Assembly (NCBI GenBank): GCA_020073305.1
Contig: JAIQFK010000036.1
Location: forward strand, 1 to 61,913
Reading direction: 5' to 3'
DNA: 61,913 nucleotides
From: Terriglobia bacterium
Lineage (GTDB): Bacteria; Acidobacteriota; Terriglobia; Bryobacterales; Bryobacteraceae
Below are positions 1-61,913 of the stretch, one piece after another (positions within the stretch are counted from its first letter, which is position 1; each line of letters starts with the position of its first letter). The position numbers and the translations under genes were made by a program. Below the pieces are notes generated by a model, which made no database searches, was not told where the DNA came from, and worked only from the letters and a program-made list of their open reading frames with translations.

Positions 1-1
1 G

Positions 2-115
2 TTCCGGAGATTCTCGGTGCGGGGTCGCATCAAGGCGCGTGCCGAGGCGCTCCTGCATGCCCTGACATTCAATATCCAAAGGTTACTGAAAATCCAGCCC
101 GCGCTGGCGGTGTAA
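2..115 (+). pseudogene. C-terminal tail of a transposase, 5' part outside the window
   Basis: An open frame runs from the window edge to a TAA at 113-115 and encodes 37 residues. The peptide (FRRFSVRGRIKARAEALL, then HALTFNIQRLLKIQPALAV) has the Arg/Lys-rich, amphipathic ending typical of DDE transposases of the IS1182/IS5 kind, where a conserved helix with N(I/L)xRLL closes the protein. Only the tail is visible, so the family cannot be fixed and the copy could be intact or broken upstream. Its neighbours are further transposon remnants, which fits. Confidence 0.55.
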
Positions 116-218
116 CCGCCGCAGTAATCGGAACGCTTGGCACCGTCGGGAGTAAAATCGGATGCCGCACCACACAACGGATCCGGCGTTTTGAAAAACG
201 CCATTACTTCACAGCTTC

Positions 219-258
219 CTGTCCCCTTTCGTCCGAATGAGTCTGTCCCCTTTCGTCC
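219..258. repeat. Two direct copies of a 16-bp CTGTCCCC-type repeat
   Basis: CTGTCCCCTTTCGTCC occurs at 219-234 and again at 243-258, 24 bp apart start to start. The motif overlaps the 3' end of the RAYT remnant, and the related GGGGACAG/CTGTCCC string recurs at 508-521 and 983-990. Repeats of this kind next to a RAYT gene are typical REP-like elements. Confidence 0.6.
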
Positions 259-507
259 CGATTCCGATCCGTGTTCCAGTATTGCGAGAATCGCCCGTGC
301 GCATGCCGGAAGGTATTCGCCATGGAGGAGTCTGCTTCCGGCACAGCCACGATATGCACATGATTGGTCATGAGGCAGTAGGCCAGTAACCGCAACCGGT
401 TGCCAGCGGCGTGTTCCGAGAGCAGTTTCAGGTAGGCGCGCCGCAATGCATCCGTTGTAAACACATCCTGACGGGCATTGCCCCGCTGCGTAATATGGGG
501 ATTGGTG

Positions 508-521
508 GGGACAGCTGTCCC
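508..521. repeat. Perfect 14-bp palindrome GGGACAGCTGTCCC
   Basis: The sequence is its own reverse complement. It sits where the RAYT remnant loses its N-terminus. The string GCTGTCCCTCAGTT starting inside it is repeated just beyond the IS3 element at 983-996. It is probably a REP-like end at which rearrangement took place. Confidence 0.55.
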
Positions 522-545
522 TCAGTTATCCCATAACGGGCGGGC

Positions 546-981
546 TGGACTGCACCCCAAAAATGAGACACGGAAATTAGGGACACTTTTCATTGAATGG
601 AAAGGAGTCGGGATTGTCTGGAAAATACCGTGTCTTCGGCGTAGAGTTCAAACAGAATGTGGCGCAGCGGATTCTGAACGGCGAAAGCGTGACGGCGCTG
701 CATCACGAGCTACAGATCAAACGCAGCGTGTTGTACCGCTGGTCCAGCACGATCCGCTGGATCAGACGGGCACTGGCGGACCGCGCCGTCGAGCCCGGCA
801 TCGTGCACCACTCGGATCGCGGCGTGCAGTATTGCAGTCAGACGTACGTGGAGCGATTACAGGCCTACGGGTTCGCCATCAGTATGAGCCGCGCCGGCAA
901 CCCCTACGACAATGGCAACGACTTGTCAGCGAATGGTAACCTGTCCCTAATTTCTGTGCCTCAGCACAAGGGTGCAGTCCA
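546..981. mobile_element. Internally deleted IS3-family element with both terminal repeats and 3-bp target duplication
   Basis: The left end reads TGGACTGCACCC from 546 and the right end is its exact complement, GGGTGCAGTCCA, ending at 981. The similarity between the ends extends inward for about 40 bp, including GAAATTAGGGACA on the left and its complement on the right. GGC precedes the element (543-545) and follows it (982-984), which fits a 3-bp IS3-type target duplication. TG...CA ends are also typical of IS3. At 436 bp it is about a third of a normal IS3 element and contains only fused scraps of orfA and orfB, so it could move only if helped in trans. Confidence 0.8.
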
Positions 982-1039
982 GGCTGTCCCTCAGTTGTCG
1001 CAGATCACCCTTTTGTTGAACCACCCGGCCGATTGTTGA
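614..1039 (+). pseudogene. Fused remnant of IS3-family orfA and orfB transposase genes
   Basis: A TTG start at 614 lies 6 bp after AGGAG. The N-terminal ~40 residues (SGKYRVFGVEFKQNVA onward) are the helix-turn-helix start of an IS3 OrfA. At about residue 45 this jumps into the late part of the OrfB integrase core: GIVHHSDRGVQYCS carries the second catalytic Asp and is followed by NPYDNG. The first Asp, the final Glu region and everything between are deleted, so it cannot be an active transposase. The frame then runs through the right terminal repeat and stops outside the element at 1039. Confidence 0.75.
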
Positions 1040-1079
1040 CGATGGGACGGAGAGTTAGTATTGGCAATTATCCGATCAT

Positions 1080-1484
1080 GTGTACCTCCGGGACTTCGCC
1101 CGATTGAGCGCAGCCTGCTCTCCGGCGATAATCCTCGTGATGAGTGTTTCCTCGGCAGGCTGCGCAGAAGAACATCATGAGATAGCGGAGTTGCCTCCAA
1201 CAGGAGAGGCCAGACTGTCGCGGCGTTTTCCCACGCGCTGCTGGGTGACGATTTCGTATGACACCGAGGATGGCCGCCGCAAAATGATTACCGGGCGCGT
1301 TGTGAACATGAGCGCATCGGGAGTGCTGATGGAAGCGCTTAGACGGCCTCCCGTTGACACGCACGTGCGCATCCACGCCAATGAGCTGCCCGTGGGGACG
1401 GCATTTGTCCGACGCTGCGCCTGGGGTTCCTGGAGATTCAGAATCGGACTTGAATTTGCCAGGGCGATACGAAATCGCTATTGA
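1080..1484 (+). CDS. PilZ-domain protein (c-di-GMP effector), first of a pair
   Basis: The C-terminal ~95 residues form a PilZ domain with both c-di-GMP-binding signatures: RFPTR (RxxxR) near residue 49 and NMSASG ((D/N)xSxxG) near residue 78. No output domain is present, so it probably acts by binding a partner when c-di-GMP is bound. The listed start is a GTG; an ATG at 1140 (residue 21) is a reasonable alternative, and neither has a strong ribosome binding site. A second PilZ gene follows 61 bp downstream on the same strand. Confidence 0.7.
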   Translation: MYLRDFARLSAACSPAIILVMSVSSAGCAEEHHEIAELPPTGEARLSRRFPTRCWVTISYDTEDGRRKMITGRVVNMSASGVLMEALRRPPVDTHVRIHANELPVGTAFVRRCAWGSWRFRIGLEFARAIRNRY

Positions 1485-1557
1485 TTCCTGCGAGGTGTGA
1501 ATCGGGAGGGGCGGAAGTCGCTTTGCGATCGTACCGTTCGACAAGGTGCTGGAAAAT

Positions 1558-1854
1558 ATGACGACCGACGATAAACGAAGGCTCCATTCCAGGATTCCGG
1601 CCAATGCTCGGCTGCACCTGCAATGGCACGACCAGCACACCGGACAGCGCCAGGTACCTGCCCGCGCTGTTGACATGAGCAAGTTGGGCTTGCTGGTTGA
1701 GGCGGAAAAATCAATTCAGTCTGGAACCATCGTTGACGTGTATACGGCACAAGGTGTGGTGGTGGGCCGAGGGAGCGTCCGGCACTCCACACCGAAAGGT
1801 TTGAATTATTTCATCGGATTGTACATACCAAATCGTCTGGCACGTGCGTTTTGA
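1558..1854 (+). CDS. PilZ-domain protein (c-di-GMP effector), second of a pair
   Basis: This is a short protein of about 98 residues that is entirely PilZ domain. RLHSR near residue 8 supplies RxxxR and DMSKLG near residue 39 supplies DxSxxG, so c-di-GMP binding is expected. I start it at ATG 1558; a GTG at 1546 is in frame and also possible. It diverges from the first PilZ protein except at the binding motifs, so the two are not a recent duplication. They may be co-transcribed. Acidobacteria commonly encode many single-domain PilZ proteins, and targets cannot be read from the sequence. Confidence 0.7.
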   Translation: MTTDDKRRLHSRIPANARLHLQWHDQHTGQRQVPARAVDMSKLGLLVEAEKSIQSGTIVDVYTAQGVVVGRGSVRHSTPKGLNYFIGLYIPNRLARAF

Positions 1855-2047
1855 GAATCTTCCTCTGGCTGGCAGGCAGGCGCGAATCAGAGACGGAAAC
1901 AAAGCGCCGCACCATGACTGCCGCCACCCGACAGGATTGGCGAAAATCGCGCAGATCGCTGTCTCTGTTTCCCCTCTTTCGATCCCATAGAAGCCAACCG
2001 GTGTGAACGGACCCTCACACAGTTGGCGCTAAGCGAAGAGGAGCATC

Positions 2048-2527
2048 ATGCCAGACAACGAACATCTGCCAGTTGTGTTTCGTCACGCGTGGGTGCTTTT
2101 GTTTATCGCCTAGTGCGCCAACGGTGCCATCTGGTGGCGTAGAGCACAGCCACGAATAGCACAGGACCCGGCACTCAGAGAGGGATACCGCCGGCTGATC
2201 AGGGCATGGTTGATTTACGGAAACCTGCCGTGGCTCGTCATGGGGGCTGGAATCTTGTCCGGTGCAGTACCGTCCCCATGGCATTACTTCAATCCCCGGA
2301 ATGGGCCGTTCGTGATTGCGTTCTATGCAACGGTTGCCGCACTTTGGATTGCCACCTTCAACTGGATGTTTTTCCACCGTGGAGCCGAGGCCCTAGTGGA
2401 GTATCCCGGTTTGCTAAATCTGCCTATAAATCGTCCGTGGGCAGTAAAAGTGCTCTTCTTGGTTTGTCTTGCGGCCGGAGTGGTTGCCCTGTCGGTAATG
2501 ATGGTCGCGAACATACATATTCCTTAA
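2048..2527 (+). pseudogene. Small membrane protein gene interrupted by one in-frame amber codon
   Basis: ATG at 2048 has an excellent ribosome binding site (AGGAG, 2038-2042). The frame encodes a membrane protein of about 159 residues with a hydrophobic N-terminal helix, two segments around LPWLVMGAGILSG and FVIAFYATVAALWIA, and a C-terminal helix. Codon 22 (2111-2113) is TAG, but the reading frame on both sides is one continuous protein: VLLFIA, stop, CANGAIWW. Function is unknown. The most economical reading is a recent nonsense mutation. A shorter product could restart near 2210. Suppression of the amber codon cannot be excluded, but nothing nearby suggests it. Confidence 0.65.
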
Positions 2528-2656
2528 CGGCCCAGCGGAGCAGGATTTGGTTTCCAATGTATAAGCCAGTTAAGTTTCATGAGTTTATACGCGAAAACCT
2601 ACGCTGCGCTTTAGGTCGACCTAACGAGAATCCTTCGATGCGCCGATTAGCCGGGT

Positions 2657-4510
2657 ATGACGCATCGAGCGATCGCGCGGAGGAGCCAGCTAGGGCTGGG
2701 CATGGGCATTTTCTGGCTGGCGGCGGGTGTGGCGCACGGCCAGGTGACGGTGGCGCCGGCCAGCGTAAACTTCACTTATGTGCAGGGCGCAAAAATGCCC
2801 GTGGCGCAGAAAGTTGCTGTCAAGACGGTTACCGGGACGCCGGCCTATACGACTTCGATTGTCCCGACCGGCGCTACGATTGGCACGGCTGCTGCTGCGT
2901 GGTGGCTCATTGCCACCCCTGATGTGGGTACGTTGCCGGCCAACGTGAATCTCCAGGTGAACCCCACGGGGCTCCTGTCAGGCACATATACCGCCGCGGT
3001 GGCCTTCACCGCAGTGGGGGTGGTCGCACCGGGCACGGTCAATGTCACGCTGTTGGTGACGGCGCCTCCGCCGACACTGAGTGCGAGCGCGGCTTCACTG
3101 GCTTTTGCAACCATCCTGGCGACGCCACCGGCCTTGCCTCCGGCGGTATCCCCGCAGACCGTCCAATTGAGCACCTCCGGCAGCCCCATTCCGTTCGTGG
3201 TCTCCGCGGACAAGAAGTGGTTGACCCTCGCCCCGGCTAGCGGCCTGGTGTTGCCGGGGGCTCCGGTAACCCTCACGCTGACGGCGGATCCGCTTACTCT
3301 CGCGCCAGCGGCCCTGACCGCTCCTTACAAAACAAAGATCACGATCACGCCGAGCGGAGCGTCGAACAAGACCCTGGTCATTCCGGTGACTTTTACGGTC
3401 CTCTACCAGACTCCCACCGTGAGCGGCATTTGGCCCCCGGGCGGCAAAGTGGGTGGCGGTGATACGACAGTCACAATCTATGGGACGAATTTTTGCGCCG
3501 GCACCGTCACGAAGATAGCCACCAGCGGGGCTCCGGTCTCACTGAAAACGACTTACCTGAATTCCGATGTCATCAGCGCGGTGATCCCGGCCAAGCAACT
3601 CGTCGCCGGGACGCCTCTGACCATTTACGCGTCCAATCCCGCGCCGGGAGGGGATTCGCCCGGCAACGTGGCTTTTGGTTTCGGGCAGAGCGTGGACGCT
3701 GCCGTGAATGCAGCCAGTTACCTCGCCGGGGGTTCTCCCGGTGATCTCGTCACGCTGTTCGGCACAAATATCGGCCCTCCGATCGCAGCGACACTGGCGG
3801 AAACCGTTCCAAACTACGTGGACAAAAGCTTGGGCGGCTTCACTGTGACCGTGGACGGCACTGCAGCGGCGATGGTTTATGCCAGCCAGAATCAGATCTC
3901 GGTGCAGGTTCCGTATGAAGTGGATACCACCTGCACACCCTCCTGCACCAAGGCGATCGTGGTGTCCAACGGCAGCGTTACCGCAAACGGCAGCATTGAC
4001 ATCCATCCGACGGCACCCGGCCTGTTCACGGTGGACAACTCCGGCACCGGCCAGGCGGCGGCGTACAACCAGGACTGGTCCTTGAACTCCAGCTCGAATC
4101 CCGAGAAGATCGGCAGCGTCATACAGCTCTACTTGACTGGCGAGGGCGTTTACACGAACACGCCGGCGGGCCCTCCTGGACCGGATGGGTACGTCATTCC
4201 AGCGGGCAGCATACCGCTGCCGGTATCGGGAATTTGCCCGGGAGGGTCAGTGTGTATGCCGGCTTTGGCGGCTGTACCGGTCAGCGTTACGCTCGGGCCG
4301 CTCCCCTCAGCACCCCCAGGAACCGCTGCCTTTGCGGTACCGTCAGCCGACATCCAATATGCCGGACCCTTCATTGGCGGCATGCTGGGGATTATGCAGC
4401 TCAACGTGCAGATTCCGGCTGGAGCCCCCACGGGAACCGCGGTTCCCATCCAAGTCACAATCGGCGGAGTTGCCACGCAGCCCGGAGTCACCATCTCGAC
4501 CAAACCGTGA
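2657..4510 (+). CDS. Secreted repeat protein with IPT/TIG and TIGR03437-like Solibacter C-terminal domain
   Basis: The 617-residue protein has an N-terminal signal peptide with a hydrophobic stretch at residues 15-27. Two BACON/Ig-like beta domains follow (about 30-130 and 140-250). An IPT/TIG domain (about 254-345) starts at PTVSGIWPPGG. The C-terminal ~260 residues begin NAASYLAGGSPGDLVTLFG, the hallmark of the TIGR03437 domain that is greatly expanded in Solibacter-type acidobacteria, with a VYASQNQISVQVP motif further on. No catalytic residues are evident, so an adhesive or cell-surface role is inferred. The ATG at 2657 has no clear ribosome binding site; a later start near residue 15 would still leave a signal peptide. 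Confidence 0.8.
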   Translation: MTHRAIARRSQLGLGMGIFWLAAGVAHGQVTVAPASVNFTYVQGAKMPVAQKVAVKTVTGTPAYTTSIVPTGATIGTAAAAWWLIATPDVGTLPANVNLQVNPTGLLSGTYTAAVAFTAVGVVAPGTVNVTLLVTAPPPTLSASAASLAFATILATPPALPPAVSPQTVQLSTSGSPIPFVVSADKKWLTLAPASGLVLPGAPVTLTLTADPLTLAPAALTAPYKTKITITPSGASNKTLVIPVTFTVLYQTPTVSGIWPPGGKVGGGDTTVTIYGTNFCAGTVTKIATSGAPVSLKTTYLNSDVISAVIPAKQLVAGTPLTIYASNPAPGGDSPGNVAFGFGQSVDAAVNAASYLAGGSPGDLVTLFGTNIGPPIAATLAETVPNYVDKSLGGFTVTVDGTAAAMVYASQNQISVQVPYEVDTTCTPSCTKAIVVSNGSVTANGSIDIHPTAPGLFTVDNSGTGQAAAYNQDWSLNSSSNPEKIGSVIQLYLTGEGVYTNTPAGPPGPDGYVIPAGSIPLPVSGICPGGSVCMPALAAVPVSVTLGPLPSAPPGTAAFAVPSADIQYAGPFIGGMLGIMQLNVQIPAGAPTGTAVPIQVTIGGVATQPGVTISTKP

Positions 4511-4574
4511 CGATTCGCCCGTTTCCCGCCGCGGGGGGCCGCGCGGCCTCCTGTTATACTGGGAGTGTCGCTTT

Positions 4575-5771
4575 ATGAACAGCCGCGCGAAGTTTCTGAT
4601 CGTCATTGGTTCCACGTTCGTGGTGCTCCTGCTTTTGCTGGGCACCGTTCTGGGTAAGGGCACGGCGCCCGATAGCCCGTACCGGCACCTCGCGGTCTAC
4701 ACCGAAGTCCTGTCGAGGATCAAGAGTGAGTACGTCGAGGAACCGGATCTGAAGAGCGTGACTCTGGGCGCTCTGAACGGCCTGCTGGAATCGATCGACC
4801 CGTTTGCCAGCTATCTCAATGCCGATCAGTACAAGGAGTATCTGAAGCACAGCGAGGTAAAAGGCGACGTGGGCCTGATCCTCTCCAAGCGCTTCGGATA
4901 TATCGGCGTAGTGAGCACGGTTCCCGGCTCGCCCGCAGCCAAGGCCGGGCTGACCACCGGCGATATTATCGAAACCATCAATGGCGTCGCGACTCGCGAC
5001 ATGCCGCTGGCCTATACTTACCTGCTGCTGCGCGGCAATCCCGGCACCACGGTGGATGTGACGGTGCTTCGGCGGCAGCCCGAGCCGCAGAAAATGACGC
5101 TGACCCGCGCCGCGGCAAATCCGCCGGCGGTCATTGCGAAGATCATGCAGAATGAGGTCGGCTACATCCGGCCGGAGACCCTAAGCACGTCCCGGGTGCA
5201 GACCATCGCAGGCGACCTGCGCGATCTGCAGAACAAAGGCGCCAAGCGGCTGGTGCTCGACCTGCGGCAATGCGCGGTGGGCGAACCGGAGGATGGGATT
5301 GCACTGGCAGACCTGTTCCTGGACAGCGGCCTGGTCACCTATCTGCAAGGCCAGCGCGTGGCGCGGCAGGATTTCAAAGCGGACCCCGCCAAGGTTGTCT
5401 GGAAGCTGCCGGTAGTAGTGCTGACCAACCGCGGAACGGCGGACGGCGCCGAGGTTGCAGCCGCGGCCCTGGAAGACAACAACCGGGCGAAGGTGGTGGG
5501 CGAGCGAACTTACGGGGACGCCTCGTTGCGGCGCGCGCTCACGATGGATGACGGAAGCGCGATCATTCTCTCGGTCGCGAAATATTACTCGCCTAGCGGC
5601 AAAGCCATTCAGGACACCGGTGTGACTCCCGGCGAGCTGGTGCAGGAACCCGAGCCTCAGGCCGAGACCGACGAGGACGGCGAAGCCGTGCATCCAGAAA
5701 CGACCGAGCCGGAACACAACGCCGGTGAAGACGTGGTCCTGAAGCGGGCGATCGAACTCCTCAACAAGTAA
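4575..5771 (+). CDS. S41 C-terminal processing protease homologue, predicted catalytically dead
   Basis: This 398-residue protein has an N-terminal membrane anchor (residues 7-25), a CTP N-terminal helical region, a PDZ domain (about 95-170, with GSPAAKAGLTTGD) and an S41 core (about 190-350). In active CtpA/Prc proteases the nucleophile lies in GSASASE and the lysine in YGKG, 25 residues later. Here the first motif is NRGTADGAE (Asp290 in place of Ser) and the second is TYGDAS (Asp315 in place of Lys), with the 25-residue spacing kept. The usual R-N-P-G-G loop reads RQCAVG. The fold is intact but hydrolysis by the Ser-Lys dyad should be impossible, so a scaffold or regulatory role is inferred. 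The tail is acidic. The start is ATG 4575; the frame is open further upstream but overlaps the previous gene. Confidence 0.85.
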   Translation: MNSRAKFLIVIGSTFVVLLLLLGTVLGKGTAPDSPYRHLAVYTEVLSRIKSEYVEEPDLKSVTLGALNGLLESIDPFASYLNADQYKEYLKHSEVKGDVGLILSKRFGYIGVVSTVPGSPAAKAGLTTGDIIETINGVATRDMPLAYTYLLLRGNPGTTVDVTVLRRQPEPQKMTLTRAAANPPAVIAKIMQNEVGYIRPETLSTSRVQTIAGDLRDLQNKGAKRLVLDLRQCAVGEPEDGIALADLFLDSGLVTYLQGQRVARQDFKADPAKVVWKLPVVVLTNRGTADGAEVAAAALEDNNRAKVVGERTYGDASLRRALTMDDGSAIILSVAKYYSPSGKAIQDTGVTPGELVQEPEPQAETDEDGEAVHPETTEPEHNAGEDVVLKRAIELLNK

Positions 5772-6231
5772 CGCACTCCGACGCGTTCCAAATCCGCGGA
5801 AGCTGACCGAAGTCATTAACCGTTAGTTAACCTTGTGGCAAGGGGCTGGTGACAACCTGTCACAGCGTCCGGCGGGGGGCGTTAGCAGCCCTTGTAAGCC
5901 TTCTCTTTTCAGTCACCCAAATTTTGACTGGAGTGGAAGGGAGATTGCCCTACAGAGCCTGAACATGATCCGGCTCGTGCCACTTCGCTTCGCTTCGCGC
6001 GCTGTTTCGTTTCCGTGGGCGCTCATGATGTTGCTGCTCCGACTGCCCGCGCCAGTTCCGAGGCTGCCCCAGGCAGCGGCCCTTCTCCCGGGGCCGCTCG
6101 CACATCCATCCAAGGCAAGGTGTCGCTGGTCACCCACGCTGCGATGGCCTGGGGCGCTTCGGTATTTTTCTGGAACCACACGGAACTGGGAGCTGCTGCC
6201 CACCACGCGTTGCCCGGAGGAGTATTAACGC
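5772..6231. other. 460-bp region without a convincing gene
   Basis: Both strands were read. Open frames on the plus strand have no family resemblance, and their composition reflects a GC-rich, Pro/Arg-heavy translation. A short perfect hairpin, GTGACA-ACC-TGTCAC, lies at 5849-5863, and TTAACC is repeated just before it (5817-5832). A good ribosome binding site (GGAGGAG) near the end belongs to the next gene. The region most likely holds the promoter and leader of the 6232 gene. Confidence 0.4.
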
Positions 6232-6924
6232 ATGCCCGCCAAAGCCAAGCTGTTCATCGCTCTTGCGATCATTCCCGGTCTGGTCATGCTGTCGCTGGGA
6301 GTTTCGCACTGGGAATCAGCCGATCCGGTGCGGTTCACGATTTACCTATTACTTGCATTGGTCGCCTCAACGCTCAAGGTCCGGTTACCCGGCATCACTG
6401 GAAGCGTGTCGCTGAACTTTCTGTTTATCCTCATCGGCGTGGCGCAACTGAGCTTCCCCGAGACCCTGGCTTTGGGGGCGGTTGCCACGGTGATGCAGTG
6501 TGTTTGGAAAAGCGGAACACGGCCCTGCATCCCGCAGGTGATGTTCAATGTCTCGGCGCTGACGATGGCAATCACCACCGCGCACTTCATGTATCATCTG
6601 CCGCAAATCCAGCAGGTGGACGGAAGAATGCCGGTCTTGCTGGCGCTGGCGGCGTGTTTCTTCTTCCTCACGAACACGGTCCTGGTGGCCTCGGTATTGT
6701 CGCTGGTGGAAACCAGGCCATTCATGCGTGTCTGGCACCAGTGCTACTACTGGTCGTTTCCTTACTATCTGATCGGAGTTGGCGTTGCGAGTCTGGTCAG
6801 CTATTCCAGCCAGTACGTCGGCTGGAGGACCGCGCTGCTCATCTTGCCGATCATGTATCTGATCCACCTGCACCACCGGCTCTCTGTGGAGCGCCACACC
6901 GCGGAAGACCGAATCAAACAGTAA
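6232..6924 (+). CDS. Stand-alone multi-spanning membrane sensory domain
   Basis: The 230-residue protein is almost entirely hydrophobic, with about seven transmembrane helices. Its sequence (KVRLPGITGSVSLNFLFILIGVAQ, split here as KVRLPGITG and SLNFLFILIG) resembles the N-terminal membrane module that precedes GGDEF, HD-GYP or kinase domains in acidobacterial signalling proteins. Here it ends after helix seven with a short charged tail and no output domain. It may signal through a partner or be the residue of a larger protein. The start is supported by GGAGGAG about 9 bp upstream. The 3' flank shows no reading-frame continuation into an output domain. Confidence 0.55.
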   Translation: MPAKAKLFIALAIIPGLVMLSLGVSHWESADPVRFTIYLLLALVASTLKVRLPGITGSVSLNFLFILIGVAQLSFPETLALGAVATVMQCVWKSGTRPCIPQVMFNVSALTMAITTAHFMYHLPQIQQVDGRMPVLLALAACFFFLTNTVLVASVLSLVETRPFMRVWHQCYYWSFPYYLIGVGVASLVSYSSQYVGWRTALLILPIMYLIHLHHRLSVERHTAEDRIKQ

Positions 6925-6984
6925 GGACGAAGGGTATTGCTGGGGCTCCGTAGAGGAAATCCATTGCCCGTGGTGCCACCTGTC

Positions 6985-7256
6985 TTAGACGTGCTGCTCG
7001 ACGTAGGTTTGCAGCCAGGTGAGGATCTGAGGCCATCCCCAATGGCTGGCGCGTGAACTCTCACTCACGAGGCCGGAGTGCGTCAAACGCACTGTTGTGA
7101 CGCCATCTTTCTCCTCCAAATCAAAGCGGACCAGTGACTCGGTCGCATCCCCCTGCCAGTCGGGAAGCCACGTGAAGACGAGCAAGCGAGGTGGCTCGAT
7201 TTGGCGATATTCTCTCATCCCGGAAGTGACCGGTGCTGGCTCTTCTGATACAACGG
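6985..7256 (-). pseudogene. AHSA1/SRPBCC-family gene lacking its 5' half
   Basis: Residues such as PPRLLVFTWLPDWQGD, VRFDLEEKDG and LTHSGLV match the C-terminal half of AHSA1-like START-superfamily proteins (small ligand-binding proteins). These are normally about 150 residues; only about 77-90 are left. The frame remains open upstream to a TGA near 7255-7257 without a normal start or the N-terminal strand pair. That point is where the next, oppositely oriented gene begins, so the 5' half was probably lost when that junction formed. Confidence 0.65.
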
Positions 7257-9152
7257 ATGATCATGTCCTGGAAACTCCTGGTTCCGCTCATCGGAAGCGT
7301 GCTTCTTGCGCCAGCGCAGCCGTCCCAAGTCGAGAAGATCAGCGCCAGTGTCTCAGTGGTACATGGTCCAGTGAACGGTGTTGTAATTGAACGCAATGGA
7401 GAAGTGCTGGCCATCTATGGTGATCCGCGCCAGAAGCCAGTCAGGGCAAAGCAGGTTCTGTTTACGCATCATCGGCGCGACGTAGCGTGGGGCGGGCGGC
7501 AGCTCGTCGAAGGTGGCGCCGAAGCGGTTGCGCCAGAGGCGGAGAAGGCGCTTTTCAATGATGTTGCACAGTTCTGGGAGCACTACAGAACCGCTCGTTT
7601 CCACGATTATGCGAACCAATCCAGCCGCATTCTCGCCGAACCGATCCCGCTGGCCAGGACGGTACGCGGCGGCGACACCATCGACTGGCACGGTCTGACC
7701 ATCGAGGTGATCGAGACGCCCGGCTATACGCGGGGCGCAGTGTCTTACCTCTTGGAGGTGGATGGCAAGCGAATCGCCTGCGTCGGAGACCTGATCTACG
7801 GCCGCGGCCAGTTTCTCGATCTGTTCAGTTTGCAGGACGCGATTCCCCAAGTGCAGGAGGATGGTTATCATGGGTGGGCCGCGCGTGCCGGCGACGTCGT
7901 CCAAAGCCTGCGCAGGATCGCGGAGCGGAAGCCGGATATTTTGATCCCGTCGCGGGGGCCGGTGATCCACGATCCGGCTGAAGCGATCAACGCTCTCATT
8001 CGCCGGCTTCAAGGAGCGTTCGCCAGTCACTTCGCTATCGATGCACTGCGCTGGTATCGCGGTGACGACAAGATACGTGCCATGGCCGCGCGTGTTGTTG
8101 GACCAACGCCGGTCCAATGGATGCCACTGGCGGAGAAGGTCCAGGAAAAGCTGCCGGAATGGATCCTGCCCATCACGAACTCGCGCCTGATCGTTTCACG
8201 CACAGGTGCGGCGTTTCTGGTGGACTGCGGCAATCCTCAGGTGGTCCGAGAAGTAAAGCGGCTGAAGCGTGACGGCGTCATCAAGCAGCTGGACGGGATC
8301 TATATCACGCATTACCACGACGACCATTCCGACATGGCGCAGGCCGCGGCCGACGAATTCCATTGCCCTATCTACTTCTGCCGCGAAATGCGCGACATTC
8401 TGGAGCATCCCGAGGCATATCGTATGCCGTGTTTGACGCCGAATGCCATCCGCAGCATCCGTGTTATGGAGGATGGCACAAGGCAGCGTTGGAACGAATT
8501 CGAATTCACTTACTCTTACTTTCCCGGCCAGACCATTTACCACGGCGGACTTGCCGCCAAGAACGACAACGGCCAGACGGTCTTCTTTGCCGGTGACTCA
8601 TTTACGCCCACGGGAATGGACGACTACTGCCTGCTGAACCGAAACTTCCTTGCACCCGAGAAGGGTTTTCTAGATTGCTTGCACATGATTCGCGGGATGC
8701 CAGGCGACTCTCTTCTGATCAACCAGCACGTGGCGCCGGCATTTCGCTTTTCGCCGCAGCAGATAGACTTCATGATAGAAACGTTGCAGAAGCGCCGAGA
8801 AGTGCTGGCGGAACTGCTTCCGTGGGATGATCCGAACTTCGGAGTGGACGAGCAGTGGGCGCGTTTTTACCCCTACACAGCCGACGTCGCGGCAGGCGGG
8901 TATGTAGAGCTGAAGGTGATTCTCCGGAATCATTCGGCATCGCGGCAGGAGTTTCGCGTCACTCCGCATGTGCCGGCGGGCTGGAAAGGGGCGCGAGATC
9001 CGCTCCGCGTATCCGTGGACCCGCGCCAGGAGCGCTCGGTGAGCATTCCGATCACAGTGGGTACGCCTGGGTTGAAGATTGTCACTGCGGACGTGGGTTT
9101 CGGACCGTGGGATTTGCGCGAGTGGATCGAGGCAATGGTCACCGTCAAATGA
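7257..9152 (+). CDS. Tandem metallo-beta-lactamase-fold protein with C-terminal Ig-like domain, secreted
   Basis: This is a protein of about 631 residues with a signal peptide (LLVPLIGSVLLAPAQ). The N-terminal half is an MBL fold with a degenerate metal motif, THHRRDVAWGG, where canonical HxHxDH has lost its second and third His, plus CVGDLIYG. A second MBL fold from about residue 300 has a perfect motif, THYHDDH, followed by FAGDSFTP and NQHV. The last ~100 residues are a beta-sandwich resembling NEW3/Ig modules. Metal-dependent hydrolase activity is expected only from the second domain; the substrate is unknown. ATG 7257 and ATG 7263 are both possible starts. The mutarotase-like gene follows 75 bp later and may be co-transcribed. 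Confidence 0.7.
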   Translation: MIMSWKLLVPLIGSVLLAPAQPSQVEKISASVSVVHGPVNGVVIERNGEVLAIYGDPRQKPVRAKQVLFTHHRRDVAWGGRQLVEGGAEAVAPEAEKALFNDVAQFWEHYRTARFHDYANQSSRILAEPIPLARTVRGGDTIDWHGLTIEVIETPGYTRGAVSYLLEVDGKRIACVGDLIYGRGQFLDLFSLQDAIPQVQEDGYHGWAARAGDVVQSLRRIAERKPDILIPSRGPVIHDPAEAINALIRRLQGAFASHFAIDALRWYRGDDKIRAMAARVVGPTPVQWMPLAEKVQEKLPEWILPITNSRLIVSRTGAAFLVDCGNPQVVREVKRLKRDGVIKQLDGIYITHYHDDHSDMAQAAADEFHCPIYFCREMRDILEHPEAYRMPCLTPNAIRSIRVMEDGTRQRWNEFEFTYSYFPGQTIYHGGLAAKNDNGQTVFFAGDSFTPTGMDDYCLLNRNFLAPEKGFLDCLHMIRGMPGDSLLINQHVAPAFRFSPQQIDFMIETLQKRREVLAELLPWDDPNFGVDEQWARFYPYTADVAAGGYVELKVILRNHSASRQEFRVTPHVPAGWKGARDPLRVSVDPRQERSVSIPITVGTPGLKIVTADVGFGPWDLREWIEAMVTVK

Positions 9153-9227
9153 GGACGGATGGAAGCCGGTGGCACTGATGAGTCGCCCTGTGCGTAATAG
9201 CAGACTCTGCGTGTATTCGAGGTGATT

Positions 9228-10247
9228 ATGACGAAGACTCTTGTTCTGACCTTGTTGGTGGTGCCCAACGTATCCTTGTGGGCGGCAGATTTTCCGACGG
9301 CCGAGATCACGAACGGCCAGATCCGGGCGCAGGTATACCTGCCCGATGCGAAGAATGGATTCTATCGCGCCACCCGGTTCGATTGGTCGGGAGTGGTCTA
9401 CAGCCTGCAGTACAACGGACACGACTATTACGGGCCGTGGTTCCAGAAGACCGATCCGACGGTGCACGATTTTGTGTATAAAGGCCCGGACATCGTCGCC
9501 AGTCCTTGTACCGCGGTCACCGGTCCCGTCGACGAGTTCGCGCCGCTGGGATGGGACGAAGCAAAACCAGGCGGCACGTTTATCAAGATTGGTGTAGGGG
9601 TTCTCCGCAAGCCGGACGAACGCAAGTATGACAACTACAGACTGTACGAGATCATTGACTCCGGGAAGCGGACGATCCAAAAAAGTTCTGACTCCATCGA
9701 ATTCATTCAGGAGCTGGTCGATTCGTCTTCGGGCTATGGCTACAGCTACAGTAAGTCCGTGCGGCTGGTGAACGGCGGGCCGGAGATGGTGCTGGAGCAC
9801 AGTCTGAGAAATACTGGCACCCGTGCCATCCGGACCAGCGTCTACAATCACAATTTTCTCGTGCTGGACGGGCAGCCGCCGGGTCCGGGACTTGTAATTA
9901 CCGTTCCGTTTCCGATTCAGACAAGGCGACCTCCTAACAAGGAACTGGCCGAAATTCGAGGAAACCAGATCGTTTATCTGAAGACGTTGGAGAAGCAGGA
10001 CATCGTAACAACGCCGCTGCGGGGGTTTAGTGAGAGCCCGAAAGACAACGAAATTCGCATCGAGAACCACAGACTAGGCGCGGGCATGAAAATTACCGGG
10101 GACCGTCCACTATCCAGCGAATCGCTATGGTCGATCCGGGCCGTGGTCGCGATGGAGCCCTTCATCTCTGTGTCAATCGAGCCCGCGAAGGAATTCGCCT
10201 GGAAGAGTACGTACAACTACTACACTGTGGAGGCGGCGGCAAAGTGA
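9228..10247 (+). CDS. Galactose-mutarotase-like secreted protein
   Basis: The 339-residue protein has a signal peptide (LVLTLLVVPNVSLWAADF) and a beta-supersandwich. Motifs such as NGFYRATRFDWSG, LEHSLRNTG and VYNHNFLVLDG resemble aldose-1-epimerase-like and related carbohydrate-binding folds. The asparagine- and histidine-rich YNHNF turn is in the position used for sugar binding in that fold. Activity is not certain, since stand-alone members of this family in acidobacteria are uncharacterised. The start at ATG 9228 is preferred because GAGGTG lies just upstream; a GTG at 9222 overlaps that site. A hairpin follows at 10289. Confidence 0.6.
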   Translation: MTKTLVLTLLVVPNVSLWAADFPTAEITNGQIRAQVYLPDAKNGFYRATRFDWSGVVYSLQYNGHDYYGPWFQKTDPTVHDFVYKGPDIVASPCTAVTGPVDEFAPLGWDEAKPGGTFIKIGVGVLRKPDERKYDNYRLYEIIDSGKRTIQKSSDSIEFIQELVDSSSGYGYSYSKSVRLVNGGPEMVLEHSLRNTGTRAIRTSVYNHNFLVLDGQPPGPGLVITVPFPIQTRRPPNKELAEIRGNQIVYLKTLEKQDIVTTPLRGFSESPKDNEIRIENHRLGAGMKITGDRPLSSESLWSIRAVVAMEPFISVSIEPAKEFAWKSTYNYYTVEAAAK

Positions 10248-10288
10248 ACCGTCAAACTAGAATCTGTACCGGCGAACGTGTGAGTGCC

Positions 10289-10311
10289 GGGCCGGACATG
10301 ATGTCCGGCCC
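10289..10311 (+). terminator. Strong hairpin downstream of the mutarotase-like gene
   Basis: GGGCCGGACAT pairs with ATGTCCGGCCC around a single G, giving at least nine GC-rich pairs, 41 bp after the stop codon at 10247. There is no T-tract, so it may be a weak or Rho-assisted terminator, or a transcript-stabilising structure. It is symmetrical and could work on either strand. Confidence 0.45.
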
Positions 10312-10402
10312 CTACATCGCAGCCATCAAGGCATGCCTCGCCCCCCTGCCGTTCGCGTCGCTTTCGAAATCGCCGGGACAGCTTGCTAGCTGCTAACAAG
10401 AA

Positions 10403-10422
10403 CCGGGCGTGTTTGAGCCCGG
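10403..10422 (-). terminator. Hairpin after the PKS stop codon, end of the exopolysaccharide operon
   Basis: CCGGGC at 10403-10408 pairs with GCCCGG at 10417-10422 across an 8-nt loop. Read in the direction of the PKS gene it is followed by TTCTTGTT, a short U-rich run, and lies about 70 bp beyond the PKS stop. This makes it a plausible intrinsic terminator for the long minus-strand operon. Confidence 0.5.
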
Positions 10423-10493
10423 AAAGGAGGGGCAGCGCCTACTTTACGGCGTGCTTTGAGTGGAGGTGAAGAGACCCTTGTGGACGCCGGGGT

Positions 10494-13400
10494 TCACCGC
10501 TGTGAAAGCGCTTCGATCTCGCTCTCCGCGGATTTTCCGGCCAATGCTTTGTCGATGCAATACCTCAGCTTCTCAGCCAAAACCCGGACATTCGGCTCTT
10601 TGGCTATGGTGAGGTGATGGCCGGGCACGTCGACGACATCGACGCCGCCATCCGCTAGCCCGCCCCATCCGAGAAAGTAATCGTCGCGATCTCGGACGTC
10701 ACGCTCGGCGCAGCGAAGGAGCGTAATCCTCCCCGGATAAACGCGCGGGACGTAATTAGCGGCTGCAAACCTGTTCGCTTCGACGATCGTGCTCAGGGGC
10801 ACCGGTATTGGGCGTCCGATCATGCTGTACACTCTGTTGCGGGTTCGCAAACCCTTGGCCCGCAGCCGGCCTTTCAGGTATTCCATCCCTCCCGGTTGGA
10901 AGAACAGCTTTTTCACTCTCAACCTGTAAAGTTCAAGCCGTTCGAGCGGAGTGGGAGGACGCTGCCAATAACGCCATTCAATGGTATCAATGAAGGCCAC
11001 CAGGGCGACTTCTTCCCCCTGCGCCTGGAGTTGCTGAGCTACCTCAAACGCGACCAGGCCGCCAAACGAGTAGCCTCCTAAATAGTAGGGGCCGTGCGGC
11101 TGTACCGACCGGATCGCCGGCAGATAGCTGCTGCCAATGTCTTCCATGCGTGTCAGGAAGGGCTGTTTTCCATCGAGGCCCTGGGGCTGCAGACCGTAGA
11201 CGGGTTGATCCTGCCCCATATATCGCGCGATGGTTTCGAAGGTCAGTACGTTGCCTCCCCAGCCGCCGACAAAGTAAATCGGCGGCCTGGAGCCTTGCGG
11301 TTGGATGGGCACCAGCGACGACCACGGTTTGGGTCCGACCTCCGCCGTCTTGCGTGCTGCCCGGACTACGTTCGCCAACTTCTCGATGGTCCGAGCCTCA
11401 AATAGCGTCGCGAGGCCAAGATCCACATCGTAGGCTTTCTTGATCTTGGCGAAGAGCCTCACGGCCACGAGGGAGTGCCCACCTAGTTCGAAGAAATCGT
11501 CGTGCACTCCGACTCCGTCCGCACCCAGTAACTCCGCCCACCAGCCCGCCAAAGCGTTCTCCATCTCGTCTCGCGGAGCCGTCCCGGCGTTCGCCGGGTC
11601 GGAGCGGGGGGCGCGATCCGGCGGCTTCGCCAGCACCGAGAGTCTTTCCGGATTCAGCCTGGAGACTATAACGTGCGGGCCAATGCCATCTGTGGACAGT
11701 ATCCGCAGCAAAGCCTCGCTGCCTTGCTCGGACGAGATACCCTCTTCGAGCCGCCGATCGAGCAGGCTCGCTTCCGATGAAAACGCCATGCCGGAATGAG
11801 AACTGCCGTTTTTCCGGACGTTGCCGGCCAGGAGGGCCCCCGGATCGTTGATGCGCCGTACCGCGAAACCCTCGATATCGATAAGAGCGCGACCCGCCGC
11901 ATTCATGACGGTGATGTCGAATATTACAATCCCTTGCTGTTCGTTCCCGCCGCGAGGCCGAATGTGGCTATAGCAGACGGCCGGCAGCCGGTCCCAGATC
12001 GTGAGCTTCTCGTAGGAGAACGGCAAGTACAAATCGTCCGAGGATTCATACCCGGGGATCAGATAGAGCGCCGACCCTGTCGCGAGATCGAACAGAGCCG
12101 GGTGAATCCGGCACGTCTCGAGGTCACCACGGAACTCCTCAGCGAGTTCCAGAACGGACAAGGCTTCATTCTTGCCTACACGAATCTGCTTCAGGTTCCT
12201 CCAGCGCGGACCAAACTCGAAATACTTCTCCTGTTTGGTTCGCTGGTTCGCAAAATGGATCTCCCGGCTATTGCACCTCGCGGAGATCTCGTTCAATTTG
12301 AACGTCTCGGCCACTTCGCCAACCGGGTGGCGCGCCTGGCCGAATGCATATTCTTCCCACTGGGCACCATCCGCCGGCTTCGCGATCACGGAAAAGCGGG
12401 AACCTTGCTGGTTCCTTTGGAGAAGAAGCCGGATCTCCCTGGATTCCGCAGACCCCAAGGTGAGAGGCGCCAGAAAGAACACGTCCCGTAGTTCAATCGG
12501 TAGGGAGCTGCCATCAACGGCAGCGGTGGCCATTTCCAGGTATCCTGTGCCCGGAAACAGGGCCTCTCCCCCACGAAAACGATGCTCCTTGAATACCCAG
12601 TGCGTGTCCCAACGATATCGGCCCGAATAAATCGTTTCGTGAAGATTGTCGCTCATGCGGCCACCCAGCACAGGATGTCCCTGTGCTGTTGACCCGTTTT
12701 GATCCAGCGCACCGGCGGCCAGACCGGCGTCGCTCCACAGGCTCCAACTGACCGCGACGGTCAGCCGGCCGTTAGACGCCGCCCTGGCTTGCGCAAAAGC
12801 GTTGAGAAATGCGTTGGCCGCCGCATAGTCGACCTGGCCGACCGGTGGTACCAGTGCGCTGATGGACGAGAACAGGACGAGAAAATCGAGACTCGCGTCC
12901 GCCAGCAACCTGTCGAGCACCAAAGTCCCCTTGACCTTGGGCTCCAGCACCCGTTGAGCTGAGTCCCGCGCCTTGAGTTGAATGAGGCCGTCGTCCAGGA
13001 CACCGGCGGCATGAAAAACACCGTGAAGAGTACCGAACCGCTCCCGCGTCTGTGCGATCACCTCCCGCATCTGTTCGTAATTCGCTACGTCGGCGGCGGC
13101 CACCAGCACCTCAGAACCTGCCTTTTCGAGTTCGCGAACCTTGCGAATCTTCCAGCAAATCGGGTCGTCGGCATCATGCGTGCCAAGAAAAGACTCCCAA
13201 TGCTCGCGGGGGGGCAGGGCTGTGTGGCCCGTGAGCACCAGCCGCGCATGAAACTTTTTCGCCAGACAATCGGCGACAACCATGCCGATGCTGCCCAGGC
13301 CGCCCGTTATGAGATAGACGCCGTTCTCCCTCAAGCGGCTGCGAGCGGGCACGGCGGTGCTTCTTTCGCGCGCAAAGGCGGGGACCCATCGTTCGCGGCC

Positions 13401-16400
13401 GCGGTATGCCACGGTGGACTCGATGCGCGGCTCAGCGAGTTCCTCGAGGATCTGCTCAGGCGCAGACTCATGAGGCAGAGCGATATCGATGTTCTGGCAG
13501 GCGATGCCAGGGAACTCCTTGGGTATCAACTTGCACGGGCCGAGAAGCATCGCGCTTTCAGGATGGAGTACGGCTTCTCCGTTGACGGGTTGCATTCCAC
13601 TGGACACAACCGCCAGCCGGAACTGGCCGATATCCCGCTCGCCAAAGGCCTGCGCCAGAAAGAGCAGACTGTAGAAGCAGAGGTTCTCGGCTTCCTCGAT
13701 GGAATCAAGCCCGGTTGGCGCGCTCACCGCCCACAGATGCAAGATCTTCTGCGGAACGCTGTCCCGCGACACCAAATCGGCGACCAGCGCGTCATAATCC
13801 TCGCGCCGGGCCGGATTGAGCAGGTATTTTCCGTCTTCCAGGCGGGCAAAGTGAGTGCCTCGTTTAACGGTAACCACCTGCTGACCGCTTGCCACCAGCC
13901 GTTCCTGGAGTCGTGTCCCCAACGGGCTGTCGCTGAAGATCAGCCATCGAGACGTACTGACAGGCTGCGCGACCGGGCCCAGTGGCGCGCGCTTCCAGGT
14001 GACGTCGTAGAACCAGTCCGCGGCGACCGACATAGCTGGTTGCGTGACGGCACCGAACGCGTGGGAACCCGGCTCTATCCAATGACGCTGGCGCTCGAAG
14101 GGATATGTGGGCAGAGGCACGCGGTAGCCCGCATCCGGCTCTCGAAATGCTGCCCAGTCTACTTGTGCGCCCTCGATCCACAACCGGCCCAGCGTGTTCA
14201 GCAGGACCTGATAGTCCGAATCCTGTTCCTGAACGTGCCGCAATGACTGGAATACCTTCTGCTGTTTCGGCTTTTGCGGATGCTGTTTGGCGAGCGACGC
14301 CAGTGCAGTTCCAGGTCCCACTTCCAGCAGCAACAGGCCGGGATCGCGGAATAGCTCGTCGAGGCCGTCCGCGAATCGCACCGTTCCACGCAAGTGTTTT
14401 ACCCAATACTCAGGATCTCTGGCATCCGCCGCCCTGACCCAGGTTCCGGTCAAGTTGGAAAGGTAGGGGATTTGAGGATCTTTCAGAGTGAAGCGGCGCA
14501 TCGCCTCGGCGAATGGTTTCAGAATCGGATCGACCATCGCAGAGTGAAATGCATGGGACGTATGCAGGCGTCGATGCGGAATATCGCGGCGGCTCAGATC
14601 CTTTTCCAGCTCGCCGATCGCCGGGGCGGGGCCGGAGACGACGCACTGCCGCGGCCCGTTGATCGCGGCGATCGCAAGACCTTCGCCCAGAGAAGGAAGC
14701 AGTTCGTGTTCCGCCAGCGACACGGCCGTCATGGCGCCCGGCTGCAGGCCCTGCATGAGACGCCCCCGTATCGCCACGATCGCCAATGCATCCTCGAGTG
14801 AGAACACGCCGGCGAGACACGCCGCCACGTATTCGCCGATACTATGGCCGGCCATGGCCTTGGGCCGGATTCCCCACGACATCCACAACTTCGCCAGCGC
14901 GTATTCGATGACGAATAACGCCGGCTGGGTGATCCCGGTTTGGTTGATTTGCTGGCTGGCTCTGTCGGCTTCTTCTTTCGCCGGATAAACTAGCGTACGC
15001 AAATCCAAACCAAGACTGGGGCTCAGCAGCTCCGCGCAAAGATCCACGTGCTCGCGGAAGACCGGCTCTCTGTCGTAGAGTTCGCGCGCCATATCCACGT
15101 ACTGCGAACCTTGCCCGGAGAAGAGAAACGCGATGGAGCGGCCAGCGCCGTCGGCGACGGACGCCGATCCGGAATCCCGGCTTACCAGCGCCTCCCTGGC
15201 TTCTTGCACGCTGCCGCAAACCAGCATCCGGCGATGCCGGAATTCCTTTCGCCCCAACTGGCAGGTGAAGGAAATGTCGGCCAAATTCAGTTCACGGTGG
15301 CTTGCGATGTACGACGCGAGGTTGGAGCTCATGGTGTCCAGCGCACTCGCCGACTTGGCGGATAGCACCACCAACTGCCGGGGCCGCGACCTTCCTGCCC
15401 GAGCGGTTTCGGGGGCTTCTTCCAGGATGACGTGAGCGTTAGTGCCCCCGATTCCCAGCGACGTAACCGCGGCCCGGCGAACTGCGCCGTGCGCCTCCCA
15501 CTCGCGCAATTGGGCATTGACGTAGAACGGGCTGTTGGCAAAATCAATCAGCGGGTTCGGCTTTTCGAAATGCAGGCTCGGCGGCAACTGACGGCCCTTC
15601 AGCGCCAGCACCGTTTTGATGAAGCCCGCCACGCCGGCCGCGCTATCCAGATGGCCAATGTTGGTCTTGACGGATCCAATGGCGCAGTATCCCTTCGCCT
15701 GCGTGCTCTGACGAAAAGCCTGAGTGAGGGCGCTGATCTCGATCGGATCACCAACTCTAGTGCCGGTCCCGTGGGTTTCTACGTAGGAGATGGATGCGGC
15801 GTCCAGGCCGGCAACCGCTAGAGCTTCGGTGATCACTTCGGCTTGCCCGTCAACGCTGGGTGCGAGGTATCCGACCTTTCTGGATCCGTCGTTATTGATG
15901 GCGGAGCCCTTGATGACGGCATGAATTGCGTCACCATCCCGCAGGGCGTCTCTCAAACGCCGCAATACCACCACACCGGCGCCGCTGCCGAAGATGGTCC
16001 CTGTGGAGCGCGCGTCAAATGCGCGGCAGTGCCCATCTTGCGACAGAATCTCCCCTTCCCGGTACATGTACCCGAGCCCGTGTGGGATCTCGATCGTCAC
16101 GCCGCCCGCCAAGGCCATATCGCACTCGTGGTTGAGCAGGCTCTGGCAGGCCATGTGAATCGCCACCAGCGACGTGGAGCAGGCGGTTTGAATGTTGATG
16201 CTCGGCCCACGCAGGTTCAATTGATAAGAGACGCGCGTGGCAAGGACATCTTTGTCGTTCCCGGTCTGCCGGATCAAAAACAACCCCGCACTCTCGACCA
16301 GCTCCCGATTGGTCAGAAGGTTGTACAGCATGTAGGCGCTCATGCCCGATCCGGCATAGACGCCGATAGATCCCTTAAAGGTGTCGGGAACGTGTCCGGC

Positions 16401-16709
16401 GTGCTCCAGGGCCTCCCAGGCGCATTCCAGGAAGTGCCGGTGCTGGGGATCCATAATCGCCGCGTCCTTTGGGCTGAAGCCAAAGAACGAAGCGTCGAAC
16501 AGTTCGATATCCTCGAGGACCGCGCCCGCTTTGATGTAGTTCGGATCGCGAAGGAGATCGGGGCTCGCGCCCGCCGCCCGTAGCTCCTGGTCGCTCAGGG
16601 CCCTGACAGATTCGACAGCTCCGCGCAGATTGTTCCAGAACTCTCCGACGTTGCGAGCGCCCGGAAATCGTCCGGCCATGCCAACCACGGCGATAGCGTT
16701 AGTTTCCAT
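10494..16709 (-). CDS. Single-module type I polyketide synthase KS-AT-KR-DH-ACP-TE
   Basis: The 2071-residue protein has a ketosynthase (1-430; Cys in TACSTS ~177, His in VETHGTGT ~313 and NIGHLDSAAG ~353). The acyltransferase follows (525-835; GHSIGE ~623, HAFHS ~719, the malonyl-CoA pattern). The ketoreductase (about 900-1340) has GGLGSIG, catalytic Ser/Tyr in FSSIS and QVDYAAAN, and the LDD motif of B-type KRs. A dehydratase-like domain (1345-1620) has His in KEHRFRGGEALFPG and Asp in HPALFD; its H-to-P spacing is one residue longer than HxxxGxxxxP. The carrier protein has GGHSL (~1745) and the thioesterase has GYSFGG (~1880). KR before DH is the reverse of the usual order. It is the last gene of the polysaccharide operon, 40 bp after the dehydratase gene. 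No phosphopantetheinyl transferase is in the window, and the product is unknown. Confidence 0.9.
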   Translation of the reverse strand: METNAIAVVGMAGRFPGARNVGEFWNNLRGAVESVRALSDQELRAAGASPDLLRDPNYIKAGAVLEDIELFDASFFGFSPKDAAIMDPQHRHFLECAWEALEHAGHVPDTFKGSIGVYAGSGMSAYMLYNLLTNRELVESAGLFLIRQTGNDKDVLATRVSYQLNLRGPSINIQTACSTSLVAIHMACQSLLNHECDMALAGGVTIEIPHGLGYMYREGEILSQDGHCRAFDARSTGTIFGSGAGVVVLRRLRDALRDGDAIHAVIKGSAINNDGSRKVGYLAPSVDGQAEVITEALAVAGLDAASISYVETHGTGTRVGDPIEISALTQAFRQSTQAKGYCAIGSVKTNIGHLDSAAGVAGFIKTVLALKGRQLPPSLHFEKPNPLIDFANSPFYVNAQLREWEAHGAVRRAAVTSLGIGGTNAHVILEEAPETARAGRSRPRQLVVLSAKSASALDTMSSNLASYIASHRELNLADISFTCQLGRKEFRHRRMLVCGSVQEAREALVSRDSGSASVADGAGRSIAFLFSGQGSQYVDMARELYDREPVFREHVDLCAELLSPSLGLDLRTLVYPAKEEADRASQQINQTGITQPALFVIEYALAKLWMSWGIRPKAMAGHSIGEYVAACLAGVFSLEDALAIVAIRGRLMQGLQPGAMTAVSLAEHELLPSLGEGLAIAAINGPRQCVVSGPAPAIGELEKDLSRRDIPHRRLHTSHAFHSAMVDPILKPFAEAMRRFTLKDPQIPYLSNLTGTWVRAADARDPEYWVKHLRGTVRFADGLDELFRDPGLLLLEVGPGTALASLAKQHPQKPKQQKVFQSLRHVQEQDSDYQVLLNTLGRLWIEGAQVDWAAFREPDAGYRVPLPTYPFERQRHWIEPGSHAFGAVTQPAMSVAADWFYDVTWKRAPLGPVAQPVSTSRWLIFSDSPLGTRLQERLVASGQQVVTVKRGTHFARLEDGKYLLNPARREDYDALVADLVSRDSVPQKILHLWAVSAPTGLDSIEEAENLCFYSLLFLAQAFGERDIGQFRLAVVSSGMQPVNGEAVLHPESAMLLGPCKLIPKEFPGIACQNIDIALPHESAPEQILEELAEPRIESTVAYRGRERWVPAFARERSTAVPARSRLRENGVYLITGGLGSIGMVVADCLAKKFHARLVLTGHTALPPREHWESFLGTHDADDPICWKIRKVRELEKAGSEVLVAAADVANYEQMREVIAQTRERFGTLHGVFHAAGVLDDGLIQLKARDSAQRVLEPKVKGTLVLDRLLADASLDFLVLFSSISALVPPVGQVDYAAANAFLNAFAQARAASNGRLTVAVSWSLWSDAGLAAGALDQNGSTAQGHPVLGGRMSDNLHETIYSGRYRWDTHWVFKEHRFRGGEALFPGTGYLEMATAAVDGSSLPIELRDVFFLAPLTLGSAESREIRLLLQRNQQGSRFSVIAKPADGAQWEEYAFGQARHPVGEVAETFKLNEISARCNSREIHFANQRTKQEKYFEFGPRWRNLKQIRVGKNEALSVLELAEEFRGDLETCRIHPALFDLATGSALYLIPGYESSDDLYLPFSYEKLTIWDRLPAVCYSHIRPRGGNEQQGIVIFDITVMNAAGRALIDIEGFAVRRINDPGALLAGNVRKNGSSHSGMAFSSEASLLDRRLEEGISSEQGSEALLRILSTDGIGPHVIVSRLNPERLSVLAKPPDRAPRSDPANAGTAPRDEMENALAGWWAELLGADGVGVHDDFFELGGHSLVAVRLFAKIKKAYDVDLGLATLFEARTIEKLANVVRAARKTAEVGPKPWSSLVPIQPQGSRPPIYFVGGWGGNVLTFETIARYMGQDQPVYGLQPQGLDGKQPFLTRMEDIGSSYLPAIRSVQPHGPYYLGGYSFGGLVAFEVAQQLQAQGEEVALVAFIDTIEWRYWQRPPTPLERLELYRLRVKKLFFQPGGMEYLKGRLRAKGLRTRNRVYSMIGRPIPVPLSTIVEANRFAAANYVPRVYPGRITLLRCAERDVRDRDDYFLGWGGLADGGVDVVDVPGHHLTIAKEPNVRVLAEKLRYCIDKALAGKSAESEIEALSQR

Positions 16710-16749
16710 AAGTCAGTCAGATTCGGAGTACGAAGATTCAGGCATTTTG

Positions 16750-18648
16750 CTAGCGACCGCCCGCTGCCCGCGAGGCTTCTCGCAACCGAAGGGGCTGCGG
16801 GACCGTTTCCGGGCGGTACTCTGGAACGAGATGCTGGAGCTGAGTGACCACACCATTTTCGTCCCGGAGTTTGACTGCGATTTCAAGCGCGGCGATGGTT
16901 TTGTCCAACCAATCGCCGTTCGCGCGCACACCCTGGAAGATCTTGATTTTCGAGTGGAAGGTCGGCAGGATACTCTCGCCGTCGGTAACCAGCTCCTCGA
17001 AGAGTTTTTCGCCCGGACGCAATCCGGTGTAGCGGATCTCGATTTCTTCATCGGGGATGCGCCCGGAGAGCCGGATCATGTTGCGCGCCAGATCCGCAAT
17101 GCGGATTGGCTCGCCCATGTCGAGCACGAAGATCTCCGAGCCCTTCCCCATGGTGGATGCCTGTAAGACGAGCTGTACCGCTTCGGATATAGTCATGAAG
17201 TAACGGCGCATCTCAGGGTGGGTTACCGTCACCGGGCCGCCCGATGCAATCTGTTCCTGAAATAACGGCACCACGCTTCCATTGCTTCCCAGGACATTGC
17301 CAAAGCGGACCGACACGAACTTCGTCTTCGCCTGCGTTCGCGACGAGACGATCAGTTCCGCCACGCGCTTGCTGGCTCCCATGACATTGATCGGATTCAC
17401 CGCCTTATCCGAGGAAATCATTAAGAAGTCGGAGACCCCGTTTCTCTCCGCGGCGCGCACGACATTGCGCGTGCCGAGAATATTGTTCCGCGCGGCTTCC
17501 AGAATCTGAGACTGCAGCATCGGTACGTGCTTGTACGCCGCCGCATGAAAAATCGAATCGACCGCATGCTGTCTGATGACTTCGTCAACGCGCGGGTAAT
17601 CGCGGATATCTCCGAGTTCTGCCACCACATTCAGTGAAGGATACTTCCGCCGTAACTCCAGATCGATTTTGAATAATTCGCTTTCCGACTGATCCAAGGC
17701 GACCAGCACATCCGGCTCAAAGCGGGCGACCTGGCGGCAAAGTTCCGAGCCGATAGACCCGCCAGCTCCAGTCACCAGAATGGAACGCCGGGCGATGGTG
17801 GAAGAGATCCGGCTCTCATCGAGCTGCACGGGTTCCCGGCCGAGCAGGTCGCCGATTTCCACGTTGCGAATCTGCCCGCTAAGCACTTTCCCGCTCAGCA
17901 GTTCACTCACCCCGGGGATGGTTTTGCAGGGAATCCCGGCAGCTCTGGAGTTGGCCAGCGCTTCCTGCATCTGGTGGCCGGTGGCCGCCGGCATGGCGAT
18001 CAGGATTTCTTCCACCGGATGCGAGTACTTGAAGCGCTCGACGATACGGGCGGCATCTCTTCCAGTACCGAGCAGCGGCACGCCCAGCAGGCTGCCATGA
18101 CGTTTAGCCGGAGCATCATCGAGAAGGCCTAGCACCTCGTAACCCAAGGATGGCTTCGCTTGAATCTCCTTCAGCAGAGTCAGCCCGGCGCGCCCAGCGC
18201 CGTAAATGAGCAGCCCTTTGCGTCCCGGCTTGGACAGCTCGCGGGAGACGGTTTCGTGGTACAGCCGCACGCAGAAGCGCCCGCCGGCGGTGGCCAGAAA
18301 ACAGAGCAGGAAATCGATGAAATAAACGGAGCGCGGAAAGGCAGGTCCGGCGATTGCATTATTCACCAGGGCAAACGCCAGCGAGGCAATGACATTGGCC
18401 GCGACCACTCTGACAAGATCGGGAATCCCGGCGAAGCGCCACCACCCGCGGTCTAGTTCGGCGCGGTTGAACACGATCATCTTAACGAGAAGGGCAATCC
18501 ACAGCGCACGCTGCAACTGGGGCATCTCCGACCGCGGAATCGAAAAATCAAAGCGCAGCAGGAAGGCGGTCACCAGGGTGACGAGGATGACAGCAACTTC
18601 CCACAACGAAATAAACCATCGTCGGTAACGTATGAAGAAGGATTTCAT
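16750..18648 (-). CDS. Membrane-bound nucleotide-sugar 4,6-dehydratase (CapD/WbpM/PglF family)
   Basis: About 632 residues. The N-terminus has four transmembrane helices, then a CoA-binding-like Rossmann domain, then the catalytic SDR domain with GAGGSIGSE, LGDIRD, AAYKHVPM and SSDKAVNP-INVMGASKR. As in WbpM, the usual catalytic Tyr is Met (MGASK). Family members turn UDP-GlcNAc into the UDP-4-keto-6-deoxy sugar, the first step to bacillosamine, QuiNAc or FucNAc. The start is ATG 18648, overlapping the aminotransferase stop by 4 bp (ATGA), rather than the longer frame from 18714. Translational coupling with the aminotransferase fits their sequential use of one intermediate. Confidence 0.88.
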   Translation of the reverse strand: MKSFFIRYRRWFISLWEVAVILVTLVTAFLLRFDFSIPRSEMPQLQRALWIALLVKMIVFNRAELDRGWWRFAGIPDLVRVVAANVIASLAFALVNNAIAGPAFPRSVYFIDFLLCFLATAGGRFCVRLYHETVSRELSKPGRKGLLIYGAGRAGLTLLKEIQAKPSLGYEVLGLLDDAPAKRHGSLLGVPLLGTGRDAARIVERFKYSHPVEEILIAMPAATGHQMQEALANSRAAGIPCKTIPGVSELLSGKVLSGQIRNVEIGDLLGREPVQLDESRISSTIARRSILVTGAGGSIGSELCRQVARFEPDVLVALDQSESELFKIDLELRRKYPSLNVVAELGDIRDYPRVDEVIRQHAVDSIFHAAAYKHVPMLQSQILEAARNNILGTRNVVRAAERNGVSDFLMISSDKAVNPINVMGASKRVAELIVSSRTQAKTKFVSVRFGNVLGSNGSVVPLFQEQIASGGPVTVTHPEMRRYFMTISEAVQLVLQASTMGKGSEIFVLDMGEPIRIADLARNMIRLSGRIPDEEIEIRYTGLRPGEKLFEELVTDGESILPTFHSKIKIFQGVRANGDWLDKTIAALEIAVKLRDENGVVTQLQHLVPEYRPETVPQPLRLREASRAAGGR

Positions 18649-19877
18649 GGCTTCCCTAATTCCCCCGTAATGGCAGCAGACACACCGACCGGCCGCGTCT
18701 TGCGAGCGCTGCAAATAGTCTCTTGAACGGATTTGATGACGTACAGAACTTGGTCCTCAGTCATGTTTGGATACAAGGGCAAGGAGACCAGGCGTGGATA
18801 CAGCGCCAGGGCCCGCGGACAATGATTCCAGGCAAGGTTCGCGTCGGCGGCAAAGAACGGATGCAATGGGATGGGAATGAAATGAACGCTGCAGCCGATG
18901 CCCTTCCGTTTCAGGACTCGTATGAACTCGTTCCGATCGATTCCCAGGCGCTCTAGATTCAGCCGCAGCATGTAAAGGTGCCAGGAATGCCGGCTCGTAT
19001 GGCACTGCGGAGGGACCTCCAGCTCCGGAAGGCCGGCGAAGGCATGGTTGTACATGCTGGTGTAAGCCGCCCGAACCTGGATGGACGTTTCCAGTTTTCG
19101 CAGCTGGTGGATACCGATTGCAGATTGAATGTCGCTCAAATTGTATTTGAAACCGCTCTCCTGAACTTCGTAATACCAGCTCCCGTGTTCGGTATAACGG
19201 TTCCAGGCGTCCTTGCTGATCCCGTGAAGACACAGAACACGCATCCGGTCGGCGAGCGCGGGATCGTGCATCGTCACCATACCCCCCTCGCCCGTGGTCA
19301 GGTTCTTGGTGGCGTAGAAGCTAAACACGACGGCGTCACTCGCGGCCCGTCCGTCTGAATCTCCGGCGCCGATGGGGCGTCCGCGATAATGAGAACCTAC
19401 CGCGTGCGCGGCATCCTCAATCACAAACAAGCGGTGCTCACGAGCCAGGGACCAGATGGCATCCATGTCGCAGGCGAGCCCGCCAAGGTGGACGGGCATG
19501 ATCGCCCGAGTGCGGCCCGTGATCCGCTGGGCGATGGAATCGGGATCGATGTTTCCATCCGGGCCAACGTCGGCCAGAACGGGGGTGGCACCGGTTTGCA
19601 GAATGCAGTTGACTGTGGCGCAGAACGTCAATGGAGTGGTGATGACCTCATCGCCCGAGCCGATGCCCAGAGCTGCCAGAGCCACGTGAAGGCCGGCTGT
19701 GCAGGAGTTCACCGCTTGCGCGCACGGCGATTGGACGTACGCCGCAAACTCGCGTTCGAACTGCTCGGTTCGCGGCCCGGTGGTCAGCCAGCCGGAGCGA
19801 AGCGTTTGCACGACGGCATCGATCTCCTCTTGGCCGATATCCGGCCGATGAAACGGAATATATGGGATCTCATTCAT
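18645..19877 (-). CDS. DegT/DnrJ/EryC1/StrS sugar aminotransferase
   Basis: The 410-residue PLP enzyme has the family landmarks: SCTAGLHVAL for phosphate binding, EDAAHAVGSHY, and the Schiff-base lysine in FYATKNLTTGEGG (Lys191). It should transfer an amino group to a keto sugar nucleotide, most simply the 4-keto product of the neighbouring dehydratase, giving a UDP-4-amino sugar as PglE does. Its start codon overlaps the stop of the priming transferase by ATGA, and its stop overlaps the dehydratase start, so three genes are tightly coupled. The acetyltransferase (PglD-like) that would complete a diacetylbacillosamine pathway is not present in the window. Confidence 0.88.
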   Translation of the reverse strand: MNEIPYIPFHRPDIGQEEIDAVVQTLRSGWLTTGPRTEQFEREFAAYVQSPCAQAVNSCTAGLHVALAALGIGSGDEVITTPLTFCATVNCILQTGATPVLADVGPDGNIDPDSIAQRITGRTRAIMPVHLGGLACDMDAIWSLAREHRLFVIEDAAHAVGSHYRGRPIGAGDSDGRAASDAVVFSFYATKNLTTGEGGMVTMHDPALADRMRVLCLHGISKDAWNRYTEHGSWYYEVQESGFKYNLSDIQSAIGIHQLRKLETSIQVRAAYTSMYNHAFAGLPELEVPPQCHTSRHSWHLYMLRLNLERLGIDRNEFIRVLKRKGIGCSVHFIPIPLHPFFAADANLAWNHCPRALALYPRLVSLPLYPNMTEDQVLYVIKSVQETICSARKTRPVGVSAAITGELGKP

Positions 19878-20554
19878 TGGGGAAATTTCGACAACGCTTG
19901 GGTTGGGTCAAAGGGCGCCGGTATGAAACTGTAGCGGACGGTCAACAGAATCAGTTTCAAATCCAGCCAGAATGATGCGTGCCGCATGTAACGGACATTC
20001 AGTATCAGCTTGGCGGGCAGGACCGACTCACGGTAATATCGCTCCGGATTGCTTTGCCCGGAAAGCATGTTTTCCTCATCCCGGTAGATGAGGCTGGCGA
20101 GATCCGTGATCCCGGGTTTCACTTCCATGACGGCGAGCCATGCGGGATCCTCGTGCACCACATACTCCGCGATCTCGGGGCGCGGCCCCACCAGGCTCAT
20201 TTCGCCCGTTACCACGTTCCAGAGTTGCGGCAGTTCGTCGATCTTGTACCGCCGGAGAAATCGTCCCGATCGCGTGACCCGCGGATCGTCGCCTGCTGTG
20301 ATACGCGTCCCAGGGGTTTTCAGACGCATGGAACGAAATTTGATCATTCGGAACGGCCGGAAATCGCGGCCGATTCTCTCCTGCACGAAAAGGACAGGCC
20401 ACCCATCGTCTGCCAGAATCACGGCGGCTACTGCCATCAGCACGGGAGAAAGCAACACCAGGCCCAGGGCGCCGGCGACGCGGTCGAACGCCGTCTTAGC
20501 CCATGCGGTCTGGCGCCTGGTCCCCATCCGATCCAGCGTGGCGGTAGTACTCAA
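19874..20554 (-). CDS. Priming sugar-phosphate transferase (PglC/WcaJ family)
   Basis: The 226-residue monotopic membrane protein has a hydrophobic re-entrant helix (about residues 27-48), then QERIGRDFRPFRMIKFRSM, KIDELPQLWNV and VGPRPEIAEYV, the signature of polyprenyl-phosphate phosphoglycosyl transferases. It should place the first sugar phosphate on undecaprenyl phosphate and so start repeat-unit assembly. Being the short PglC-like form without the extra N-terminal helices of WcaJ, and adjacent to PglE- and PglF-like genes, it probably primes with an amino-deoxy sugar. The stop overlaps the next start. Confidence 0.9.
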   Translation of the reverse strand: MSTTATLDRMGTRRQTAWAKTAFDRVAGALGLVLLSPVLMAVAAVILADDGWPVLFVQERIGRDFRPFRMIKFRSMRLKTPGTRITAGDDPRVTRSGRFLRRYKIDELPQLWNVVTGEMSLVGPRPEIAEYVVHEDPAWLAVMEVKPGITDLASLIYRDEENMLSGQSNPERYYRESVLPAKLILNVRYMRHASFWLDLKLILLTVRYSFIPAPFDPTQALSKFPQ

Positions 20555-20585
20555 ACGGGCTCCATATCGACTTCGAAAATACGGC

Positions 20586-21668
20586 TCACCTGGTAATTTC
20601 AGTAAACAGCCTCGCAGGCGGCGAAGTCTGCGACCCCATCAGAGGCCAATAAACCAAGCCGGCCAGAAATCCCGCGCCATACGAAATGTGGTAGGTGGCA
20701 AACAACAGAGGCAGCACCGGAAAGACGGCCCAAGCGGACCGCCTGGCGCCCACCAGCGCGCCTGCCAGGCACGCGAGAGCATACAAACCGGCACTGCACA
20801 CCCACGCCGTGGCCGAGAAGCGAAGTAGCGCATGCTGGCCTGAAATGGCCGCCAGGCTCACGCTCAAGAGCAGTGCGAAATGGACCAGGACGAAGGCTCC
20901 GGGCACGAGATGGCGCCAGGAAGCCGGACGTCCGTGCTTGCGAATCACCGCCACTTTCCAGAACCCGTATTGAAGATACTGGCGAAACAGGCTGGCGAAG
21001 GTGGTGCGAGGCCGGTACCAGCTCACGATTCCCGGCGATTGCCAGACTTTCCCGCCGAAGCGCGTGAGCCGGAGATTCAACTCATCGTCCTGATTGCGGA
21101 CGAGTGCTTCATCAAACAAGCCCAGCCGCAACAAAGTTGATTTGCGCCAGCAACCGTAGAACACACTATCCACATAACCTTCGTAGTTAATGTCGTGGGA
21201 TCTCGACCCGCCAACCGCGAAGGGCGAATGATACGCCGCACCCAGCGCGCGCAGAAGAAAGGTGTCGGCCTTGACTCGTGGGGGCCCTCCCACGTTATCG
21301 GCCCCGGTTCGCTCAAGCACTTCCAAACAGCGACGGATGTAGTCCGGAGCGTATTCAGTATGAGCGTCCATGCGAACGATGACGTCGCCCCGAGCAGCGC
21401 GAATAGCCGCATTCAGCCCGGAAGAAACGATCCGACCCGGATTGTCGATCATTCGCAATCGGCCCTGATGCCGCCGATACCCATCGAGAACTTCGCGGGT
21501 ACCGTCATCGCTCATGCCGTCGGCAATGATCACCTCCCACTCGACGCCATCGAGTTTTTGATGGCAAAGCGAGTCCAGGAATGGGCGGATATGCCGCGCC
21601 TCGTTCCGGCAGGGGACGACGACGGAGACCGTAACCTGACCCGGCAAACCAAGGGTCAACTGAGACAT
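20586..21668 (-). CDS. Membrane-anchored family 2 glycosyltransferase
   Basis: About 360 residues. A GT-A domain (VSVVVPCRNEARHI, IIADGMSDDGT, RMDAHTEYAPDY, EALVRNQDDELNLRL) is followed by three C-terminal transmembrane helices. The architecture resembles ExoA/succinoglycan-type glycosyltransferases that act on lipid-linked acceptors at the inner membrane. I start it at the ATG encoding MSQLTL, residue 11 of the longer frame, because the extra N-terminus has no homologous feature. It lies 32 bp upstream of the priming transferase gene in the same operon. Confidence 0.85.
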   Translation of the reverse strand: MSQLTLGLPGQVTVSVVVPCRNEARHIRPFLDSLCHQKLDGVEWEVIIADGMSDDGTREVLDGYRRHQGRLRMIDNPGRIVSSGLNAAIRAARGDVIVRMDAHTEYAPDYIRRCLEVLERTGADNVGGPPRVKADTFLLRALGAAYHSPFAVGGSRSHDINYEGYVDSVFYGCWRKSTLLRLGLFDEALVRNQDDELNLRLTRFGGKVWQSPGIVSWYRPRTTFASLFRQYLQYGFWKVAVIRKHGRPASWRHLVPGAFVLVHFALLLSVSLAAISGQHALLRFSATAWVCSAGLYALACLAGALVGARRSAWAVFPVLPLLFATYHISYGAGFLAGLVYWPLMGSQTSPPARLFTEITR

Positions 21669-21767
21669 CGATCGGTCTTCTGGGTTTTGCGGTTCCACAA
21701 GACTGGCTTACGTGGAAGACAACCTGAGTCCGGAAGCTGGAATTGTTACCCGATTAGTCAGATCTCG

Positions 21768-23750
21768 TCAGGGTCCGGTATTGCAGGACCCGCCTTGCGC
21801 GGCCACAATCACTCGCTGGACATCCACAATATTACACGCGCCGGCGCCGCCGAGGTTGACCGTGCAGGGGGCCATTCCAAGAGCCTGATTGATGGTAAGT
21901 TGCACATCAACAATGTTAATCGCCCCATCCGAATTTACGTCACAGGGATTGGTCACCGGCTCCAAATAACAAGTAGGACAACGAACCGGCGTGCTGGAGG
22001 TCAGCCGGAAGTCTCCACCCGCCGGGTTGACCAGTTTAGGATCGACATTCTGATTGTGGGGACCTGGCAAGAAGAGTCCGGCTAGAGGGGCTATTGGCCA
22101 GTCAACGTTGTAATCGTCAGTGTTCATCCCAGGTGAGCTGGCGCCGTTGAGGGCATCAACCACCATGCTTTGCGTCACGTTGAACGCCATTATATTGTCG
22201 ATGACTGTATTGCCGAAGCACCCGGACCTGTAATAGACGAAACCGACGTAGCCACCACCGGGGATGGTGCCAGGGGAGTCTCCTGTTTCTGCAACTATGT
22301 TGTACTGGAACAATCCGTCTGCCCCGCCCACGAGGATGCCGACGCCGTAGGTGTAGGCGCCGTTGTAGGCGATGGTGTTCTGAGTGACTACCGGGTTTGC
22401 CGGAAATGTATAAAATTGAAGACCATAGCCTATGTAATCCGTAAATATATTTCGTGTAATCGTAATGTTGGACGCGGTAATGTACACTCCGTGATCAAGG
22501 CCGCTATTACCGCCGACGAAGCACATATTGCCGTCCATCGTGTTGAACGTAGCGTTGAAGTCCACGACCTTAAAGCAGCCATGCGCACCATAAAACATGA
22601 TGTTGTTCTGGTAGGTGTTGTAGTGCGCGCTGTTTCTGAAGTTGGCGACGGTGTGTTCCGGACCGGCCCCTTTACTCTCACCGCGGGCCAGCGTCCCTTG
22701 CACGATAAAACCATTGACGATGCCATACTGAGCGCTCGCCCCATCGAATTTGAAAACGGGCGTAAAGGGCTTCGCTTGAATGAACGCATCGGACACGGTG
22801 ACCGTGCATTGATAAGCCGGAACGCAGGTAACAATGATGGGATTCGCGGCCGTTCCGGTTTTCGTCATCACTACATCGCTGTTCTCAACGTAGTTTCCCG
22901 GCGCTACCTGTACACCGTCTCCGGCCTTCGCGACCTTGCTATACGCCTCGTTGATCGTGGCGCAAGGTTGGGCTAGCGAGCAGGGATTGGTATCGTTTCC
23001 GGTAGAGGCATTGGCGTAATAGGTTGTGCCCGTAATGGCTAGGGATTCGGCGGGGAAATATTGCCGGTGGAAGGTGCGCACGGTGCCGTTTTGATAGTTG
23101 GCCGTGACTGTTTTATGGTCCGCGGATAGCGTGAACTGCGGCAGAGCCAACGTGACAGGGAGAGCGTAAGCTTGCGAAGGGCTCCCATTTACATCTTTCA
23201 CGGAGATCGTGAAATTATAAGTACCTTTGTTGGTTGAGGCTGGGCCGCTCAACAGAGTGTACGTTCCTCCGTGCGTGCCTGCGGTGGCAGGGGAACGGTC
23301 CAGGAACGCGGTGTTCGCACTAACCGACTGGATGACGTAGTAGCCCACCTTCCATCCTGTGCCCGCAGTGACTTGCAGGTAGGCTCCCACGTCCGCTGTT
23401 ACGAAATTGTGAGTTGCGGAATTCACCGTATTAGCACCACTGGCTACCAGATCCGTGGCCGAGAATACCTGGCTGCTGAGTTGCGTCGGCCCGCAAGACG
23501 GGCACCAGCCAAGAGAGCCGCTCAAAACTCCGGTCGAAGCGTTTAGTGCCAGACCATAAGGAATGGTTCCGGCGGTTATGGTGAACACGGGGGCGGCGCA
23601 CCCGCTCGTGGCAATTTTGTTTGTGTAAGTGGTATTGGGCCGGAACGTAATGGTGCCGGGAGACAGCGGCGAGCCCGTGGTGATCGTGCAGGCAGCGTGA
23701 GCACCGCCCACCACCAAAAGAAATAGAGCGAGCCCCTTCAGTTTCATCAT
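21768..23750 (-). CDS. Secreted right-handed beta-helix protein with C-terminal dockerin-like repeats
   Basis: The 660-residue protein has a signal peptide (LKGLALFLLVVGGAHA). A putative Ig domain (about 20-90) has IPYGLALNASTGVLSG. A parallel beta-helix begins with a DUF1565-like NPCSLAQPCATINEAY and continues as repeated N-x-I/V rungs to about residue 590. The C-terminus (about 602-656) has two dockerin type I-like segments: DVNSDGAINIVD, a full EF-hand-type calcium loop, and a degenerate NIVDVQRV copy. Beta-helix proteins of this kind are often polysaccharide lyases or hydrolases, but no catalytic set is identifiable. ATG 23747 is an equally good start; AAGGAAG lies just before. A ~200-bp upstream gap could hold its own promoter. 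Confidence 0.75.
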   Translation of the reverse strand: MMKLKGLALFLLVVGGAHAACTITTGSPLSPGTITFRPNTTYTNKIATSGCAAPVFTITAGTIPYGLALNASTGVLSGSLGWCPSCGPTQLSSQVFSATDLVASGANTVNSATHNFVTADVGAYLQVTAGTGWKVGYYVIQSVSANTAFLDRSPATAGTHGGTYTLLSGPASTNKGTYNFTISVKDVNGSPSQAYALPVTLALPQFTLSADHKTVTANYQNGTVRTFHRQYFPAESLAITGTTYYANASTGNDTNPCSLAQPCATINEAYSKVAKAGDGVQVAPGNYVENSDVVMTKTGTAANPIIVTCVPAYQCTVTVSDAFIQAKPFTPVFKFDGASAQYGIVNGFIVQGTLARGESKGAGPEHTVANFRNSAHYNTYQNNIMFYGAHGCFKVVDFNATFNTMDGNMCFVGGNSGLDHGVYITASNITITRNIFTDYIGYGLQFYTFPANPVVTQNTIAYNGAYTYGVGILVGGADGLFQYNIVAETGDSPGTIPGGGYVGFVYYRSGCFGNTVIDNIMAFNVTQSMVVDALNGASSPGMNTDDYNVDWPIAPLAGLFLPGPHNQNVDPKLVNPAGGDFRLTSSTPVRCPTCYLEPVTNPCDVNSDGAINIVDVQLTINQALGMAPCTVNLGGAGACNIVDVQRVIVAAQGGSCNTGP

Positions 23751-23947
23751 TCTTCCTTAGTAGGTCCCTTGTTCCACATGGTCTTCTCAGCTCACCATGG
23801 CACGGAAGAAAAGTCGTAGTGCATTCCGATTCTAAGCCCCTGAAGCTCTCGCCCGCTACACACCCGAAGGTGAACCTAGTCCTATTCACGAACAGGTATA
23901 GCCTTTTGTTAGTAGAAAGGCGAGGACCGCAAGGTGGAGAAAACCGG

Positions 23948-24943
23948 TCAGACATAGGTGTCGATAAGTTGGTCGAGAGCCTCTCGCCGCTTCGCCATGG
24001 GGAAGCGGTGCAGGATTCGTTGGCGCGCACTGAGGCGAACCGCTTCGGGCTGCACCAGTGCTTCCCGAATGACATCCGCCACGGCGTCGGGTTCCTGTGA
24101 GCCGGCGTACAAACCAGCCTCGCCGACAACCTCCGGCAGCGCACCGATCCTGGTGACAACGGGAATGCATCCGGCCAGCATCGCCTCCGCCACGCTCAGA
24201 CCGAATCCTTCGTGCGCCGAGGCCTGCACGTAAACTGACGCCCGCCAGTAGTAGTCCCGCAGCGTTTCGTCATCCACCCGACCGGCAAAAACGACGTTCG
24301 GCGTGGCGATCGTGCGCAGGTGATCGATGGCGTCGTCGAGCCATGCGCCCACGAGCACGAACTGGACGTCCGGCAACCAGGCGGCCGCGCGAACAAACGG
24401 TTCATGCCCTTTACGCCGCAGATTCGGCCAGTCGACATTGCCGACGGTCAGTGCTATGGGTTGGCGGTGTTCCGGGGGCGGCATGCGAAATACATCCTCG
24501 ACACCGAGGTAAATCGGGTGGATCCGAACCTTGGGCACCTCCGCATTGCGCACCGCCTCTTCCGCACTATCGTGCGAGTGGGTGACAAGGCAGGTGGCCA
24601 GCCGCATATCCCAGCGGCTCACCCACTTCTTGATCCCTCCGCGCTGGTGGCCGTAGCCGATCTCCGGCATGGCGGCCACGTCGTAGCCCCCAATGATCAA
24701 CAGCGACGGACGTCGCAACAGGCGCGCAAACAAGAGCGGCAGAAAGCTATGCCACGAGGCGAACCAGCCAAACACCAGATCATGGTTCCGCACCTGACGC
24801 CAGATCGTGAAGGGATTTGTCCAGCGCGATGGCAGGTAGCAGTCCGTCAGCGGATAGCCACGCTGCAGGCTGTTCATATCCGCCTCCACGAACTTGGCTG
24901 ATAAATTTCTGACGAAGAGAATCCGCGGTGTTTTCCGCAACAT
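23948..24943 (-). CDS. GT4-type glycosyltransferase (GT-B fold)
   Basis: About 331 residues, with a short N-terminal Rossmann domain and a clear C-terminal GT4 domain: IALTVGNVDW, VFAGRVDDETL and SAHEGFGLSVAEAM, which supplies the donor-binding E-x7-E motif, then AGCIPVVTRIGALPEVVG. It transfers a nucleotide-activated sugar during assembly of the operon's polysaccharide; donor and linkage are unknown. The start ATG 24943 is chosen because the previous gene ends at 24967, although the frame is open beyond that. The N-terminal domain is shorter than in its neighbours. Confidence 0.85.
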   Translation of the reverse strand: MLRKTPRILFVRNLSAKFVEADMNSLQRGYPLTDCYLPSRWTNPFTIWRQVRNHDLVFGWFASWHSFLPLLFARLLRRPSLLIIGGYDVAAMPEIGYGHQRGGIKKWVSRWDMRLATCLVTHSHDSAEEAVRNAEVPKVRIHPIYLGVEDVFRMPPPEHRQPIALTVGNVDWPNLRRKGHEPFVRAAAWLPDVQFVLVGAWLDDAIDHLRTIATPNVVFAGRVDDETLRDYYWRASVYVQASAHEGFGLSVAEAMLAGCIPVVTRIGALPEVVGEAGLYAGSQEPDAVADVIREALVQPEAVRLSARQRILHRFPMAKRREALDQLIDTYV

Positions 24944-24966
24944 GATGGGAGCGATTTCTTCGGTAC

Positions 24967-26259
24967 TTACTTCTTGGCGCCGGCGCCTGTGTGAACGCTT
25001 CTCTTCGACGAACGCGCCCTGGGCTGACTTAGGGCCCACCGAAAAGCGGCTTCCATCAGGACACAATGGCGCTCCAGGGTGAACTCCTCTTCCGCACGAC
25101 AACGGGCCCTTCGGGCCAGCCGGTCACGCAGCCCTTCGTTTGACACCAGTCCCGCGATGGCTTCTGCCAGAGGCTCGGGTTCGCCAACGGGCACGAGGAG
25201 GCCATGCTCTCCGCTGGTTATCGCTCGGCGCATGCCTTCAATGTCGAAGGCGACGATGGGTAAACCGGTGGCCATCGCCTGAAGTAGCGACAGCGGACAA
25301 ATGTCCTTCTCCACACTCGAGTAAGCGAAAATATCCATTGCCGCCAGGACTTGTGGGACATCGTCGCGGTGGCCGGTAAAGATCACCCGATCGCTCAACC
25401 CGAGTTCCCGAGCTCTACTTCGCAGCCGGTGTTCGTAAGCCTGGCTGTCAAACAACGGCCCGCCAACTAACAGAAGTTGCGTTCGCGGATCACGAGCCAC
25501 GCGAGCGAAGGCCTCCAGCAGGTGGTGTTGCCCCTTCCATGGCGTCAACCGGGCGAGATTTCCGATGATGACCTTGTCCCTGCCAATTCCGAGCTCGCGA
25601 CGGACCGCCGCGCCATCTATGTCGGGACGAAAGACTTTGGTATCCACCCCGTTATAGATCACCCTGACGCGCCCATGCACGTCCGCCGGCAACTGGCGGG
25701 CAATAGGCGGCCCGATCACGATGATGTTCGATGGCACGTGTCGAGCCATCTGCCCGAACACACGTCGATAAATTCCTCCGAACCTCTCGGAAATGAAATC
25801 CTGCACGTGCCAAACGCACGGGATGCCGAGCCTTTGCGCTGCTAAGCCTCCATAGAAGTGACAGGCCAGCCCTTTGGTCACCACCAAATCCGGCTGTTCT
25901 TGACCCAGCAGCCGGGCGACTCTGCGCATTGCCTCCGCAATGGCGCCCAAGTCCCAAGCCCATGCAAATGGATTGGGCAAGCGCCTGTTACCGCTGATCC
26001 AGAAGCTTGTGGAGAGCATCCTCGGCCGGGGCAAGATGTAAACCTTGACACCCGCCCGACGACAAGCTTGCGTCAGACTTCCTTCTTCGGGGGAAACCAG
26101 GAGAGGTTCCCAATACGCCCGATCTAAGGCCTCCAAAAGATCCAGTGTGGCGCGCTGAACACCACCCATGGCCGCAGCAGTCTCAACGAACATCACCTTG
26201 CAGCGTTGGTTGGGCGGTTGGGGTTGATCCACTATGGATTGTGTACTATGTTCTGTCAT
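24967..26259 (-). CDS. GT4-type glycosyltransferase (GT-B fold)
   Basis: About 430 residues. The N-terminal domain has FVETAAAMGGVQRATLDLL, the acceptor-side glycine loop. The C-terminal domain has VIIGNLARLTPWKGQ, the basic donor-phosphate site, and EKDICPLSLLQAMATGLP as the E-x7-E region. The lysine-rich tail is not conserved. ATG 26259 overlaps the stop codon of the preceding glycosyltransferase by ATGA, which identifies the start and argues for coupling. Donor sugar and linkage cannot be read from the sequence. Confidence 0.87.
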   Translation of the reverse strand: MTEHSTQSIVDQPQPPNQRCKVMFVETAAAMGGVQRATLDLLEALDRAYWEPLLVSPEEGSLTQACRRAGVKVYILPRPRMLSTSFWISGNRRLPNPFAWAWDLGAIAEAMRRVARLLGQEQPDLVVTKGLACHFYGGLAAQRLGIPCVWHVQDFISERFGGIYRRVFGQMARHVPSNIIVIGPPIARQLPADVHGRVRVIYNGVDTKVFRPDIDGAAVRRELGIGRDKVIIGNLARLTPWKGQHHLLEAFARVARDPRTQLLLVGGPLFDSQAYEHRLRSRARELGLSDRVIFTGHRDDVPQVLAAMDIFAYSSVEKDICPLSLLQAMATGLPIVAFDIEGMRRAITSGEHGLLVPVGEPEPLAEAIAGLVSNEGLRDRLARRARCRAEEEFTLERHCVLMEAAFRWALSQPRARSSKRSVHTGAGAKK

Positions 26260-27077
26260 TGTTGATCTCGCTGGACCAGGGACCAACCCTCAGCGACCTT
26301 CGGACTTCGCTCTACGTTCAGCTCTTCCAGCTCCCATAACTTGGCCCGGGTGAGAAACACGTATATGCCCATGTACGCACAGTAAATGAACCCTCGCCAG
26401 CCATCCCGGAAGCCTTGAAGCCAGAAATATCTGTAGAAAAATGCACCCCAAGGGCGAATCACCAGATCGTCCCAGCGAAAGCCCCTTCCTCGCTTCCGAA
26501 GCTCATCTGCTTCGTAGCGGGTATATCGATCGACGTGGCGAATCCGCACCGCAATACACGGCGCGTCACTGTGCAAAATACCGTGTGTCAATGTCCCAAG
26601 CTGTCCGGATGCCATGAGGTGCGCATGCACTTCCCGGTCCTGCCAGCGGCCCTTGTCGCGCCGAAACAAGCGGATCTGATAATCGGGATAGAGTCCACCG
26701 TGCCGCATCCAGTGCCCCAGAAAATGATTCCGGCGCGGAAGGCGGAATGCGTGCGTATTGGGCGAGGCTTGTGCGATGGCTTGCTCAATCTCCTCGCGCG
26801 CGCCGGGCCCAAGGACCTCGTCGCTGTCCATCTGCAGCACCCACTCGTTGCAGCATTGGGGAACGGCCCAGTTCTTTTGTCTGGCGGAATTGATGTACTC
26901 GTGCTGGATGACACGCGCCGCATAGCCGCGGCAGATATCGAGCGTCCCGTCTGTGCTGAATGAATCCACCACCAGGATTTCATCCGCCCACTTGACGGAT
27001 TCAAGAGTGTCCCTTATTGTGGCTTCACAGTTGTGAGTCGGGAGAAGTACTGAGACCGGGAGCGGCAAAGCAGTCAC
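26256..27077 (-). CDS. Family 2 glycosyltransferase of the WaaE/LgtF type
   Basis: About 273 residues. A compact GT-A domain has PVSVLLPTHNCEATI, EILVVDSFSTDGT, ARQKNWA and MDSDEVLGP, typical of WaaE-like glucosyltransferases that act on lipopolysaccharide core or related acceptors. Towards the C-terminus an amphipathic region (WGAFFYRYFWLQGFRDGW) suggests membrane association. The only start that leaves a normal N-terminus is GTG 27077; the frame is open further upstream but would overlap the methyltransferase. That GTG overlaps the stop of a 14-codon mini-ORF, which in turn overlaps the methyltransferase stop. Confidence 0.82.
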   Translation of the reverse strand: MTALPLPVSVLLPTHNCEATIRDTLESVKWADEILVVDSFSTDGTLDICRGYAARVIQHEYINSARQKNWAVPQCCNEWVLQMDSDEVLGPGAREEIEQAIAQASPNTHAFRLPRRNHFLGHWMRHGGLYPDYQIRLFRRDKGRWQDREVHAHLMASGQLGTLTHGILHSDAPCIAVRIRHVDRYTRYEADELRKRGRGFRWDDLVIRPWGAFFYRYFWLQGFRDGWRGFIYCAYMGIYVFLTRAKLWELEELNVERSPKVAEGWSLVQRDQQ

Positions 27078-27118
27078 CTTGGTTTCAAACCAGCAGCCGC
27101 TGTGATGAGGACGTTCAT
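27074..27118 (-). other. Possible 14-codon coupling mini-ORF
   Basis: ATG 27118 overlaps the methyltransferase stop (ATGA) and reads MNVLITAAAGLKPR before a TGA that overlaps the glycosyltransferase GTG start (GTGA). The two overlaps form an unbroken chain by which ribosomes leaving the methyltransferase could reach the glycosyltransferase. The peptide resembles no family. It may instead be the old N-terminus of the glycosyltransferase separated by a frameshift. Confidence 0.3.
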
Positions 27119-27837
27119 CGGCGGGCGCCCCCCGGCTTCCGAATGGTTCCAACGTAGTGGGTGCGCAAAAAGGGAATCCTCTCGAGACAAAGCGACAAAA
27201 TCCAGGAAATCGGTACCGTGCGACGCGCGACCGGCGGAGCGAGCGTCCCACTGCGGAGCTTCACACTGCAATCCGCAAAGAGGGAGCGAATTTCACGAGC
27301 TCCGATTCCACGCACGTTCGGGTTTCGCGGATTATCGACGCGGAAGTCATACCAAAGCACCAAGCCCCCGGGTTTGAGCACACGCAGCATTTCTGCGGCG
27401 GCCGATTTCTTGACAGTTTCGCTCAAGATCGACGTGAACACAGTAAACTGCGTCAGAAGGTCGAAGGATGCATCGGGCCATGGGAGGTTTCGGATGTCTC
27501 CGACCCTTAGATCACAGGCGGGTATCTTATACCGCGCCCTACGGATGCGTTCCTCCTCAAGATCAATGCCAAACAGGTTCCTCGGGTCCGCACCCCACAA
27601 TAGGAGCTGCAATAGCCAGGTCCCGCTGCCGCAACCCAGGTCGGCAACCTTCCGGTCCCACAGAGGAAGCATGCCCTCCCGCTCCAAAGCTTCCAGGCAC
27701 AACCGGCCGGTTCCCTCCCGCAGAAAGATCGCGCTCGGCTGGCGCAAGGTGTAGCGGCTCGCCGGCAGTTCACGTCCGCGACGAGCATACTCGTTGTGAA
27801 TGCGAATGGCTTCGGCTTCGGACACGTTTTCGGTCAT
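27115..27837 (-). CDS. SAM-dependent class I methyltransferase
   Basis: The 240-residue protein has the Rossmann SAM-binding motifs VADLGCGSGTW (motif I), FGIDLEEERI, GDIRNLPWPDASFDL and the later LRVLKPGGLVLWYDF, placing it in the Methyltransf_11 family. The substrate is probably the glycan or a sugar intermediate, given the surrounding glycosyltransferases. Because the neighbouring Wzt has a C-terminal glycan-binding domain, a role in capping the non-reducing end is an attractive inference. No kinase like that of WbdD is fused to it. The gene starts 22 bp after the ligase gene. Confidence 0.85.
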   Translation of the reverse strand: MTENVSEAEAIRIHNEYARRGRELPASRYTLRQPSAIFLREGTGRLCLEALEREGMLPLWDRKVADLGCGSGTWLLQLLLWGADPRNLFGIDLEEERIRRARYKIPACDLRVGDIRNLPWPDASFDLLTQFTVFTSILSETVKKSAAAEMLRVLKPGGLVLWYDFRVDNPRNPNVRGIGAREIRSLFADCSVKLRSGTLAPPVARRTVPISWILSLCLERIPFLRTHYVGTIRKPGGARR

Positions 27838-27858
27838 ATTGTGGAGAGCTTTACTTCT

Positions 27859-29412
27859 TCAGGCGGTGTACACAACCGCCTTTCCCGCTGTGTCTTGTAG
27901 CGGCAGTCGAACGGAGCTGGCGAGGTTCGCCGCTCCAACGGTCTTCTTCTGTCCCAAACGGCTTTGCCGTAGCATCACATCCGCCAGAACCCAGACGAAC
28001 CAGACCGGGAATGCCAGTTGGGGCGCATCCAGGACGGCCTGAGTACAAATGATTCCTCCGGCTGTCAGAAACGAGAGCAGAAATGCGGCATCGAGCGACC
28101 ACTCGGCACGAGCACGGCCTCGAGTGCGAACACGCCGCCACAGCCTCAGCAAAGTTGCCACATAGGCACCGAAGAATAGAAGCCCGGCAAGAATGCCCAG
28201 GTTGGCTGCGATCTGGATGAAATCGGAATGGACCCATCCCGCTGCACCCCAGCCGCTACCCGCCGGGCTGTTCAGGCACAATTCGATCGCCGCTCGCGGC
28301 CGGTTCAGATGCTTGACCCCGCTGGTGTCCGTGGGTTTCCCGAGCAGGATCTGCGCCAGGCTGTGAATTCTTTCTTGAGTGGCGTCGGGCAGCGTCCGGT
28401 ATCCCGCGAGCGAGGCCAAGGCCAACACCCCCACGAGCACGTAGCGCCTGGTCAGAACCAGGAAAAGCAGGCATTGTATCGCTAGCAGGAGCCAGAAGAT
28501 GCGAAACCCCCCGGCATACACGGCGCCAATCAGCAGTAATCCGGCGCACAGGATGAACAGGCGTGCAAGCAGAGCATTGGCCCATCGCCAAAGGGGAATC
28601 GCAAAGGGCACGGCAAGGATGCAGGCGTAAGTCGCGGCGGGTCCGCCCCAGAAGGAGAAGCGTGCGCGTGCGAAGCCTTCCATCGTCTCACTGGCCTCCG
28701 GGTCTGCGATAAATTTTGGGAACAGCGCCGTGATGCCCGGATCGAAATACTCCACCAGGCCCAGAGCGGCAATACCCGTTGCAATCAGGAAGAAGCTCAA
28801 CACAACGGTGCGCCACGGTCCTTTTTGCACCAGGATGGTGGAGGCCAGCATGTAAAGAGGAATGAGCAACAAAAAGACTTTCATCTCGGACAGCATGCGG
28901 TCCCAGGGCACGCCGTTCTCCTGGCCGATCATCCATCCCCAGACACAAAATGGCAGGAACATCCACACCCAAGGCGGAAGCCAACACGCCGCTCGCATGC
29001 GCCGGTCTAATGCTGCCCAGATCATCAACCAGAGCAGCAGACCCCACAAAACCAACTCACCCGGATGCACCTTGAGTATGGGCGTAACCGCGGCGGTTCG
29101 ATAGCCGAGACCCAGCGTGCAGATCCAAAAAATGAAGCCCCACCGGATGCCAGCGGCGCCGGCCAGCACAACGGCAGTCGCGCTCGTGACCACCAGCGAG
29201 AGGATCGCCGCCTGGTAAGTGATATTGGCCGCCACCCCGTAACCCGCCACCACCATGGCGGCAAGCAAAAGCAGGAGGACCCAATCGAACGGCGACTCGC
29301 GCCGGATCAGCATCGCGGCGTGTTCGTCGAGGATGAGCGCGCTCACAAGGCTGCCGTTGCCGGCTTGCAATCCCCGTGGCAGCGAAACAACGATTCTTAC
29401 CCTGATTGACAT
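27859..29412 (-). CDS. O-antigen ligase/polymerase-family membrane protein (Wzy_C)
   Basis: The 517-residue protein has about twelve predicted transmembrane helices and a large periplasmic loop late in the sequence (around KHLNRPRAAIELCLNSPAGSG, of which HLNRPRAAIEL is characteristic in position). The loop is followed by HSDFIQIAANLGILAGL, which resembles the Wzy_C pattern H-N-x-x-L-x-x-x-x-E/N-x-G-x-x-G. Such proteins polymerise lipid-linked repeat units or ligate chains to a carrier. Its presence alongside an ABC exporter is unusual. The start is ATG 29412; a second ATG at 29313 would remove a non-hydrophobic extension. Confidence 0.75.
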   Translation of the reverse strand: MSIRVRIVVSLPRGLQAGNGSLVSALILDEHAAMLIRRESPFDWVLLLLLAAMVVAGYGVAANITYQAAILSLVVTSATAVVLAGAAGIRWGFIFWICTLGLGYRTAAVTPILKVHPGELVLWGLLLWLMIWAALDRRMRAACWLPPWVWMFLPFCVWGWMIGQENGVPWDRMLSEMKVFLLLIPLYMLASTILVQKGPWRTVVLSFFLIATGIAALGLVEYFDPGITALFPKFIADPEASETMEGFARARFSFWGGPAATYACILAVPFAIPLWRWANALLARLFILCAGLLLIGAVYAGGFRIFWLLLAIQCLLFLVLTRRYVLVGVLALASLAGYRTLPDATQERIHSLAQILLGKPTDTSGVKHLNRPRAAIELCLNSPAGSGWGAAGWVHSDFIQIAANLGILAGLLFFGAYVATLLRLWRRVRTRGRARAEWSLDAAFLLSFLTAGGIICTQAVLDAPQLAFPVWFVWVLADVMLRQSRLGQKKTVGAANLASSVRLPLQDTAGKAVVYTA

Positions 29413-29425
29413 TCGCTAGATGCCG

Positions 29426-30598
29426 TTACACGGCACTGCACAACACGCGCTCGGGTGACACTAGCTGGGAGTAAAGCTGCAAGTAGCGCTCCGCGACTTC
29501 GGGCCACGACGCTGTCGAGATACGCGACCGCGGAGCCCGGCCGCCAGAAAACGGCGTTTCTGACAGCATCTCATTGAGACCTGCCACCAGATCTTCTACG
29601 GCCGGCTCGACGAGGTTCACGGGAGCACCCTCGGTGACCTCAGGCAGCCCGCCTACGCGCGTTGCCAGAACCGGCCGGCCTGCCGCGAGCGCCTCGAGCG
29701 CCACAATGCCGAATGATTCATGGCGCGACGGCACCGCCACCAGGCGGCACCCATTCAACAGGCGAATGATTTCGGGCTGGCTAGCGCGGCCCTGGAAGTA
29801 AACACGACTGCCGACGCCGGACTGAGCGCTCAGCCTTTCCAGCTCGTTCCTCTCCGCGCCTTCACCGGCAATAATCAGGTCGAGATCCGGGTACATGGGT
29901 GCGATTTGCGCAAACGCCCGCACCAGAAGGTCAAAGCCCTTCTGATAAACCAGACGCCCGTACGCAAGAAGGTAGGGCCGGGGATGCGGATAACACGACC
30001 GGTCTTCGAAGCGCTCCAGATCGATGCCGTTGTGAATCACGTGGGCTTTGGGGGTTATCGAACTCTCCACCTTCGCCGCCTGGCGCAGAAGATATCGCGA
30101 GCACGCGGTTACGGCATCGGCGTCGCGCAGGAGGCTCTTGAAGCCGGTCGAGCCGGCGTCCGTTCGAGTCTCCATGGAACTCCAGCGCTCGACATCGTTC
30201 CCATGTAAGGACACCACCAGGCGAAACGCGAATCGCCGGCGGGCCCATAATACGTGAGGAATCTGGTTGTCCGGAAAATGGACATTTACCACGTCCGGTT
30301 GAAAATCGCCCATCAATCGCCCAAGCTGGTGGAGCGTTGCGGGATAGAAGTAAGACGACGCGGCGAGCAAATCCGGCCGGCCCCGCCGCAGATGCTCCAG
30401 TCCAGGCGTCAAGAAGAGCCAGCGGCGAACGGAAACACCGTCGATCGTCTCCTGCGGGGGCAGCGACCGGGGATATCTGTTGGTGACCACGACAACGCGC
30501 TGGCCTTTTTCCACCAGGTGCCGGGCCAAAGCTCGCGTGGCGGTCTGCAAGCCTCCCAGGACCGGCGAATAAGAGGCCGATAGGATGAGAATTCGCAT
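29426..30598 (-). CDS. GT4-type glycosyltransferase (GT-B fold)
   Basis: About 390 residues. MRILILSASYSPVLGGLQ at the N-terminus is the acceptor-domain start of GT4 enzymes and identifies the ATG at 30598. The C-terminal domain has LLAYGRLVYQKGFD, IIAGEGAERNELE and PSRHESFGIVALEAL, which contains E-x7-E, then AAGRPVLATRVGGLPEV. The motifs are all intact, so it should be active; donor and linkage are unknown. It lies 13 bp upstream of the ligase gene. Confidence 0.88.
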   Translation of the reverse strand: MRILILSASYSPVLGGLQTATRALARHLVEKGQRVVVVTNRYPRSLPPQETIDGVSVRRWLFLTPGLEHLRRGRPDLLAASSYFYPATLHQLGRLMGDFQPDVVNVHFPDNQIPHVLWARRRFAFRLVVSLHGNDVERWSSMETRTDAGSTGFKSLLRDADAVTACSRYLLRQAAKVESSITPKAHVIHNGIDLERFEDRSCYPHPRPYLLAYGRLVYQKGFDLLVRAFAQIAPMYPDLDLIIAGEGAERNELERLSAQSGVGSRVYFQGRASQPEIIRLLNGCRLVAVPSRHESFGIVALEALAAGRPVLATRVGGLPEVTEGAPVNLVEPAVEDLVAGLNEMLSETPFSGGRAPRSRISTASWPEVAERYLQLYSQLVSPERVLCSAV

Positions 30599-30628
30599 CA
30601 AGACTTTCGAACCTGGCAACCCATCAAA

Positions 30629-31588
30629 TCAACGCATCTCGGCATCGCCGGCGGCGGCCATCGGCGTATTTTCCGCGCCCGACGCAAACTCGGCGGCGGC
30701 CTGCGCCAGCATTCCGCTCTTCCACGCAAGCCCGGTGAGGAACAGTAGTGGCAGAACCGCCAGGCGCGCACCCGGTGAAGGCCAGCGCAGCGCCGTCAGA
30801 ACAGGTTGGTACACCATACTGGCGACAACGTTCCCGGCCTTCAAGACATCGCGGAGCTTGCGAATCCGATGGGGATAAACGCAATACATGTCGCGCCACT
30901 TGCGCCGGACCAGATAGTAGGCACGGCCGTACATGTACTGCTGGCGCACCAATTCCCGCCAGTTCGGACGGTGGTGATGATAGACGCGAACGGCCGGATC
31001 GAAGTAGATCTCATACCCCAACCGCTTGACGCGCCAGTTGTAATCCACGTCCTCGCCGCGAAACAGAGCTTCATCCAGCACGCCGACCCGCTCCACTGCG
31101 TCCCGCTTGTATGAGATGTTCACCGTTGGAAGTGTTCTGACGTAACGGCAATCGGGCCAGCCGGGGAACGTGATCAAGTCGGCCACTTTGCCGGAGATCG
31201 AGCCCGTGTCTACCCCCAACACGGATCCACCCACCGCCCCGGCTTCCGGGTGCTCGCGGTGCGCACGCTTCATTTGCGTCACCCAATCCGGGAAAACTTC
31301 CGCATCATCATCCGTCATGGCAATGATGTCCCCCTCACAGTGAGGAAGGCCCTCGTTGCGGCTGGCGGCCGCGTTCTTGTTGACCGTCTTAATCAACCGG
31401 ATGCTCGTTTGCGCGGACGAGTAGGATCGCACGATTTCGTCGGCGCGTTCATCGCCGCCGTTTACAACCACGATCTGATCAGGCTTTTCCGTTGCGTCCG
31501 CAACCAGCGAACGCAATACCCCGCGTAGAAGCTCATGCCGGTTGTAGGTGCAAATCAGAACCGAAAATGTCTGGCGCGAGCTATTCAT
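30629..31588 (-). CDS. Family 2 glycosyltransferase
   Basis: About 319 residues. The GT-A core has FSVLICTYNRHELL, IVVVNGGDERADE, IIAMTDDDAEVFPDW (the metal-binding DDD) and the acceptor-side FRGEDVDYNWRVKRLG. The C-terminus has one or two hydrophobic helices (LAVLPLLFLTGLAW). I prefer ATG 31588, with AGGGTG 8 bp upstream, over GTG 31600. It is the first glycosyltransferase after the exporter genes. Confidence 0.87.
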   Translation of the reverse strand: MNSSRQTFSVLICTYNRHELLRGVLRSLVADATEKPDQIVVVNGGDERADEIVRSYSSAQTSIRLIKTVNKNAAASRNEGLPHCEGDIIAMTDDDAEVFPDWVTQMKRAHREHPEAGAVGGSVLGVDTGSISGKVADLITFPGWPDCRYVRTLPTVNISYKRDAVERVGVLDEALFRGEDVDYNWRVKRLGYEIYFDPAVRVYHHHRPNWRELVRQQYMYGRAYYLVRRKWRDMYCVYPHRIRKLRDVLKAGNVVASMVYQPVLTALRWPSPGARLAVLPLLFLTGLAWKSGMLAQAAAEFASGAENTPMAAAGDAEMR

Positions 31589-31644
31589 GGGTGGAGTCAC
31601 CCTGCGCGGTTTCGTGTTTTGTGAGCCCGGAGGTCAGGACCCGA

Positions 31645-32922
<1,278 letters not shown>

Positions 32923-32934
32923 CGGGTACCAGCC

Positions 32935-33798
32935 TCAGACCAGGTCGGCAAACGTTCGCTCCATTCGGCGGAAGATGAACAGCCCGCCCACCAACATCAC
33001 CAGCGCCGCCGCCGCAGACCCGGCGATGACAGGCCCGGGCGAGTAATGCGAGTTAAGCATAGACCAGCGGAAGCCCTCCACCACGCCCGCCATCGGGTTC
33101 AAGCCGTAGACAGAGCGCCAGCGCTGGGGCAGAAGGCTGCTGGGGTACACAATCGGCGTCGCGAACATCCAAAACTGAATCAAGAACGGCACGACATACT
33201 TCACATCCCGAAAGTGTACGTTTAACGCAGAAAGCCAAAGCCCTGCTCCCAGCGAAGTGGCCAGGCACAGCAACAGAAACAGGGGCATCCACAGAACTCG
33301 AGGAGTCAAGGCCCACCCATAGTAAAGCTCCATGCCTACCAGGACCACGGTTGCCAGCAGCAGGTCCACAATTCCCGCCAGCGTCGCCCCTATGGGCACT
33401 GCGAGACGTGGAAAATAGACTTTTCGAACCAGGTTCGCATTTCCCACCAGGCTGTCGGAAGCCTGACTCAGGCCGGTGGCGAAGAAGGTCCACGGCACCA
33501 ACGCCGCATAGGTGAAGAGCGGATAAGGAATACCGTCCGACGGCATTTTTGCCAGGCGTCCCAGAAACAAGCTGAAAACCAGCATGGTGCAGAGGGGCTG
33601 CAGAATCGCCCAGGCAGCCCCCAGCGCGGTCTGCTTGTAGCGCACTTTGACATCCCGCCAGACAAGGAAGTACAGCAGCTCGCGATATTCCCACAACTCG
33701 CCCAGACGCAGTGGAGCCCAGCCTTGAGCTGGCCTCAAGCGCAAGACCGTGGTTCCGGCGGTGACGGGCCGGTGAGGAATCTCAACAACCGCACTCAT
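32935..33798 (-). CDS. wzm: ABC polysaccharide exporter permease (Wzm family, ABC-2 type)
   Basis: The 287-residue permease has six transmembrane helices and the ABC-2 layout. The N-terminal amphipathic segment LWEYRELLYFLVWRDVKVRYKQ is split as WEYRELLYFLVWRD and VKVRYKQT, and ALGAAWAILQPL follows; both are the family signature. NPMAGVVEGFRW lies near the C-terminus. It forms the transmembrane channel for lipid-linked glycan export with the Wzt-like ATPase. It lies 15 bp downstream of the BY-kinase gene in the operon. The symbol is by family analogy. Confidence 0.9.
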   Translation of the reverse strand: MSAVVEIPHRPVTAGTTVLRLRPAQGWAPLRLGELWEYRELLYFLVWRDVKVRYKQTALGAAWAILQPLCTMLVFSLFLGRLAKMPSDGIPYPLFTYAALVPWTFFATGLSQASDSLVGNANLVRKVYFPRLAVPIGATLAGIVDLLLATVVLVGMELYYGWALTPRVLWMPLFLLLCLATSLGAGLWLSALNVHFRDVKYVVPFLIQFWMFATPIVYPSSLLPQRWRSVYGLNPMAGVVEGFRWSMLNSHYSPGPVIAGSAAAALVMLVGGLFIFRRMERTFADLV

Positions 33799-33813
33799 GG
33801 TTGCGGAGTCCCT

Positions 33814-36108
33814 TTAGGAAGATCCATTTGCGTAATAAGACTTGTAGTATTTGTGATAGTAGTGATATCCATGCGCATGGGCTGAAGCCGCAGTGGCTGG
33901 GTTCCAATGATTCAGAATAGATCCGAGGACCCGCGCCCCATCTTCGGTGAAGCGCTGCTTGGCCGCCAAGGCACTGTCCCGGGTGGTGAATCCGGACCGC
34001 ACAATCAGGACAACGCCGTCAGCCAGTTGTGCCAGCACGCGTGCATCAGGGAGCAACAACATGGCCGGGGTGTCGATCAGAACGGTATCAAACTCATTCC
34101 GCAACCGGGCTAACAATTCGCGCGTGCGCGTGGAATGAAGCAGGTTGGTGATACTGGCAGCTCCTGGACCGGCCGGAAGAACGTATAAGTCACGGAACTC
34201 GGTTGAGCGCACCAGGGCCTCCAACGGGCAGTCGGCAACCGGGTTGCGTTCTCGCAGAAGATCGCTCAGGCCCCAGCTATTCAGCACATTGAAGATCCCG
34301 TGGATGCGCGGCTTGCGCAGGTCAGCATCGATCAGCAGAACCTTCTGCCCGGTTTCAGCCAGGGCGATCGCCAGATTGCTGGCCACCGTGCTCTTTCCTT
34401 CCGACGGATTCGGGCTGGAGAGTACGATGACACGAGGGCGGTCTCCGTTCTGACCAGAAAGCAGAATGGACGTGACCGCCGACCGGAACGACTCGCCCAC
34501 CAGCGATGACTTATGCAGCCAACTGGCGAGTTCCGTTCGCCGCGTAGCGGGGATGATTCCCAGCTCCGGTATATTCAGACAGAGCGAGGCCTCGCCGGGA
34601 GAGCGCACGCTGCTGTCGGACCGCTCGCGCATCAGGATCACGAACACGCCGACAAACACGCCTCCTAGCAACCCCAAAGAAGAGTTGAGCAGCCAGTTCG
34701 GCCGGTAAGGCAAAAAAGGAGGTTTTGCCGGGTCGACTACGCGAAAATTGCTGGCTCGCATGGCTGCGGTTATGCCTGCCTCCTTCACTTTTTGCAGCAT
34801 GGCCTCATAGAGCTGCCGGTTCGAGTCGACCTCGCGCTTCAGAATACTGTAGTGGATGGCTTTGCCGGCCTGGTCGGAGACCATCTGAGCCTGTGCAGTG
34901 TAATACGTGGAGAGCAGCTTCTCCCGCCGCTCCGCAGACTCGTATTCATTCTTTACGCGCGTGGAGATTTTGGCGTACTCCTTGTTCAGCTCGGCCTCCA
35001 GAGTCGCGATTTGCACTTCCAGACGTTTGACCTTGGGGTGCACCGGCGTGAGCGCGGCGTTCAAGTCCGCCAGTTGCCGCCTCAGGTCCGCGAGCTTGAC
35101 TTGATATTCGCGCAAGGACCCGTCGTCGACAACATCCGGTAATACCTGCGCCTGGGTGTTGGACACGACTTCGTAGCGTGATTGTTTGCCTACGCGGTCG
35201 GCCTGCGCCCTGGAGAGCTCTTCCTGCAGTTGTTTGAGCTTTTCTTCGACGACATTGTCTGTCTCTGACGTGAATAGCAGGCCAGATGCCCGGGCATAGG
35301 CTTGCAGCTCATCCTCGGACCTTTCCAGCTTGGTCTTCATGTCCTGCATCTGCCGCGTAAGCAACTCCCCCGTATTGCGGCTCAACTCCCCGCGAGCTTC
35401 AAAATTCTGCTGCACCGATTCTGCCGTCAAGGTATTGAGAAAATCCGCTGCCTGGCGGGCATCTCCCGCGTCGTAGAAAACTTCTACGATGCGATTCTGC
35501 GGCATCGTGCTGATCTTGAGTCTCTTGAGCGCGCGCGCGACGGTCTGCTCCCGTACATTATCGGCGGAGAGAGGTCCGGGAGTTTTTTGCCAAAAGGCGA
35601 AGAAGCTCGACGGCGGCTCCTGGGGCACTTGGTCCAGTTTCAATTTGGCCACGACCCGCTCGATCAACGACTCACTCTGCAATAACTGCACATGGGTCTG
35701 AATGTCCGCGTCGCGCAACATGGGAGATGTGGCTACCATGCTGACATCCGCCATATTCAGAAAATTGTCGTTAATGGACTGGATCTCAAGTGAAGTCCGT
35801 GCCCGGTAGATCGGTTTCTGCACCAGACTCACGAGGTAACCCGCCAGCATGCCGAGCAAGGCAACTGACAGGACGGTGCCGCGATGGCGCTGTAGAAGCT
35901 GCCAGTATTGCATGAGCCCGGCACGGTCCGCGTCTCCGGGCAAGCCGGAGTTCAGGGTTTCCACCTGTTGGATGCGAACGGCAGAACGCTCTGGAACGCC
36001 GCCAAATCGCTCTTCGACGAAATGGTCGAGCGGCATCAGCCCTCCGTTCTTTTCCGCGCGCCGGCCCTCGTCTGGATTCAAATCTGGAGTCGCAGGGAGA
36101 TTAGTCAT
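33814..36108 (-). CDS. Polysaccharide co-polymerase/BY-kinase (Wzc-like)
   Basis: 764 residues. The N-terminal transmembrane helix is at 77-95. A periplasmic Wzz/coiled-coil region spans about 100-460 with a second helix at 472-492. The cytosolic tyrosine kinase has Walker A PNPSEGKST (566-574), A' VLLIDAD (590-596) and Walker B VLIDTP (676-681). The tail is tyrosine-rich: Tyr 748, 750, 751, 754, 755, 758 and 759, interleaved with His and Lys. Such proteins control chain length and export through cycles of tail autophosphorylation and oligomerisation. It sits between the Wza-like and Wzm-like genes. A separate Wzb-like phosphatase is not visible. Confidence 0.92.
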   Translation of the reverse strand: MTNLPATPDLNPDEGRRAEKNGGLMPLDHFVEERFGGVPERSAVRIQQVETLNSGLPGDADRAGLMQYWQLLQRHRGTVLSVALLGMLAGYLVSLVQKPIYRARTSLEIQSINDNFLNMADVSMVATSPMLRDADIQTHVQLLQSESLIERVVAKLKLDQVPQEPPSSFFAFWQKTPGPLSADNVREQTVARALKRLKISTMPQNRIVEVFYDAGDARQAADFLNTLTAESVQQNFEARGELSRNTGELLTRQMQDMKTKLERSEDELQAYARASGLLFTSETDNVVEEKLKQLQEELSRAQADRVGKQSRYEVVSNTQAQVLPDVVDDGSLREYQVKLADLRRQLADLNAALTPVHPKVKRLEVQIATLEAELNKEYAKISTRVKNEYESAERREKLLSTYYTAQAQMVSDQAGKAIHYSILKREVDSNRQLYEAMLQKVKEAGITAAMRASNFRVVDPAKPPFLPYRPNWLLNSSLGLLGGVFVGVFVILMRERSDSSVRSPGEASLCLNIPELGIIPATRRTELASWLHKSSLVGESFRSAVTSILLSGQNGDRPRVIVLSSPNPSEGKSTVASNLAIALAETGQKVLLIDADLRKPRIHGIFNVLNSWGLSDLLRERNPVADCPLEALVRSTEFRDLYVLPAGPGAASITNLLHSTRTRELLARLRNEFDTVLIDTPAMLLLPDARVLAQLADGVVLIVRSGFTTRDSALAAKQRFTEDGARVLGSILNHWNPATAASAHAHGYHYYHKYYKSYYANGSS

Positions 36109-36128
36109 GGCTTGTCCTTAGCGGAGGT

Positions 36129-37118
36129 CTAATGGCCGTATATCGCAACACCCGCTCCAACCTGGCCGGCCATCCGGATCGCCGTCTCAACGGTGGTCAG
36201 AGCCACGAATTTGCCGGTACTGTTAGGAATGAACAAGATGTCGTCCGGCCGCAGGGGCACGTCAGAGGCTTTGCCCTCGAGAATTCTCTTCACGTTCAGC
36301 GAGATTTCCGCGCGGGCTTCGTTACCGCTGGCGGTGCGTAAGACTTTGGCGCGCTGCCCTGCCGCCGTGCGGCTCATTCCTCCCGCCAGCGAGAGGGCCT
36401 GCAGAACAGTCAGACTCTCGCGCTCATTGAGAACGAAGCCGCCCGCCTTGGGAACCTCCCCAATGACGTAGACGATATCGGCGCGTGGCACCGAGATCAC
36501 GTCGTTGGGCCGAATCAGAATATTCTTTTCGGGATGACGGGCGTCGAGAATTTCCTTCAAAGGCACTTCTCCGACGGTGAATTTGCCGGTCGGATCCTTT
36601 TGTGCATCCGGCAAGGGAATCTGACCCCATTCCGCGGAGCGGGTGATCTTCACGCTGTAGCCGGCATCCTCGCGCATACCTCCCGCCAGCGAGAGCATTT
36701 CAAGAAGGGTCTTCCGACCCTGCAACTGAACGACTCCCGGTAACTTCACCGCGCCGATCACTGACACAGGCTGGCTTCGGAACTCGGTGATTGTCACGGA
36801 TACGTGAGCGTCTTGAACGTAGGTCTTCAGCCGCTTCGTAAGTTCCGCTTCAAGCTGCTCCACGGTCAAGCCGGCCGCCTGAACGGGTCCCAACATGGGG
36901 AGGGTGACATAGCCGCTGGGGTTGATCCGAAATGGTTTGTTTGAAATTTCGTCAGCGTCCAGCGCCAAAAGAGTAATTTGATCGTCGGGGCCGAGCGCGT
37001 AAACCGATCGCAAGCGATCGGCATTGTCGGTTGTGGGCGATTGCCCGAAGCCTGCGGTTAACGTCATCGCGAGCAACGCAACCGGAAAACCCGCAAGCTT
37101 AAGACCCGTGAACATCAT
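36129..37118 (-). CDS. Polysaccharide export outer-membrane protein (Wza/OPX family) with SLBB domains
   Basis: The 329-residue protein has a signal peptide (LKLAGFPVALLAMTLTAGFG). A poly-export domain (about 38-115) has YALGPDDQITL, FRINPSGYVTLPMLG and VSVTITEF. Two SLBB domains follow: one from VSVIGAVKLPGVVQL and one from VYVIGEVPKAGGFVL. No lipobox cysteine is seen, unlike Escherichia Wza, so it may not be a lipoprotein. It should form the outer-membrane portal that docks on the BY-kinase/co-polymerase encoded 20 bp downstream. AAGGAAGAAG precedes the start; ATG 37115 is an alternative. Confidence 0.9.
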   Translation of the reverse strand: MMFTGLKLAGFPVALLAMTLTAGFGQSPTTDNADRLRSVYALGPDDQITLLALDADEISNKPFRINPSGYVTLPMLGPVQAAGLTVEQLEAELTKRLKTYVQDAHVSVTITEFRSQPVSVIGAVKLPGVVQLQGRKTLLEMLSLAGGMREDAGYSVKITRSAEWGQIPLPDAQKDPTGKFTVGEVPLKEILDARHPEKNILIRPNDVISVPRADIVYVIGEVPKAGGFVLNERESLTVLQALSLAGGMSRTAAGQRAKVLRTASGNEARAEISLNVKRILEGKASDVPLRPDDILFIPNSTGKFVALTTVETAIRMAGQVGAGVAIYGH

Positions 37119-37132
37119 ATCAATCTTCTTCC

Positions 37133-37229
37133 TTGGCCTCTCAACAGATCTGCCGTTTCAAAAGTCGTTTTTGAAATCGTACAACCCGAAGAGTGAAGCC
37201 CGTAAGCGGTAACGAACTGGAGAGGCCAA
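37133..37229 (-). promoter_or_regulatory. Nested inverted repeats in the leader between the antiterminator and wza-like genes
   Basis: TTGGCCTCTC (37133-37142) is the exact complement of GAGAGGCCAA (37220-37229), a 10-bp stem enclosing 77 bases. Inside it, TTTCAAAA (37156-37163) pairs with TTTTGAAA (37169-37176) as a tight 8-bp hairpin. The structure fills most of the 125-bp gap between the NusG-like gene and the exporter gene. It would be transcribed in the operon mRNA. It could be an antitermination, pausing or processing site; the function is inferred. Confidence 0.5.
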
Positions 37230-37243
37230 CTATGCACGTTGGT

Positions 37244-37789
37244 TCAAATCTCTGCGGCGGCCGTAGCTGGTAGATAGGCGCTGTCAGGCGCCACCCAGCA
37301 CCGATCGATTTCGACGGCCACCGAACGCTGCAGCAAGGTGACCGACACCACCACCCGGTACTGACCCTTGAAGTCCAACAAAAGTCCTTCTAAACCGGCA
37401 AGCGGGCCGTGTTCCAGCCGCACGAACTGCCCGATTCGAAGGAAAGGCCACGGTTGTGAGGGAAGGTGGGATTGAACGATCGCCTGCAAGGCACTGATTT
37501 CCTCATCCGCCACCGGCAGCGGTGTTTTGCCGATCCCCAAAATGGATACGACACCTGGCGTCGTCAGAGCGGTCAGCGATTGGCGACGATCGAACCGGCA
37601 AAAAACGTAACGCGGAAAAAGCGGCAGTTCCAACCGCTTGACGCGATCCGACCAGCGTCGAAGAGCCACGTATCGCGGGCAGAAGTCCTCAAGTCCTTTG
37701 GAACGCAAGGCCTCGGCCACCGTCTGCTCGTGTCTTGGCTTGACCTGCAACGCAAACCAGGATGGGTTCAGCTTTAAGGATTCTGGCAC
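37244..37789 (-). CDS. NusG/RfaH/UpxY-like specialised transcription antiterminator
   Basis: The 181-residue protein has an NGN domain (about 8-105) with WFALQVKPRHEQTVAEAL, PLFPRYVFCRFD and VVSILGIGK. A KOW domain follows (about 118-170) with GQFVRLEHGPLAGLEGLLLD, here split as RIGQFVRLEHGPLAG and LEGLLLD. It is divergent from housekeeping NusG and lies first in a polysaccharide operon, the position of UpxY, LoaP and RfaH-type proteins. These bind paused RNA polymerase and suppress termination over long operons. A 27-kb operon downstream fits that job. The start is GTG 37789; no strong ribosome binding site is evident. Two ops-like elements lie just upstream. Confidence 0.88.
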   Translation of the reverse strand: MPESLKLNPSWFALQVKPRHEQTVAEALRSKGLEDFCPRYVALRRWSDRVKRLELPLFPRYVFCRFDRRQSLTALTTPGVVSILGIGKTPLPVADEEISALQAIVQSHLPSQPWPFLRIGQFVRLEHGPLAGLEGLLLDFKGQYRVVVSVTLLQRSVAVEIDRCWVAPDSAYLPATAAAEI

Positions 37790-38351
37790 GCGAACTCACA
37801 ACTCTCCGGCTACCGCGGCCTCGCCTCTTGGATCGGCGCGCTACCGCGATCTGAGCCCCACCGATGGGAGCTCACAGCACTCGCTGGAGGCGACGAGTGA
37901 GCAATCTTCGCTCCAAAGGCAAAGTCCAGTTTCCCCTGTAAATTGTTTGCGTTATGCTGCCCCCAGAAGGAAGTATCCTTCCAATACTTTTACCTTTTTT
38001 CAGAATCTGATGAATTTTTTACCAACCAGAGATAAATCGCGAGATGGATCTTCTCTGCAGATATTCCGTTTCAGCCCGCCGGATCTGTGGACCCACAATT
38101 GCTTGTCGTATCGAACCGTTATTTCCAATATCTCAGCCAATGATTCGTAGGGTGTCCAACAAGGATTGCGGTCCCGGGGGTATTGCCAGGTTCTGTTTCA
38201 GGAGGCTTTTTTTGGAGCAGGTGCACCGTTGGTTCGACGTGAAGCGGCGGCCAGTCGCCGTCACACTACGCGAGGCCAATGAGCCTTTTCTCGAGACGAG
38301 GATTGATCTATTTCTGGAGAATACACGGCTCACCCGCAAGGGAGCTGCACG
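37790..38351. promoter_or_regulatory. 562-bp divergent control region between the polysaccharide operon and the NRPS gene
   Basis: No convincing gene is present. The minus strand carries CGCGGTAGC twice, at 37809-37817 and 37840-37848. Overlapping inverted repeats occupy 37870-37902: GCTCAC with GTGAGC, and CACTCG with CGAGTG, which share bases and so exclude each other. An operator-like repeat AAGTAT-N7-ATACTT lies at 37970-37988. An AT-rich stretch with TTTTTTACC runs over 37985-38025. A plus-strand frame (38044-38355) ends in a GTGA overlap with the NRPS start but resembles nothing. Promoters for both directions must lie here, but I could not place them with confidence. Confidence 0.5.
37809..37848 (-). 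promoter_or_regulatory. Two ops-like elements (CGCGGTAGC) upstream of the antiterminator gene
   Basis: The strings are CGCGGTAGCGCG (37837-37848) and CGCGGTAGCCGG (37806-37817), read on the minus strand. The RfaH target ops is GGCGGTAGCGTG, and both copies contain its GCGGTAGC core. They lie 20 and 51 bp before the start codon of a RfaH/UpxY-like gene, on the transcribed strand. The match is by eye and the acidobacterial consensus is unknown. Confidence 0.4.
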
Positions 38352-40664
38352 GTGACGGAGAAGTACACCCCACTGGAAATCTGTCTTGATGAAGAAGCCA
38401 CGTCTGCGATTCACGCTGTCTGCCGGCGGGAACAGCTGACGCCAGACACTGTGGTGGCAGGCGCCTGGGTGCTGTTGTTGAGCCGGCACAGTGGGATGGA
38501 AGAAGTGAGTCTGGGCGAGACAGTGTTTCCCATTGCGGAGCAGTTGCCCACGCGCGTTTGGCTGAAAACGTTGCCCAATCCCCACGGGGTCGAGTGCCAG
38601 TCGGCAGGAGCGAAGCTGAAAGTAGTGTTTTCTCACGGCCCCCAGACGCTGCGCGATGACTCCGTTTCACGCTTTGCGCCATACCTGAATAAGCTGCTGC
38701 AGAGTATGCCAGGGCGGCTGGACGAGCCGGTTTCTTCGCTGGAGATGCTGCCAGACGATGAGCGAAAGCGGGTGCTGTTTGACTGGAACCAGACCGCGGC
38801 GGAGTATCCTGCCGCCGAGTGCATTCACGAGCAGTTTGATAGACAGGTGACTCGAACTCCCGATGCGACGGCTGTGACGTTCCGGGATTGTAGCATGAGC
38901 TATCGCGAACTCGACGAGCGGGCGAACCAGCTCGCCCGATACCTGGTGAGGCTCGGGGTGGGACCGGATACGCTCGTCGGGATCTGCATGGAGCGCTCAC
39001 TGGAACTGATGGTCGGGTTATTGGCGATTCTCAAGGCGGGCGGGGCGTACGTACCACTGGACCCAGCGTATCCCGCACGGCGCATGGAAATGGTGCTGGA
39101 GGATGCGCAGCCGCCGGTGGTCCTGACGCAAGAGCGGCTGGCCGGGCGAATCTCGACGCAGACGCATGTGGTCTCAGTCGATAGCGACCGGACCGGTGTT
39201 GCCGGGGAGAGTCGGGAACGGCTTGCACGGCGTGCCGGACCGGAGAATCTTGCTTACGTTATTTACACGTCGGGCTCGACGGGAACCCCCAAAGGCGTCA
39301 TGATCGAGCACCGGAACGTAATCAGTTTCTTCACGGCGATGGATCACGTGATCGGTGCTCACTGGCCTGGCGTATGGCTGGCCGTGACCAGCATCTCGTT
39401 CGATATTTCGGTCCTGGAATTATTCTGGACTCTGGCGCGGGGATTCCAGGTAGTGCTGCAGAGCGACGAGGCGGCACGCGATGCCGACGGCGAATACTCG
39501 ATGGCGCGGCAGATCCGGCGTCACGGGGTTACACACCTGCAGTGCACTCCCTCGCTGGCCCGGATGCTGGTGTCGGACCGGCACTCTTATGAGGCCCTGG
39601 GATGCTTGCAGAAGCTCCTACTAGGCGGCGAAGCGTTGCCGGTTTCGTTGGTGGAGCAGATCCGCGGGGCCGTAACCGGCGAGATTTATAACATGTACGG
39701 CCCGACGGAAACCACGATCTGGTCCACCACACACCGGGTGGAGGAGGCAGACGGGTCGATTCCTATCGGACGGCCCATCGCCAACACGCAGACTTACATC
39801 CTCGATCGCTTCCTGCGGCCGGTTCCCGAAGGTGCAATCGGCGAGCTTTTCATTGCCGGAGCTGGCGTGGTGCGAGGATACCTGAAACGCCCCGAGCTGA
39901 CGGCGGAGCGTTTTCTACCCAATCCTTTTTGCCCTGATACGGACAGCCGGATGTACCGGACGGGTGACCTGGTGCGCTACCGGCCGGATGGCGCGATTGA
40001 ATATCTCGGGCGCGTGGACTTCCAGGTTAAGATCCGTGGCTTTCGCGTTGAGCTGGGTGAAATCGAGGCGGTGATCGAGCGCTATCCAGGGGTGCGGCAG
40101 GCGGTGGCCACGGTACATCATGAGGAGAAAGCCGGGGATAAGCGGCTTATCGCCTATGTTGTCCTTGACCAGCCTGATTCTCCAAGCGCCACGGGCATGC
40201 GGGCTTATCTGCGGGATCAACTACCCGAATACATGGTGCCGAGCGCTTTCGTGCGCCTGGAAAAGATGCCGCTCACCGACAACGGCAAAATCAACCGGAA
40301 TGCACTTCCGGCACTCAACGGCAACGAGATGCCCTTGGAATCGGTGTATGAGGCTCCGCAAGAAGAACTGCAACAGACCATCGCGAATATCTGGAGTGAG
40401 GCCCTGGATGTGGAACGGGTGAGCATCCACGACAACTTCTTCGATCTGGGGGCTCATTCTCTGCTAGTCGCAGAGGTGCATCTCAAGCTCCGGGAGGCCC
40501 TGCGCAAGGACATCCCGCTGGTGGCGATGTTCCGCCATCCCACGGTGAGCTCGCTGGCCAAGTACCTCAGCCAGGGGGACGAGGACAGCTCGGGGCTCAG
40601 GCGCAGCGCGGATCGCGCACGCGCGCGACAGGACTCGCTCCAGCGACGAGTCGGTCGCCGCTAA
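38352..40664 (+). CDS. NRPS adenylation-carrier module (A-PCP) with vestigial condensation domain
   Basis: 770 residues. Residues 1-150 resemble two pieces of a condensation domain (RREQLTPDTVVAGAWVLLLSR and VSSLEMLPDDE, each typical of C-domain regions), but HHxxxDG and most of the domain are missing. The adenylation domain (about 155-655) has A3 YTSGSTGTPKG, A5 YNMYGPTETT, A7 MYRTGDLVR and A10 NGKIN with Lys646. The carrier (665-740) has DLGAHSL with Ser703. Selectivity positions read approximately D-I-L-Q-L-G-M-I-W-K, which resembles glycine codes I remember, so glycine is a tentative prediction. There is no thioesterase. A GTG start is supported by GGGAG about 8 bp upstream. It probably loads an amino acid for a partner enzyme. 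Confidence 0.85.
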   Translation: MTEKYTPLEICLDEEATSAIHAVCRREQLTPDTVVAGAWVLLLSRHSGMEEVSLGETVFPIAEQLPTRVWLKTLPNPHGVECQSAGAKLKVVFSHGPQTLRDDSVSRFAPYLNKLLQSMPGRLDEPVSSLEMLPDDERKRVLFDWNQTAAEYPAAECIHEQFDRQVTRTPDATAVTFRDCSMSYRELDERANQLARYLVRLGVGPDTLVGICMERSLELMVGLLAILKAGGAYVPLDPAYPARRMEMVLEDAQPPVVLTQERLAGRISTQTHVVSVDSDRTGVAGESRERLARRAGPENLAYVIYTSGSTGTPKGVMIEHRNVISFFTAMDHVIGAHWPGVWLAVTSISFDISVLELFWTLARGFQVVLQSDEAARDADGEYSMARQIRRHGVTHLQCTPSLARMLVSDRHSYEALGCLQKLLLGGEALPVSLVEQIRGAVTGEIYNMYGPTETTIWSTTHRVEEADGSIPIGRPIANTQTYILDRFLRPVPEGAIGELFIAGAGVVRGYLKRPELTAERFLPNPFCPDTDSRMYRTGDLVRYRPDGAIEYLGRVDFQVKIRGFRVELGEIEAVIERYPGVRQAVATVHHEEKAGDKRLIAYVVLDQPDSPSATGMRAYLRDQLPEYMVPSAFVRLEKMPLTDNGKINRNALPALNGNEMPLESVYEAPQEELQQTIANIWSEALDVERVSIHDNFFDLGAHSLLVAEVHLKLREALRKDIPLVAMFRHPTVSSLAKYLSQGDEDSSGLRRSADRARARQDSLQRRVGRR

Positions 40665-40669
40665 CTCCG

Positions 40670-41512
40670 TTACCCCGTGAAGGCGCGGCGTATAAACGAC
40701 GCCGTTTGGCGCGCAGCCGGTGCCGGATCGCCTTCCGGCACGAGAACTACGGAGGCGGAGCCGCGAAAGCTGGTTTCCCGCAGCAATTTGAAGACTACCG
40801 GCCAATCGAGGCGATTGGTTTCGGCACGCACGCCGGGAGGCCAGCGGCTTGGGTCGTAGAGGTGAATGTGATGAGCCTGCCCGCGGGCCGCGCGGATCCC
40901 GTGCTCGATGGACGGCTCCGATTCGGCGAGCTCGTAAGTGTCGAGCATAACGCTGAATGCCGGACTCGCGATGCGCCGCACCCATTCCATTGCCTCATCC
41001 ACCGTGTTGATATACGACGTCACGCCGGGATCGGCCGGCTCGAGCATGATGACCGCGCCGGTGCGTTCGGCATGCTCGGCCAGTTCGCGAAAGACGTCAC
41101 CGGCGAGCCGGTCCATGTGCTCCCGTGTTGCGCCGGGGATTCCCTTGCCGCGGGCTATGCCGAGGCCCACTCGCGCCCCGAAAAAGCCCGCGAAGTCAAG
41201 CATGCGTTTGAACGCGGCGATCGACCTACTGCGCACGGCCTCGTCGTCGTCGATCAGGGCCATACGCTGGACGCCCATGCGACCCGTGTTCACCACCGGC
41301 ATCGCCGCGCCCGCGGCCTTGAGCGCGCGCTCCATCACCGCGGGCTCGGGAACCTTTTCCGGATCCGGCATGAACTCGATGCCGTCATACCCCCACTCGA
41401 TGGCTTGCTTTGGCAACTCATCGATGTTGCCCGTCAGGACCCTGACGATAAATCCGAGGTCCGTAATATCGGGCGTCGAAGCAAAAAGGCACAGGGAGAC
41501 GGGTAGCGCCAT
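40670..41512 (-). CDS. Xylose-isomerase-like TIM-barrel sugar isomerase/epimerase
   Basis: The 280-residue protein has an AP endonuclease 2/xylose-isomerase-like TIM barrel: WGYDGIEFMPDPEKV early, MLEPADPGVTSYINT at the metal site, VMLDTYELAESEP and HIHLYDPSRWPPG. Glu, Asp and His ligands of the usual metal centre are present. The family interconverts keto and aldo sugars or epimerises them; the substrate is not predictable. It is convergent with the NRPS gene, 5 bp apart, and follows the DUF4038 hydrolase by 11 bp on the same strand, so the two are probably co-transcribed. Confidence 0.75.
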   Translation of the reverse strand: MALPVSLCLFASTPDITDLGFIVRVLTGNIDELPKQAIEWGYDGIEFMPDPEKVPEPAVMERALKAAGAAMPVVNTGRMGVQRMALIDDDEAVRSRSIAAFKRMLDFAGFFGARVGLGIARGKGIPGATREHMDRLAGDVFRELAEHAERTGAVIMLEPADPGVTSYINTVDEAMEWVRRIASPAFSVMLDTYELAESEPSIEHGIRAARGQAHHIHLYDPSRWPPGVRAETNRLDWPVVFKLLRETSFRGSASVVLVPEGDPAPAARQTASFIRRAFTG

Positions 41513-41523
41513 CGGGCTGGATC

Positions 41524-42831
41524 CTAAGAGTGCCCCGGAGCGGCCAACTGACGCGACGCGTCGTCCAGCACGAGAACCCAGTCTCCCTCGCCGGGCGGAG
41601 TGAACTGCTTTTTGCCGCTCGTCGGAAATTCTCCTGCAGAATCCGATCTTCCCGTCCGCGGATTAAACCACCAGGCTTTCGCGGTCTTCCCCGCGATTTT
41701 GGTCATGTCCACGGTGAGCGCCCGAGTCGTCGGCAGATAGGCCATCACGGTTCCGCCGTCGCCGGTTCGCGCCGCTGCCAGGTAGTCGAGGCCCCTGAAT
41801 TCGCCGAGACCATCGATGACCACTTCGTGTTTTTGATCCGGGACCAGTTGGTACCAGGGCCGCGAAGTGAATAGAGCTTTGAGGCGGGCCATGTCCTGGG
41901 CGCCAGTAGAATCCAGCGCGACTTGCCAACCGGGATCGAAGAGCCACACGGGACGATTCCCCATAAACTGCCCCGTGGCGCCGCACAACAAAGCCCAGTA
42001 GGCCTGTCTCCGGATCTGGACCGCGGAAGCGTTGTGCTCGCCCTCGTAGGTGGATTCGGTCAATGTGAACGGCATGGGCGGCACCCGATTGTAGTCGGCG
42101 AGCAGCATCCGGTGCACGATGTTGTAGCTGTAGGTATCGTTCAGTTCCAGCCAGCCGGCGTTCTTGTACTGGTCGATCGCGGAGTTCTCCGGATGACAGT
42201 GCGCCGTAAACAGGTGCCGGTTGTCGAACTCTTTGATGCCGGACGCGACGGCGTCCACATCTTCTCGCGCGGTTTCGGGGTTGCGGTCGCCTCCGATCAG
42301 CCAGACCAAGTTATCGAAATCGCGATAGCGCTTTCCGACGTAACGCCCCCAGCCGCGGCACTTCTCCGGTCCATTGGCGAGCGCCTCCACGATCCATCCT
42401 TCGTCGGTGCCGATGTAGCCCAGATAGATGGGAGCTAAAAAGACCTGGAAGCCTTTCTCGGCGGCTTTGCGGATCACCCAGTCGGCGTGTTCGAAGTACT
42501 TTTCACTGGGCGTGGAAAAGTCCCCCGGCGTGGTGAAAGGCCCCTCCCCGTATCGATTAACGGGGCCGCGGAACTTGTGTTCAATGAGATTGACGATGAT
42601 GGAGTTGAATCCCTGGCGGCGGCGGTGCTCGAGATACAGCTCCGCTTCGTCGCTGGTGAGTCCCGTTATGAGGGACCAGGGCGCGTCGCCCTGAACCAGG
42701 AAGGGTGCGCCGCTCTGGTCCACGAGATGCCTGTGATCGGGGCCAATGCGGACCGGGTACGGACCGGCGGCGGACGCCAGGAAGGCGCATGCAAGCGCGC
42801 CGGGCAGGATCCAGCGATGAGATCTGATCAT
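41524..42831 (-). CDS. DUF4038/GH140-like secreted glycoside hydrolase with C-terminal collagen-binding-like domain
   Basis: About 435 residues with a signal peptide (WILPGALACAFLASAAGPY). The TIM barrel has LVQGDAPWSLITGLTSDEA, WLIGGDRNPE and a late acidic TESTYEGEH, the layout of DUF4038 apiosidase-like enzymes. The C-terminal ~90 residues match the putative collagen-binding domain, with WWFNPRTGRS. It probably trims plant-derived glycans in the periplasm or outside the cell. I choose ATG 42831 rather than the longer frame from 42888, because the longer frame would begin inside a promoter motif at 42868-42896. Confidence 0.8.
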   Translation of the reverse strand: MIRSHRWILPGALACAFLASAAGPYPVRIGPDHRHLVDQSGAPFLVQGDAPWSLITGLTSDEAELYLEHRRRQGFNSIIVNLIEHKFRGPVNRYGEGPFTTPGDFSTPSEKYFEHADWVIRKAAEKGFQVFLAPIYLGYIGTDEGWIVEALANGPEKCRGWGRYVGKRYRDFDNLVWLIGGDRNPETAREDVDAVASGIKEFDNRHLFTAHCHPENSAIDQYKNAGWLELNDTYSYNIVHRMLLADYNRVPPMPFTLTESTYEGEHNASAVQIRRQAYWALLCGATGQFMGNRPVWLFDPGWQVALDSTGAQDMARLKALFTSRPWYQLVPDQKHEVVIDGLGEFRGLDYLAAARTGDGGTVMAYLPTTRALTVDMTKIAGKTAKAWWFNPRTGRSDSAGEFPTSGKKQFTPPGEGDWVLVLDDASRQLAAPGHS

Positions 42832-42867
42832 TCCGTCTACCAACGGTATTGCCAAGCCAGGCTGGCG

Positions 42868-42896
42868 TCTATAAACTTCCCGTTTCATTTTGTCGG
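42868..42896 (-). promoter_or_regulatory. Promoter of the shared 17-bp-spacer type upstream of the DUF4038 gene
   Basis: Read on the minus strand, CCGACA (42891-42896) and TATAGA (42868-42873) are separated by exactly 17 bp. The flanks ACAAA and TAGAC are the same as in two other promoters of this window (51238-51266 and 57351-57379). The start codon lies about 30 bp beyond the expected transcription start. Confidence 0.55.
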
Positions 42897-43027
42897 AAAT
42901 GTATCCCCTTTTGGCGAAAACCGCCTTACAACAGAAATTCGTGGTTTTCTAATAGATACGGCCCTTGGATCTGCGTTAGAACGGTTGGGTCAGCGCGCCC
43001 AAAGCCGCGGAGGAAAAGAAAGTGACT

Positions 43028-44374
43028 ATGGACTACGAGTCCCTATCCAACGATTATGTATTGCGCGCAGTCAAGCGAGAAAAATCGCTGATCTTCGATC
43101 GGGCCGAAGGATCCAGGTTGTGGGATATTCACGGCAAAGTCTACCTGGACACGATGTCTGGCTCCGCCGGCCCGGCCATGGTGGGGCACGCGCATCCCGC
43201 CGTGGCGGAGGCAGTGGCGCGCCAGATGGCGAAGCTTCCTTCGACCAACATCCTCCACGGGAGCATCCCCGTAATCGAATTCTGCCGCAGGCTGGCGGTG
43301 ATCGCGCCTCCGGGCTTGACCAAAACATTCCTTTGTACCGGAGGCGGCGAAGCGATCGAGGCGGCTATCAAGTTCGCGATCCGTGTCACCGGGCGCTCAG
43401 AGGTGGTCTCGCTGACCGGCGCGTATCACGGCATGTCGCTCGCCACCATGGGCCTTGCCGGCATGCCTGCATTGCGGAAGTGGTTGCCGGGCGCGATGCG
43501 GTGGCCTACGTTCCGCCAGATCCCCTCGGCGGACGCCTACCGCCCACCGTTGGGCGAAGGTCCTGAGGGCTGGCGCGCCGCGGTTCACGCCCTGGAAGCC
43601 GATCTGGATGGCGCCAGCTCCGGGCAGGTCGCGGCGTTTCTGATGGAAGTGGTGCAGGGCCCGAACGGCCACACGGTATTCCCGGCCGAATACTATCGCG
43701 GCATCCAGCGGGTCTGCCGGGAGCGCGGCGTGCTCCTGATCGTGGACGAGATCCAGACCGGCCTGGCTCGCTGCGGCGCGACGTGGGCCTGCGATCTGTT
43801 CGATGTGCAGCCGGACATCCTGGTGGCCGGCAAGGCTCTGGGTGGAGGCGTACCGATGGGGACCTTCACGACCCGGAAGGACCTGATCCCCGAAGATCTC
43901 GAATCGGAAGCCTGGCACATGCTCACGTTCATGAACCAGCCTCTGGCGGCGGCCGCCGGATTGGCGGTGCTGGATATCGTGGAGAAGGAGCATCTGGTGG
44001 AGCGGGCCCGCGTCCTGGGAGCCACGGCGACAGAATGGTTCCGCCAGCTCGCCCGGCGCTTCGAGGTGATCGGCGATGTGCGCGGACCCGGCTTATTCAT
44101 CGGCGTCGACTTTGTCGAAGACCGCCAGACAAAAGCTTACGCAACAACAGCGTGCCGCAAGGCTTGGGAGTTCGCCCTCGACCGCGGTCTGATCACACAG
44201 TTCGGCGGCATCGGCAGCAACGTTCTCAAATTCAAGCCGCCGCTAACTACGCCGGAGCCCGACTTCAAACGCATGCTCGAAATCGCTGCCGATACGGTGG
44301 CCTTCATCCAGCAAGAAGTGGATCAGCAAAAAATGAAATCGGTAGCGGCGGAGCCTGCCGGCATTGCGCGCTGA
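43028..44374 (+). CDS. Class III PLP-dependent aminotransferase
   Basis: About 448 residues. The PLP pocket shows CTGGGEAIEAAIK, SLTGAYHGMSLA, IVDEIQTGLARCG (Asp240) and the Schiff-base lysine in VAGKALGGGVPMG (Lys269). The family includes glutamate-1-semialdehyde aminomutase-like and omega-amino acid transaminases. With a permease and a dehydrogenase downstream, an amine or amino acid catabolic role is likely. ATG 43028 is preferred to GTG 43022, since GGAGGAAAAG lies about 10 bp upstream of it. A possible promoter (TTACAA ... AATAGA) lies in 42928-42960. Confidence 0.87.
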   Translation: MDYESLSNDYVLRAVKREKSLIFDRAEGSRLWDIHGKVYLDTMSGSAGPAMVGHAHPAVAEAVARQMAKLPSTNILHGSIPVIEFCRRLAVIAPPGLTKTFLCTGGGEAIEAAIKFAIRVTGRSEVVSLTGAYHGMSLATMGLAGMPALRKWLPGAMRWPTFRQIPSADAYRPPLGEGPEGWRAAVHALEADLDGASSGQVAAFLMEVVQGPNGHTVFPAEYYRGIQRVCRERGVLLIVDEIQTGLARCGATWACDLFDVQPDILVAGKALGGGVPMGTFTTRKDLIPEDLESEAWHMLTFMNQPLAAAAGLAVLDIVEKEHLVERARVLGATATEWFRQLARRFEVIGDVRGPGLFIGVDFVEDRQTKAYATTACRKAWEFALDRGLITQFGGIGSNVLKFKPPLTTPEPDFKRMLEIAADTVAFIQQEVDQQKMKSVAAEPAGIAR

Positions 44375-44399
44375 ACCAGATCCCGCCTCTTCGCCAGCG

Positions 44400-45758
44400 A
44401 TGAAAGCCGCGGCTCACTCGACGCAGCCCGGCGATGCCCGCGCGGGGCAGAGTTTCCGGCCGGTGCTGTCTCTGTGGGCCCTGGTGCTTTTTGGACTGGC
44501 GTTTGTCGGCCCGACCGCGCCGTACACTTTCTTCGGCGTAGGCTCGGTGAAATCGCATGGCCACTTCGCGCTGGTATATCTCATTGCCATGCTGGCCATC
44601 AGCTTCACCGCGGTGAGCTATGGGCGCATGGCCGCGGCGTTCCCCGAAGCCGGCTCGACTTACGCCTACGCGTCGCGCGCGATCCACCCGGTTGCTGGTT
44701 ATCTGGCCGGATGGGTTATGATCCTCGATTACATTCTGATGCCCATGCTGTGCGTGATCATCGCCGCGGTGACGTCGAACAAGCTGGTGCCTACGGTGCC
44801 GTACACGGTGTGGGTGCTGATCACGGCGGCCACCATCACAGGAATTAATCTCTGCGGGATTGAGATGACGTCGCGGGCGACCATCGTATTCAATGGCGTG
44901 CTGTCCATTTCCATCGTGTGGTTTGTGGCCGCGGCCGTACGCGCCCTCCTCGCCGGAACGGGCCAGGGCACGCTGCTGTCGCTGAAACCGTTCTACGACC
45001 CTCCAGCGTTTTCGCTGGCCGCCATCATGTCCGCCACCCCGATCGCAGTGCTCTCGTTTCTAGGTTTCGACGGCATCTCCACGCTCGCCGAAGACGCCAA
45101 GGATCCCCAGAAGAACGTGGCCCGCGCAACCGTGCTGGTGTGCTTTGTGGCGGGTGTCATCTTCATTCTCCAAACGTATCTTGGACAATTGATCTGGCCC
45201 GACTACACGCGGTTCAATCCGATTGAAACCGCCTTCTCCGACATCGGGCGATTGATTGGCGGCACGGGTCTCTTCTTCCTGATTGCCTTCCTCGTGATCG
45301 CACAAGCCTGGGCCAGCGGGATTACCAGCCAGGCGAGCGCGTCCCGCCTGTTGTTTGGCATGGCTCGCGACGGCCGGTTGCCCCATGGGCTTTTTGGCTA
45401 CGTCCACCCCGTGCTGCGCACGCCCATCTATAGCGTCCTGCTGATGGGCGGCATCGCGTGCGTGGGCGGCCTGGTGTTCGACCTGGACGAGGGCGCAGAA
45501 CTGGTCAATTTCGGCGCGTGCCTGGGATTCATGGCGGTGAATTTGTCGGTTCTGAGCCACTACTTTGTGCGCCTGCGGCAAAGGAGCGGCTTTGGGGTCT
45601 GGACGAACCTGGCCTGTCCGGTGCTCGGTTTCGTGATCTGCTTTTATATCTGGCTGAGCATCTCGCCGCTAGCCATGCGCGTCGGCGCAATGTGGACGGC
45701 GGCGGGTATCATATACCTTGCTGTGCAGACTGGCGGCTTCAAACGAAAACTGAGCTGA
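44400..45758 (+). CDS. APC-family amino acid/amine permease
   Basis: About 452 residues with twelve transmembrane helices. The first helix carries GLAFVGPTAPYTFFGVGS, the unwound substrate-binding segment of APC transporters. Later landmarks are FPEAGSTYAYASRAI and LSFLGFDGISTLAEDAKDP. The sequence is closest in character to putrescine importer/amino acid permeases. It should import the substrate of the aminotransferase encoded 25 bp upstream. A TTG start at 44364 overlaps that gene; I prefer ATG 44400. Confidence 0.85.
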   Translation: MKAAAHSTQPGDARAGQSFRPVLSLWALVLFGLAFVGPTAPYTFFGVGSVKSHGHFALVYLIAMLAISFTAVSYGRMAAAFPEAGSTYAYASRAIHPVAGYLAGWVMILDYILMPMLCVIIAAVTSNKLVPTVPYTVWVLITAATITGINLCGIEMTSRATIVFNGVLSISIVWFVAAAVRALLAGTGQGTLLSLKPFYDPPAFSLAAIMSATPIAVLSFLGFDGISTLAEDAKDPQKNVARATVLVCFVAGVIFILQTYLGQLIWPDYTRFNPIETAFSDIGRLIGGTGLFFLIAFLVIAQAWASGITSQASASRLLFGMARDGRLPHGLFGYVHPVLRTPIYSVLLMGGIACVGGLVFDLDEGAELVNFGACLGFMAVNLSVLSHYFVRLRQRSGFGVWTNLACPVLGFVICFYIWLSISPLAMRVGAMWTAAGIIYLAVQTGGFKRKLS

Positions 45759-45765
45759 GGAAAGC

Positions 45766-46524
45766 ATGCGATTGAAGAACAAAGTCGCGATCGTCACTGG
45801 AGCGGGCGCGGGCATCGGCCGCGGCATCGCCGAGCGTTTCGCGAGCGAAGGAGCCTCCGTGGTGGTTGCCGAAATCGACGCCGCCAGCGGAGGGTCCGCC
45901 CAGCAATCGATCCGTGACGCGGGAGGTGAGGCGATCTTCGTGCCCACCGACGTCTCCGACGAGGCCCAGGTGAAGTCCATGGTGCAGAAGACTCTCGACC
46001 GCTACGGCCGGATCGATATTCTGTGCAATAACGCGGCGGTGCTGTTGATCCGTGAAGAGGCGCGCGCGCACGAGTTGACCAATGAGGCATGGGACCGCAC
46101 CATGGCTGTGAATCTGCGTGGATACTGGCTCTGCTCGAAGTACGTCATTCCGGCGATGCTCCGCCAGGGCGGCGGGTCCATCATTCACGTGGCGTCGCCC
46201 ACCGGCCTGTTCGGCTTCACCCGCCTCACCGCGTACAGCACCAGCAAGGGCGGCGTGGTCGGGCTCATGCGGGCAATGGCGGCTGACTATGCGCCGGACC
46301 ACATCCGGGTGAACGCGATCGTCCCCGGAACCATCGACACGCCGATGAATGCCATCGAGCTTTCCGACCCGGAAATGCGCAAGCATTTCGCCGAGATCGC
46401 CCCTGCGCGCAGGCTCGGGACGCCGAAGGATCTGGCGGGCATCGCGGCTTTCTTGGCTTCCGAAGACGCGGACTACTGCGTAGGCGGCATCTTCACGGTC
46501 GACGGCGGGCTGACGGCGGTTTGA
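45766..46524 (+). CDS. Short-chain dehydrogenase/reductase
   Basis: The 252-residue classical SDR has TGAGAGIG (11-18), NNAA (88-91), Asn115, Ser144 and the Tyr157-x3-Lys161 pair in AYSTSKGG, all intact. The C-terminal CVGGIFTVDGG is typical. Asp/Glu36 after the second strand (AEIDA) suggests NAD rather than NADP. It begins 7 bp after the permease stop, so it belongs to the aminotransferase-permease operon and may oxidise the aldehyde, alcohol or hydroxy acid made there. Its 3' end overlaps the AraC gene on the other strand by 52 bp. Confidence 0.9.
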   Translation: MRLKNKVAIVTGAGAGIGRGIAERFASEGASVVVAEIDAASGGSAQQSIRDAGGEAIFVPTDVSDEAQVKSMVQKTLDRYGRIDILCNNAAVLLIREEARAHELTNEAWDRTMAVNLRGYWLCSKYVIPAMLRQGGGSIIHVASPTGLFGFTRLTAYSTSKGGVVGLMRAMAADYAPDHIRVNAIVPGTIDTPMNAIELSDPEMRKHFAEIAPARRLGTPKDLAGIAAFLASEDADYCVGGIFTVDGGLTAV

Positions 46525-47507
46525 AGGCTGCCGGAGGCGGTGCGTCCCGCGTGTTGCAGGCGGTACTCGAGCGGCGTCATCCCTGTGATGCGCCGGAAAA
46601 TCACTCCGAAGTAGCTCTGGTTGCAGAATCCGGTTTCCAGGCTGATCTCCAAAATGGCACGGTCGGTCGAGGCCAGTAGTTCTTGCGCGCGGGCTACGCG
46701 GAAGTGATTTAGATACGCGACAAAAGACTGCCCGGTCACTTCCTTAAACGAGTGCATGAAGCAGCAGTCGCTCATCGCGCAGAGCCGCGCGGCGTCGTTC
46801 ACCCGGATCGGCTCGTCATAGTGCTGCTCGATATGCTCCAGCAGAGGCGCCAGGCGCCTCACGTTGCTCTGCTGGCGGTAGAGAGCTTCGCGCGTCGCGC
46901 CCAGTTCCGCGTAATGATTCACCAGGGCGAGCAGGATCATTTTCAGATAGGTCTTGATGGCCAGGCGAGACCTTTCGGAATCGCCCGGCAATTCGCCCCG
47001 GATGCGCTCGATGAAGTCGAAAATCTCCCGCGACAGCCCGGTGCCCGCCGGGATCACGTTCGGAAATGACGCATTGAGCAGCGTGAACGGCATCAGGTAT
47101 TGCACGTCGTCGCCCAGCGGAGCGCCCGAGTGAATCAGGTTTGGTAAAAACGACAGTACGACCGATCGCGCCTCGCGCTGCGAAACCCCGAGCGGGAGGC
47201 AGCGGTGCCGGATGCGGTCTCCCACTACAATGATGTCGTTCTTGTGCACCATGCAGGTGTGATCTTCGACTTCGTAGCCCAGTTCGCCGGACTCGAAAAT
47301 GACCACTTCCAGGTGATCCGGCCGGTGCATCGGCACGTCATGACGGCGATCCAGGATGAGAAAGCGTACGTCGATGGGGTACGAGTGGGCGAACGGCCAG
47401 ACGTGGGATTTCTCAGCGTTGATCTGACGATCGACAAACGAATCGACGCGCTCCCAAGTCACGCCGCTCTCCGCTCGCATGGGCACCAGGCTCTCCGTAC
47501 CCAGCAA
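46473..47507 (-). CDS. AraC-family regulator with N-terminal cupin
   Basis: 344 residues. A cupin sensor domain (about 45-120) has HRPDHLEVVIFESGELGYEV. A C-terminal double HTH (about 232-325) has RVNDAARLCAMSDCCFMHSFKEVTG, here split as VNDAARLCAMSDC and FMHSFKEVTG, then ISLETGFCNQSYFGVIFRRITGMTP, whose FCNQSYF is the canonical second helix. It probably senses a sugar-like effector. It lies 54 bp downstream of the TonB receptor gene on the same strand and next to the catabolic genes, so it is the obvious candidate regulator for the region. The last ~25 residues are antisense to the SDR gene. Confidence 0.88.
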   Translation of the reverse strand: MLGTESLVPMRAESGVTWERVDSFVDRQINAEKSHVWPFAHSYPIDVRFLILDRRHDVPMHRPDHLEVVIFESGELGYEVEDHTCMVHKNDIIVVGDRIRHRCLPLGVSQREARSVVLSFLPNLIHSGAPLGDDVQYLMPFTLLNASFPNVIPAGTGLSREIFDFIERIRGELPGDSERSRLAIKTYLKMILLALVNHYAELGATREALYRQQSNVRRLAPLLEHIEQHYDEPIRVNDAARLCAMSDCCFMHSFKEVTGQSFVAYLNHFRVARAQELLASTDRAILEISLETGFCNQSYFGVIFRRITGMTPLEYRLQHAGRTASGSLQTAVSPPSTVKMPPTQ

Positions 47508-47561
47508 TCATACGCCGATCGGCGAGCCTCCGCCAAGGGGAGACGGCGCCTGTCCGCGCGT

Positions 47562-50500
47562 TCAAAAGACGAACTTGAGGCCAAGTTGCAGAATGCGCGG
47601 CCGGGCCGCACCGCTGACCTGGCCATTCCCGACATTGTTGTCTCCGTTACAGGGAGCGCCGGGAGCCGTCTGATCGCTGCAGAAGAGATTCACGCCGTTC
47701 CACTGTGGATGATTGAACGTGTTATAGCTCTCAAACCGGAACTGCAACGAGCTGTGTTCGCTTTTGAACCACGGCGCTTGGAAGTTCCGGAGCACGGCAA
47801 TGTCCCAGTTGTTGCGCCCCGGACCGGTCAGCGCATACTTGCCCATGTAGCCGAACATTCCGGGCTGATTGTCGGCGCGAAGCTGGTCCACTGTCACATT
47901 TCCGATCAGACTGGGGTCGAACCAGGTCGGCGTCGGGCCAAACTGCGGATCGTTCACAGTGCCCTTCTTGACGCCCAGTGGTCCCAGGGAGTTGCAGCCC
48001 GTGGGCCCGCCGATGCCGGTCGCCATCCCGGCAATTCCACAGGTGACTCCGATGGGAGTTCCAGCCAGGAAACTGGTGATGCCGCTGATCTCCCAGCCGC
48101 CGAGAACATTCCGCGCCAGGCGGTTCTGCGAACTCTTGAAGAACGGCAGCTCGTAGACATAGTTCATCACCAGCATCTGGCTCTGGTTCAGGCCTCCGGT
48201 GCCATACCAGCGCCGAAGATTTTGATCGTCAATTCCGTTTGTGCCGCCGGAATTTGCACTGCCGCCCTGAAACATGTTGTCGAGTTCGTGCGCCCAGGTG
48301 TATGCTGCCTGGAACGCAATCCCATAACCGAAGGTGTGCCGGAAGTTCACTTGCAGTGAATTGTAATTGGAGTTGCCCGTCATCTGGCGCTGGTTAATCG
48401 AGGCATAGCCGGGATACGGCACGAAGAAGACGGAATTCTGCAACGTATTCATGAGGATGTTCTGCACGTCGCAGTTTCCGTGGGCGTCGCAGCCGGGTGT
48501 GCCGGCAAGTGCCGGGACGTTTTGCATGCCCGAACCCACCCGAACCTGATTGATGTTGACATTTTGCTGCAGGTGGTGGCCCAGCGTCCCGACATAGCTG
48601 ACGCTCAGAATATTGTTGCCTGGGAACTGATGCTGCACGCCCAGGTTGAATTGCTGGATCTCCTGCCATTTGCTGACATTCACATTGGAGAAACCCGATG
48701 GCGGAATGGGGCCGGGACCCACGTTATCGAACCCGGCGATGTTGTAGCTGAATAGATCCGCCGCCGCCGGCGGGTTCCCATTGAAGCCGGCGCCGTTGTG
48801 CAGCGGATTGCCGCCGTCCCAGGTCAGCGCGTACCCGCCGCGGATGGAGGTGGTGGCGTGTCCGAACGGATCCCAGGCAAATCCAAAACGCGGAGAAACG
48901 GTGCCACGGAAGGAGTGGTAACAGCCTTTCGGTATGGAGCCGGTTCCGCACTCCACTAGGCCGTTTCCATAGTTTATGGGGGTCGCCCCGGTACCCGGAA
49001 TGAAGTTGCCGTTGATGTCCAGCTTCGCCTCTTTTGCCGGATCGTATTGAGACGGGATGAACAAAGAATCGTTGGTGGGCTTCATCGAGTCATAGAAGGG
49101 GCTTAACCAGTAGTAGCGCACACCCAGGTTGAGAGTCAGATGGGAGGTTAACCGCCAGTCGTCCTGGAAGTAGGGCTCGAAGTCCCACTGGCGCCAGTGG
49201 CCAAGCGCCGAGCCACCCAGCAGTTGCCCGTTGACAGTTCTGCCGTATTCCTCGTAACCGGCGATGCGCCCGAGAAACATGTCCGCGAGCGCGTTGCCGG
49301 TACTCAAGCTCGAGCCGTCGCTGAATGTGTAGTTCCCCTGCGGGTTGTATCCGATATTGGTGGTGGTGTTGATATTATTTCTCAGCAGGAAGAAGCCGGC
49401 TTTCAGCGTATGGCGGCCCTTGGTCCACACCACGTTGTCTTTGAATGCAATCTGAGGATCCCAGAAAAAGAACTCGAAGCCCGTGGACTGTCCGAAATTG
49501 AAAGGCACTCCACCACCAATGGCAATGCTCGGCAGCTTTACGATGTCTTGATTGGCGGGAAAGATGGTCTTGGCATCGAAGCCGCTGGGCTTGTTGATAG
49601 ACCCGGCCGGCGAGTCAAACCCCGTGTAGTTATTCACCTTGTTAACGTCCGCCGAGAAACTCGCGATGAACTCGTTCAGCAGGTCAGGCCGGATGGTTTG
49701 CGTCAAGTGAAACACCGCCGATTTTGCCGGGCTCTGCCACCTGGATTTGACCGTGCCGAAGGTCGCATACGACCACAGCGTCGGGATGTAGTCCGATTCA
49801 AACGCGTCTTGTGTGTACCGGAAAAAGGCGCGGATGTTGTCGGTAATGTTCTGATCGATCTTGAACATGTCCTCTCGGAAGGAAGTGGGCAGACTGGGCG
49901 CGGCAGTGTAGCGATCGATGCCGTTGTTCGGCAGCGGAACCAGGCCGTCCAGCAGCGCTTTGGCTGTGGAATTAATCGGAACGACATTGTTGGGGAATAA
50001 GGTCCCCGTGTCCGGATTCGTGGGTAACTTGCACCCGGAAGCGGCCACTACGTTGTAGTTGGGAGAACCTGGATCGCACTCGCTGAAGTCGCCGTTTCGC
50101 ATTCTCTGCGTGGGAACCTGTTGGTCGATCACCGTTCCCTCCCGGTTTTCGCGCCATTCCTCAGAAACGAAAAAGAACGTCTTGTTCCGGTCGCGATTAT
50201 AGTGTCCGGGAATGATGACCGGGCCGCCCAAGGTAAATCCCCAGTTGTTGCGCTTGAGCGGCGTTTTGGGCGCTGAACTGCCGTCGGGCGTGATCTGGCG
50301 ATTGGCGAACCAGTCATTGGCATCGAACTTTTCGTTCCGAACGAACTCGAACAGGTCGCCGTGAAAGTCCTTCGTACCCGACTTGGTAACCACCTCGATG
50401 TTCGCGCCTCCCGATTTGCCGTATTCCGCGCTGTAATTCGCGGTTGAAACGCGGAACTCGGCGATCGAATCGATGCTGGGGTAGGTCATGACCGAGCCGC

Positions 50501-51116
50501 TGCCCGAGCCTTGATCGATATTGTTGGTGCTATCGACTTCCCAGTTCTCGATGTTAACCGGCAGGCCGTTGAAAGAAATCGCCGCGTTGGCCAGCACGCC
50601 CACGTGCGAGGTATCAAAGCCGGTTCCGAGCGTTGCGGCCCCGGGGACCAGCGTCGCCAGGTTCGCGAAATTCCTCGCGTTCAGATTGAGCTGGCTGACC
50701 TGCGAGCCGGTCACCACGTCGGAAATCGCGCCGGTCTCGGTTTCCACCTTGGCGACGTTCGCGTTGACCACCACTTCCTGGGTAGCAGAGCCTACCTGGA
50801 GCTGCAGATCGACACGCAGCGTCTGGCCAACCTGCGCGGTGATGCCACTGCGCACGAGCTTTTGAAAGCCCGCCTTCTCGACGGTAACGATGTAGTTTCC
50901 GATCGGCACGCGAGCGGCCGTGTATTCGCCGGCCGAGTCCGAGATCAGTTTTCGCGTAAAGCCTCTGTCCGGATTGGAAACGGTGACGTTGACGTCGGGA
51001 ATCACCGCGCCGGATGCGTCCGTTACTGTGCCGACGATGTTAGCGAGATCCTGTGCACTGACACGAAAAGATGCCAGAAAAATCATCGCGCCTGCTATCG
51101 CAACCAGTGTTCTCAC
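47562..51116 (-). CDS. Oar-like TonB-dependent receptor with N-terminal carboxypeptidase-regulatory domain
   Basis: About 1184 residues. It has a signal peptide (LVAIAGAMIFLASFRVSAQ), a CarboxypepD_reg-like beta-sandwich (about 25-110, with GTVTDASGAVIPDVNV), a plug (about 120-230, with AISFNGLPVNIENWEVDS) and a very large beta-barrel ending in KFVF, the aromatic C-terminus of outer-membrane proteins. The size and architecture match the acidobacterial Oar family, thought to import oligosaccharides or peptides. The start is GTG 51116, directly after AAAGGAG; the longer frame from 51437 crosses the promoter. The AraC gene follows it. Confidence 0.9.
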   Translation of the reverse strand: MRTLVAIAGAMIFLASFRVSAQDLANIVGTVTDASGAVIPDVNVTVSNPDRGFTRKLISDSAGEYTAARVPIGNYIVTVEKAGFQKLVRSGITAQVGQTLRVDLQLQVGSATQEVVVNANVAKVETETGAISDVVTGSQVSQLNLNARNFANLATLVPGAATLGTGFDTSHVGVLANAAISFNGLPVNIENWEVDSTNNIDQGSGSGSVMTYPSIDSIAEFRVSTANYSAEYGKSGGANIEVVTKSGTKDFHGDLFEFVRNEKFDANDWFANRQITPDGSSAPKTPLKRNNWGFTLGGPVIIPGHYNRDRNKTFFFVSEEWRENREGTVIDQQVPTQRMRNGDFSECDPGSPNYNVVAASGCKLPTNPDTGTLFPNNVVPINSTAKALLDGLVPLPNNGIDRYTAAPSLPTSFREDMFKIDQNITDNIRAFFRYTQDAFESDYIPTLWSYATFGTVKSRWQSPAKSAVFHLTQTIRPDLLNEFIASFSADVNKVNNYTGFDSPAGSINKPSGFDAKTIFPANQDIVKLPSIAIGGGVPFNFGQSTGFEFFFWDPQIAFKDNVVWTKGRHTLKAGFFLLRNNINTTTNIGYNPQGNYTFSDGSSLSTGNALADMFLGRIAGYEEYGRTVNGQLLGGSALGHWRQWDFEPYFQDDWRLTSHLTLNLGVRYYWLSPFYDSMKPTNDSLFIPSQYDPAKEAKLDINGNFIPGTGATPINYGNGLVECGTGSIPKGCYHSFRGTVSPRFGFAWDPFGHATTSIRGGYALTWDGGNPLHNGAGFNGNPPAAADLFSYNIAGFDNVGPGPIPPSGFSNVNVSKWQEIQQFNLGVQHQFPGNNILSVSYVGTLGHHLQQNVNINQVRVGSGMQNVPALAGTPGCDAHGNCDVQNILMNTLQNSVFFVPYPGYASINQRQMTGNSNYNSLQVNFRHTFGYGIAFQAAYTWAHELDNMFQGGSANSGGTNGIDDQNLRRWYGTGGLNQSQMLVMNYVYELPFFKSSQNRLARNVLGGWEISGITSFLAGTPIGVTCGIAGMATGIGGPTGCNSLGPLGVKKGTVNDPQFGPTPTWFDPSLIGNVTVDQLRADNQPGMFGYMGKYALTGPGRNNWDIAVLRNFQAPWFKSEHSSLQFRFESYNTFNHPQWNGVNLFCSDQTAPGAPCNGDNNVGNGQVSGAARPRILQLGLKFVF

Positions 51117-51237
51117 GGGGTGCTCCTTTCGCCCGGCCGCCGCTGCACCGCGCGCTCGATCACCGCGTACGCGTGCCGTCCAGCCTGCCGGATTTGCGAG
51201 AAACCTGTGGTGAGGGTAACCCGAGCGCCGAAGGGGG

Positions 51238-51266
51238 TCTATCAAGATTTGCTTTTTCTTTGTTAA
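51238..51266 (-). promoter_or_regulatory. Promoter of the shared 17-bp-spacer type upstream of the TonB receptor gene
   Basis: On the minus strand TTAACA (51261-51266) and GATAGA (51238-51243) are 17 bp apart. The context ACAAA...AAATCTTGATAGAC matches the promoters at 42868 and 57351. The expected transcript starts near 51231, leaving a leader of about 115 bases before the GTG start. Confidence 0.55.
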
Positions 51267-51455
51267 AAGACTATAGCCACGACAGTTAGGGCGGATGGCG
51301 CAAGCAGCGGCACAGCAATCCGCACCCACGGGACTTACCTTCGTTTTGGCGCGCTTCAACTCTCCTCCTGGGGGCGCGGACAGACTCATGTGCCGTCCGG
51401 TTGGTGCGAAATGCGGTGCTACGATGTATTTCCACAAACTGCAGACTGAGGAACT

Positions 51456-52733
51456 ATGCGTCGTTACACGGGATTGCTCGCCGGGGTCGCCTTAGCGGGA
51501 GCGCTGGCTGCGGCGCCTCTGCTCACCACCAACGGGCGCTACTTTGTCCGCAATGGCGAGCCGTTTTTCTGGCTCGGCGACACAGCCTGGACTATCGCCA
51601 ACCTCTACACACCCGCCGAGGCCGAAGAATACCTGGATCACCGCGCGCGCCAGGGGTTCTCGATCATCAACGTCATGATGGTGTTTACCGGCGGACCCGG
51701 GATGAAGGCGGTTTCCGAGGACGTGGAGGGCACGCTCCCGTTTCTCAACTGGAACCCGGCAACGCCTAACGAGGCGTTCTTCAAGAATATTGATCGGGTC
51801 CTGGCTGTCGCGCGCAGCAAGAATCTGATTCTGGCGATTCTGCCTTGCGGCGGCAGTTCCGGAGCCTTCGTCAAAAAGCAACAAATCTTCACCGAGGCGA
51901 ACGTTCGCGAATACGGCCGATGGCTCGGCCGCCGGTACAAAGACGTGCCCAATCTCATCTGGGTGAACGGCTTCGACCTGAAGTCTTCCGAATTTCCCGA
52001 AATCACCCAGGCCCTCGCGGCCGGCTTGCAGGAAGGAGATGGCGGCGAGCATCTGATCACGTTCCATCCCGGAGGTGGCAACTCATCCAGTTACTTCCAC
52101 ACCGAGAAATGGCTCTCCTACAACACCATCCAAACATGGAGCGACTACTGGCGCATTCACCCGCTGGTCCTGGCCGATTACTGTCGCCTGCCCGTGAAAC
52201 CCGTTGTTCTGGCCGAAGGCGCGTATGAAGCCGGCCCCGAATATCCGAGCCGGCCCATCACACCGCTGATTGTTCGTAAACAGGCGTGGTGGGCGTATCT
52301 GGGAGGCGGCTTCCACACCTACGGTCACAACGACATGTGGCGGAAAAATCCCACGTGGCGCGAGTCGCTGGATTCACCCGGCGCTCGGCAGATGGGCATC
52401 TTGAGGCAGGTGCTCTCGGCGCGCACCTGGTGGAAGCTGGTGCCCGACCAATCGGTCATCGCCGTCGGCGCAGGCAGTGATAAAGATCTGAACGCCGCGG
52501 CGCGTTCAACCGACGGTGACTGGGCGATCCTTTACCTCAGCACGCGCAACCCCGTGACCGTTGACTTCGGCAAAATCACAACGTCCGAAACCGTTCGAGC
52601 CACGTGGATCAATCCGGAGACAGGCGAATCCACCGTCGTCGGCGTGTTTCCGAACTCGGGCCTGCGCCCTTTCACTCCTTCGCTGCAGAGCGACGACGCG
52701 GTGCTTCTGCTGGAAGCGGCGAGCGCGCGCTGA
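51456..52733 (+). CDS. DUF4038/GH140-like secreted glycoside hydrolase, second copy
   Basis: The 425-residue protein has a signal peptide (GLLAGVALAGALAAAP). The barrel has FFWLGDTAWTIANLYTPAE, MMVFTGGPGMK, NLIWVNGFDL and LAEGAYEAGPEYPS. The collagen-binding-like C-terminal domain has ATWINPETGEST. It is a paralogue of the 41524 gene with the same domain order but only moderate similarity, so the duplication is old or the two were acquired separately. The start is ATG 51456 with GAGGAA 5 bp upstream. The CocE-type hydrolase gene follows 7 bp after its stop, so they form an operon. Confidence 0.85.
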   Translation: MRRYTGLLAGVALAGALAAAPLLTTNGRYFVRNGEPFFWLGDTAWTIANLYTPAEAEEYLDHRARQGFSIINVMMVFTGGPGMKAVSEDVEGTLPFLNWNPATPNEAFFKNIDRVLAVARSKNLILAILPCGGSSGAFVKKQQIFTEANVREYGRWLGRRYKDVPNLIWVNGFDLKSSEFPEITQALAAGLQEGDGGEHLITFHPGGGNSSSYFHTEKWLSYNTIQTWSDYWRIHPLVLADYCRLPVKPVVLAEGAYEAGPEYPSRPITPLIVRKQAWWAYLGGGFHTYGHNDMWRKNPTWRESLDSPGARQMGILRQVLSARTWWKLVPDQSVIAVGAGSDKDLNAAARSTDGDWAILYLSTRNPVTVDFGKITTSETVRATWINPETGESTVVGVFPNSGLRPFTPSLQSDDAVLLLEAASAR

Positions 52734-52740
52734 CGGTGGC

Positions 52741-54456
52741 ATGAAAGAGGAAAGCTACGAAATACTAATGGAGCGCGACATCACCGCGCAGATGCGCGAC
52801 GGCGTCATCCTGCGGGCCGATGTCTTCCGCCCCAAAGCCGAGGGAAGATTTCCAGTCCTTCTGCAGCGGACCCCGTACAACAAGGCCAACTACAATGCCA
52901 ACGGTACTCCCTTCGCCATCCGCGCGGCAACCCGTGGCTACGTCGTGATCCTGCAGGACGTCCGCGGCCGTTTTGCGTCGGATGGCGACTGGTATCCATT
53001 CCGGCACGAACTGGAAGACGGGTACGACACCGTCGAGTGGGCCGCCGCGCTACCGTATGCAAACGGCAAGGTGGGAATGTTCGGGTGGTCCTACCTGGGC
53101 GTGACGCAGTTGTTTGCCGCCATCGCGCAGCCGCCACATCTGGTTTCCCTGTTCCCGGTTGTCACCGCGTGCGACTACTACGACGAATGGACGTATCGCG
53201 GCGGGGCGTTCCAGCAGTTCTTCAATGAATCGTGGGCGTCGTTCCGGCTCGCTCCCGACACGCTAAACCGGCGGGCGCAGAAAAGCGCCAACGCCATGAA
53301 CCGGGTGTGGGAGTTGCCGCTCCGCGATTTTTCTTTTTTTGAAACCGGTTCGGTGCGCGACCTGGCTCCCTACTTCCTTGACTGGCTGGACCATTCCTCG
53401 TACGACGACTACTGGAAGCAGTGGTCAATTCACGGGCGGTTCGGCAACATCGCGGTTCCGTGTTATCACGTGGGCGGCTGGTACGACATCTTCCTGAACG
53501 GCACACTGCGAAATTACATAGGCCTTAAGTCGTACGCAGCGACGGAAACGGCGCGCAAAGGGCAGCGGCTGATGATCGGCCCCTGGTATCACGATACGGT
53601 GAGTTTCCGCGATGGCAAGGCCGGTGAGGTCAGCTTCGCGCCAGAGGGGTGCCGGAACGAAGAAGACGAAATGCTCCGCTGGTTCGATCACACTCTGAAG
53701 GGCGTGGCAAACGGCCTGAACCGCGAGAAGCCGGTCAAGATCTTCGTTATGGGAGAAAACGTGTGGCAGGAGGAGGACGACTGGCCCCTGGCGCGAGCTC
53801 GCAACACCCGTTTTCACCTGCATTCCGGCGGCCGAGCCAACTCGCTCTCGGGCGATGGAGCCTTGAGCACAGGCCCACCAGAAGCCGAGCCAGCCGATCA
53901 ATTCCTCTACGATCCCGCAAATCCGGTGCGCACTCAGGGCGGAGGAAATTGTTGTGACCACGACCACCTCGCTCCGGGCGTCTATGACCAGCGGCCGGCG
54001 GAAAATCGTGCCGACGTTTTGGTTTACTCCACACCGCCGCTCGATGCCGACATCGAAGTGACCGGCCCGGTCAGTGCTGAGTTGTACGTGAGTTCATCGG
54101 CTGTTGACACCGACTTCACCGCCAAACTAGTGGATGTCCATCCGGATGGATTCGCGCGGAACCTGGCCGACGGCATCCTCCGTCTTCGTTTCCGCAATTC
54201 ATTCGAGAGATCCGAACCGCTGGTTCCAGGTGAAATCTACAGGATCAACATCGATCTGTGGGCCACCTCCAACCTGTTCCGCAAAGGGCACCGCATCCGG
54301 CTCGAAATCTCCAGCAGCAACTTTCCGCGCTACGACCGCAACCTAAATACCGGCGAGGATCTGCTCACCGGCCAGCGCATGGTAGCGGCCAGCCAGGTCG
54401 TATACCACGACCGCGAGCATCCATCCGCTTTGATCCTACCCGTCGTGCCGCGTTGA
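52741..54456 (+). CDS. CocE/NonD-family alpha/beta hydrolase (X-Pro dipeptidyl-peptidase S15 type)
   Basis: About 571 residues. An alpha/beta hydrolase domain has RTPYNKANY and QDVRGRFASDGD, and its nucleophile elbow is GWSYLG (Ser117). It is followed by the helical cap region, then a C-terminal jelly-roll X-Pro_DPP domain from about residue 345, with CDHDHLAPG and DVLVYSTPPL. Members cleave acyl esters or X-Pro peptides; substrates vary widely. No signal peptide is present, so it is cytoplasmic. The start is ATG 52741, 7 bp after the preceding stop; the frame is open further upstream inside that gene. Confidence 0.87.
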   Translation: MKEESYEILMERDITAQMRDGVILRADVFRPKAEGRFPVLLQRTPYNKANYNANGTPFAIRAATRGYVVILQDVRGRFASDGDWYPFRHELEDGYDTVEWAAALPYANGKVGMFGWSYLGVTQLFAAIAQPPHLVSLFPVVTACDYYDEWTYRGGAFQQFFNESWASFRLAPDTLNRRAQKSANAMNRVWELPLRDFSFFETGSVRDLAPYFLDWLDHSSYDDYWKQWSIHGRFGNIAVPCYHVGGWYDIFLNGTLRNYIGLKSYAATETARKGQRLMIGPWYHDTVSFRDGKAGEVSFAPEGCRNEEDEMLRWFDHTLKGVANGLNREKPVKIFVMGENVWQEEDDWPLARARNTRFHLHSGGRANSLSGDGALSTGPPEAEPADQFLYDPANPVRTQGGGNCCDHDHLAPGVYDQRPAENRADVLVYSTPPLDADIEVTGPVSAELYVSSSAVDTDFTAKLVDVHPDGFARNLADGILRLRFRNSFERSEPLVPGEIYRINIDLWATSNLFRKGHRIRLEISSSNFPRYDRNLNTGEDLLTGQRMVAASQVVYHDREHPSALILPVVPR

Positions 54457-54460
54457 GCCG

Positions 54461-54516
54461 GTCTGCTCGATGAAGCGGAACAGAGACCGCATCCGGCGCG
54501 AGGCGGGTTCGCGGAC
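54461..54516. repeat. Partial copy of the amidohydrolase 3' end
   Basis: The first 20 bases (54461-54480) are identical to 55084-55103 inside the amidohydrolase gene. After an internal deletion of about 94 bp relative to that gene, similarity resumes at TCCGGCGCGAGGC. In the amidohydrolase frame the copy still reads ASRRMRSLFRFIEQT against ASRRIRPF...LFRFIEQT. The two copies flank the small membrane-protein gene at 54543. Confidence 0.7.
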
Positions 54517-54542
54517 CTCAATCTGCTGTCGAGGATTAATGG

Positions 54543-55061
54543 CTACCATCTGCCGCCGAGAACCCAGGCCCACTTGCCGAGGGTGGTCGTTCTCCAGAAA
54601 GTGACGGCGTGAACGAGCAGCACCCAGAGCGACTCCAACCGGCCGGGCGCCCATAAACCTGAACCACACCAGCGCTGCTGTCGGCGCGAAAACATCACGA
54701 GTAGAGCATAAAAGGCGGGCATGATGTAGTCGAGCAGATACGGTGCGCCATAACGAATGTTGACGTAGGCGAAAAAGACCAGCCCCACTACGCCGAGCGC
54801 AACGCCACCGCGGGCGCCGAAAAGAGCTGCCGCCAACGTGATCAGGAGTGACACGGTGAAAAAGGGAACTTCATCAGCGGGAAAACCGCGTGCAAGCCAA
54901 TACTCCGCTTCCATGCAAGTCAGACCAACAGCCGTCGCGAGGATGGTAAAGGCGATTTTGTCTCGTGACCGGGCAAGCATGATCAACGTCGCGCCACCTG
55001 CCGCGGCCACCAGTGCCGGTGAGTATCGTAATAACAAGGCCACCCAAACCGGGGATGTCAT
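54543..55061 (-). CDS. Hypothetical membrane protein
   Basis: The 172-residue protein has about four hydrophobic helices (SPALVAAAGGATLIMLA, FTILATAVGLTC, SLLITLAAALFG, GVALGVVGLVFFAYV) and a tryptophan-rich C-terminus (ESLWVLLVHAVTFW). I do not recognise the family. It follows the amidohydrolase gene by 6 bp on the same strand, and its start ATG closely follows that stop codon, so it could be co-transcribed. It is bracketed by the amidohydrolase 3' end and a partial copy of it, which suggests it was inserted or that the tail was duplicated. Confidence 0.5.
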   Translation of the reverse strand: MTSPVWVALLLRYSPALVAAAGGATLIMLARSRDKIAFTILATAVGLTCMEAEYWLARGFPADEVPFFTVSLLITLAAALFGARGGVALGVVGLVFFAYVNIRYGAPYLLDYIMPAFYALLVMFSRRQQRWCGSGLWAPGRLESLWVLLVHAVTFWRTTTLGKWAWVLGGRW

Positions 55062-55067
55062 TCTCCC

Positions 55068-56264
55068 TCAGGAAGGATTCGCTGTCTGCTCGATGAAGCG
55101 GAAAAGCTCCTGGTCACATTCCTCCAACTCGCGCAGCCTTGCCGGAAAACTGCCAGGCTCGATGCCCCGCCCGTCTTTGATGGTGAGAAACGGCCTGATC
55201 CGGCGCGAGGCCGACTCCTTGCGCAAGTGAGTGTCTTCGAGCGGAAAGCTGCCCTCTTCCAGTTCGAACACGAAAATATCGGCCACGGCGCCTGGTTTCA
55301 GCGTTCCCAACTCGCCCGCGCGGCCAATCGCAAGAGCCGGAGCCCAGGTCGACTTGAGAATGACATCGGCGAGCGGCATGCCCATGTGAAGAAACTTGGA
55401 CATCACCGAGGGCATGTCGAAGGCCCAGCGGGCAATGGAAAACCGGTGCAGATCGGTACTGATGGTATCCGGGTAGAAGAAGTACTCGAACGCTTTTCGC
55501 GCCACGTCCCAACTGAAAGCCCCCGCGCCGTGGCCGACATCGAACAAGACGCCGTTTTTGCGCGCCGCAACGACTTCCGGCAGCAAGTGATGGTCACTTT
55601 CGGCGAGAATCCCATCGCCCCGTCCCTGAAAACAGTGTGTGACGATGTCGCCCGGTCTCAACCTTCCCAGGATATGGCGCGTGTCGGCCCCCTTGGTGAT
55701 GTGAACCATCAGCCGGAGGCCGGGGAAACTCGCGGCCTCGAGCGCCTTTTCCAGTGCTTCCTTCCCATGGCGGCCGGTCATGGTTCCCTCGCGGAGCTTC
55801 ACGCCGACGCACAGATCGCGATTACCTTCGATCACCCGGCCGGTTTCAAGCGGGCGGGCGAACCGGATGTCCTCGAGTTCCCCCACCAGGGTAGTCGGGA
55901 TTCCGATGCCGCTGATGTTCACAAAAGCGAGCACGCGAACCGTCGCGGCGCTCACTTGAGTTTTGCGGAAGGCAGGGAAATTGATGAAACCTGTGGTGCC
56001 GGCATCCACCACGGTAGTGACGCCATGGTTCAAGCAAATGTCCGGGTCGATTCCCCACGAACTGCCCTCCCACCAATGCCCGTGAAGGTCGATGAGGCCC
56101 GGGCAAACGTATTTTCCGCGGAGATCTCTCTCGACCAGGCCCGGCCCGAGCGCACCGCCGACCGCGGCGATCCGTCCCTCTTGAACGGCAACGTCCGTCA
56201 CGCGATGCAAGCCCTGCGAGGGGTCAATGACGTGACCGTTGCGAAGCACCAGGCTGTAATCCAC
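55068..56264 (-). CDS. Amidohydrolase/deacetylase-type metallohydrolase
   Basis: The 398-residue TIM barrel has the full binuclear metal site: DLHGHWW (His61, His63), a bridging Lys156 in VKLREG, His188 in MVHIT, His210 in VTHCFQG and Asp271 in STDLHRF. The N-terminal and C-terminal beta segments of amidohydrolases are present (NGHVIDPSQG, LKPGAVADIFVFE). It should hydrolyse an N-acyl or cyclic amide. It follows the Gfo/Idh gene by 26 bp and shares its promoter. The last residues include LFRFIEQT, the segment that is duplicated at 54461. Confidence 0.87.
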   Translation of the reverse strand: MDYSLVLRNGHVIDPSQGLHRVTDVAVQEGRIAAVGGALGPGLVERDLRGKYVCPGLIDLHGHWWEGSSWGIDPDICLNHGVTTVVDAGTTGFINFPAFRKTQVSAATVRVLAFVNISGIGIPTTLVGELEDIRFARPLETGRVIEGNRDLCVGVKLREGTMTGRHGKEALEKALEAASFPGLRLMVHITKGADTRHILGRLRPGDIVTHCFQGRGDGILAESDHHLLPEVVAARKNGVLFDVGHGAGAFSWDVARKAFEYFFYPDTISTDLHRFSIARWAFDMPSVMSKFLHMGMPLADVILKSTWAPALAIGRAGELGTLKPGAVADIFVFELEEGSFPLEDTHLRKESASRRIRPFLTIKDGRGIEPGSFPARLRELEECDQELFRFIEQTANPS

Positions 56265-56290
56265 AACTCCTCCCTCACTAGCTCGCGGAA

Positions 56291-57304
56291 TTATACGTTG
56301 GCGCCGTCGGCCGCGGCGCGGCGGTACGCCTCGAGCACCACAGCCGAGACCTTGCGCGCCATGCGGCCGTCAGTTTCGGGCGTGCGGCCCGTGTCCACGC
56401 ATTCGAAGAAGTGCTCGATTTCCGGTGCGAGATCCAGCCCTTCGTCGCTTTCAAGCAGCACCTCGTCCTGCTTACCCTGCGCAACAATCCGCGTTTGCCA
56501 CCGGCACCGCACTCCCTCGGTATTCTGATCGCCGAGCGGCGTGCAAGTGAGTGTGACGTGCGCCTTCTCGCACATGGCTTCCATGGTGTACCAGATCCGC
56601 ACTCTAGGCGAGGCCCACGTATGGCGCGCCACGCCGATCGACCCGTTCTTGAACTTCAAGATGCAGGCAGCCGAATCCTCGCCCTCCATCGGCACTCGCC
56701 CGCGCGTTCCCACCATGTATGCCGCGTGCACGTCTCCGCTGATCCACAACATGATGTCCAGTTGATGGCCCGAAGCGGAGAACAGGCAGCCGCCTCCCAA
56801 TGTGGCTTTCCGGGTCATCCATTCCGCAAGGTAGCCTTCCACCATATCGTCCATCAGACTGTCGAGCATGATCAGCCTGCCGTACCGGCCGCTATCGATG
56901 GCTTGCTTGAACAGCCGAAAGCTCCTCTTATAGCGATGTGGATACGCCACCATCAACGTTCTCCTGTTTTGCTCCGCCGCCGCGATCATCGTGTCTGCTT
57001 CGGCCAGGCTATTGGCGATTGGCTTTTCGAGAAGCACGTGGCACCCGGCTTTCAGGCAATCTACGGTGACCTGTGGATGCAAGTGATGAGGTATCAGGAC
57101 GAACGCACAATCGATATCCGAGAGACCCGTGCGGTAGTCGGTGATGGCGCGGGCGCCCGCCTCGCGCGCCAAAGTGCGGGCGTGTTCCTCATCGGGATCA
57201 GCCACCCAGACGATCTCGCCCCGCCGTCCCAATTGGCTCAGCCCCGCAACATGAAAGGGAGCAATCCACCCGCAGCCGATGAGCCCGATCCGGTGAGCAG
57301 CCAT
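56291..57304 (-). CDS. Gfo/Idh/MocA-family NAD(P)-dependent oxidoreductase
   Basis: The 337-residue protein has an N-terminal Rossmann domain with IGLIGCGWIAPFHV (dinucleotide loop), VADPDEEHA, LLEKPIANS (the family's EKP motif) and PHRYKRSFRLF. The C-terminal alpha/beta domain follows, with GGGCLFSASGHQLDIM, where the His is the usual active-site residue. Members oxidise or reduce sugars, inositols and related compounds; the substrate is unknown. It heads an operon with the amidohydrolase and has the promoter at 57351-57379 about 45 bp before its start. Confidence 0.88.
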   Translation of the reverse strand: MAAHRIGLIGCGWIAPFHVAGLSQLGRRGEIVWVADPDEEHARTLAREAGARAITDYRTGLSDIDCAFVLIPHHLHPQVTVDCLKAGCHVLLEKPIANSLAEADTMIAAAEQNRRTLMVAYPHRYKRSFRLFKQAIDSGRYGRLIMLDSLMDDMVEGYLAEWMTRKATLGGGCLFSASGHQLDIMLWISGDVHAAYMVGTRGRVPMEGEDSAACILKFKNGSIGVARHTWASPRVRIWYTMEAMCEKAHVTLTCTPLGDQNTEGVRCRWQTRIVAQGKQDEVLLESDEGLDLAPEIEHFFECVDTGRTPETDGRMARKVSAVVLEAYRRAAADGANV

Positions 57305-57350
57305 TGATTTGTGCCTTTGCCAGCGAGGTTACCCGGCGTTCCTAACGGAG

Positions 57351-57379
57351 TCTATCGAAATCTGTTGTTCGTTTGTCAG
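57351..57379 (-). promoter_or_regulatory. Promoter of the shared 17-bp-spacer type upstream of the Gfo/Idh operon
   Basis: On the minus strand CTGACA (57374-57379) and GATAGA (57351-57356) are 17 bp apart, with ACAAA and GATTTCGATAGAC flanks like those at 42868 and 51238. The expected start is near 57344, giving a leader of about 40 bases. Confidence 0.55.
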
Positions 57380-57383
57380 AAAA

Positions 57384-58598
57384 ATGAAAGCGGATGCTAC
57401 GATGAATTTCGCCATGGCGAGGGAGATCACCGGAACACTGTCTGCCGGGATCGCGGCAGCATTCCTGGCTTGCTGCATGATGCTTGGCCAGCAAACTGAA
57501 CCCGGTGATCCGAAGGAAGTGTTTGAACGGGGACAGCGCGCTCTGCAGGCAGGCAGATATGCCGATGCCGAACACGACTTCGACCGCTTGCTCAAGATGG
57601 GCTCGCGCTCAGCTCCGGTGTACACCAATCTGGGCGTCGTCTATCTGCGCACCGGAAAACTCGAGAGCGCCATTCGCGTGTTGAAGGAGGCGAAAAAGCT
57701 GGCGCCCGGCATGACGGGCATCGACCGGAATCTCGGCCTGGCCTACTACAGGCAGCGTGAATTCAAGCACGCTGTCCCGTTTTTCGCGGCCGTCCTTTCC
57801 GCTGACCCGGCAAACGTTCAAGCGCACTACCTCAAAGGCGTATGCCACTTCATGATGGATGAGTTCGACGCCGCGGTCAGCGAACTGGCTCCCCTTCAAG
57901 ACCGCGAGCAGGACGACCTCGAGTACCTCTTCATGCTCGGTATCTCCTACGGAAAACTGAAACGCCTGAACGATGCGCAGCACACCTTCGCACAGTTAGT
58001 TCAGGCGGGCGGTGACACGCCGCATTTGCACCTGCTGCTGGGCAAAGCCTACCTGGCCCTGGATGACTACCAGAACGCGCAGACGGAACTGGAGAAAGCC
58101 GCGGCGAGTGACGCGCGCCTGCCGTATTCTCATTACTACCTGGGAGTGCTCTACCAGAAGTTGGGCAAGTCCGACGCGGCCGCCGCCCAGTTTCAAAAGG
58201 AAACGGAAATCAGCCCGAACGATCCCTGGGCCTATGAGGACCTGACCCGGATCAAACTCGACCAGGGGGATACGAATGGCGCCATTTCTCTGCTGGAGAC
58301 GGCCGTCGCGCGCAATCCCGATGCGCCCAGCTTGCGTTCCGCGCTCGCCAAGGCTTATCTGGAAAAGTCGGAGCCGGATCGGGCGATTCCGCATCTCAGG
58401 CGCGCGATTGCATTGGAGCCGAACAACGGCAATTACCATTACCAATTGGGCCGGGCTTACGCGCAAGCCGGACGGCAAAAAGAAGCAAGGGCGGAGATGG
58501 CAAAAGCCCGCGGGCTCCAGGTGGAAGTATTGAAGGGCCAAATGGAGGCGCTTTCCCGTGATCGTGCCCCGGCACCGGCGGCGGATTCCGTGAAATGA
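57384..58598 (+). CDS. Secreted TPR-repeat protein
   Basis: About 404 residues. A signal peptide (LSAGIAAAFLACCMMLG) is followed by about ten tetratricopeptide repeats, for example RALQAGRYADAEHDFDRLL, VYTNLGVVYLRTGKLESAI, LLGKAYLALDDYQNAQ and YHYQLGRAYAQAGRQKEA. The repeats form a superhelical scaffold for protein partners, probably in the periplasm; partners are unknown. ATG 57384, 57402 and 57414 are all possible starts, and all keep the signal peptide. A TGCTACGAT string just before 57402 looks like an extended -10 box, so a later start is possible. Confidence 0.75.
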   Translation: MKADATMNFAMAREITGTLSAGIAAAFLACCMMLGQQTEPGDPKEVFERGQRALQAGRYADAEHDFDRLLKMGSRSAPVYTNLGVVYLRTGKLESAIRVLKEAKKLAPGMTGIDRNLGLAYYRQREFKHAVPFFAAVLSADPANVQAHYLKGVCHFMMDEFDAAVSELAPLQDREQDDLEYLFMLGISYGKLKRLNDAQHTFAQLVQAGGDTPHLHLLLGKAYLALDDYQNAQTELEKAAASDARLPYSHYYLGVLYQKLGKSDAAAAQFQKETEISPNDPWAYEDLTRIKLDQGDTNGAISLLETAVARNPDAPSLRSALAKAYLEKSEPDRAIPHLRRAIALEPNNGNYHYQLGRAYAQAGRQKEARAEMAKARGLQVEVLKGQMEALSRDRAPAPAADSVK

Positions 58599-58676
58599 AC
58601 CCGCTCGACTTCACTCGCCCTCGCCCGTGACCGGCGATTGCGTTCGCCGCGCGACTCCGATTACTCTGTAGATGTT

Positions 58677-58752
58677 GCTGGCGTAGCTCAGTTGGTAGAG
58701 CGGCAGTTTTGTAAACTGCGGGTCGGGGGTTCAATTCCCTCCGCCAGCTCCA
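58677..58752 (+). tRNA. tRNA-Thr (anticodon UGU)
   Basis: A 76-nt cloverleaf: acceptor GCTGGCG pairs with CGCCAGC. The D-loop contains AGTTGGTAGA, the anticodon loop is TTTGTAA with anticodon TGT, and the T-arm has GGTTCAATTCC. The 3' CCA is encoded. It is the first gene of a Thr-Tyr-Thr-tuf arrangement that resembles the thrU-tyrU-glyT-thrT-tufB cluster of Escherichia coli. Confidence 0.95.
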
Positions 58753-58847
58753 TTTCCCTTCTGTCCGGTGTTCCGGCAAGATATACCTGAACGCGCAAAG
58801 CCGCGCAAGCCAACTGGTGTATCATTCGCAGTTCAGGATTCCGAAAC

Positions 58848-60941
58848 ATGCAAACCGCTCGATTAGCCAGCGCAAGTTTCCTTTTCTTACTGTGGGCCCC
58901 TTTCAGCACCGCACAGACGGCGCCTGGCAAAGCGCTGCTCACCCTCGACGAGTTCTTCAACACGGTTGAAATCATCGGCGTTCGCATTGCGCCCGATGGC
59001 CACGCCGTGGTCATTGAGACGTCGCGCGCGGATTGGGAGGCCAGCCGGTTCCGGACGGACCTCTGGCTCTATCGTGATGCGGGCTCGGGATCACTGCTGC
59101 CACTCACGCAATCCGGCCATGACAGCAGCCCGGAATGGTCGCCCGATGGCCGGTGGATCGCCTTCCTCTCCGATCGTAGTCCTGCTGCTGAAACGCATAA
59201 GGATGCGGAACAAGCCGCTGAAAAGGGCGAGAAAGCTGAGCAGGTCTACGTGATTCCCTTCAGCGGAGGAGAAGCTTTTCCGGTGACGCGCGGTGATGAA
59301 GAGGTGCACTCCTTTGCATGGTCCGCCGACTCCCGAACGATCTACTTCGCAACGCGGACCCCCTGGAGCAAAGAGCAAAAGGAAGCGTACAAGAAGGAAT
59401 GGCAGGACGTGGTTCAGTTCCGCGAAGAGGAGCGTGGCGATGTCATCCGCCGCATTAGAATCGCGGAGGCGCAACACTGCTCCTCAGGAATGACGCCGAA
59501 GCCCTGCGAACCGGACACGGGCGTCGAGCCGGTGTCGACCACCCCCTTTCGAGCGAAACACCTCGAAGTCTCGCCCGACGGGCGGCGCCTCGCTCTCCTG
59601 ACGCAATCACGCACCAAGCGCTGGGAGTCCGTCGCGGAATGGGGAATCTACCTGGTGGATACGGCGGGCGGCGAACCCCAGCCGCTGGTCCGACCCCAGG
59701 CCTTTCTCGACGATCTGCGTTGGGCGCCCGACAGTCGGCACATCTTCTTTTCTTTCACCAACGGGTCGGTGGAAGGACCCTATCAGGACACGCAGCCGCG
59801 GATTTATTGTGTTGATACGAACCGGGAGATCAAGCAGTGGGCCTCCAAATTTCACGGCGCTCCCGCGTCGTATGCTCCATCACTCGAAGGCGGCCTCATC
59901 GCCGCTGGACAACTCGGAACCGAAGCGCAGATTTACTCGCAAAATAGCATGGCGGGTGAGTTTGCGCCATTGCCCGGATGGCCCGGCACTTACGAACACA
60001 TCTCAGCAGCCGCACACTCGCCCAGCCTGGCGTTTGTTTACTCCTCGCTCCAAAAACCCGCGGAGGTCTACCTGGCCATGAACGTGAACGACCTGCCGCA
60101 TGCGCGGCGCATTACCGCGTTCAACCAGTTTCTGAGCGACGAGGCTCTACCTGAAGGCAAACCGTACCGCTGGACCGCGGATGACGGCGTCGAAGTGGAA
60201 GGAATGTTGATTTATCCGCCCGGCAAATTCGGTGTGAAGCATCTCCGGATGTTGACCTTGATTCACGGCGGACCGAACGATGTGGATGGCAATCGTTTCA
60301 AGGCCGATTGGTACTACTGGGAGAACATGGCCGCCACGCAGGGCTGGCTGGTGTTTGAACCAAACTACCGGGGCTCAATTGGCTATGGCGACCAGTTTGC
60401 GAACAATATCGTGCCCAACATCGTTTCCAAACCCGGGCGGGACATTATTGAGGGGATCGACGCGCTGGTGAAAGACGGGATCGCCGACCCCGATCGATTG
60501 ACCCTCGGCGGTTACAGTTACGGCGGGTATCTGACCAATTGGCTCTTGACCCAAACGTCGCGCTTCAAAGCCGCAGTCACGGGCGCGGGGGCGGTGGAAC
60601 ACGCCGTCAACTGGGGCAATGACGACACGACGTTGGACGATGCTTATTTCCTGGGTGGCAGGCCGTGGGAGGCGCAGCCGAGGTATAACGACGAAGCCGC
60701 GCTCTGGCAAATGAACAAAGTCAAGACGCCCACGCACATTGTGAGCGGCGCCGACGATATTCGCGTTTATGTAGGCGAAAGTTACCTGCTCGAGCGCGCG
60801 CTGCACGATCAGGGCATACCCAGCAAACTGTTGATTTTCCCCGGTGAAGGCCACGGAATCGACAAGAATCCCTGGCACGGCAAGATCAAGGTGCGGGAGG
60901 AGCTGAAGTGGCTGGAACGCTGGACCTCAAGAATTGATTGA
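58848..60941 (+). CDS. Secreted S9 prolyl oligopeptidase-family peptidase
   Basis: 697 residues with a signal peptide (ASFLFLLWAPFSTAQT). A beta-propeller (about 40-420) has repeated WSPDGRWIAF-type blades (SPEWSPDGRWIAF, FAWSADSRTIYF, LRWAPDSRHIFF). The alpha/beta hydrolase domain (430-697) has the triad in GGYSYGGYL (Ser557), SGADDIRV (Asp637) and GEGHGI (His669). It should cleave short peptides in the periplasm. A lysine/glutamate-rich insert lies at about residues 120-135. It occupies the space between two tRNA genes of an otherwise conserved tRNA-tuf block. Confidence 0.9.
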   Translation: MQTARLASASFLFLLWAPFSTAQTAPGKALLTLDEFFNTVEIIGVRIAPDGHAVVIETSRADWEASRFRTDLWLYRDAGSGSLLPLTQSGHDSSPEWSPDGRWIAFLSDRSPAAETHKDAEQAAEKGEKAEQVYVIPFSGGEAFPVTRGDEEVHSFAWSADSRTIYFATRTPWSKEQKEAYKKEWQDVVQFREEERGDVIRRIRIAEAQHCSSGMTPKPCEPDTGVEPVSTTPFRAKHLEVSPDGRRLALLTQSRTKRWESVAEWGIYLVDTAGGEPQPLVRPQAFLDDLRWAPDSRHIFFSFTNGSVEGPYQDTQPRIYCVDTNREIKQWASKFHGAPASYAPSLEGGLIAAGQLGTEAQIYSQNSMAGEFAPLPGWPGTYEHISAAAHSPSLAFVYSSLQKPAEVYLAMNVNDLPHARRITAFNQFLSDEALPEGKPYRWTADDGVEVEGMLIYPPGKFGVKHLRMLTLIHGGPNDVDGNRFKADWYYWENMAATQGWLVFEPNYRGSIGYGDQFANNIVPNIVSKPGRDIIEGIDALVKDGIADPDRLTLGGYSYGGYLTNWLLTQTSRFKAAVTGAGAVEHAVNWGNDDTTLDDAYFLGGRPWEAQPRYNDEAALWQMNKVKTPTHIVSGADDIRVYVGESYLLERALHDQGIPSKLLIFPGEGHGIDKNPWHGKIKVREELKWLERWTSRID

Positions 60942-60959
60942 ACCTGCCGCGTCAATCAC

Positions 60960-60988
60960 TTACCTCGTCGCGGGTTCTGTTGTACAAT
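60960..60988 (+). promoter_or_regulatory. Sigma70-like promoter of the tRNA-Tyr/tuf region
   Basis: TTACCT (60960-60965) and TACAAT (60983-60988) are separated by 17 bp, 69 bp upstream of tRNA-Tyr. A further TTTTACAAT lies at 61021-61029 and could be a second -10 box. Confidence 0.55.
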
Positions 60989-61056
60989 AGCCTTTATCGT
61001 CAGTTCCACGATCGGACCTGTTTTACAATCGAGCGCCGCAATTAGTGGATAGGTTT

Positions 61057-61145
61057 GGACGGGTGGCCGAGCGGCTAATGGCAGCAGACTGTAAATCTGC
61101 CGCCCCTTGCGGGCTACGGAGGTTCGAATCCTCCCCCGTCCACCA
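61057..61145 (+). tRNA. tRNA-Tyr (anticodon GUA)
   Basis: An 89-nt tRNA with a long variable arm (CCGCCCCTTGCGGGC region). Acceptor GGACGGG pairs with CCCGTCC, the anticodon loop is CTGTAAA with anticodon GTA, the T-arm has GGTTCGAATCC, and CCA is encoded. It is 27 bp upstream of a half-tRNA copy. Confidence 0.95.
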
Positions 61146-61169
61146 GTAACGCTGGCGGAGAGTTTTCGG

Positions 61170-61230
61170 GCCGTTGTAGCTCAGTTGGTAGAGCGTCCGT
61201 GACGGAAGGTCACCAGGTCGGGGCGCTCCC
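61170..61230 (+). pseudogene. 5'-half copy of tRNA-Thr(GGU)
   Basis: The first 26 bases (GCCGTTGTAGCTC, AGTTGGTAGAGCG) are identical to the functional tRNA at 61258, as are the bases just before it. The anticodon arm is replaced by the tiny hairpin TCCG-TGA-CGGA, followed by AGGTCACCAG, and then similarity to a tRNA ends without a T-arm or acceptor strand. It stands where a tRNA-Gly lies in the Escherichia cluster. Confidence 0.7.
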
Positions 61231-61257
61231 GGCACTTGGCGGTGTGAAGTTTTTCGG

Positions 61258-61333
<76 letters not shown>

Positions 61334-61350
61334 TGGTTTTGGGAGCCTGC

Positions 61351-61403
61351 GATAGAGCGTCCGTAGCGGAAGGTCACCAGTTCAATCCTGGTCAACGGCC
61401 CCA
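61351..61403 (+). pseudogene. 3'-half copy of tRNA-Thr(GGU)
   Basis: The sequence starts GATAGAGCG and has the tiny hairpin TCCG-TAG-CGGA in place of the anticodon arm. It then reproduces the variable region, T-arm and acceptor strand of tRNA-Thr(GGU) almost exactly, including CCA at 61401-61403. It lacks the 5' acceptor strand and cannot fold as a tRNA. Confidence 0.7.
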
Positions 61404-61408
61404 GAGTT

Positions 61409-61666
61409 CTGAAGTACTTTGTTTACGTCCTTCGGAGTATTCCCACGGGACGTCATTACATTGGGTCGACGGCTGATGTTGCTCGCCGGCTCAATGAGCA
61501 CAATACCAGAAACGGCCGCTGGACCAGCGCATTCAAACCGTGGGAGGTTGCAGCCACCGAGGAGTTCGAAACCCGGGGGGAAGCACGAAGCCGGGAAGCG
61601 TATCTGAAGAGTCGAGCGGGGATTAGCGAGCGCCTTCGGCTGTATGGCAGTTTAGAGGATTCTTAA
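61409..61666 (+). CDS. GIY-YIG nuclease-family protein (YhbQ/UPF0213 type), apparent CTG start
   Basis: The 85-codon frame reads KYFVYVLRSIPTGRHYIG, then STADVARRLNEHN, PWEVAATEEF and REAYLKSRAG. This is a complete GIY-YIG domain: the YVY and YIG strands, the catalytic Arg of VARRL, and the Glu of REAYLKS. Family members normally start M-K/Y-Y-x-V-Y. Here the matching codon is CTG (61409-61411), no ATG, GTG or TTG is available upstream in frame, and the gene begins 5 bp after a half-tRNA. The stop TAA abuts the tuf ATG. Either CTG is used as a start or the start codon was lost by point mutation. Confidence 0.7.
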   Translation: MKYFVYVLRSIPTGRHYIGSTADVARRLNEHNTRNGRWTSAFKPWEVAATEEFETRGEARSREAYLKSRAGISERLRLYGSLEDS

Positions 61667-61913
61667 ATGGCAAAGGAAAAATTCGATCGGACCAAGCCGC
61701 ACGTCAACATCGGGACCATCGGGCACATCGATCACGGCAAGACCACGCTGACGGCGGCCATCACCAAGGTGCTGGGGAAGAACAACCCCAAAGTCAAGTT
61801 CCGCAGTTTCGATTCCATCGACAACGCGCCGGAAGAGAAGGCCCGCGGCATCACCATCGCGGTGGCGCACATCGAGTACGAAACCGCCAACCGGCACTAC
61901 GCCCACGTGGATT
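61667..61913 (+). CDS. tuf: Elongation factor Tu, 5' part (runs off the window)
   Basis: The first 82 codons are visible, starting [20 protein letters not shown]. The P-loop GHIDHGKTT (G1) is complete, and [16 protein letters not shown] covers the switch I/G2 threonine region. The sequence is standard EF-Tu and is unlikely to be a fragment or paralogue. It directly follows the GIY-YIG stop (TAAATG), in the conserved tRNA-tuf context. Confidence 0.97.

Follow-up and report, generated by a model that had tools for sequence, protein, structure and literature searches.

A UpxY-family exopolysaccharide operon bracketed by a divergent A-PCP gene and a type I polyketide synthase gene in a Terriglobia bacterium: a possible assembly line for modification of an exported glycan

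The window, by which we mean the whole stretch of 61,913 nucleotides that was analysed, is the entire contig C51 of the genome (G000; 6.98 Mb in 51 contigs) of a Terriglobia bacterium. A comparison of RpoB, for which 12 of 14 genomes gave a match, places the host in the Acidobacteriota, with identities of 71-78% to three named MAGs of this phylum and of 53-62% to four named genomes from other phyla. It includes an unbroken run of minus-strand genes from 37789 down to 10494, which the first-pass annotation had put at about 19 genes and which by open reading frames and Pfam comprises 18. The gene order given there, from a NusG-like gene through Wza-, Wzc-, Wzm- and Wzt-like genes, glycosyltransferases and amino-sugar genes to a polyketide synthase (PKS), is borne out by the same analysis, as is, by Pfam, the divergent A-PCP gene at the operon head. 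Ten of the 17 junctions between consecutive genes are gaps of 9 to 69 bp, and the gap between the CapD-type gene and the PKS gene is 40 bp. Two junctions are wider (125 bp between the NusG and Wza genes, and 197 bp between a GT4 gene and that for a beta-helix-like protein) and five are overlaps, in part because some start codons are uncertain.

The first gene of the operon (37244-37789; Pfam NusG) encodes a NusG paralogue of the UpxY family. It is followed by genes for a Wza-like export protein (36129-37118; Poly_export and SLBB), a Wzc-like chain-length regulator or BY-kinase (33814-36108; Wzz, GNVR and AAA_31, with TIGR01007 above its cut-off), a Wzm-like ABC-2 permease (32935-33798; Pfam) and a Wzt-like ATPase of 425 aa with a long C-terminal extension (31645-32922; ABC_tran). 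There are six glycosyltransferase genes by Pfam, three for family 2 enzymes (30629-31600, 26256-27251 and 20586-21698) and three for group 1 enzymes (29426-30619, 24967-26286 and 23948-25102), the start codons being uncertain for those at 26256, 24967 and 23948. The family 2 enzyme at 20586-21698 has relatives of 54-57% identity in genomes G034, G015, G016, G028 and G039. Among these genes are one for a methyltransferase (27115-27837; Pfam) and one for a membrane protein (27859-29412) that is hydrophobic by eye, has no family match in Pfam or NCBIfam and may be Wzy- or ligase-like; a Wzy profile built from loci of the Alloyangia family, to which we return below, had no match in the window. The later part of the operon has genes for an initiating sugar transferase (19874-20554; Bac_transf), a DegT-family sugar aminotransferase (18645-19877; Pfam) and a CapD/WbpM-type nucleotide-sugar 4,6-dehydratase (16750-18714; Polysacc_synt_2; start codon uncertain), and the PKS gene (10494-16709) is last. 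No acyltransferase family other than that in the PKS was matched by Pfam among the operon proteins, and no phosphopantetheinyl transferase (PPTase) was matched by Pfam among the 40 window proteins scanned.

A secreted beta-helix-like protein is also encoded in the operon (21768-23750). It has a DUF1565-like stretch (a weak Pfam match) and, by eye, dockerin-like repeats at its C-terminus, and in a congener (G001) a gene for a Cohesin-domain protein adjoins the A-PCP gene. On the other side of the A-PCP gene, 41524-54456 includes genes for two apiosidase-like glycoside hydrolases, a large outer-membrane barrel, an AraC regulator and an S15 peptidase, and is probably a separate sugar-uptake locus. 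Beyond the PKS gene, 9222-10247 encodes a protein of 341 aa that has no family match and is 58% identical to a protein of genome G010 encoded some 10 kb away from another PKS gene.

The PKS has the domain order KS-AT-KR-DH-ACP-TE by Pfam, with KR preceding DH and no ER domain matched. The residues that we take to be catalytic (KS C177, H313 and H353; AT S623; KR S1281, Y1295 and N1299; DH H1376 and D1541; ACP S1746; TE S1881, D1908 and H2032) cover all six domains, and are invariant in an alignment of the window protein with four full-length relatives. The KS motif is DPQHR. There are nine KS-family matches in the genome, and only that in the window is in a long PKS frame, the other eight being in frames of 389-516 aa; the window PKS is the only type I PKS of this genome.

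The divergent gene (38352-40664, plus strand; Pfam) starts 562 bp from the antiterminator gene and encodes an A-PCP protein of 770 aa, which would be a loading module. Its first 150 or so residues look by eye like the remnant of a condensation domain, without the HHxxxDG motif. The code of the A domain, extracted by script at nine positions, is DILQLGMIW. The available text of PMC12283262 gives DILQLGMIWK for four glycine A domains that carry a MOX domain, and the window code agrees with it over the nine positions, although the window protein lacks the monooxygenase inserted in the A domain of those modules. The MOX insert is present in a related gene on contig C28 of the same genome and in an Alloyangia gene. 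The C28 locus (L047:11704-18987) has this second A-PCP gene, in which the insert is a luciferase-like monooxygenase, adjoining genes for a carbamoyltransferase and a C-PCP-TE protein.

With regard to transcription, the proposal that the operon has its own antiterminator is supported in that the first gene product scores 109.9 bits with the NCBIfam UpxY model (NF033644; cut-off 100), and falls below the NCBIfam cut-offs for RfaH, LoaP and NusG. A Pfam NusG search of the genome gave two matches only, on contigs C18 and C51, each with a Wza homologue adjoining, and a housekeeping nusG gene was not found by this search of the 99.9% complete assembly. The first-pass annotation had pointed to an internal promoter and terminator as features that could set the PKS apart from the operon, and none was predicted between the CapD-type gene and the PKS gene. 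There is a terminator-like hairpin directly 3' of the PKS stop codon (10422-10403). Hairpins as a class are not enriched (16 observed and 14.3 expected from shuffled sequences), the scan for promoters and terminators in 9000-24000 was close to shuffled expectation, and the 24 terminator-like sites in 24000-41600, against 16.8 expected (sd 4.4), are not decisive. An Rfam scan of 9000-42000 gave no match at gathering scores.

We considered whether the contig might be chimeric or foreign and rejected this, as the GC content (0.59-0.61) and tetranucleotide profiles of blocks of the window are similar to those of the other contigs. The tetranucleotide correlation with the genome itself is 0.87-0.96 for the four blocks of at least 6 kb, and 0.69 for the 2.3-kb A-PCP block, which is too short to judge; such composition evidence for a common genome is weak, because the window also correlates at 0.75-0.94 with eight loci from other genomes.

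The A-PCP and PKS genes are at opposite ends of the glycan genes, and it had been suggested that the A-PCP loads the PKS. Their belonging together is favoured by the adjacency and common code of their homologues in other genomes, the presence of only one type I PKS in the genome, and a profile of the A-PCP C-terminus. In two genomes of the same class and another family (G067 and G276) genes for a carbamoyltransferase, an A-PCP and the PKS are adjacent on one strand. The A-PCPs have the same DILQLGMIW code as the window protein and are 53-54% identical to it, and in G276 the PKS frame extends into C-A-PCP-TE.

In the case of the C-terminus, NRPS proteins encoded before a PKS gene tend to have a basic tail at the end, but the net charge of the tail was rejected as a discriminator, as the classes overlap, and a profile was used instead. 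This was built from 42 such pre-KS proteins (45 collected, with three near-duplicates dropped), using the C-terminal 60 residues of each. The end of the window A-PCP scores 62.3 bits, within the range of 10.3-80.3 for left-out pre-KS ends, whereas the range is -1.0 to 15.8 for 11 control ends found before a C domain; one of the 42 pre-KS ends is within the control range. Training without G067, G276 and G001 gives the window protein 62.7 bits and the controls at most 14.9. With only the last 32 residues the direction is the same and the effect much weaker, the window protein scoring 4.7 bits and the controls at most 1.4, while of 40 KS-type ends 34 reach at least 4.7 and four fall inside the control range; the carrier-domain end therefore contributes much of the 60-residue score. 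The A-PCP end of G001 scores 39.3 bits in the 60-residue profile. Two Alloyangia loci (L063 and L111) score 10.2 and 10.5 and so do not behave as PCP-to-KS ends in this profile, which means that the docking pattern stops short of Alloyangia. Docking of the window A-PCP to the window PKS is thus partly supported by sequence, and taken together with the adjacency in G067 and G276 and the absence of another type I PKS it indicates that the two proteins are most likely one split assembly line, the two halves of which flank the glycan operon.

The same PKS domain order was looked for among the best 80 of 174 confirmed matches in a scan of named genomes, which represent 79 loci. It is present in a Luteitalea MAG (L051), a gammaproteobacterial MAG (L056), the Alloyangia loci L063 and L111 (in L111 split over two frames) and a member of the Planctomycetia (L097). 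A profile of the DH-ACP-TE part (A2), used on 396 sampled genomes of the phylum of the window with at most two candidates scored per genome, gave full-length matches in the genome itself and in G067, N-terminal partial matches in G276 and G305, and some match, mostly to ACP-TE, in 74 of the 396. In the Alloyangia family (Roseobacteraceae, or Rhodobacteraceae broadly) there is a PKS match in 110 of 295 sampled genomes, near-complete in 101 by hand count.

A tree of the KS-AT part was made with 51 rows chosen by hand from 155, with the labels for glycan genes also set by hand. It has an 18-row clade (support 100/99) that consists of a window group and its sister group. The window, G001, G067 and G276 group together (100/98), and the sister group comprises G034, L097, L051 and 11 rows from the Alloyangia family. 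L056 is outside the clade despite its domain order. The nearest kin of the window PKS are thus the rows without glycan genes and not the glycan-linked rows, although for G001 this label is based on contigs of 7.2 kb and 4.5 kb only.

The first-pass annotation called for a search for co-occurrence of the PKS with glycan export genes, and this gave co-occurrence in many cases, but not as a fixed rule. In genome G034 this PKS and further NRPS and PKS genes are amid relatives of the NusG (48% identity to the window protein), CapD (50%), DegT (62%), GT2 (54%), Wza, Wzc, Wzm (64%) and Wzt (54%) genes. We also examined 40 loci of the Alloyangia family, chosen by length of contig. All 40 have the PKS and a relative of the FT-A-MOX-PCP NRPS, and in 38 of them (all except L171 and L187) there is a GT2 gene between the two, a position occupied in the window by the whole glycan operon. 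A glycosyltransferase gene together with genes for Wzx, Wzy, Wzz/Wzc or similar is present at 36 of the 40, and at none of 16 control regions, taken from 16 of these genomes at a distance of 200-300 kb, nor at any of four loci with other assembly lines. Several of the glycan markers came from L063, itself an Alloyangia locus. With these removed and coverage lowered from 0.4 to 0.3, 38 of the 40 loci have glycosyltransferases and 22 have Wz-type genes, with neither in the 16 control regions and a match at one of the four other assembly-line loci; one of those four has a CapD-type gene. Since the loci share ancestry, the pattern amounts to conserved synteny and not to 38 independent events. Of the codes, 31 of 39 strings read DILQ[MFYL]GMIW, and the others deviate from this at one or two positions or were partly read. 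L171 and L187, where the PKS/NRPS pair is present but no glycosyltransferase was found, each have by eye a glutamine-synthetase-like gene nearby.

In G067 and G276 the A-PCP and PKS genes are next to a carbamoyltransferase gene, and the glycan operon is absent from the stretches read, which is the kind of alternative neighbourhood that the first-pass annotation named as evidence against its proposal. BLAST of their flanks gave no glycosyltransferase or Wz-type match, and Pfam scans of ten flank ORFs gave one GH94-like protein and two FkbM methyltransferases. BLAST of the flanks searched for L051 and L097 likewise gave no glycan homologue, and there is no CapD gene in the 4.4 kb searched upstream of the G001 PKS gene. 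Operons related to the glycan operon are in turn found on their own: those of G015, G016, G006 and G004 all have Wza, Wzc and DegT homologues (the last at 58-65%), three of them also have CapD, and no PKS match was found in the stretches read; there is also none in G028 (GT2, Wza and Wzc) or on two short contigs of G039 (DegT, CapD, Wzm, Wzt and GT2). Other assembly lines do lie beside glycan genes. In G036 a NusG-Wzy-GT2-Wza-...-Wzx series is followed about 90 bp on, on the same strand, by different KS-AT and NRPS genes; in G003 DegT, epimerase, AsnB, Wzy and FemAB genes precede NRPS/PKS genes; and in G010, a member of the same family (L136:8575-17898 and L137:801-3569), Wza, Wzc, Bac_transf and GT4 genes are directly before A-PCP genes. 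By eye, among the matches listed for 61 relatives, there are at least five cases of an assembly-line locus with Wza within about 30 kb (G000:C51, G034:C127, G036:C10, G010:C1 near 4.88 Mb and G035:C67), and many assembly-line loci without Wza nearby. The PKS/A-PCP and glycan modules thus each exist alone, and are joined in more than one lineage.

We suggest that the A-PCP would activate glycine and hand it to the PKS, which would add one or a few malonyl units, and reduce and dehydrate the chain, and that a short unsaturated aminoacyl product would then be released or transferred by the TE domain. Expression of the PKS would come at the end of an exopolysaccharide operon driven by UpxY, directly after the amino-sugar genes. 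The product would most likely be used on the glycan, where the free amine of a 4-amino sugar is one candidate site, or on its carrier. The gene layout, the domains, the conservation of the candidate catalytic residues and of the A-domain code, and the recurrence with glycan genes are observed; we infer glycine and malonyl units as substrates, the number of rounds, co-transcription and transfer to the sugar. The proposal that the PKS product decorates the exported glycan gains from the recurrence with glycan genes in G034 and the Alloyangia family, which makes a recurrent glycan-polyketide link plausible, and loses from G067, G276 and the operons without a PKS, as the association is not fixed. 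Because the PKS gene is so tightly joined to the operon behind the amino-sugar genes, a role on the glycan or its carrier is the likeliest of the readings, though less likely than not, and we put it at roughly 0.43.

Ranking close behind is the possibility that the product of the A-PCP and PKS is a small metabolite in its own right, and that the pair was brought beside a common type of exopolysaccharide operon and shares only its transcript or neighbourhood. The pair with a carbamoyltransferase gene in place of the glycan operon in G067 and G276, the glycan operons without a PKS in G015, G016, G006 and G004, and the sister position of the window PKS to rows without glycan genes all fit such a product, while the tight operon position of the PKS gene and the presence of the same PKS clade amid glycan genes in G034 and at 36 of 40 Alloyangia-family loci speak against it. 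It is unlikely that the modification is in the reverse direction, with the glycosyltransferases and exporters serving to glycosylate and secrete an aminoacyl-polyketide. The glycosyltransferase gene between PKS and NRPS at 38 of 40 Alloyangia-family loci would suit this, as would the four-gene cluster of NRPS, PKS, glycosyltransferase and PPTase outlined in the available text of PMC4337385. The window, with its whole polymer export set of Wza, Wzc, Wzm and Wzt, has more than a small glycoside would need. A role in making a lipid anchor or carrier has been suggested for RkpA and WcbR, and PKSs of that type have an AONS-like gene as partner. Although PKS genes are described in capsule clusters (PMC3908369, in the part available), such a role is highly improbable for the window PKS, as loading by a glycine-type A-PCP is ill-suited to a fatty anchor, there is no ER domain for saturated chains, the KS motif is DPQHR and not the DPQQR of WcbR and RkpA, and the AONS-like partner is missing, the only Aminotran_1_2 match among the window proteins scanned being weak and secondary, to a class-III aminotransferase.

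The common PKS clade, the glycine-type code and the complete glycan machinery make it a testable question whether there is an acyl group on the surface polysaccharide; if there is, an assembly line would be carrying out a glycan modification in place of a simple acyltransferase. A further reading, less likely than not, is a family across Acidobacteriota, Planctomycetota and the Alloyangia family in which glycine-primed single-module PKSs make aminoacyl cargo for exported polysaccharides, with the window as the fullest form, having a complete UpxY-controlled operon between the assembly-line halves.

The statement in the first-pass annotation that no such system had been described needs correction, as both the capsule-cluster PKS genes (PMC3908369) and a roseobacter cluster (PMC4337385) are in print. 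With regard to regulation, LoaP genes are described in the available text of PMC12691694 beside secondary-metabolite or polysaccharide operons, and the window shares with such LoaP- or UpxY-controlled long operons a specialised NusG paralogue beside an operon of one of these kinds; it differs in having both kinds of gene in one operon, under predicted UpxY control. The capsule PKS genes rkpA and wcbR (PMC3908369) resemble that of the window in being type I PKS genes within a capsule or exopolysaccharide export cluster, and differ in the DPQQR motif given there for their products, a comparison based on the published description, and the window PKS has in addition an A-PCP partner with a glycine-type code. 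The carbamoyltransferase/A-PCP/PKS genes of G067 and G276 encode, with G001, the closest PKSs in the tree and have the identical A-domain code, but have the carbamoyltransferase gene, in the stretches read, where the window has the glycan operon.

The roseobacter cluster is described in the available part of PMC4337385 as comprising NRPS, PKS, glycosyltransferase and PPTase genes, as present in 28 of 57 genomes and as having an uncharacterised product; we found no later characterisation in the open literature searched, for which coverage was limited. We infer from gene content that our Alloyangia-family loci are this cluster, and from locus numbers it is probably Inhi_1972-1974 of Phaeobacter inhibens T5 (PMC4062626, in the part available). 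The window shares with it the PKS architecture and a supported PKS clade, an A-PCP partner with a DILQ-type code, and glycan genes between or beside the two. It differs in that its A-PCP lacks both the formyltransferase and the inserted luciferase-like monooxygenase that are present in L063, in that its PKS and A-PCP genes are divergent with 17 glycan-operon genes between them, and in that no PPTase was matched among the 40 window proteins scanned. The kind of system is thus already known, and what is new is the bracket arrangement and the link across phyla to an orphan roseobacter cluster. As the acidobacterial assembly line has as its close relative a widespread cluster of marine bacteria for which no product is reported, it provides a lead to the product of that cluster.
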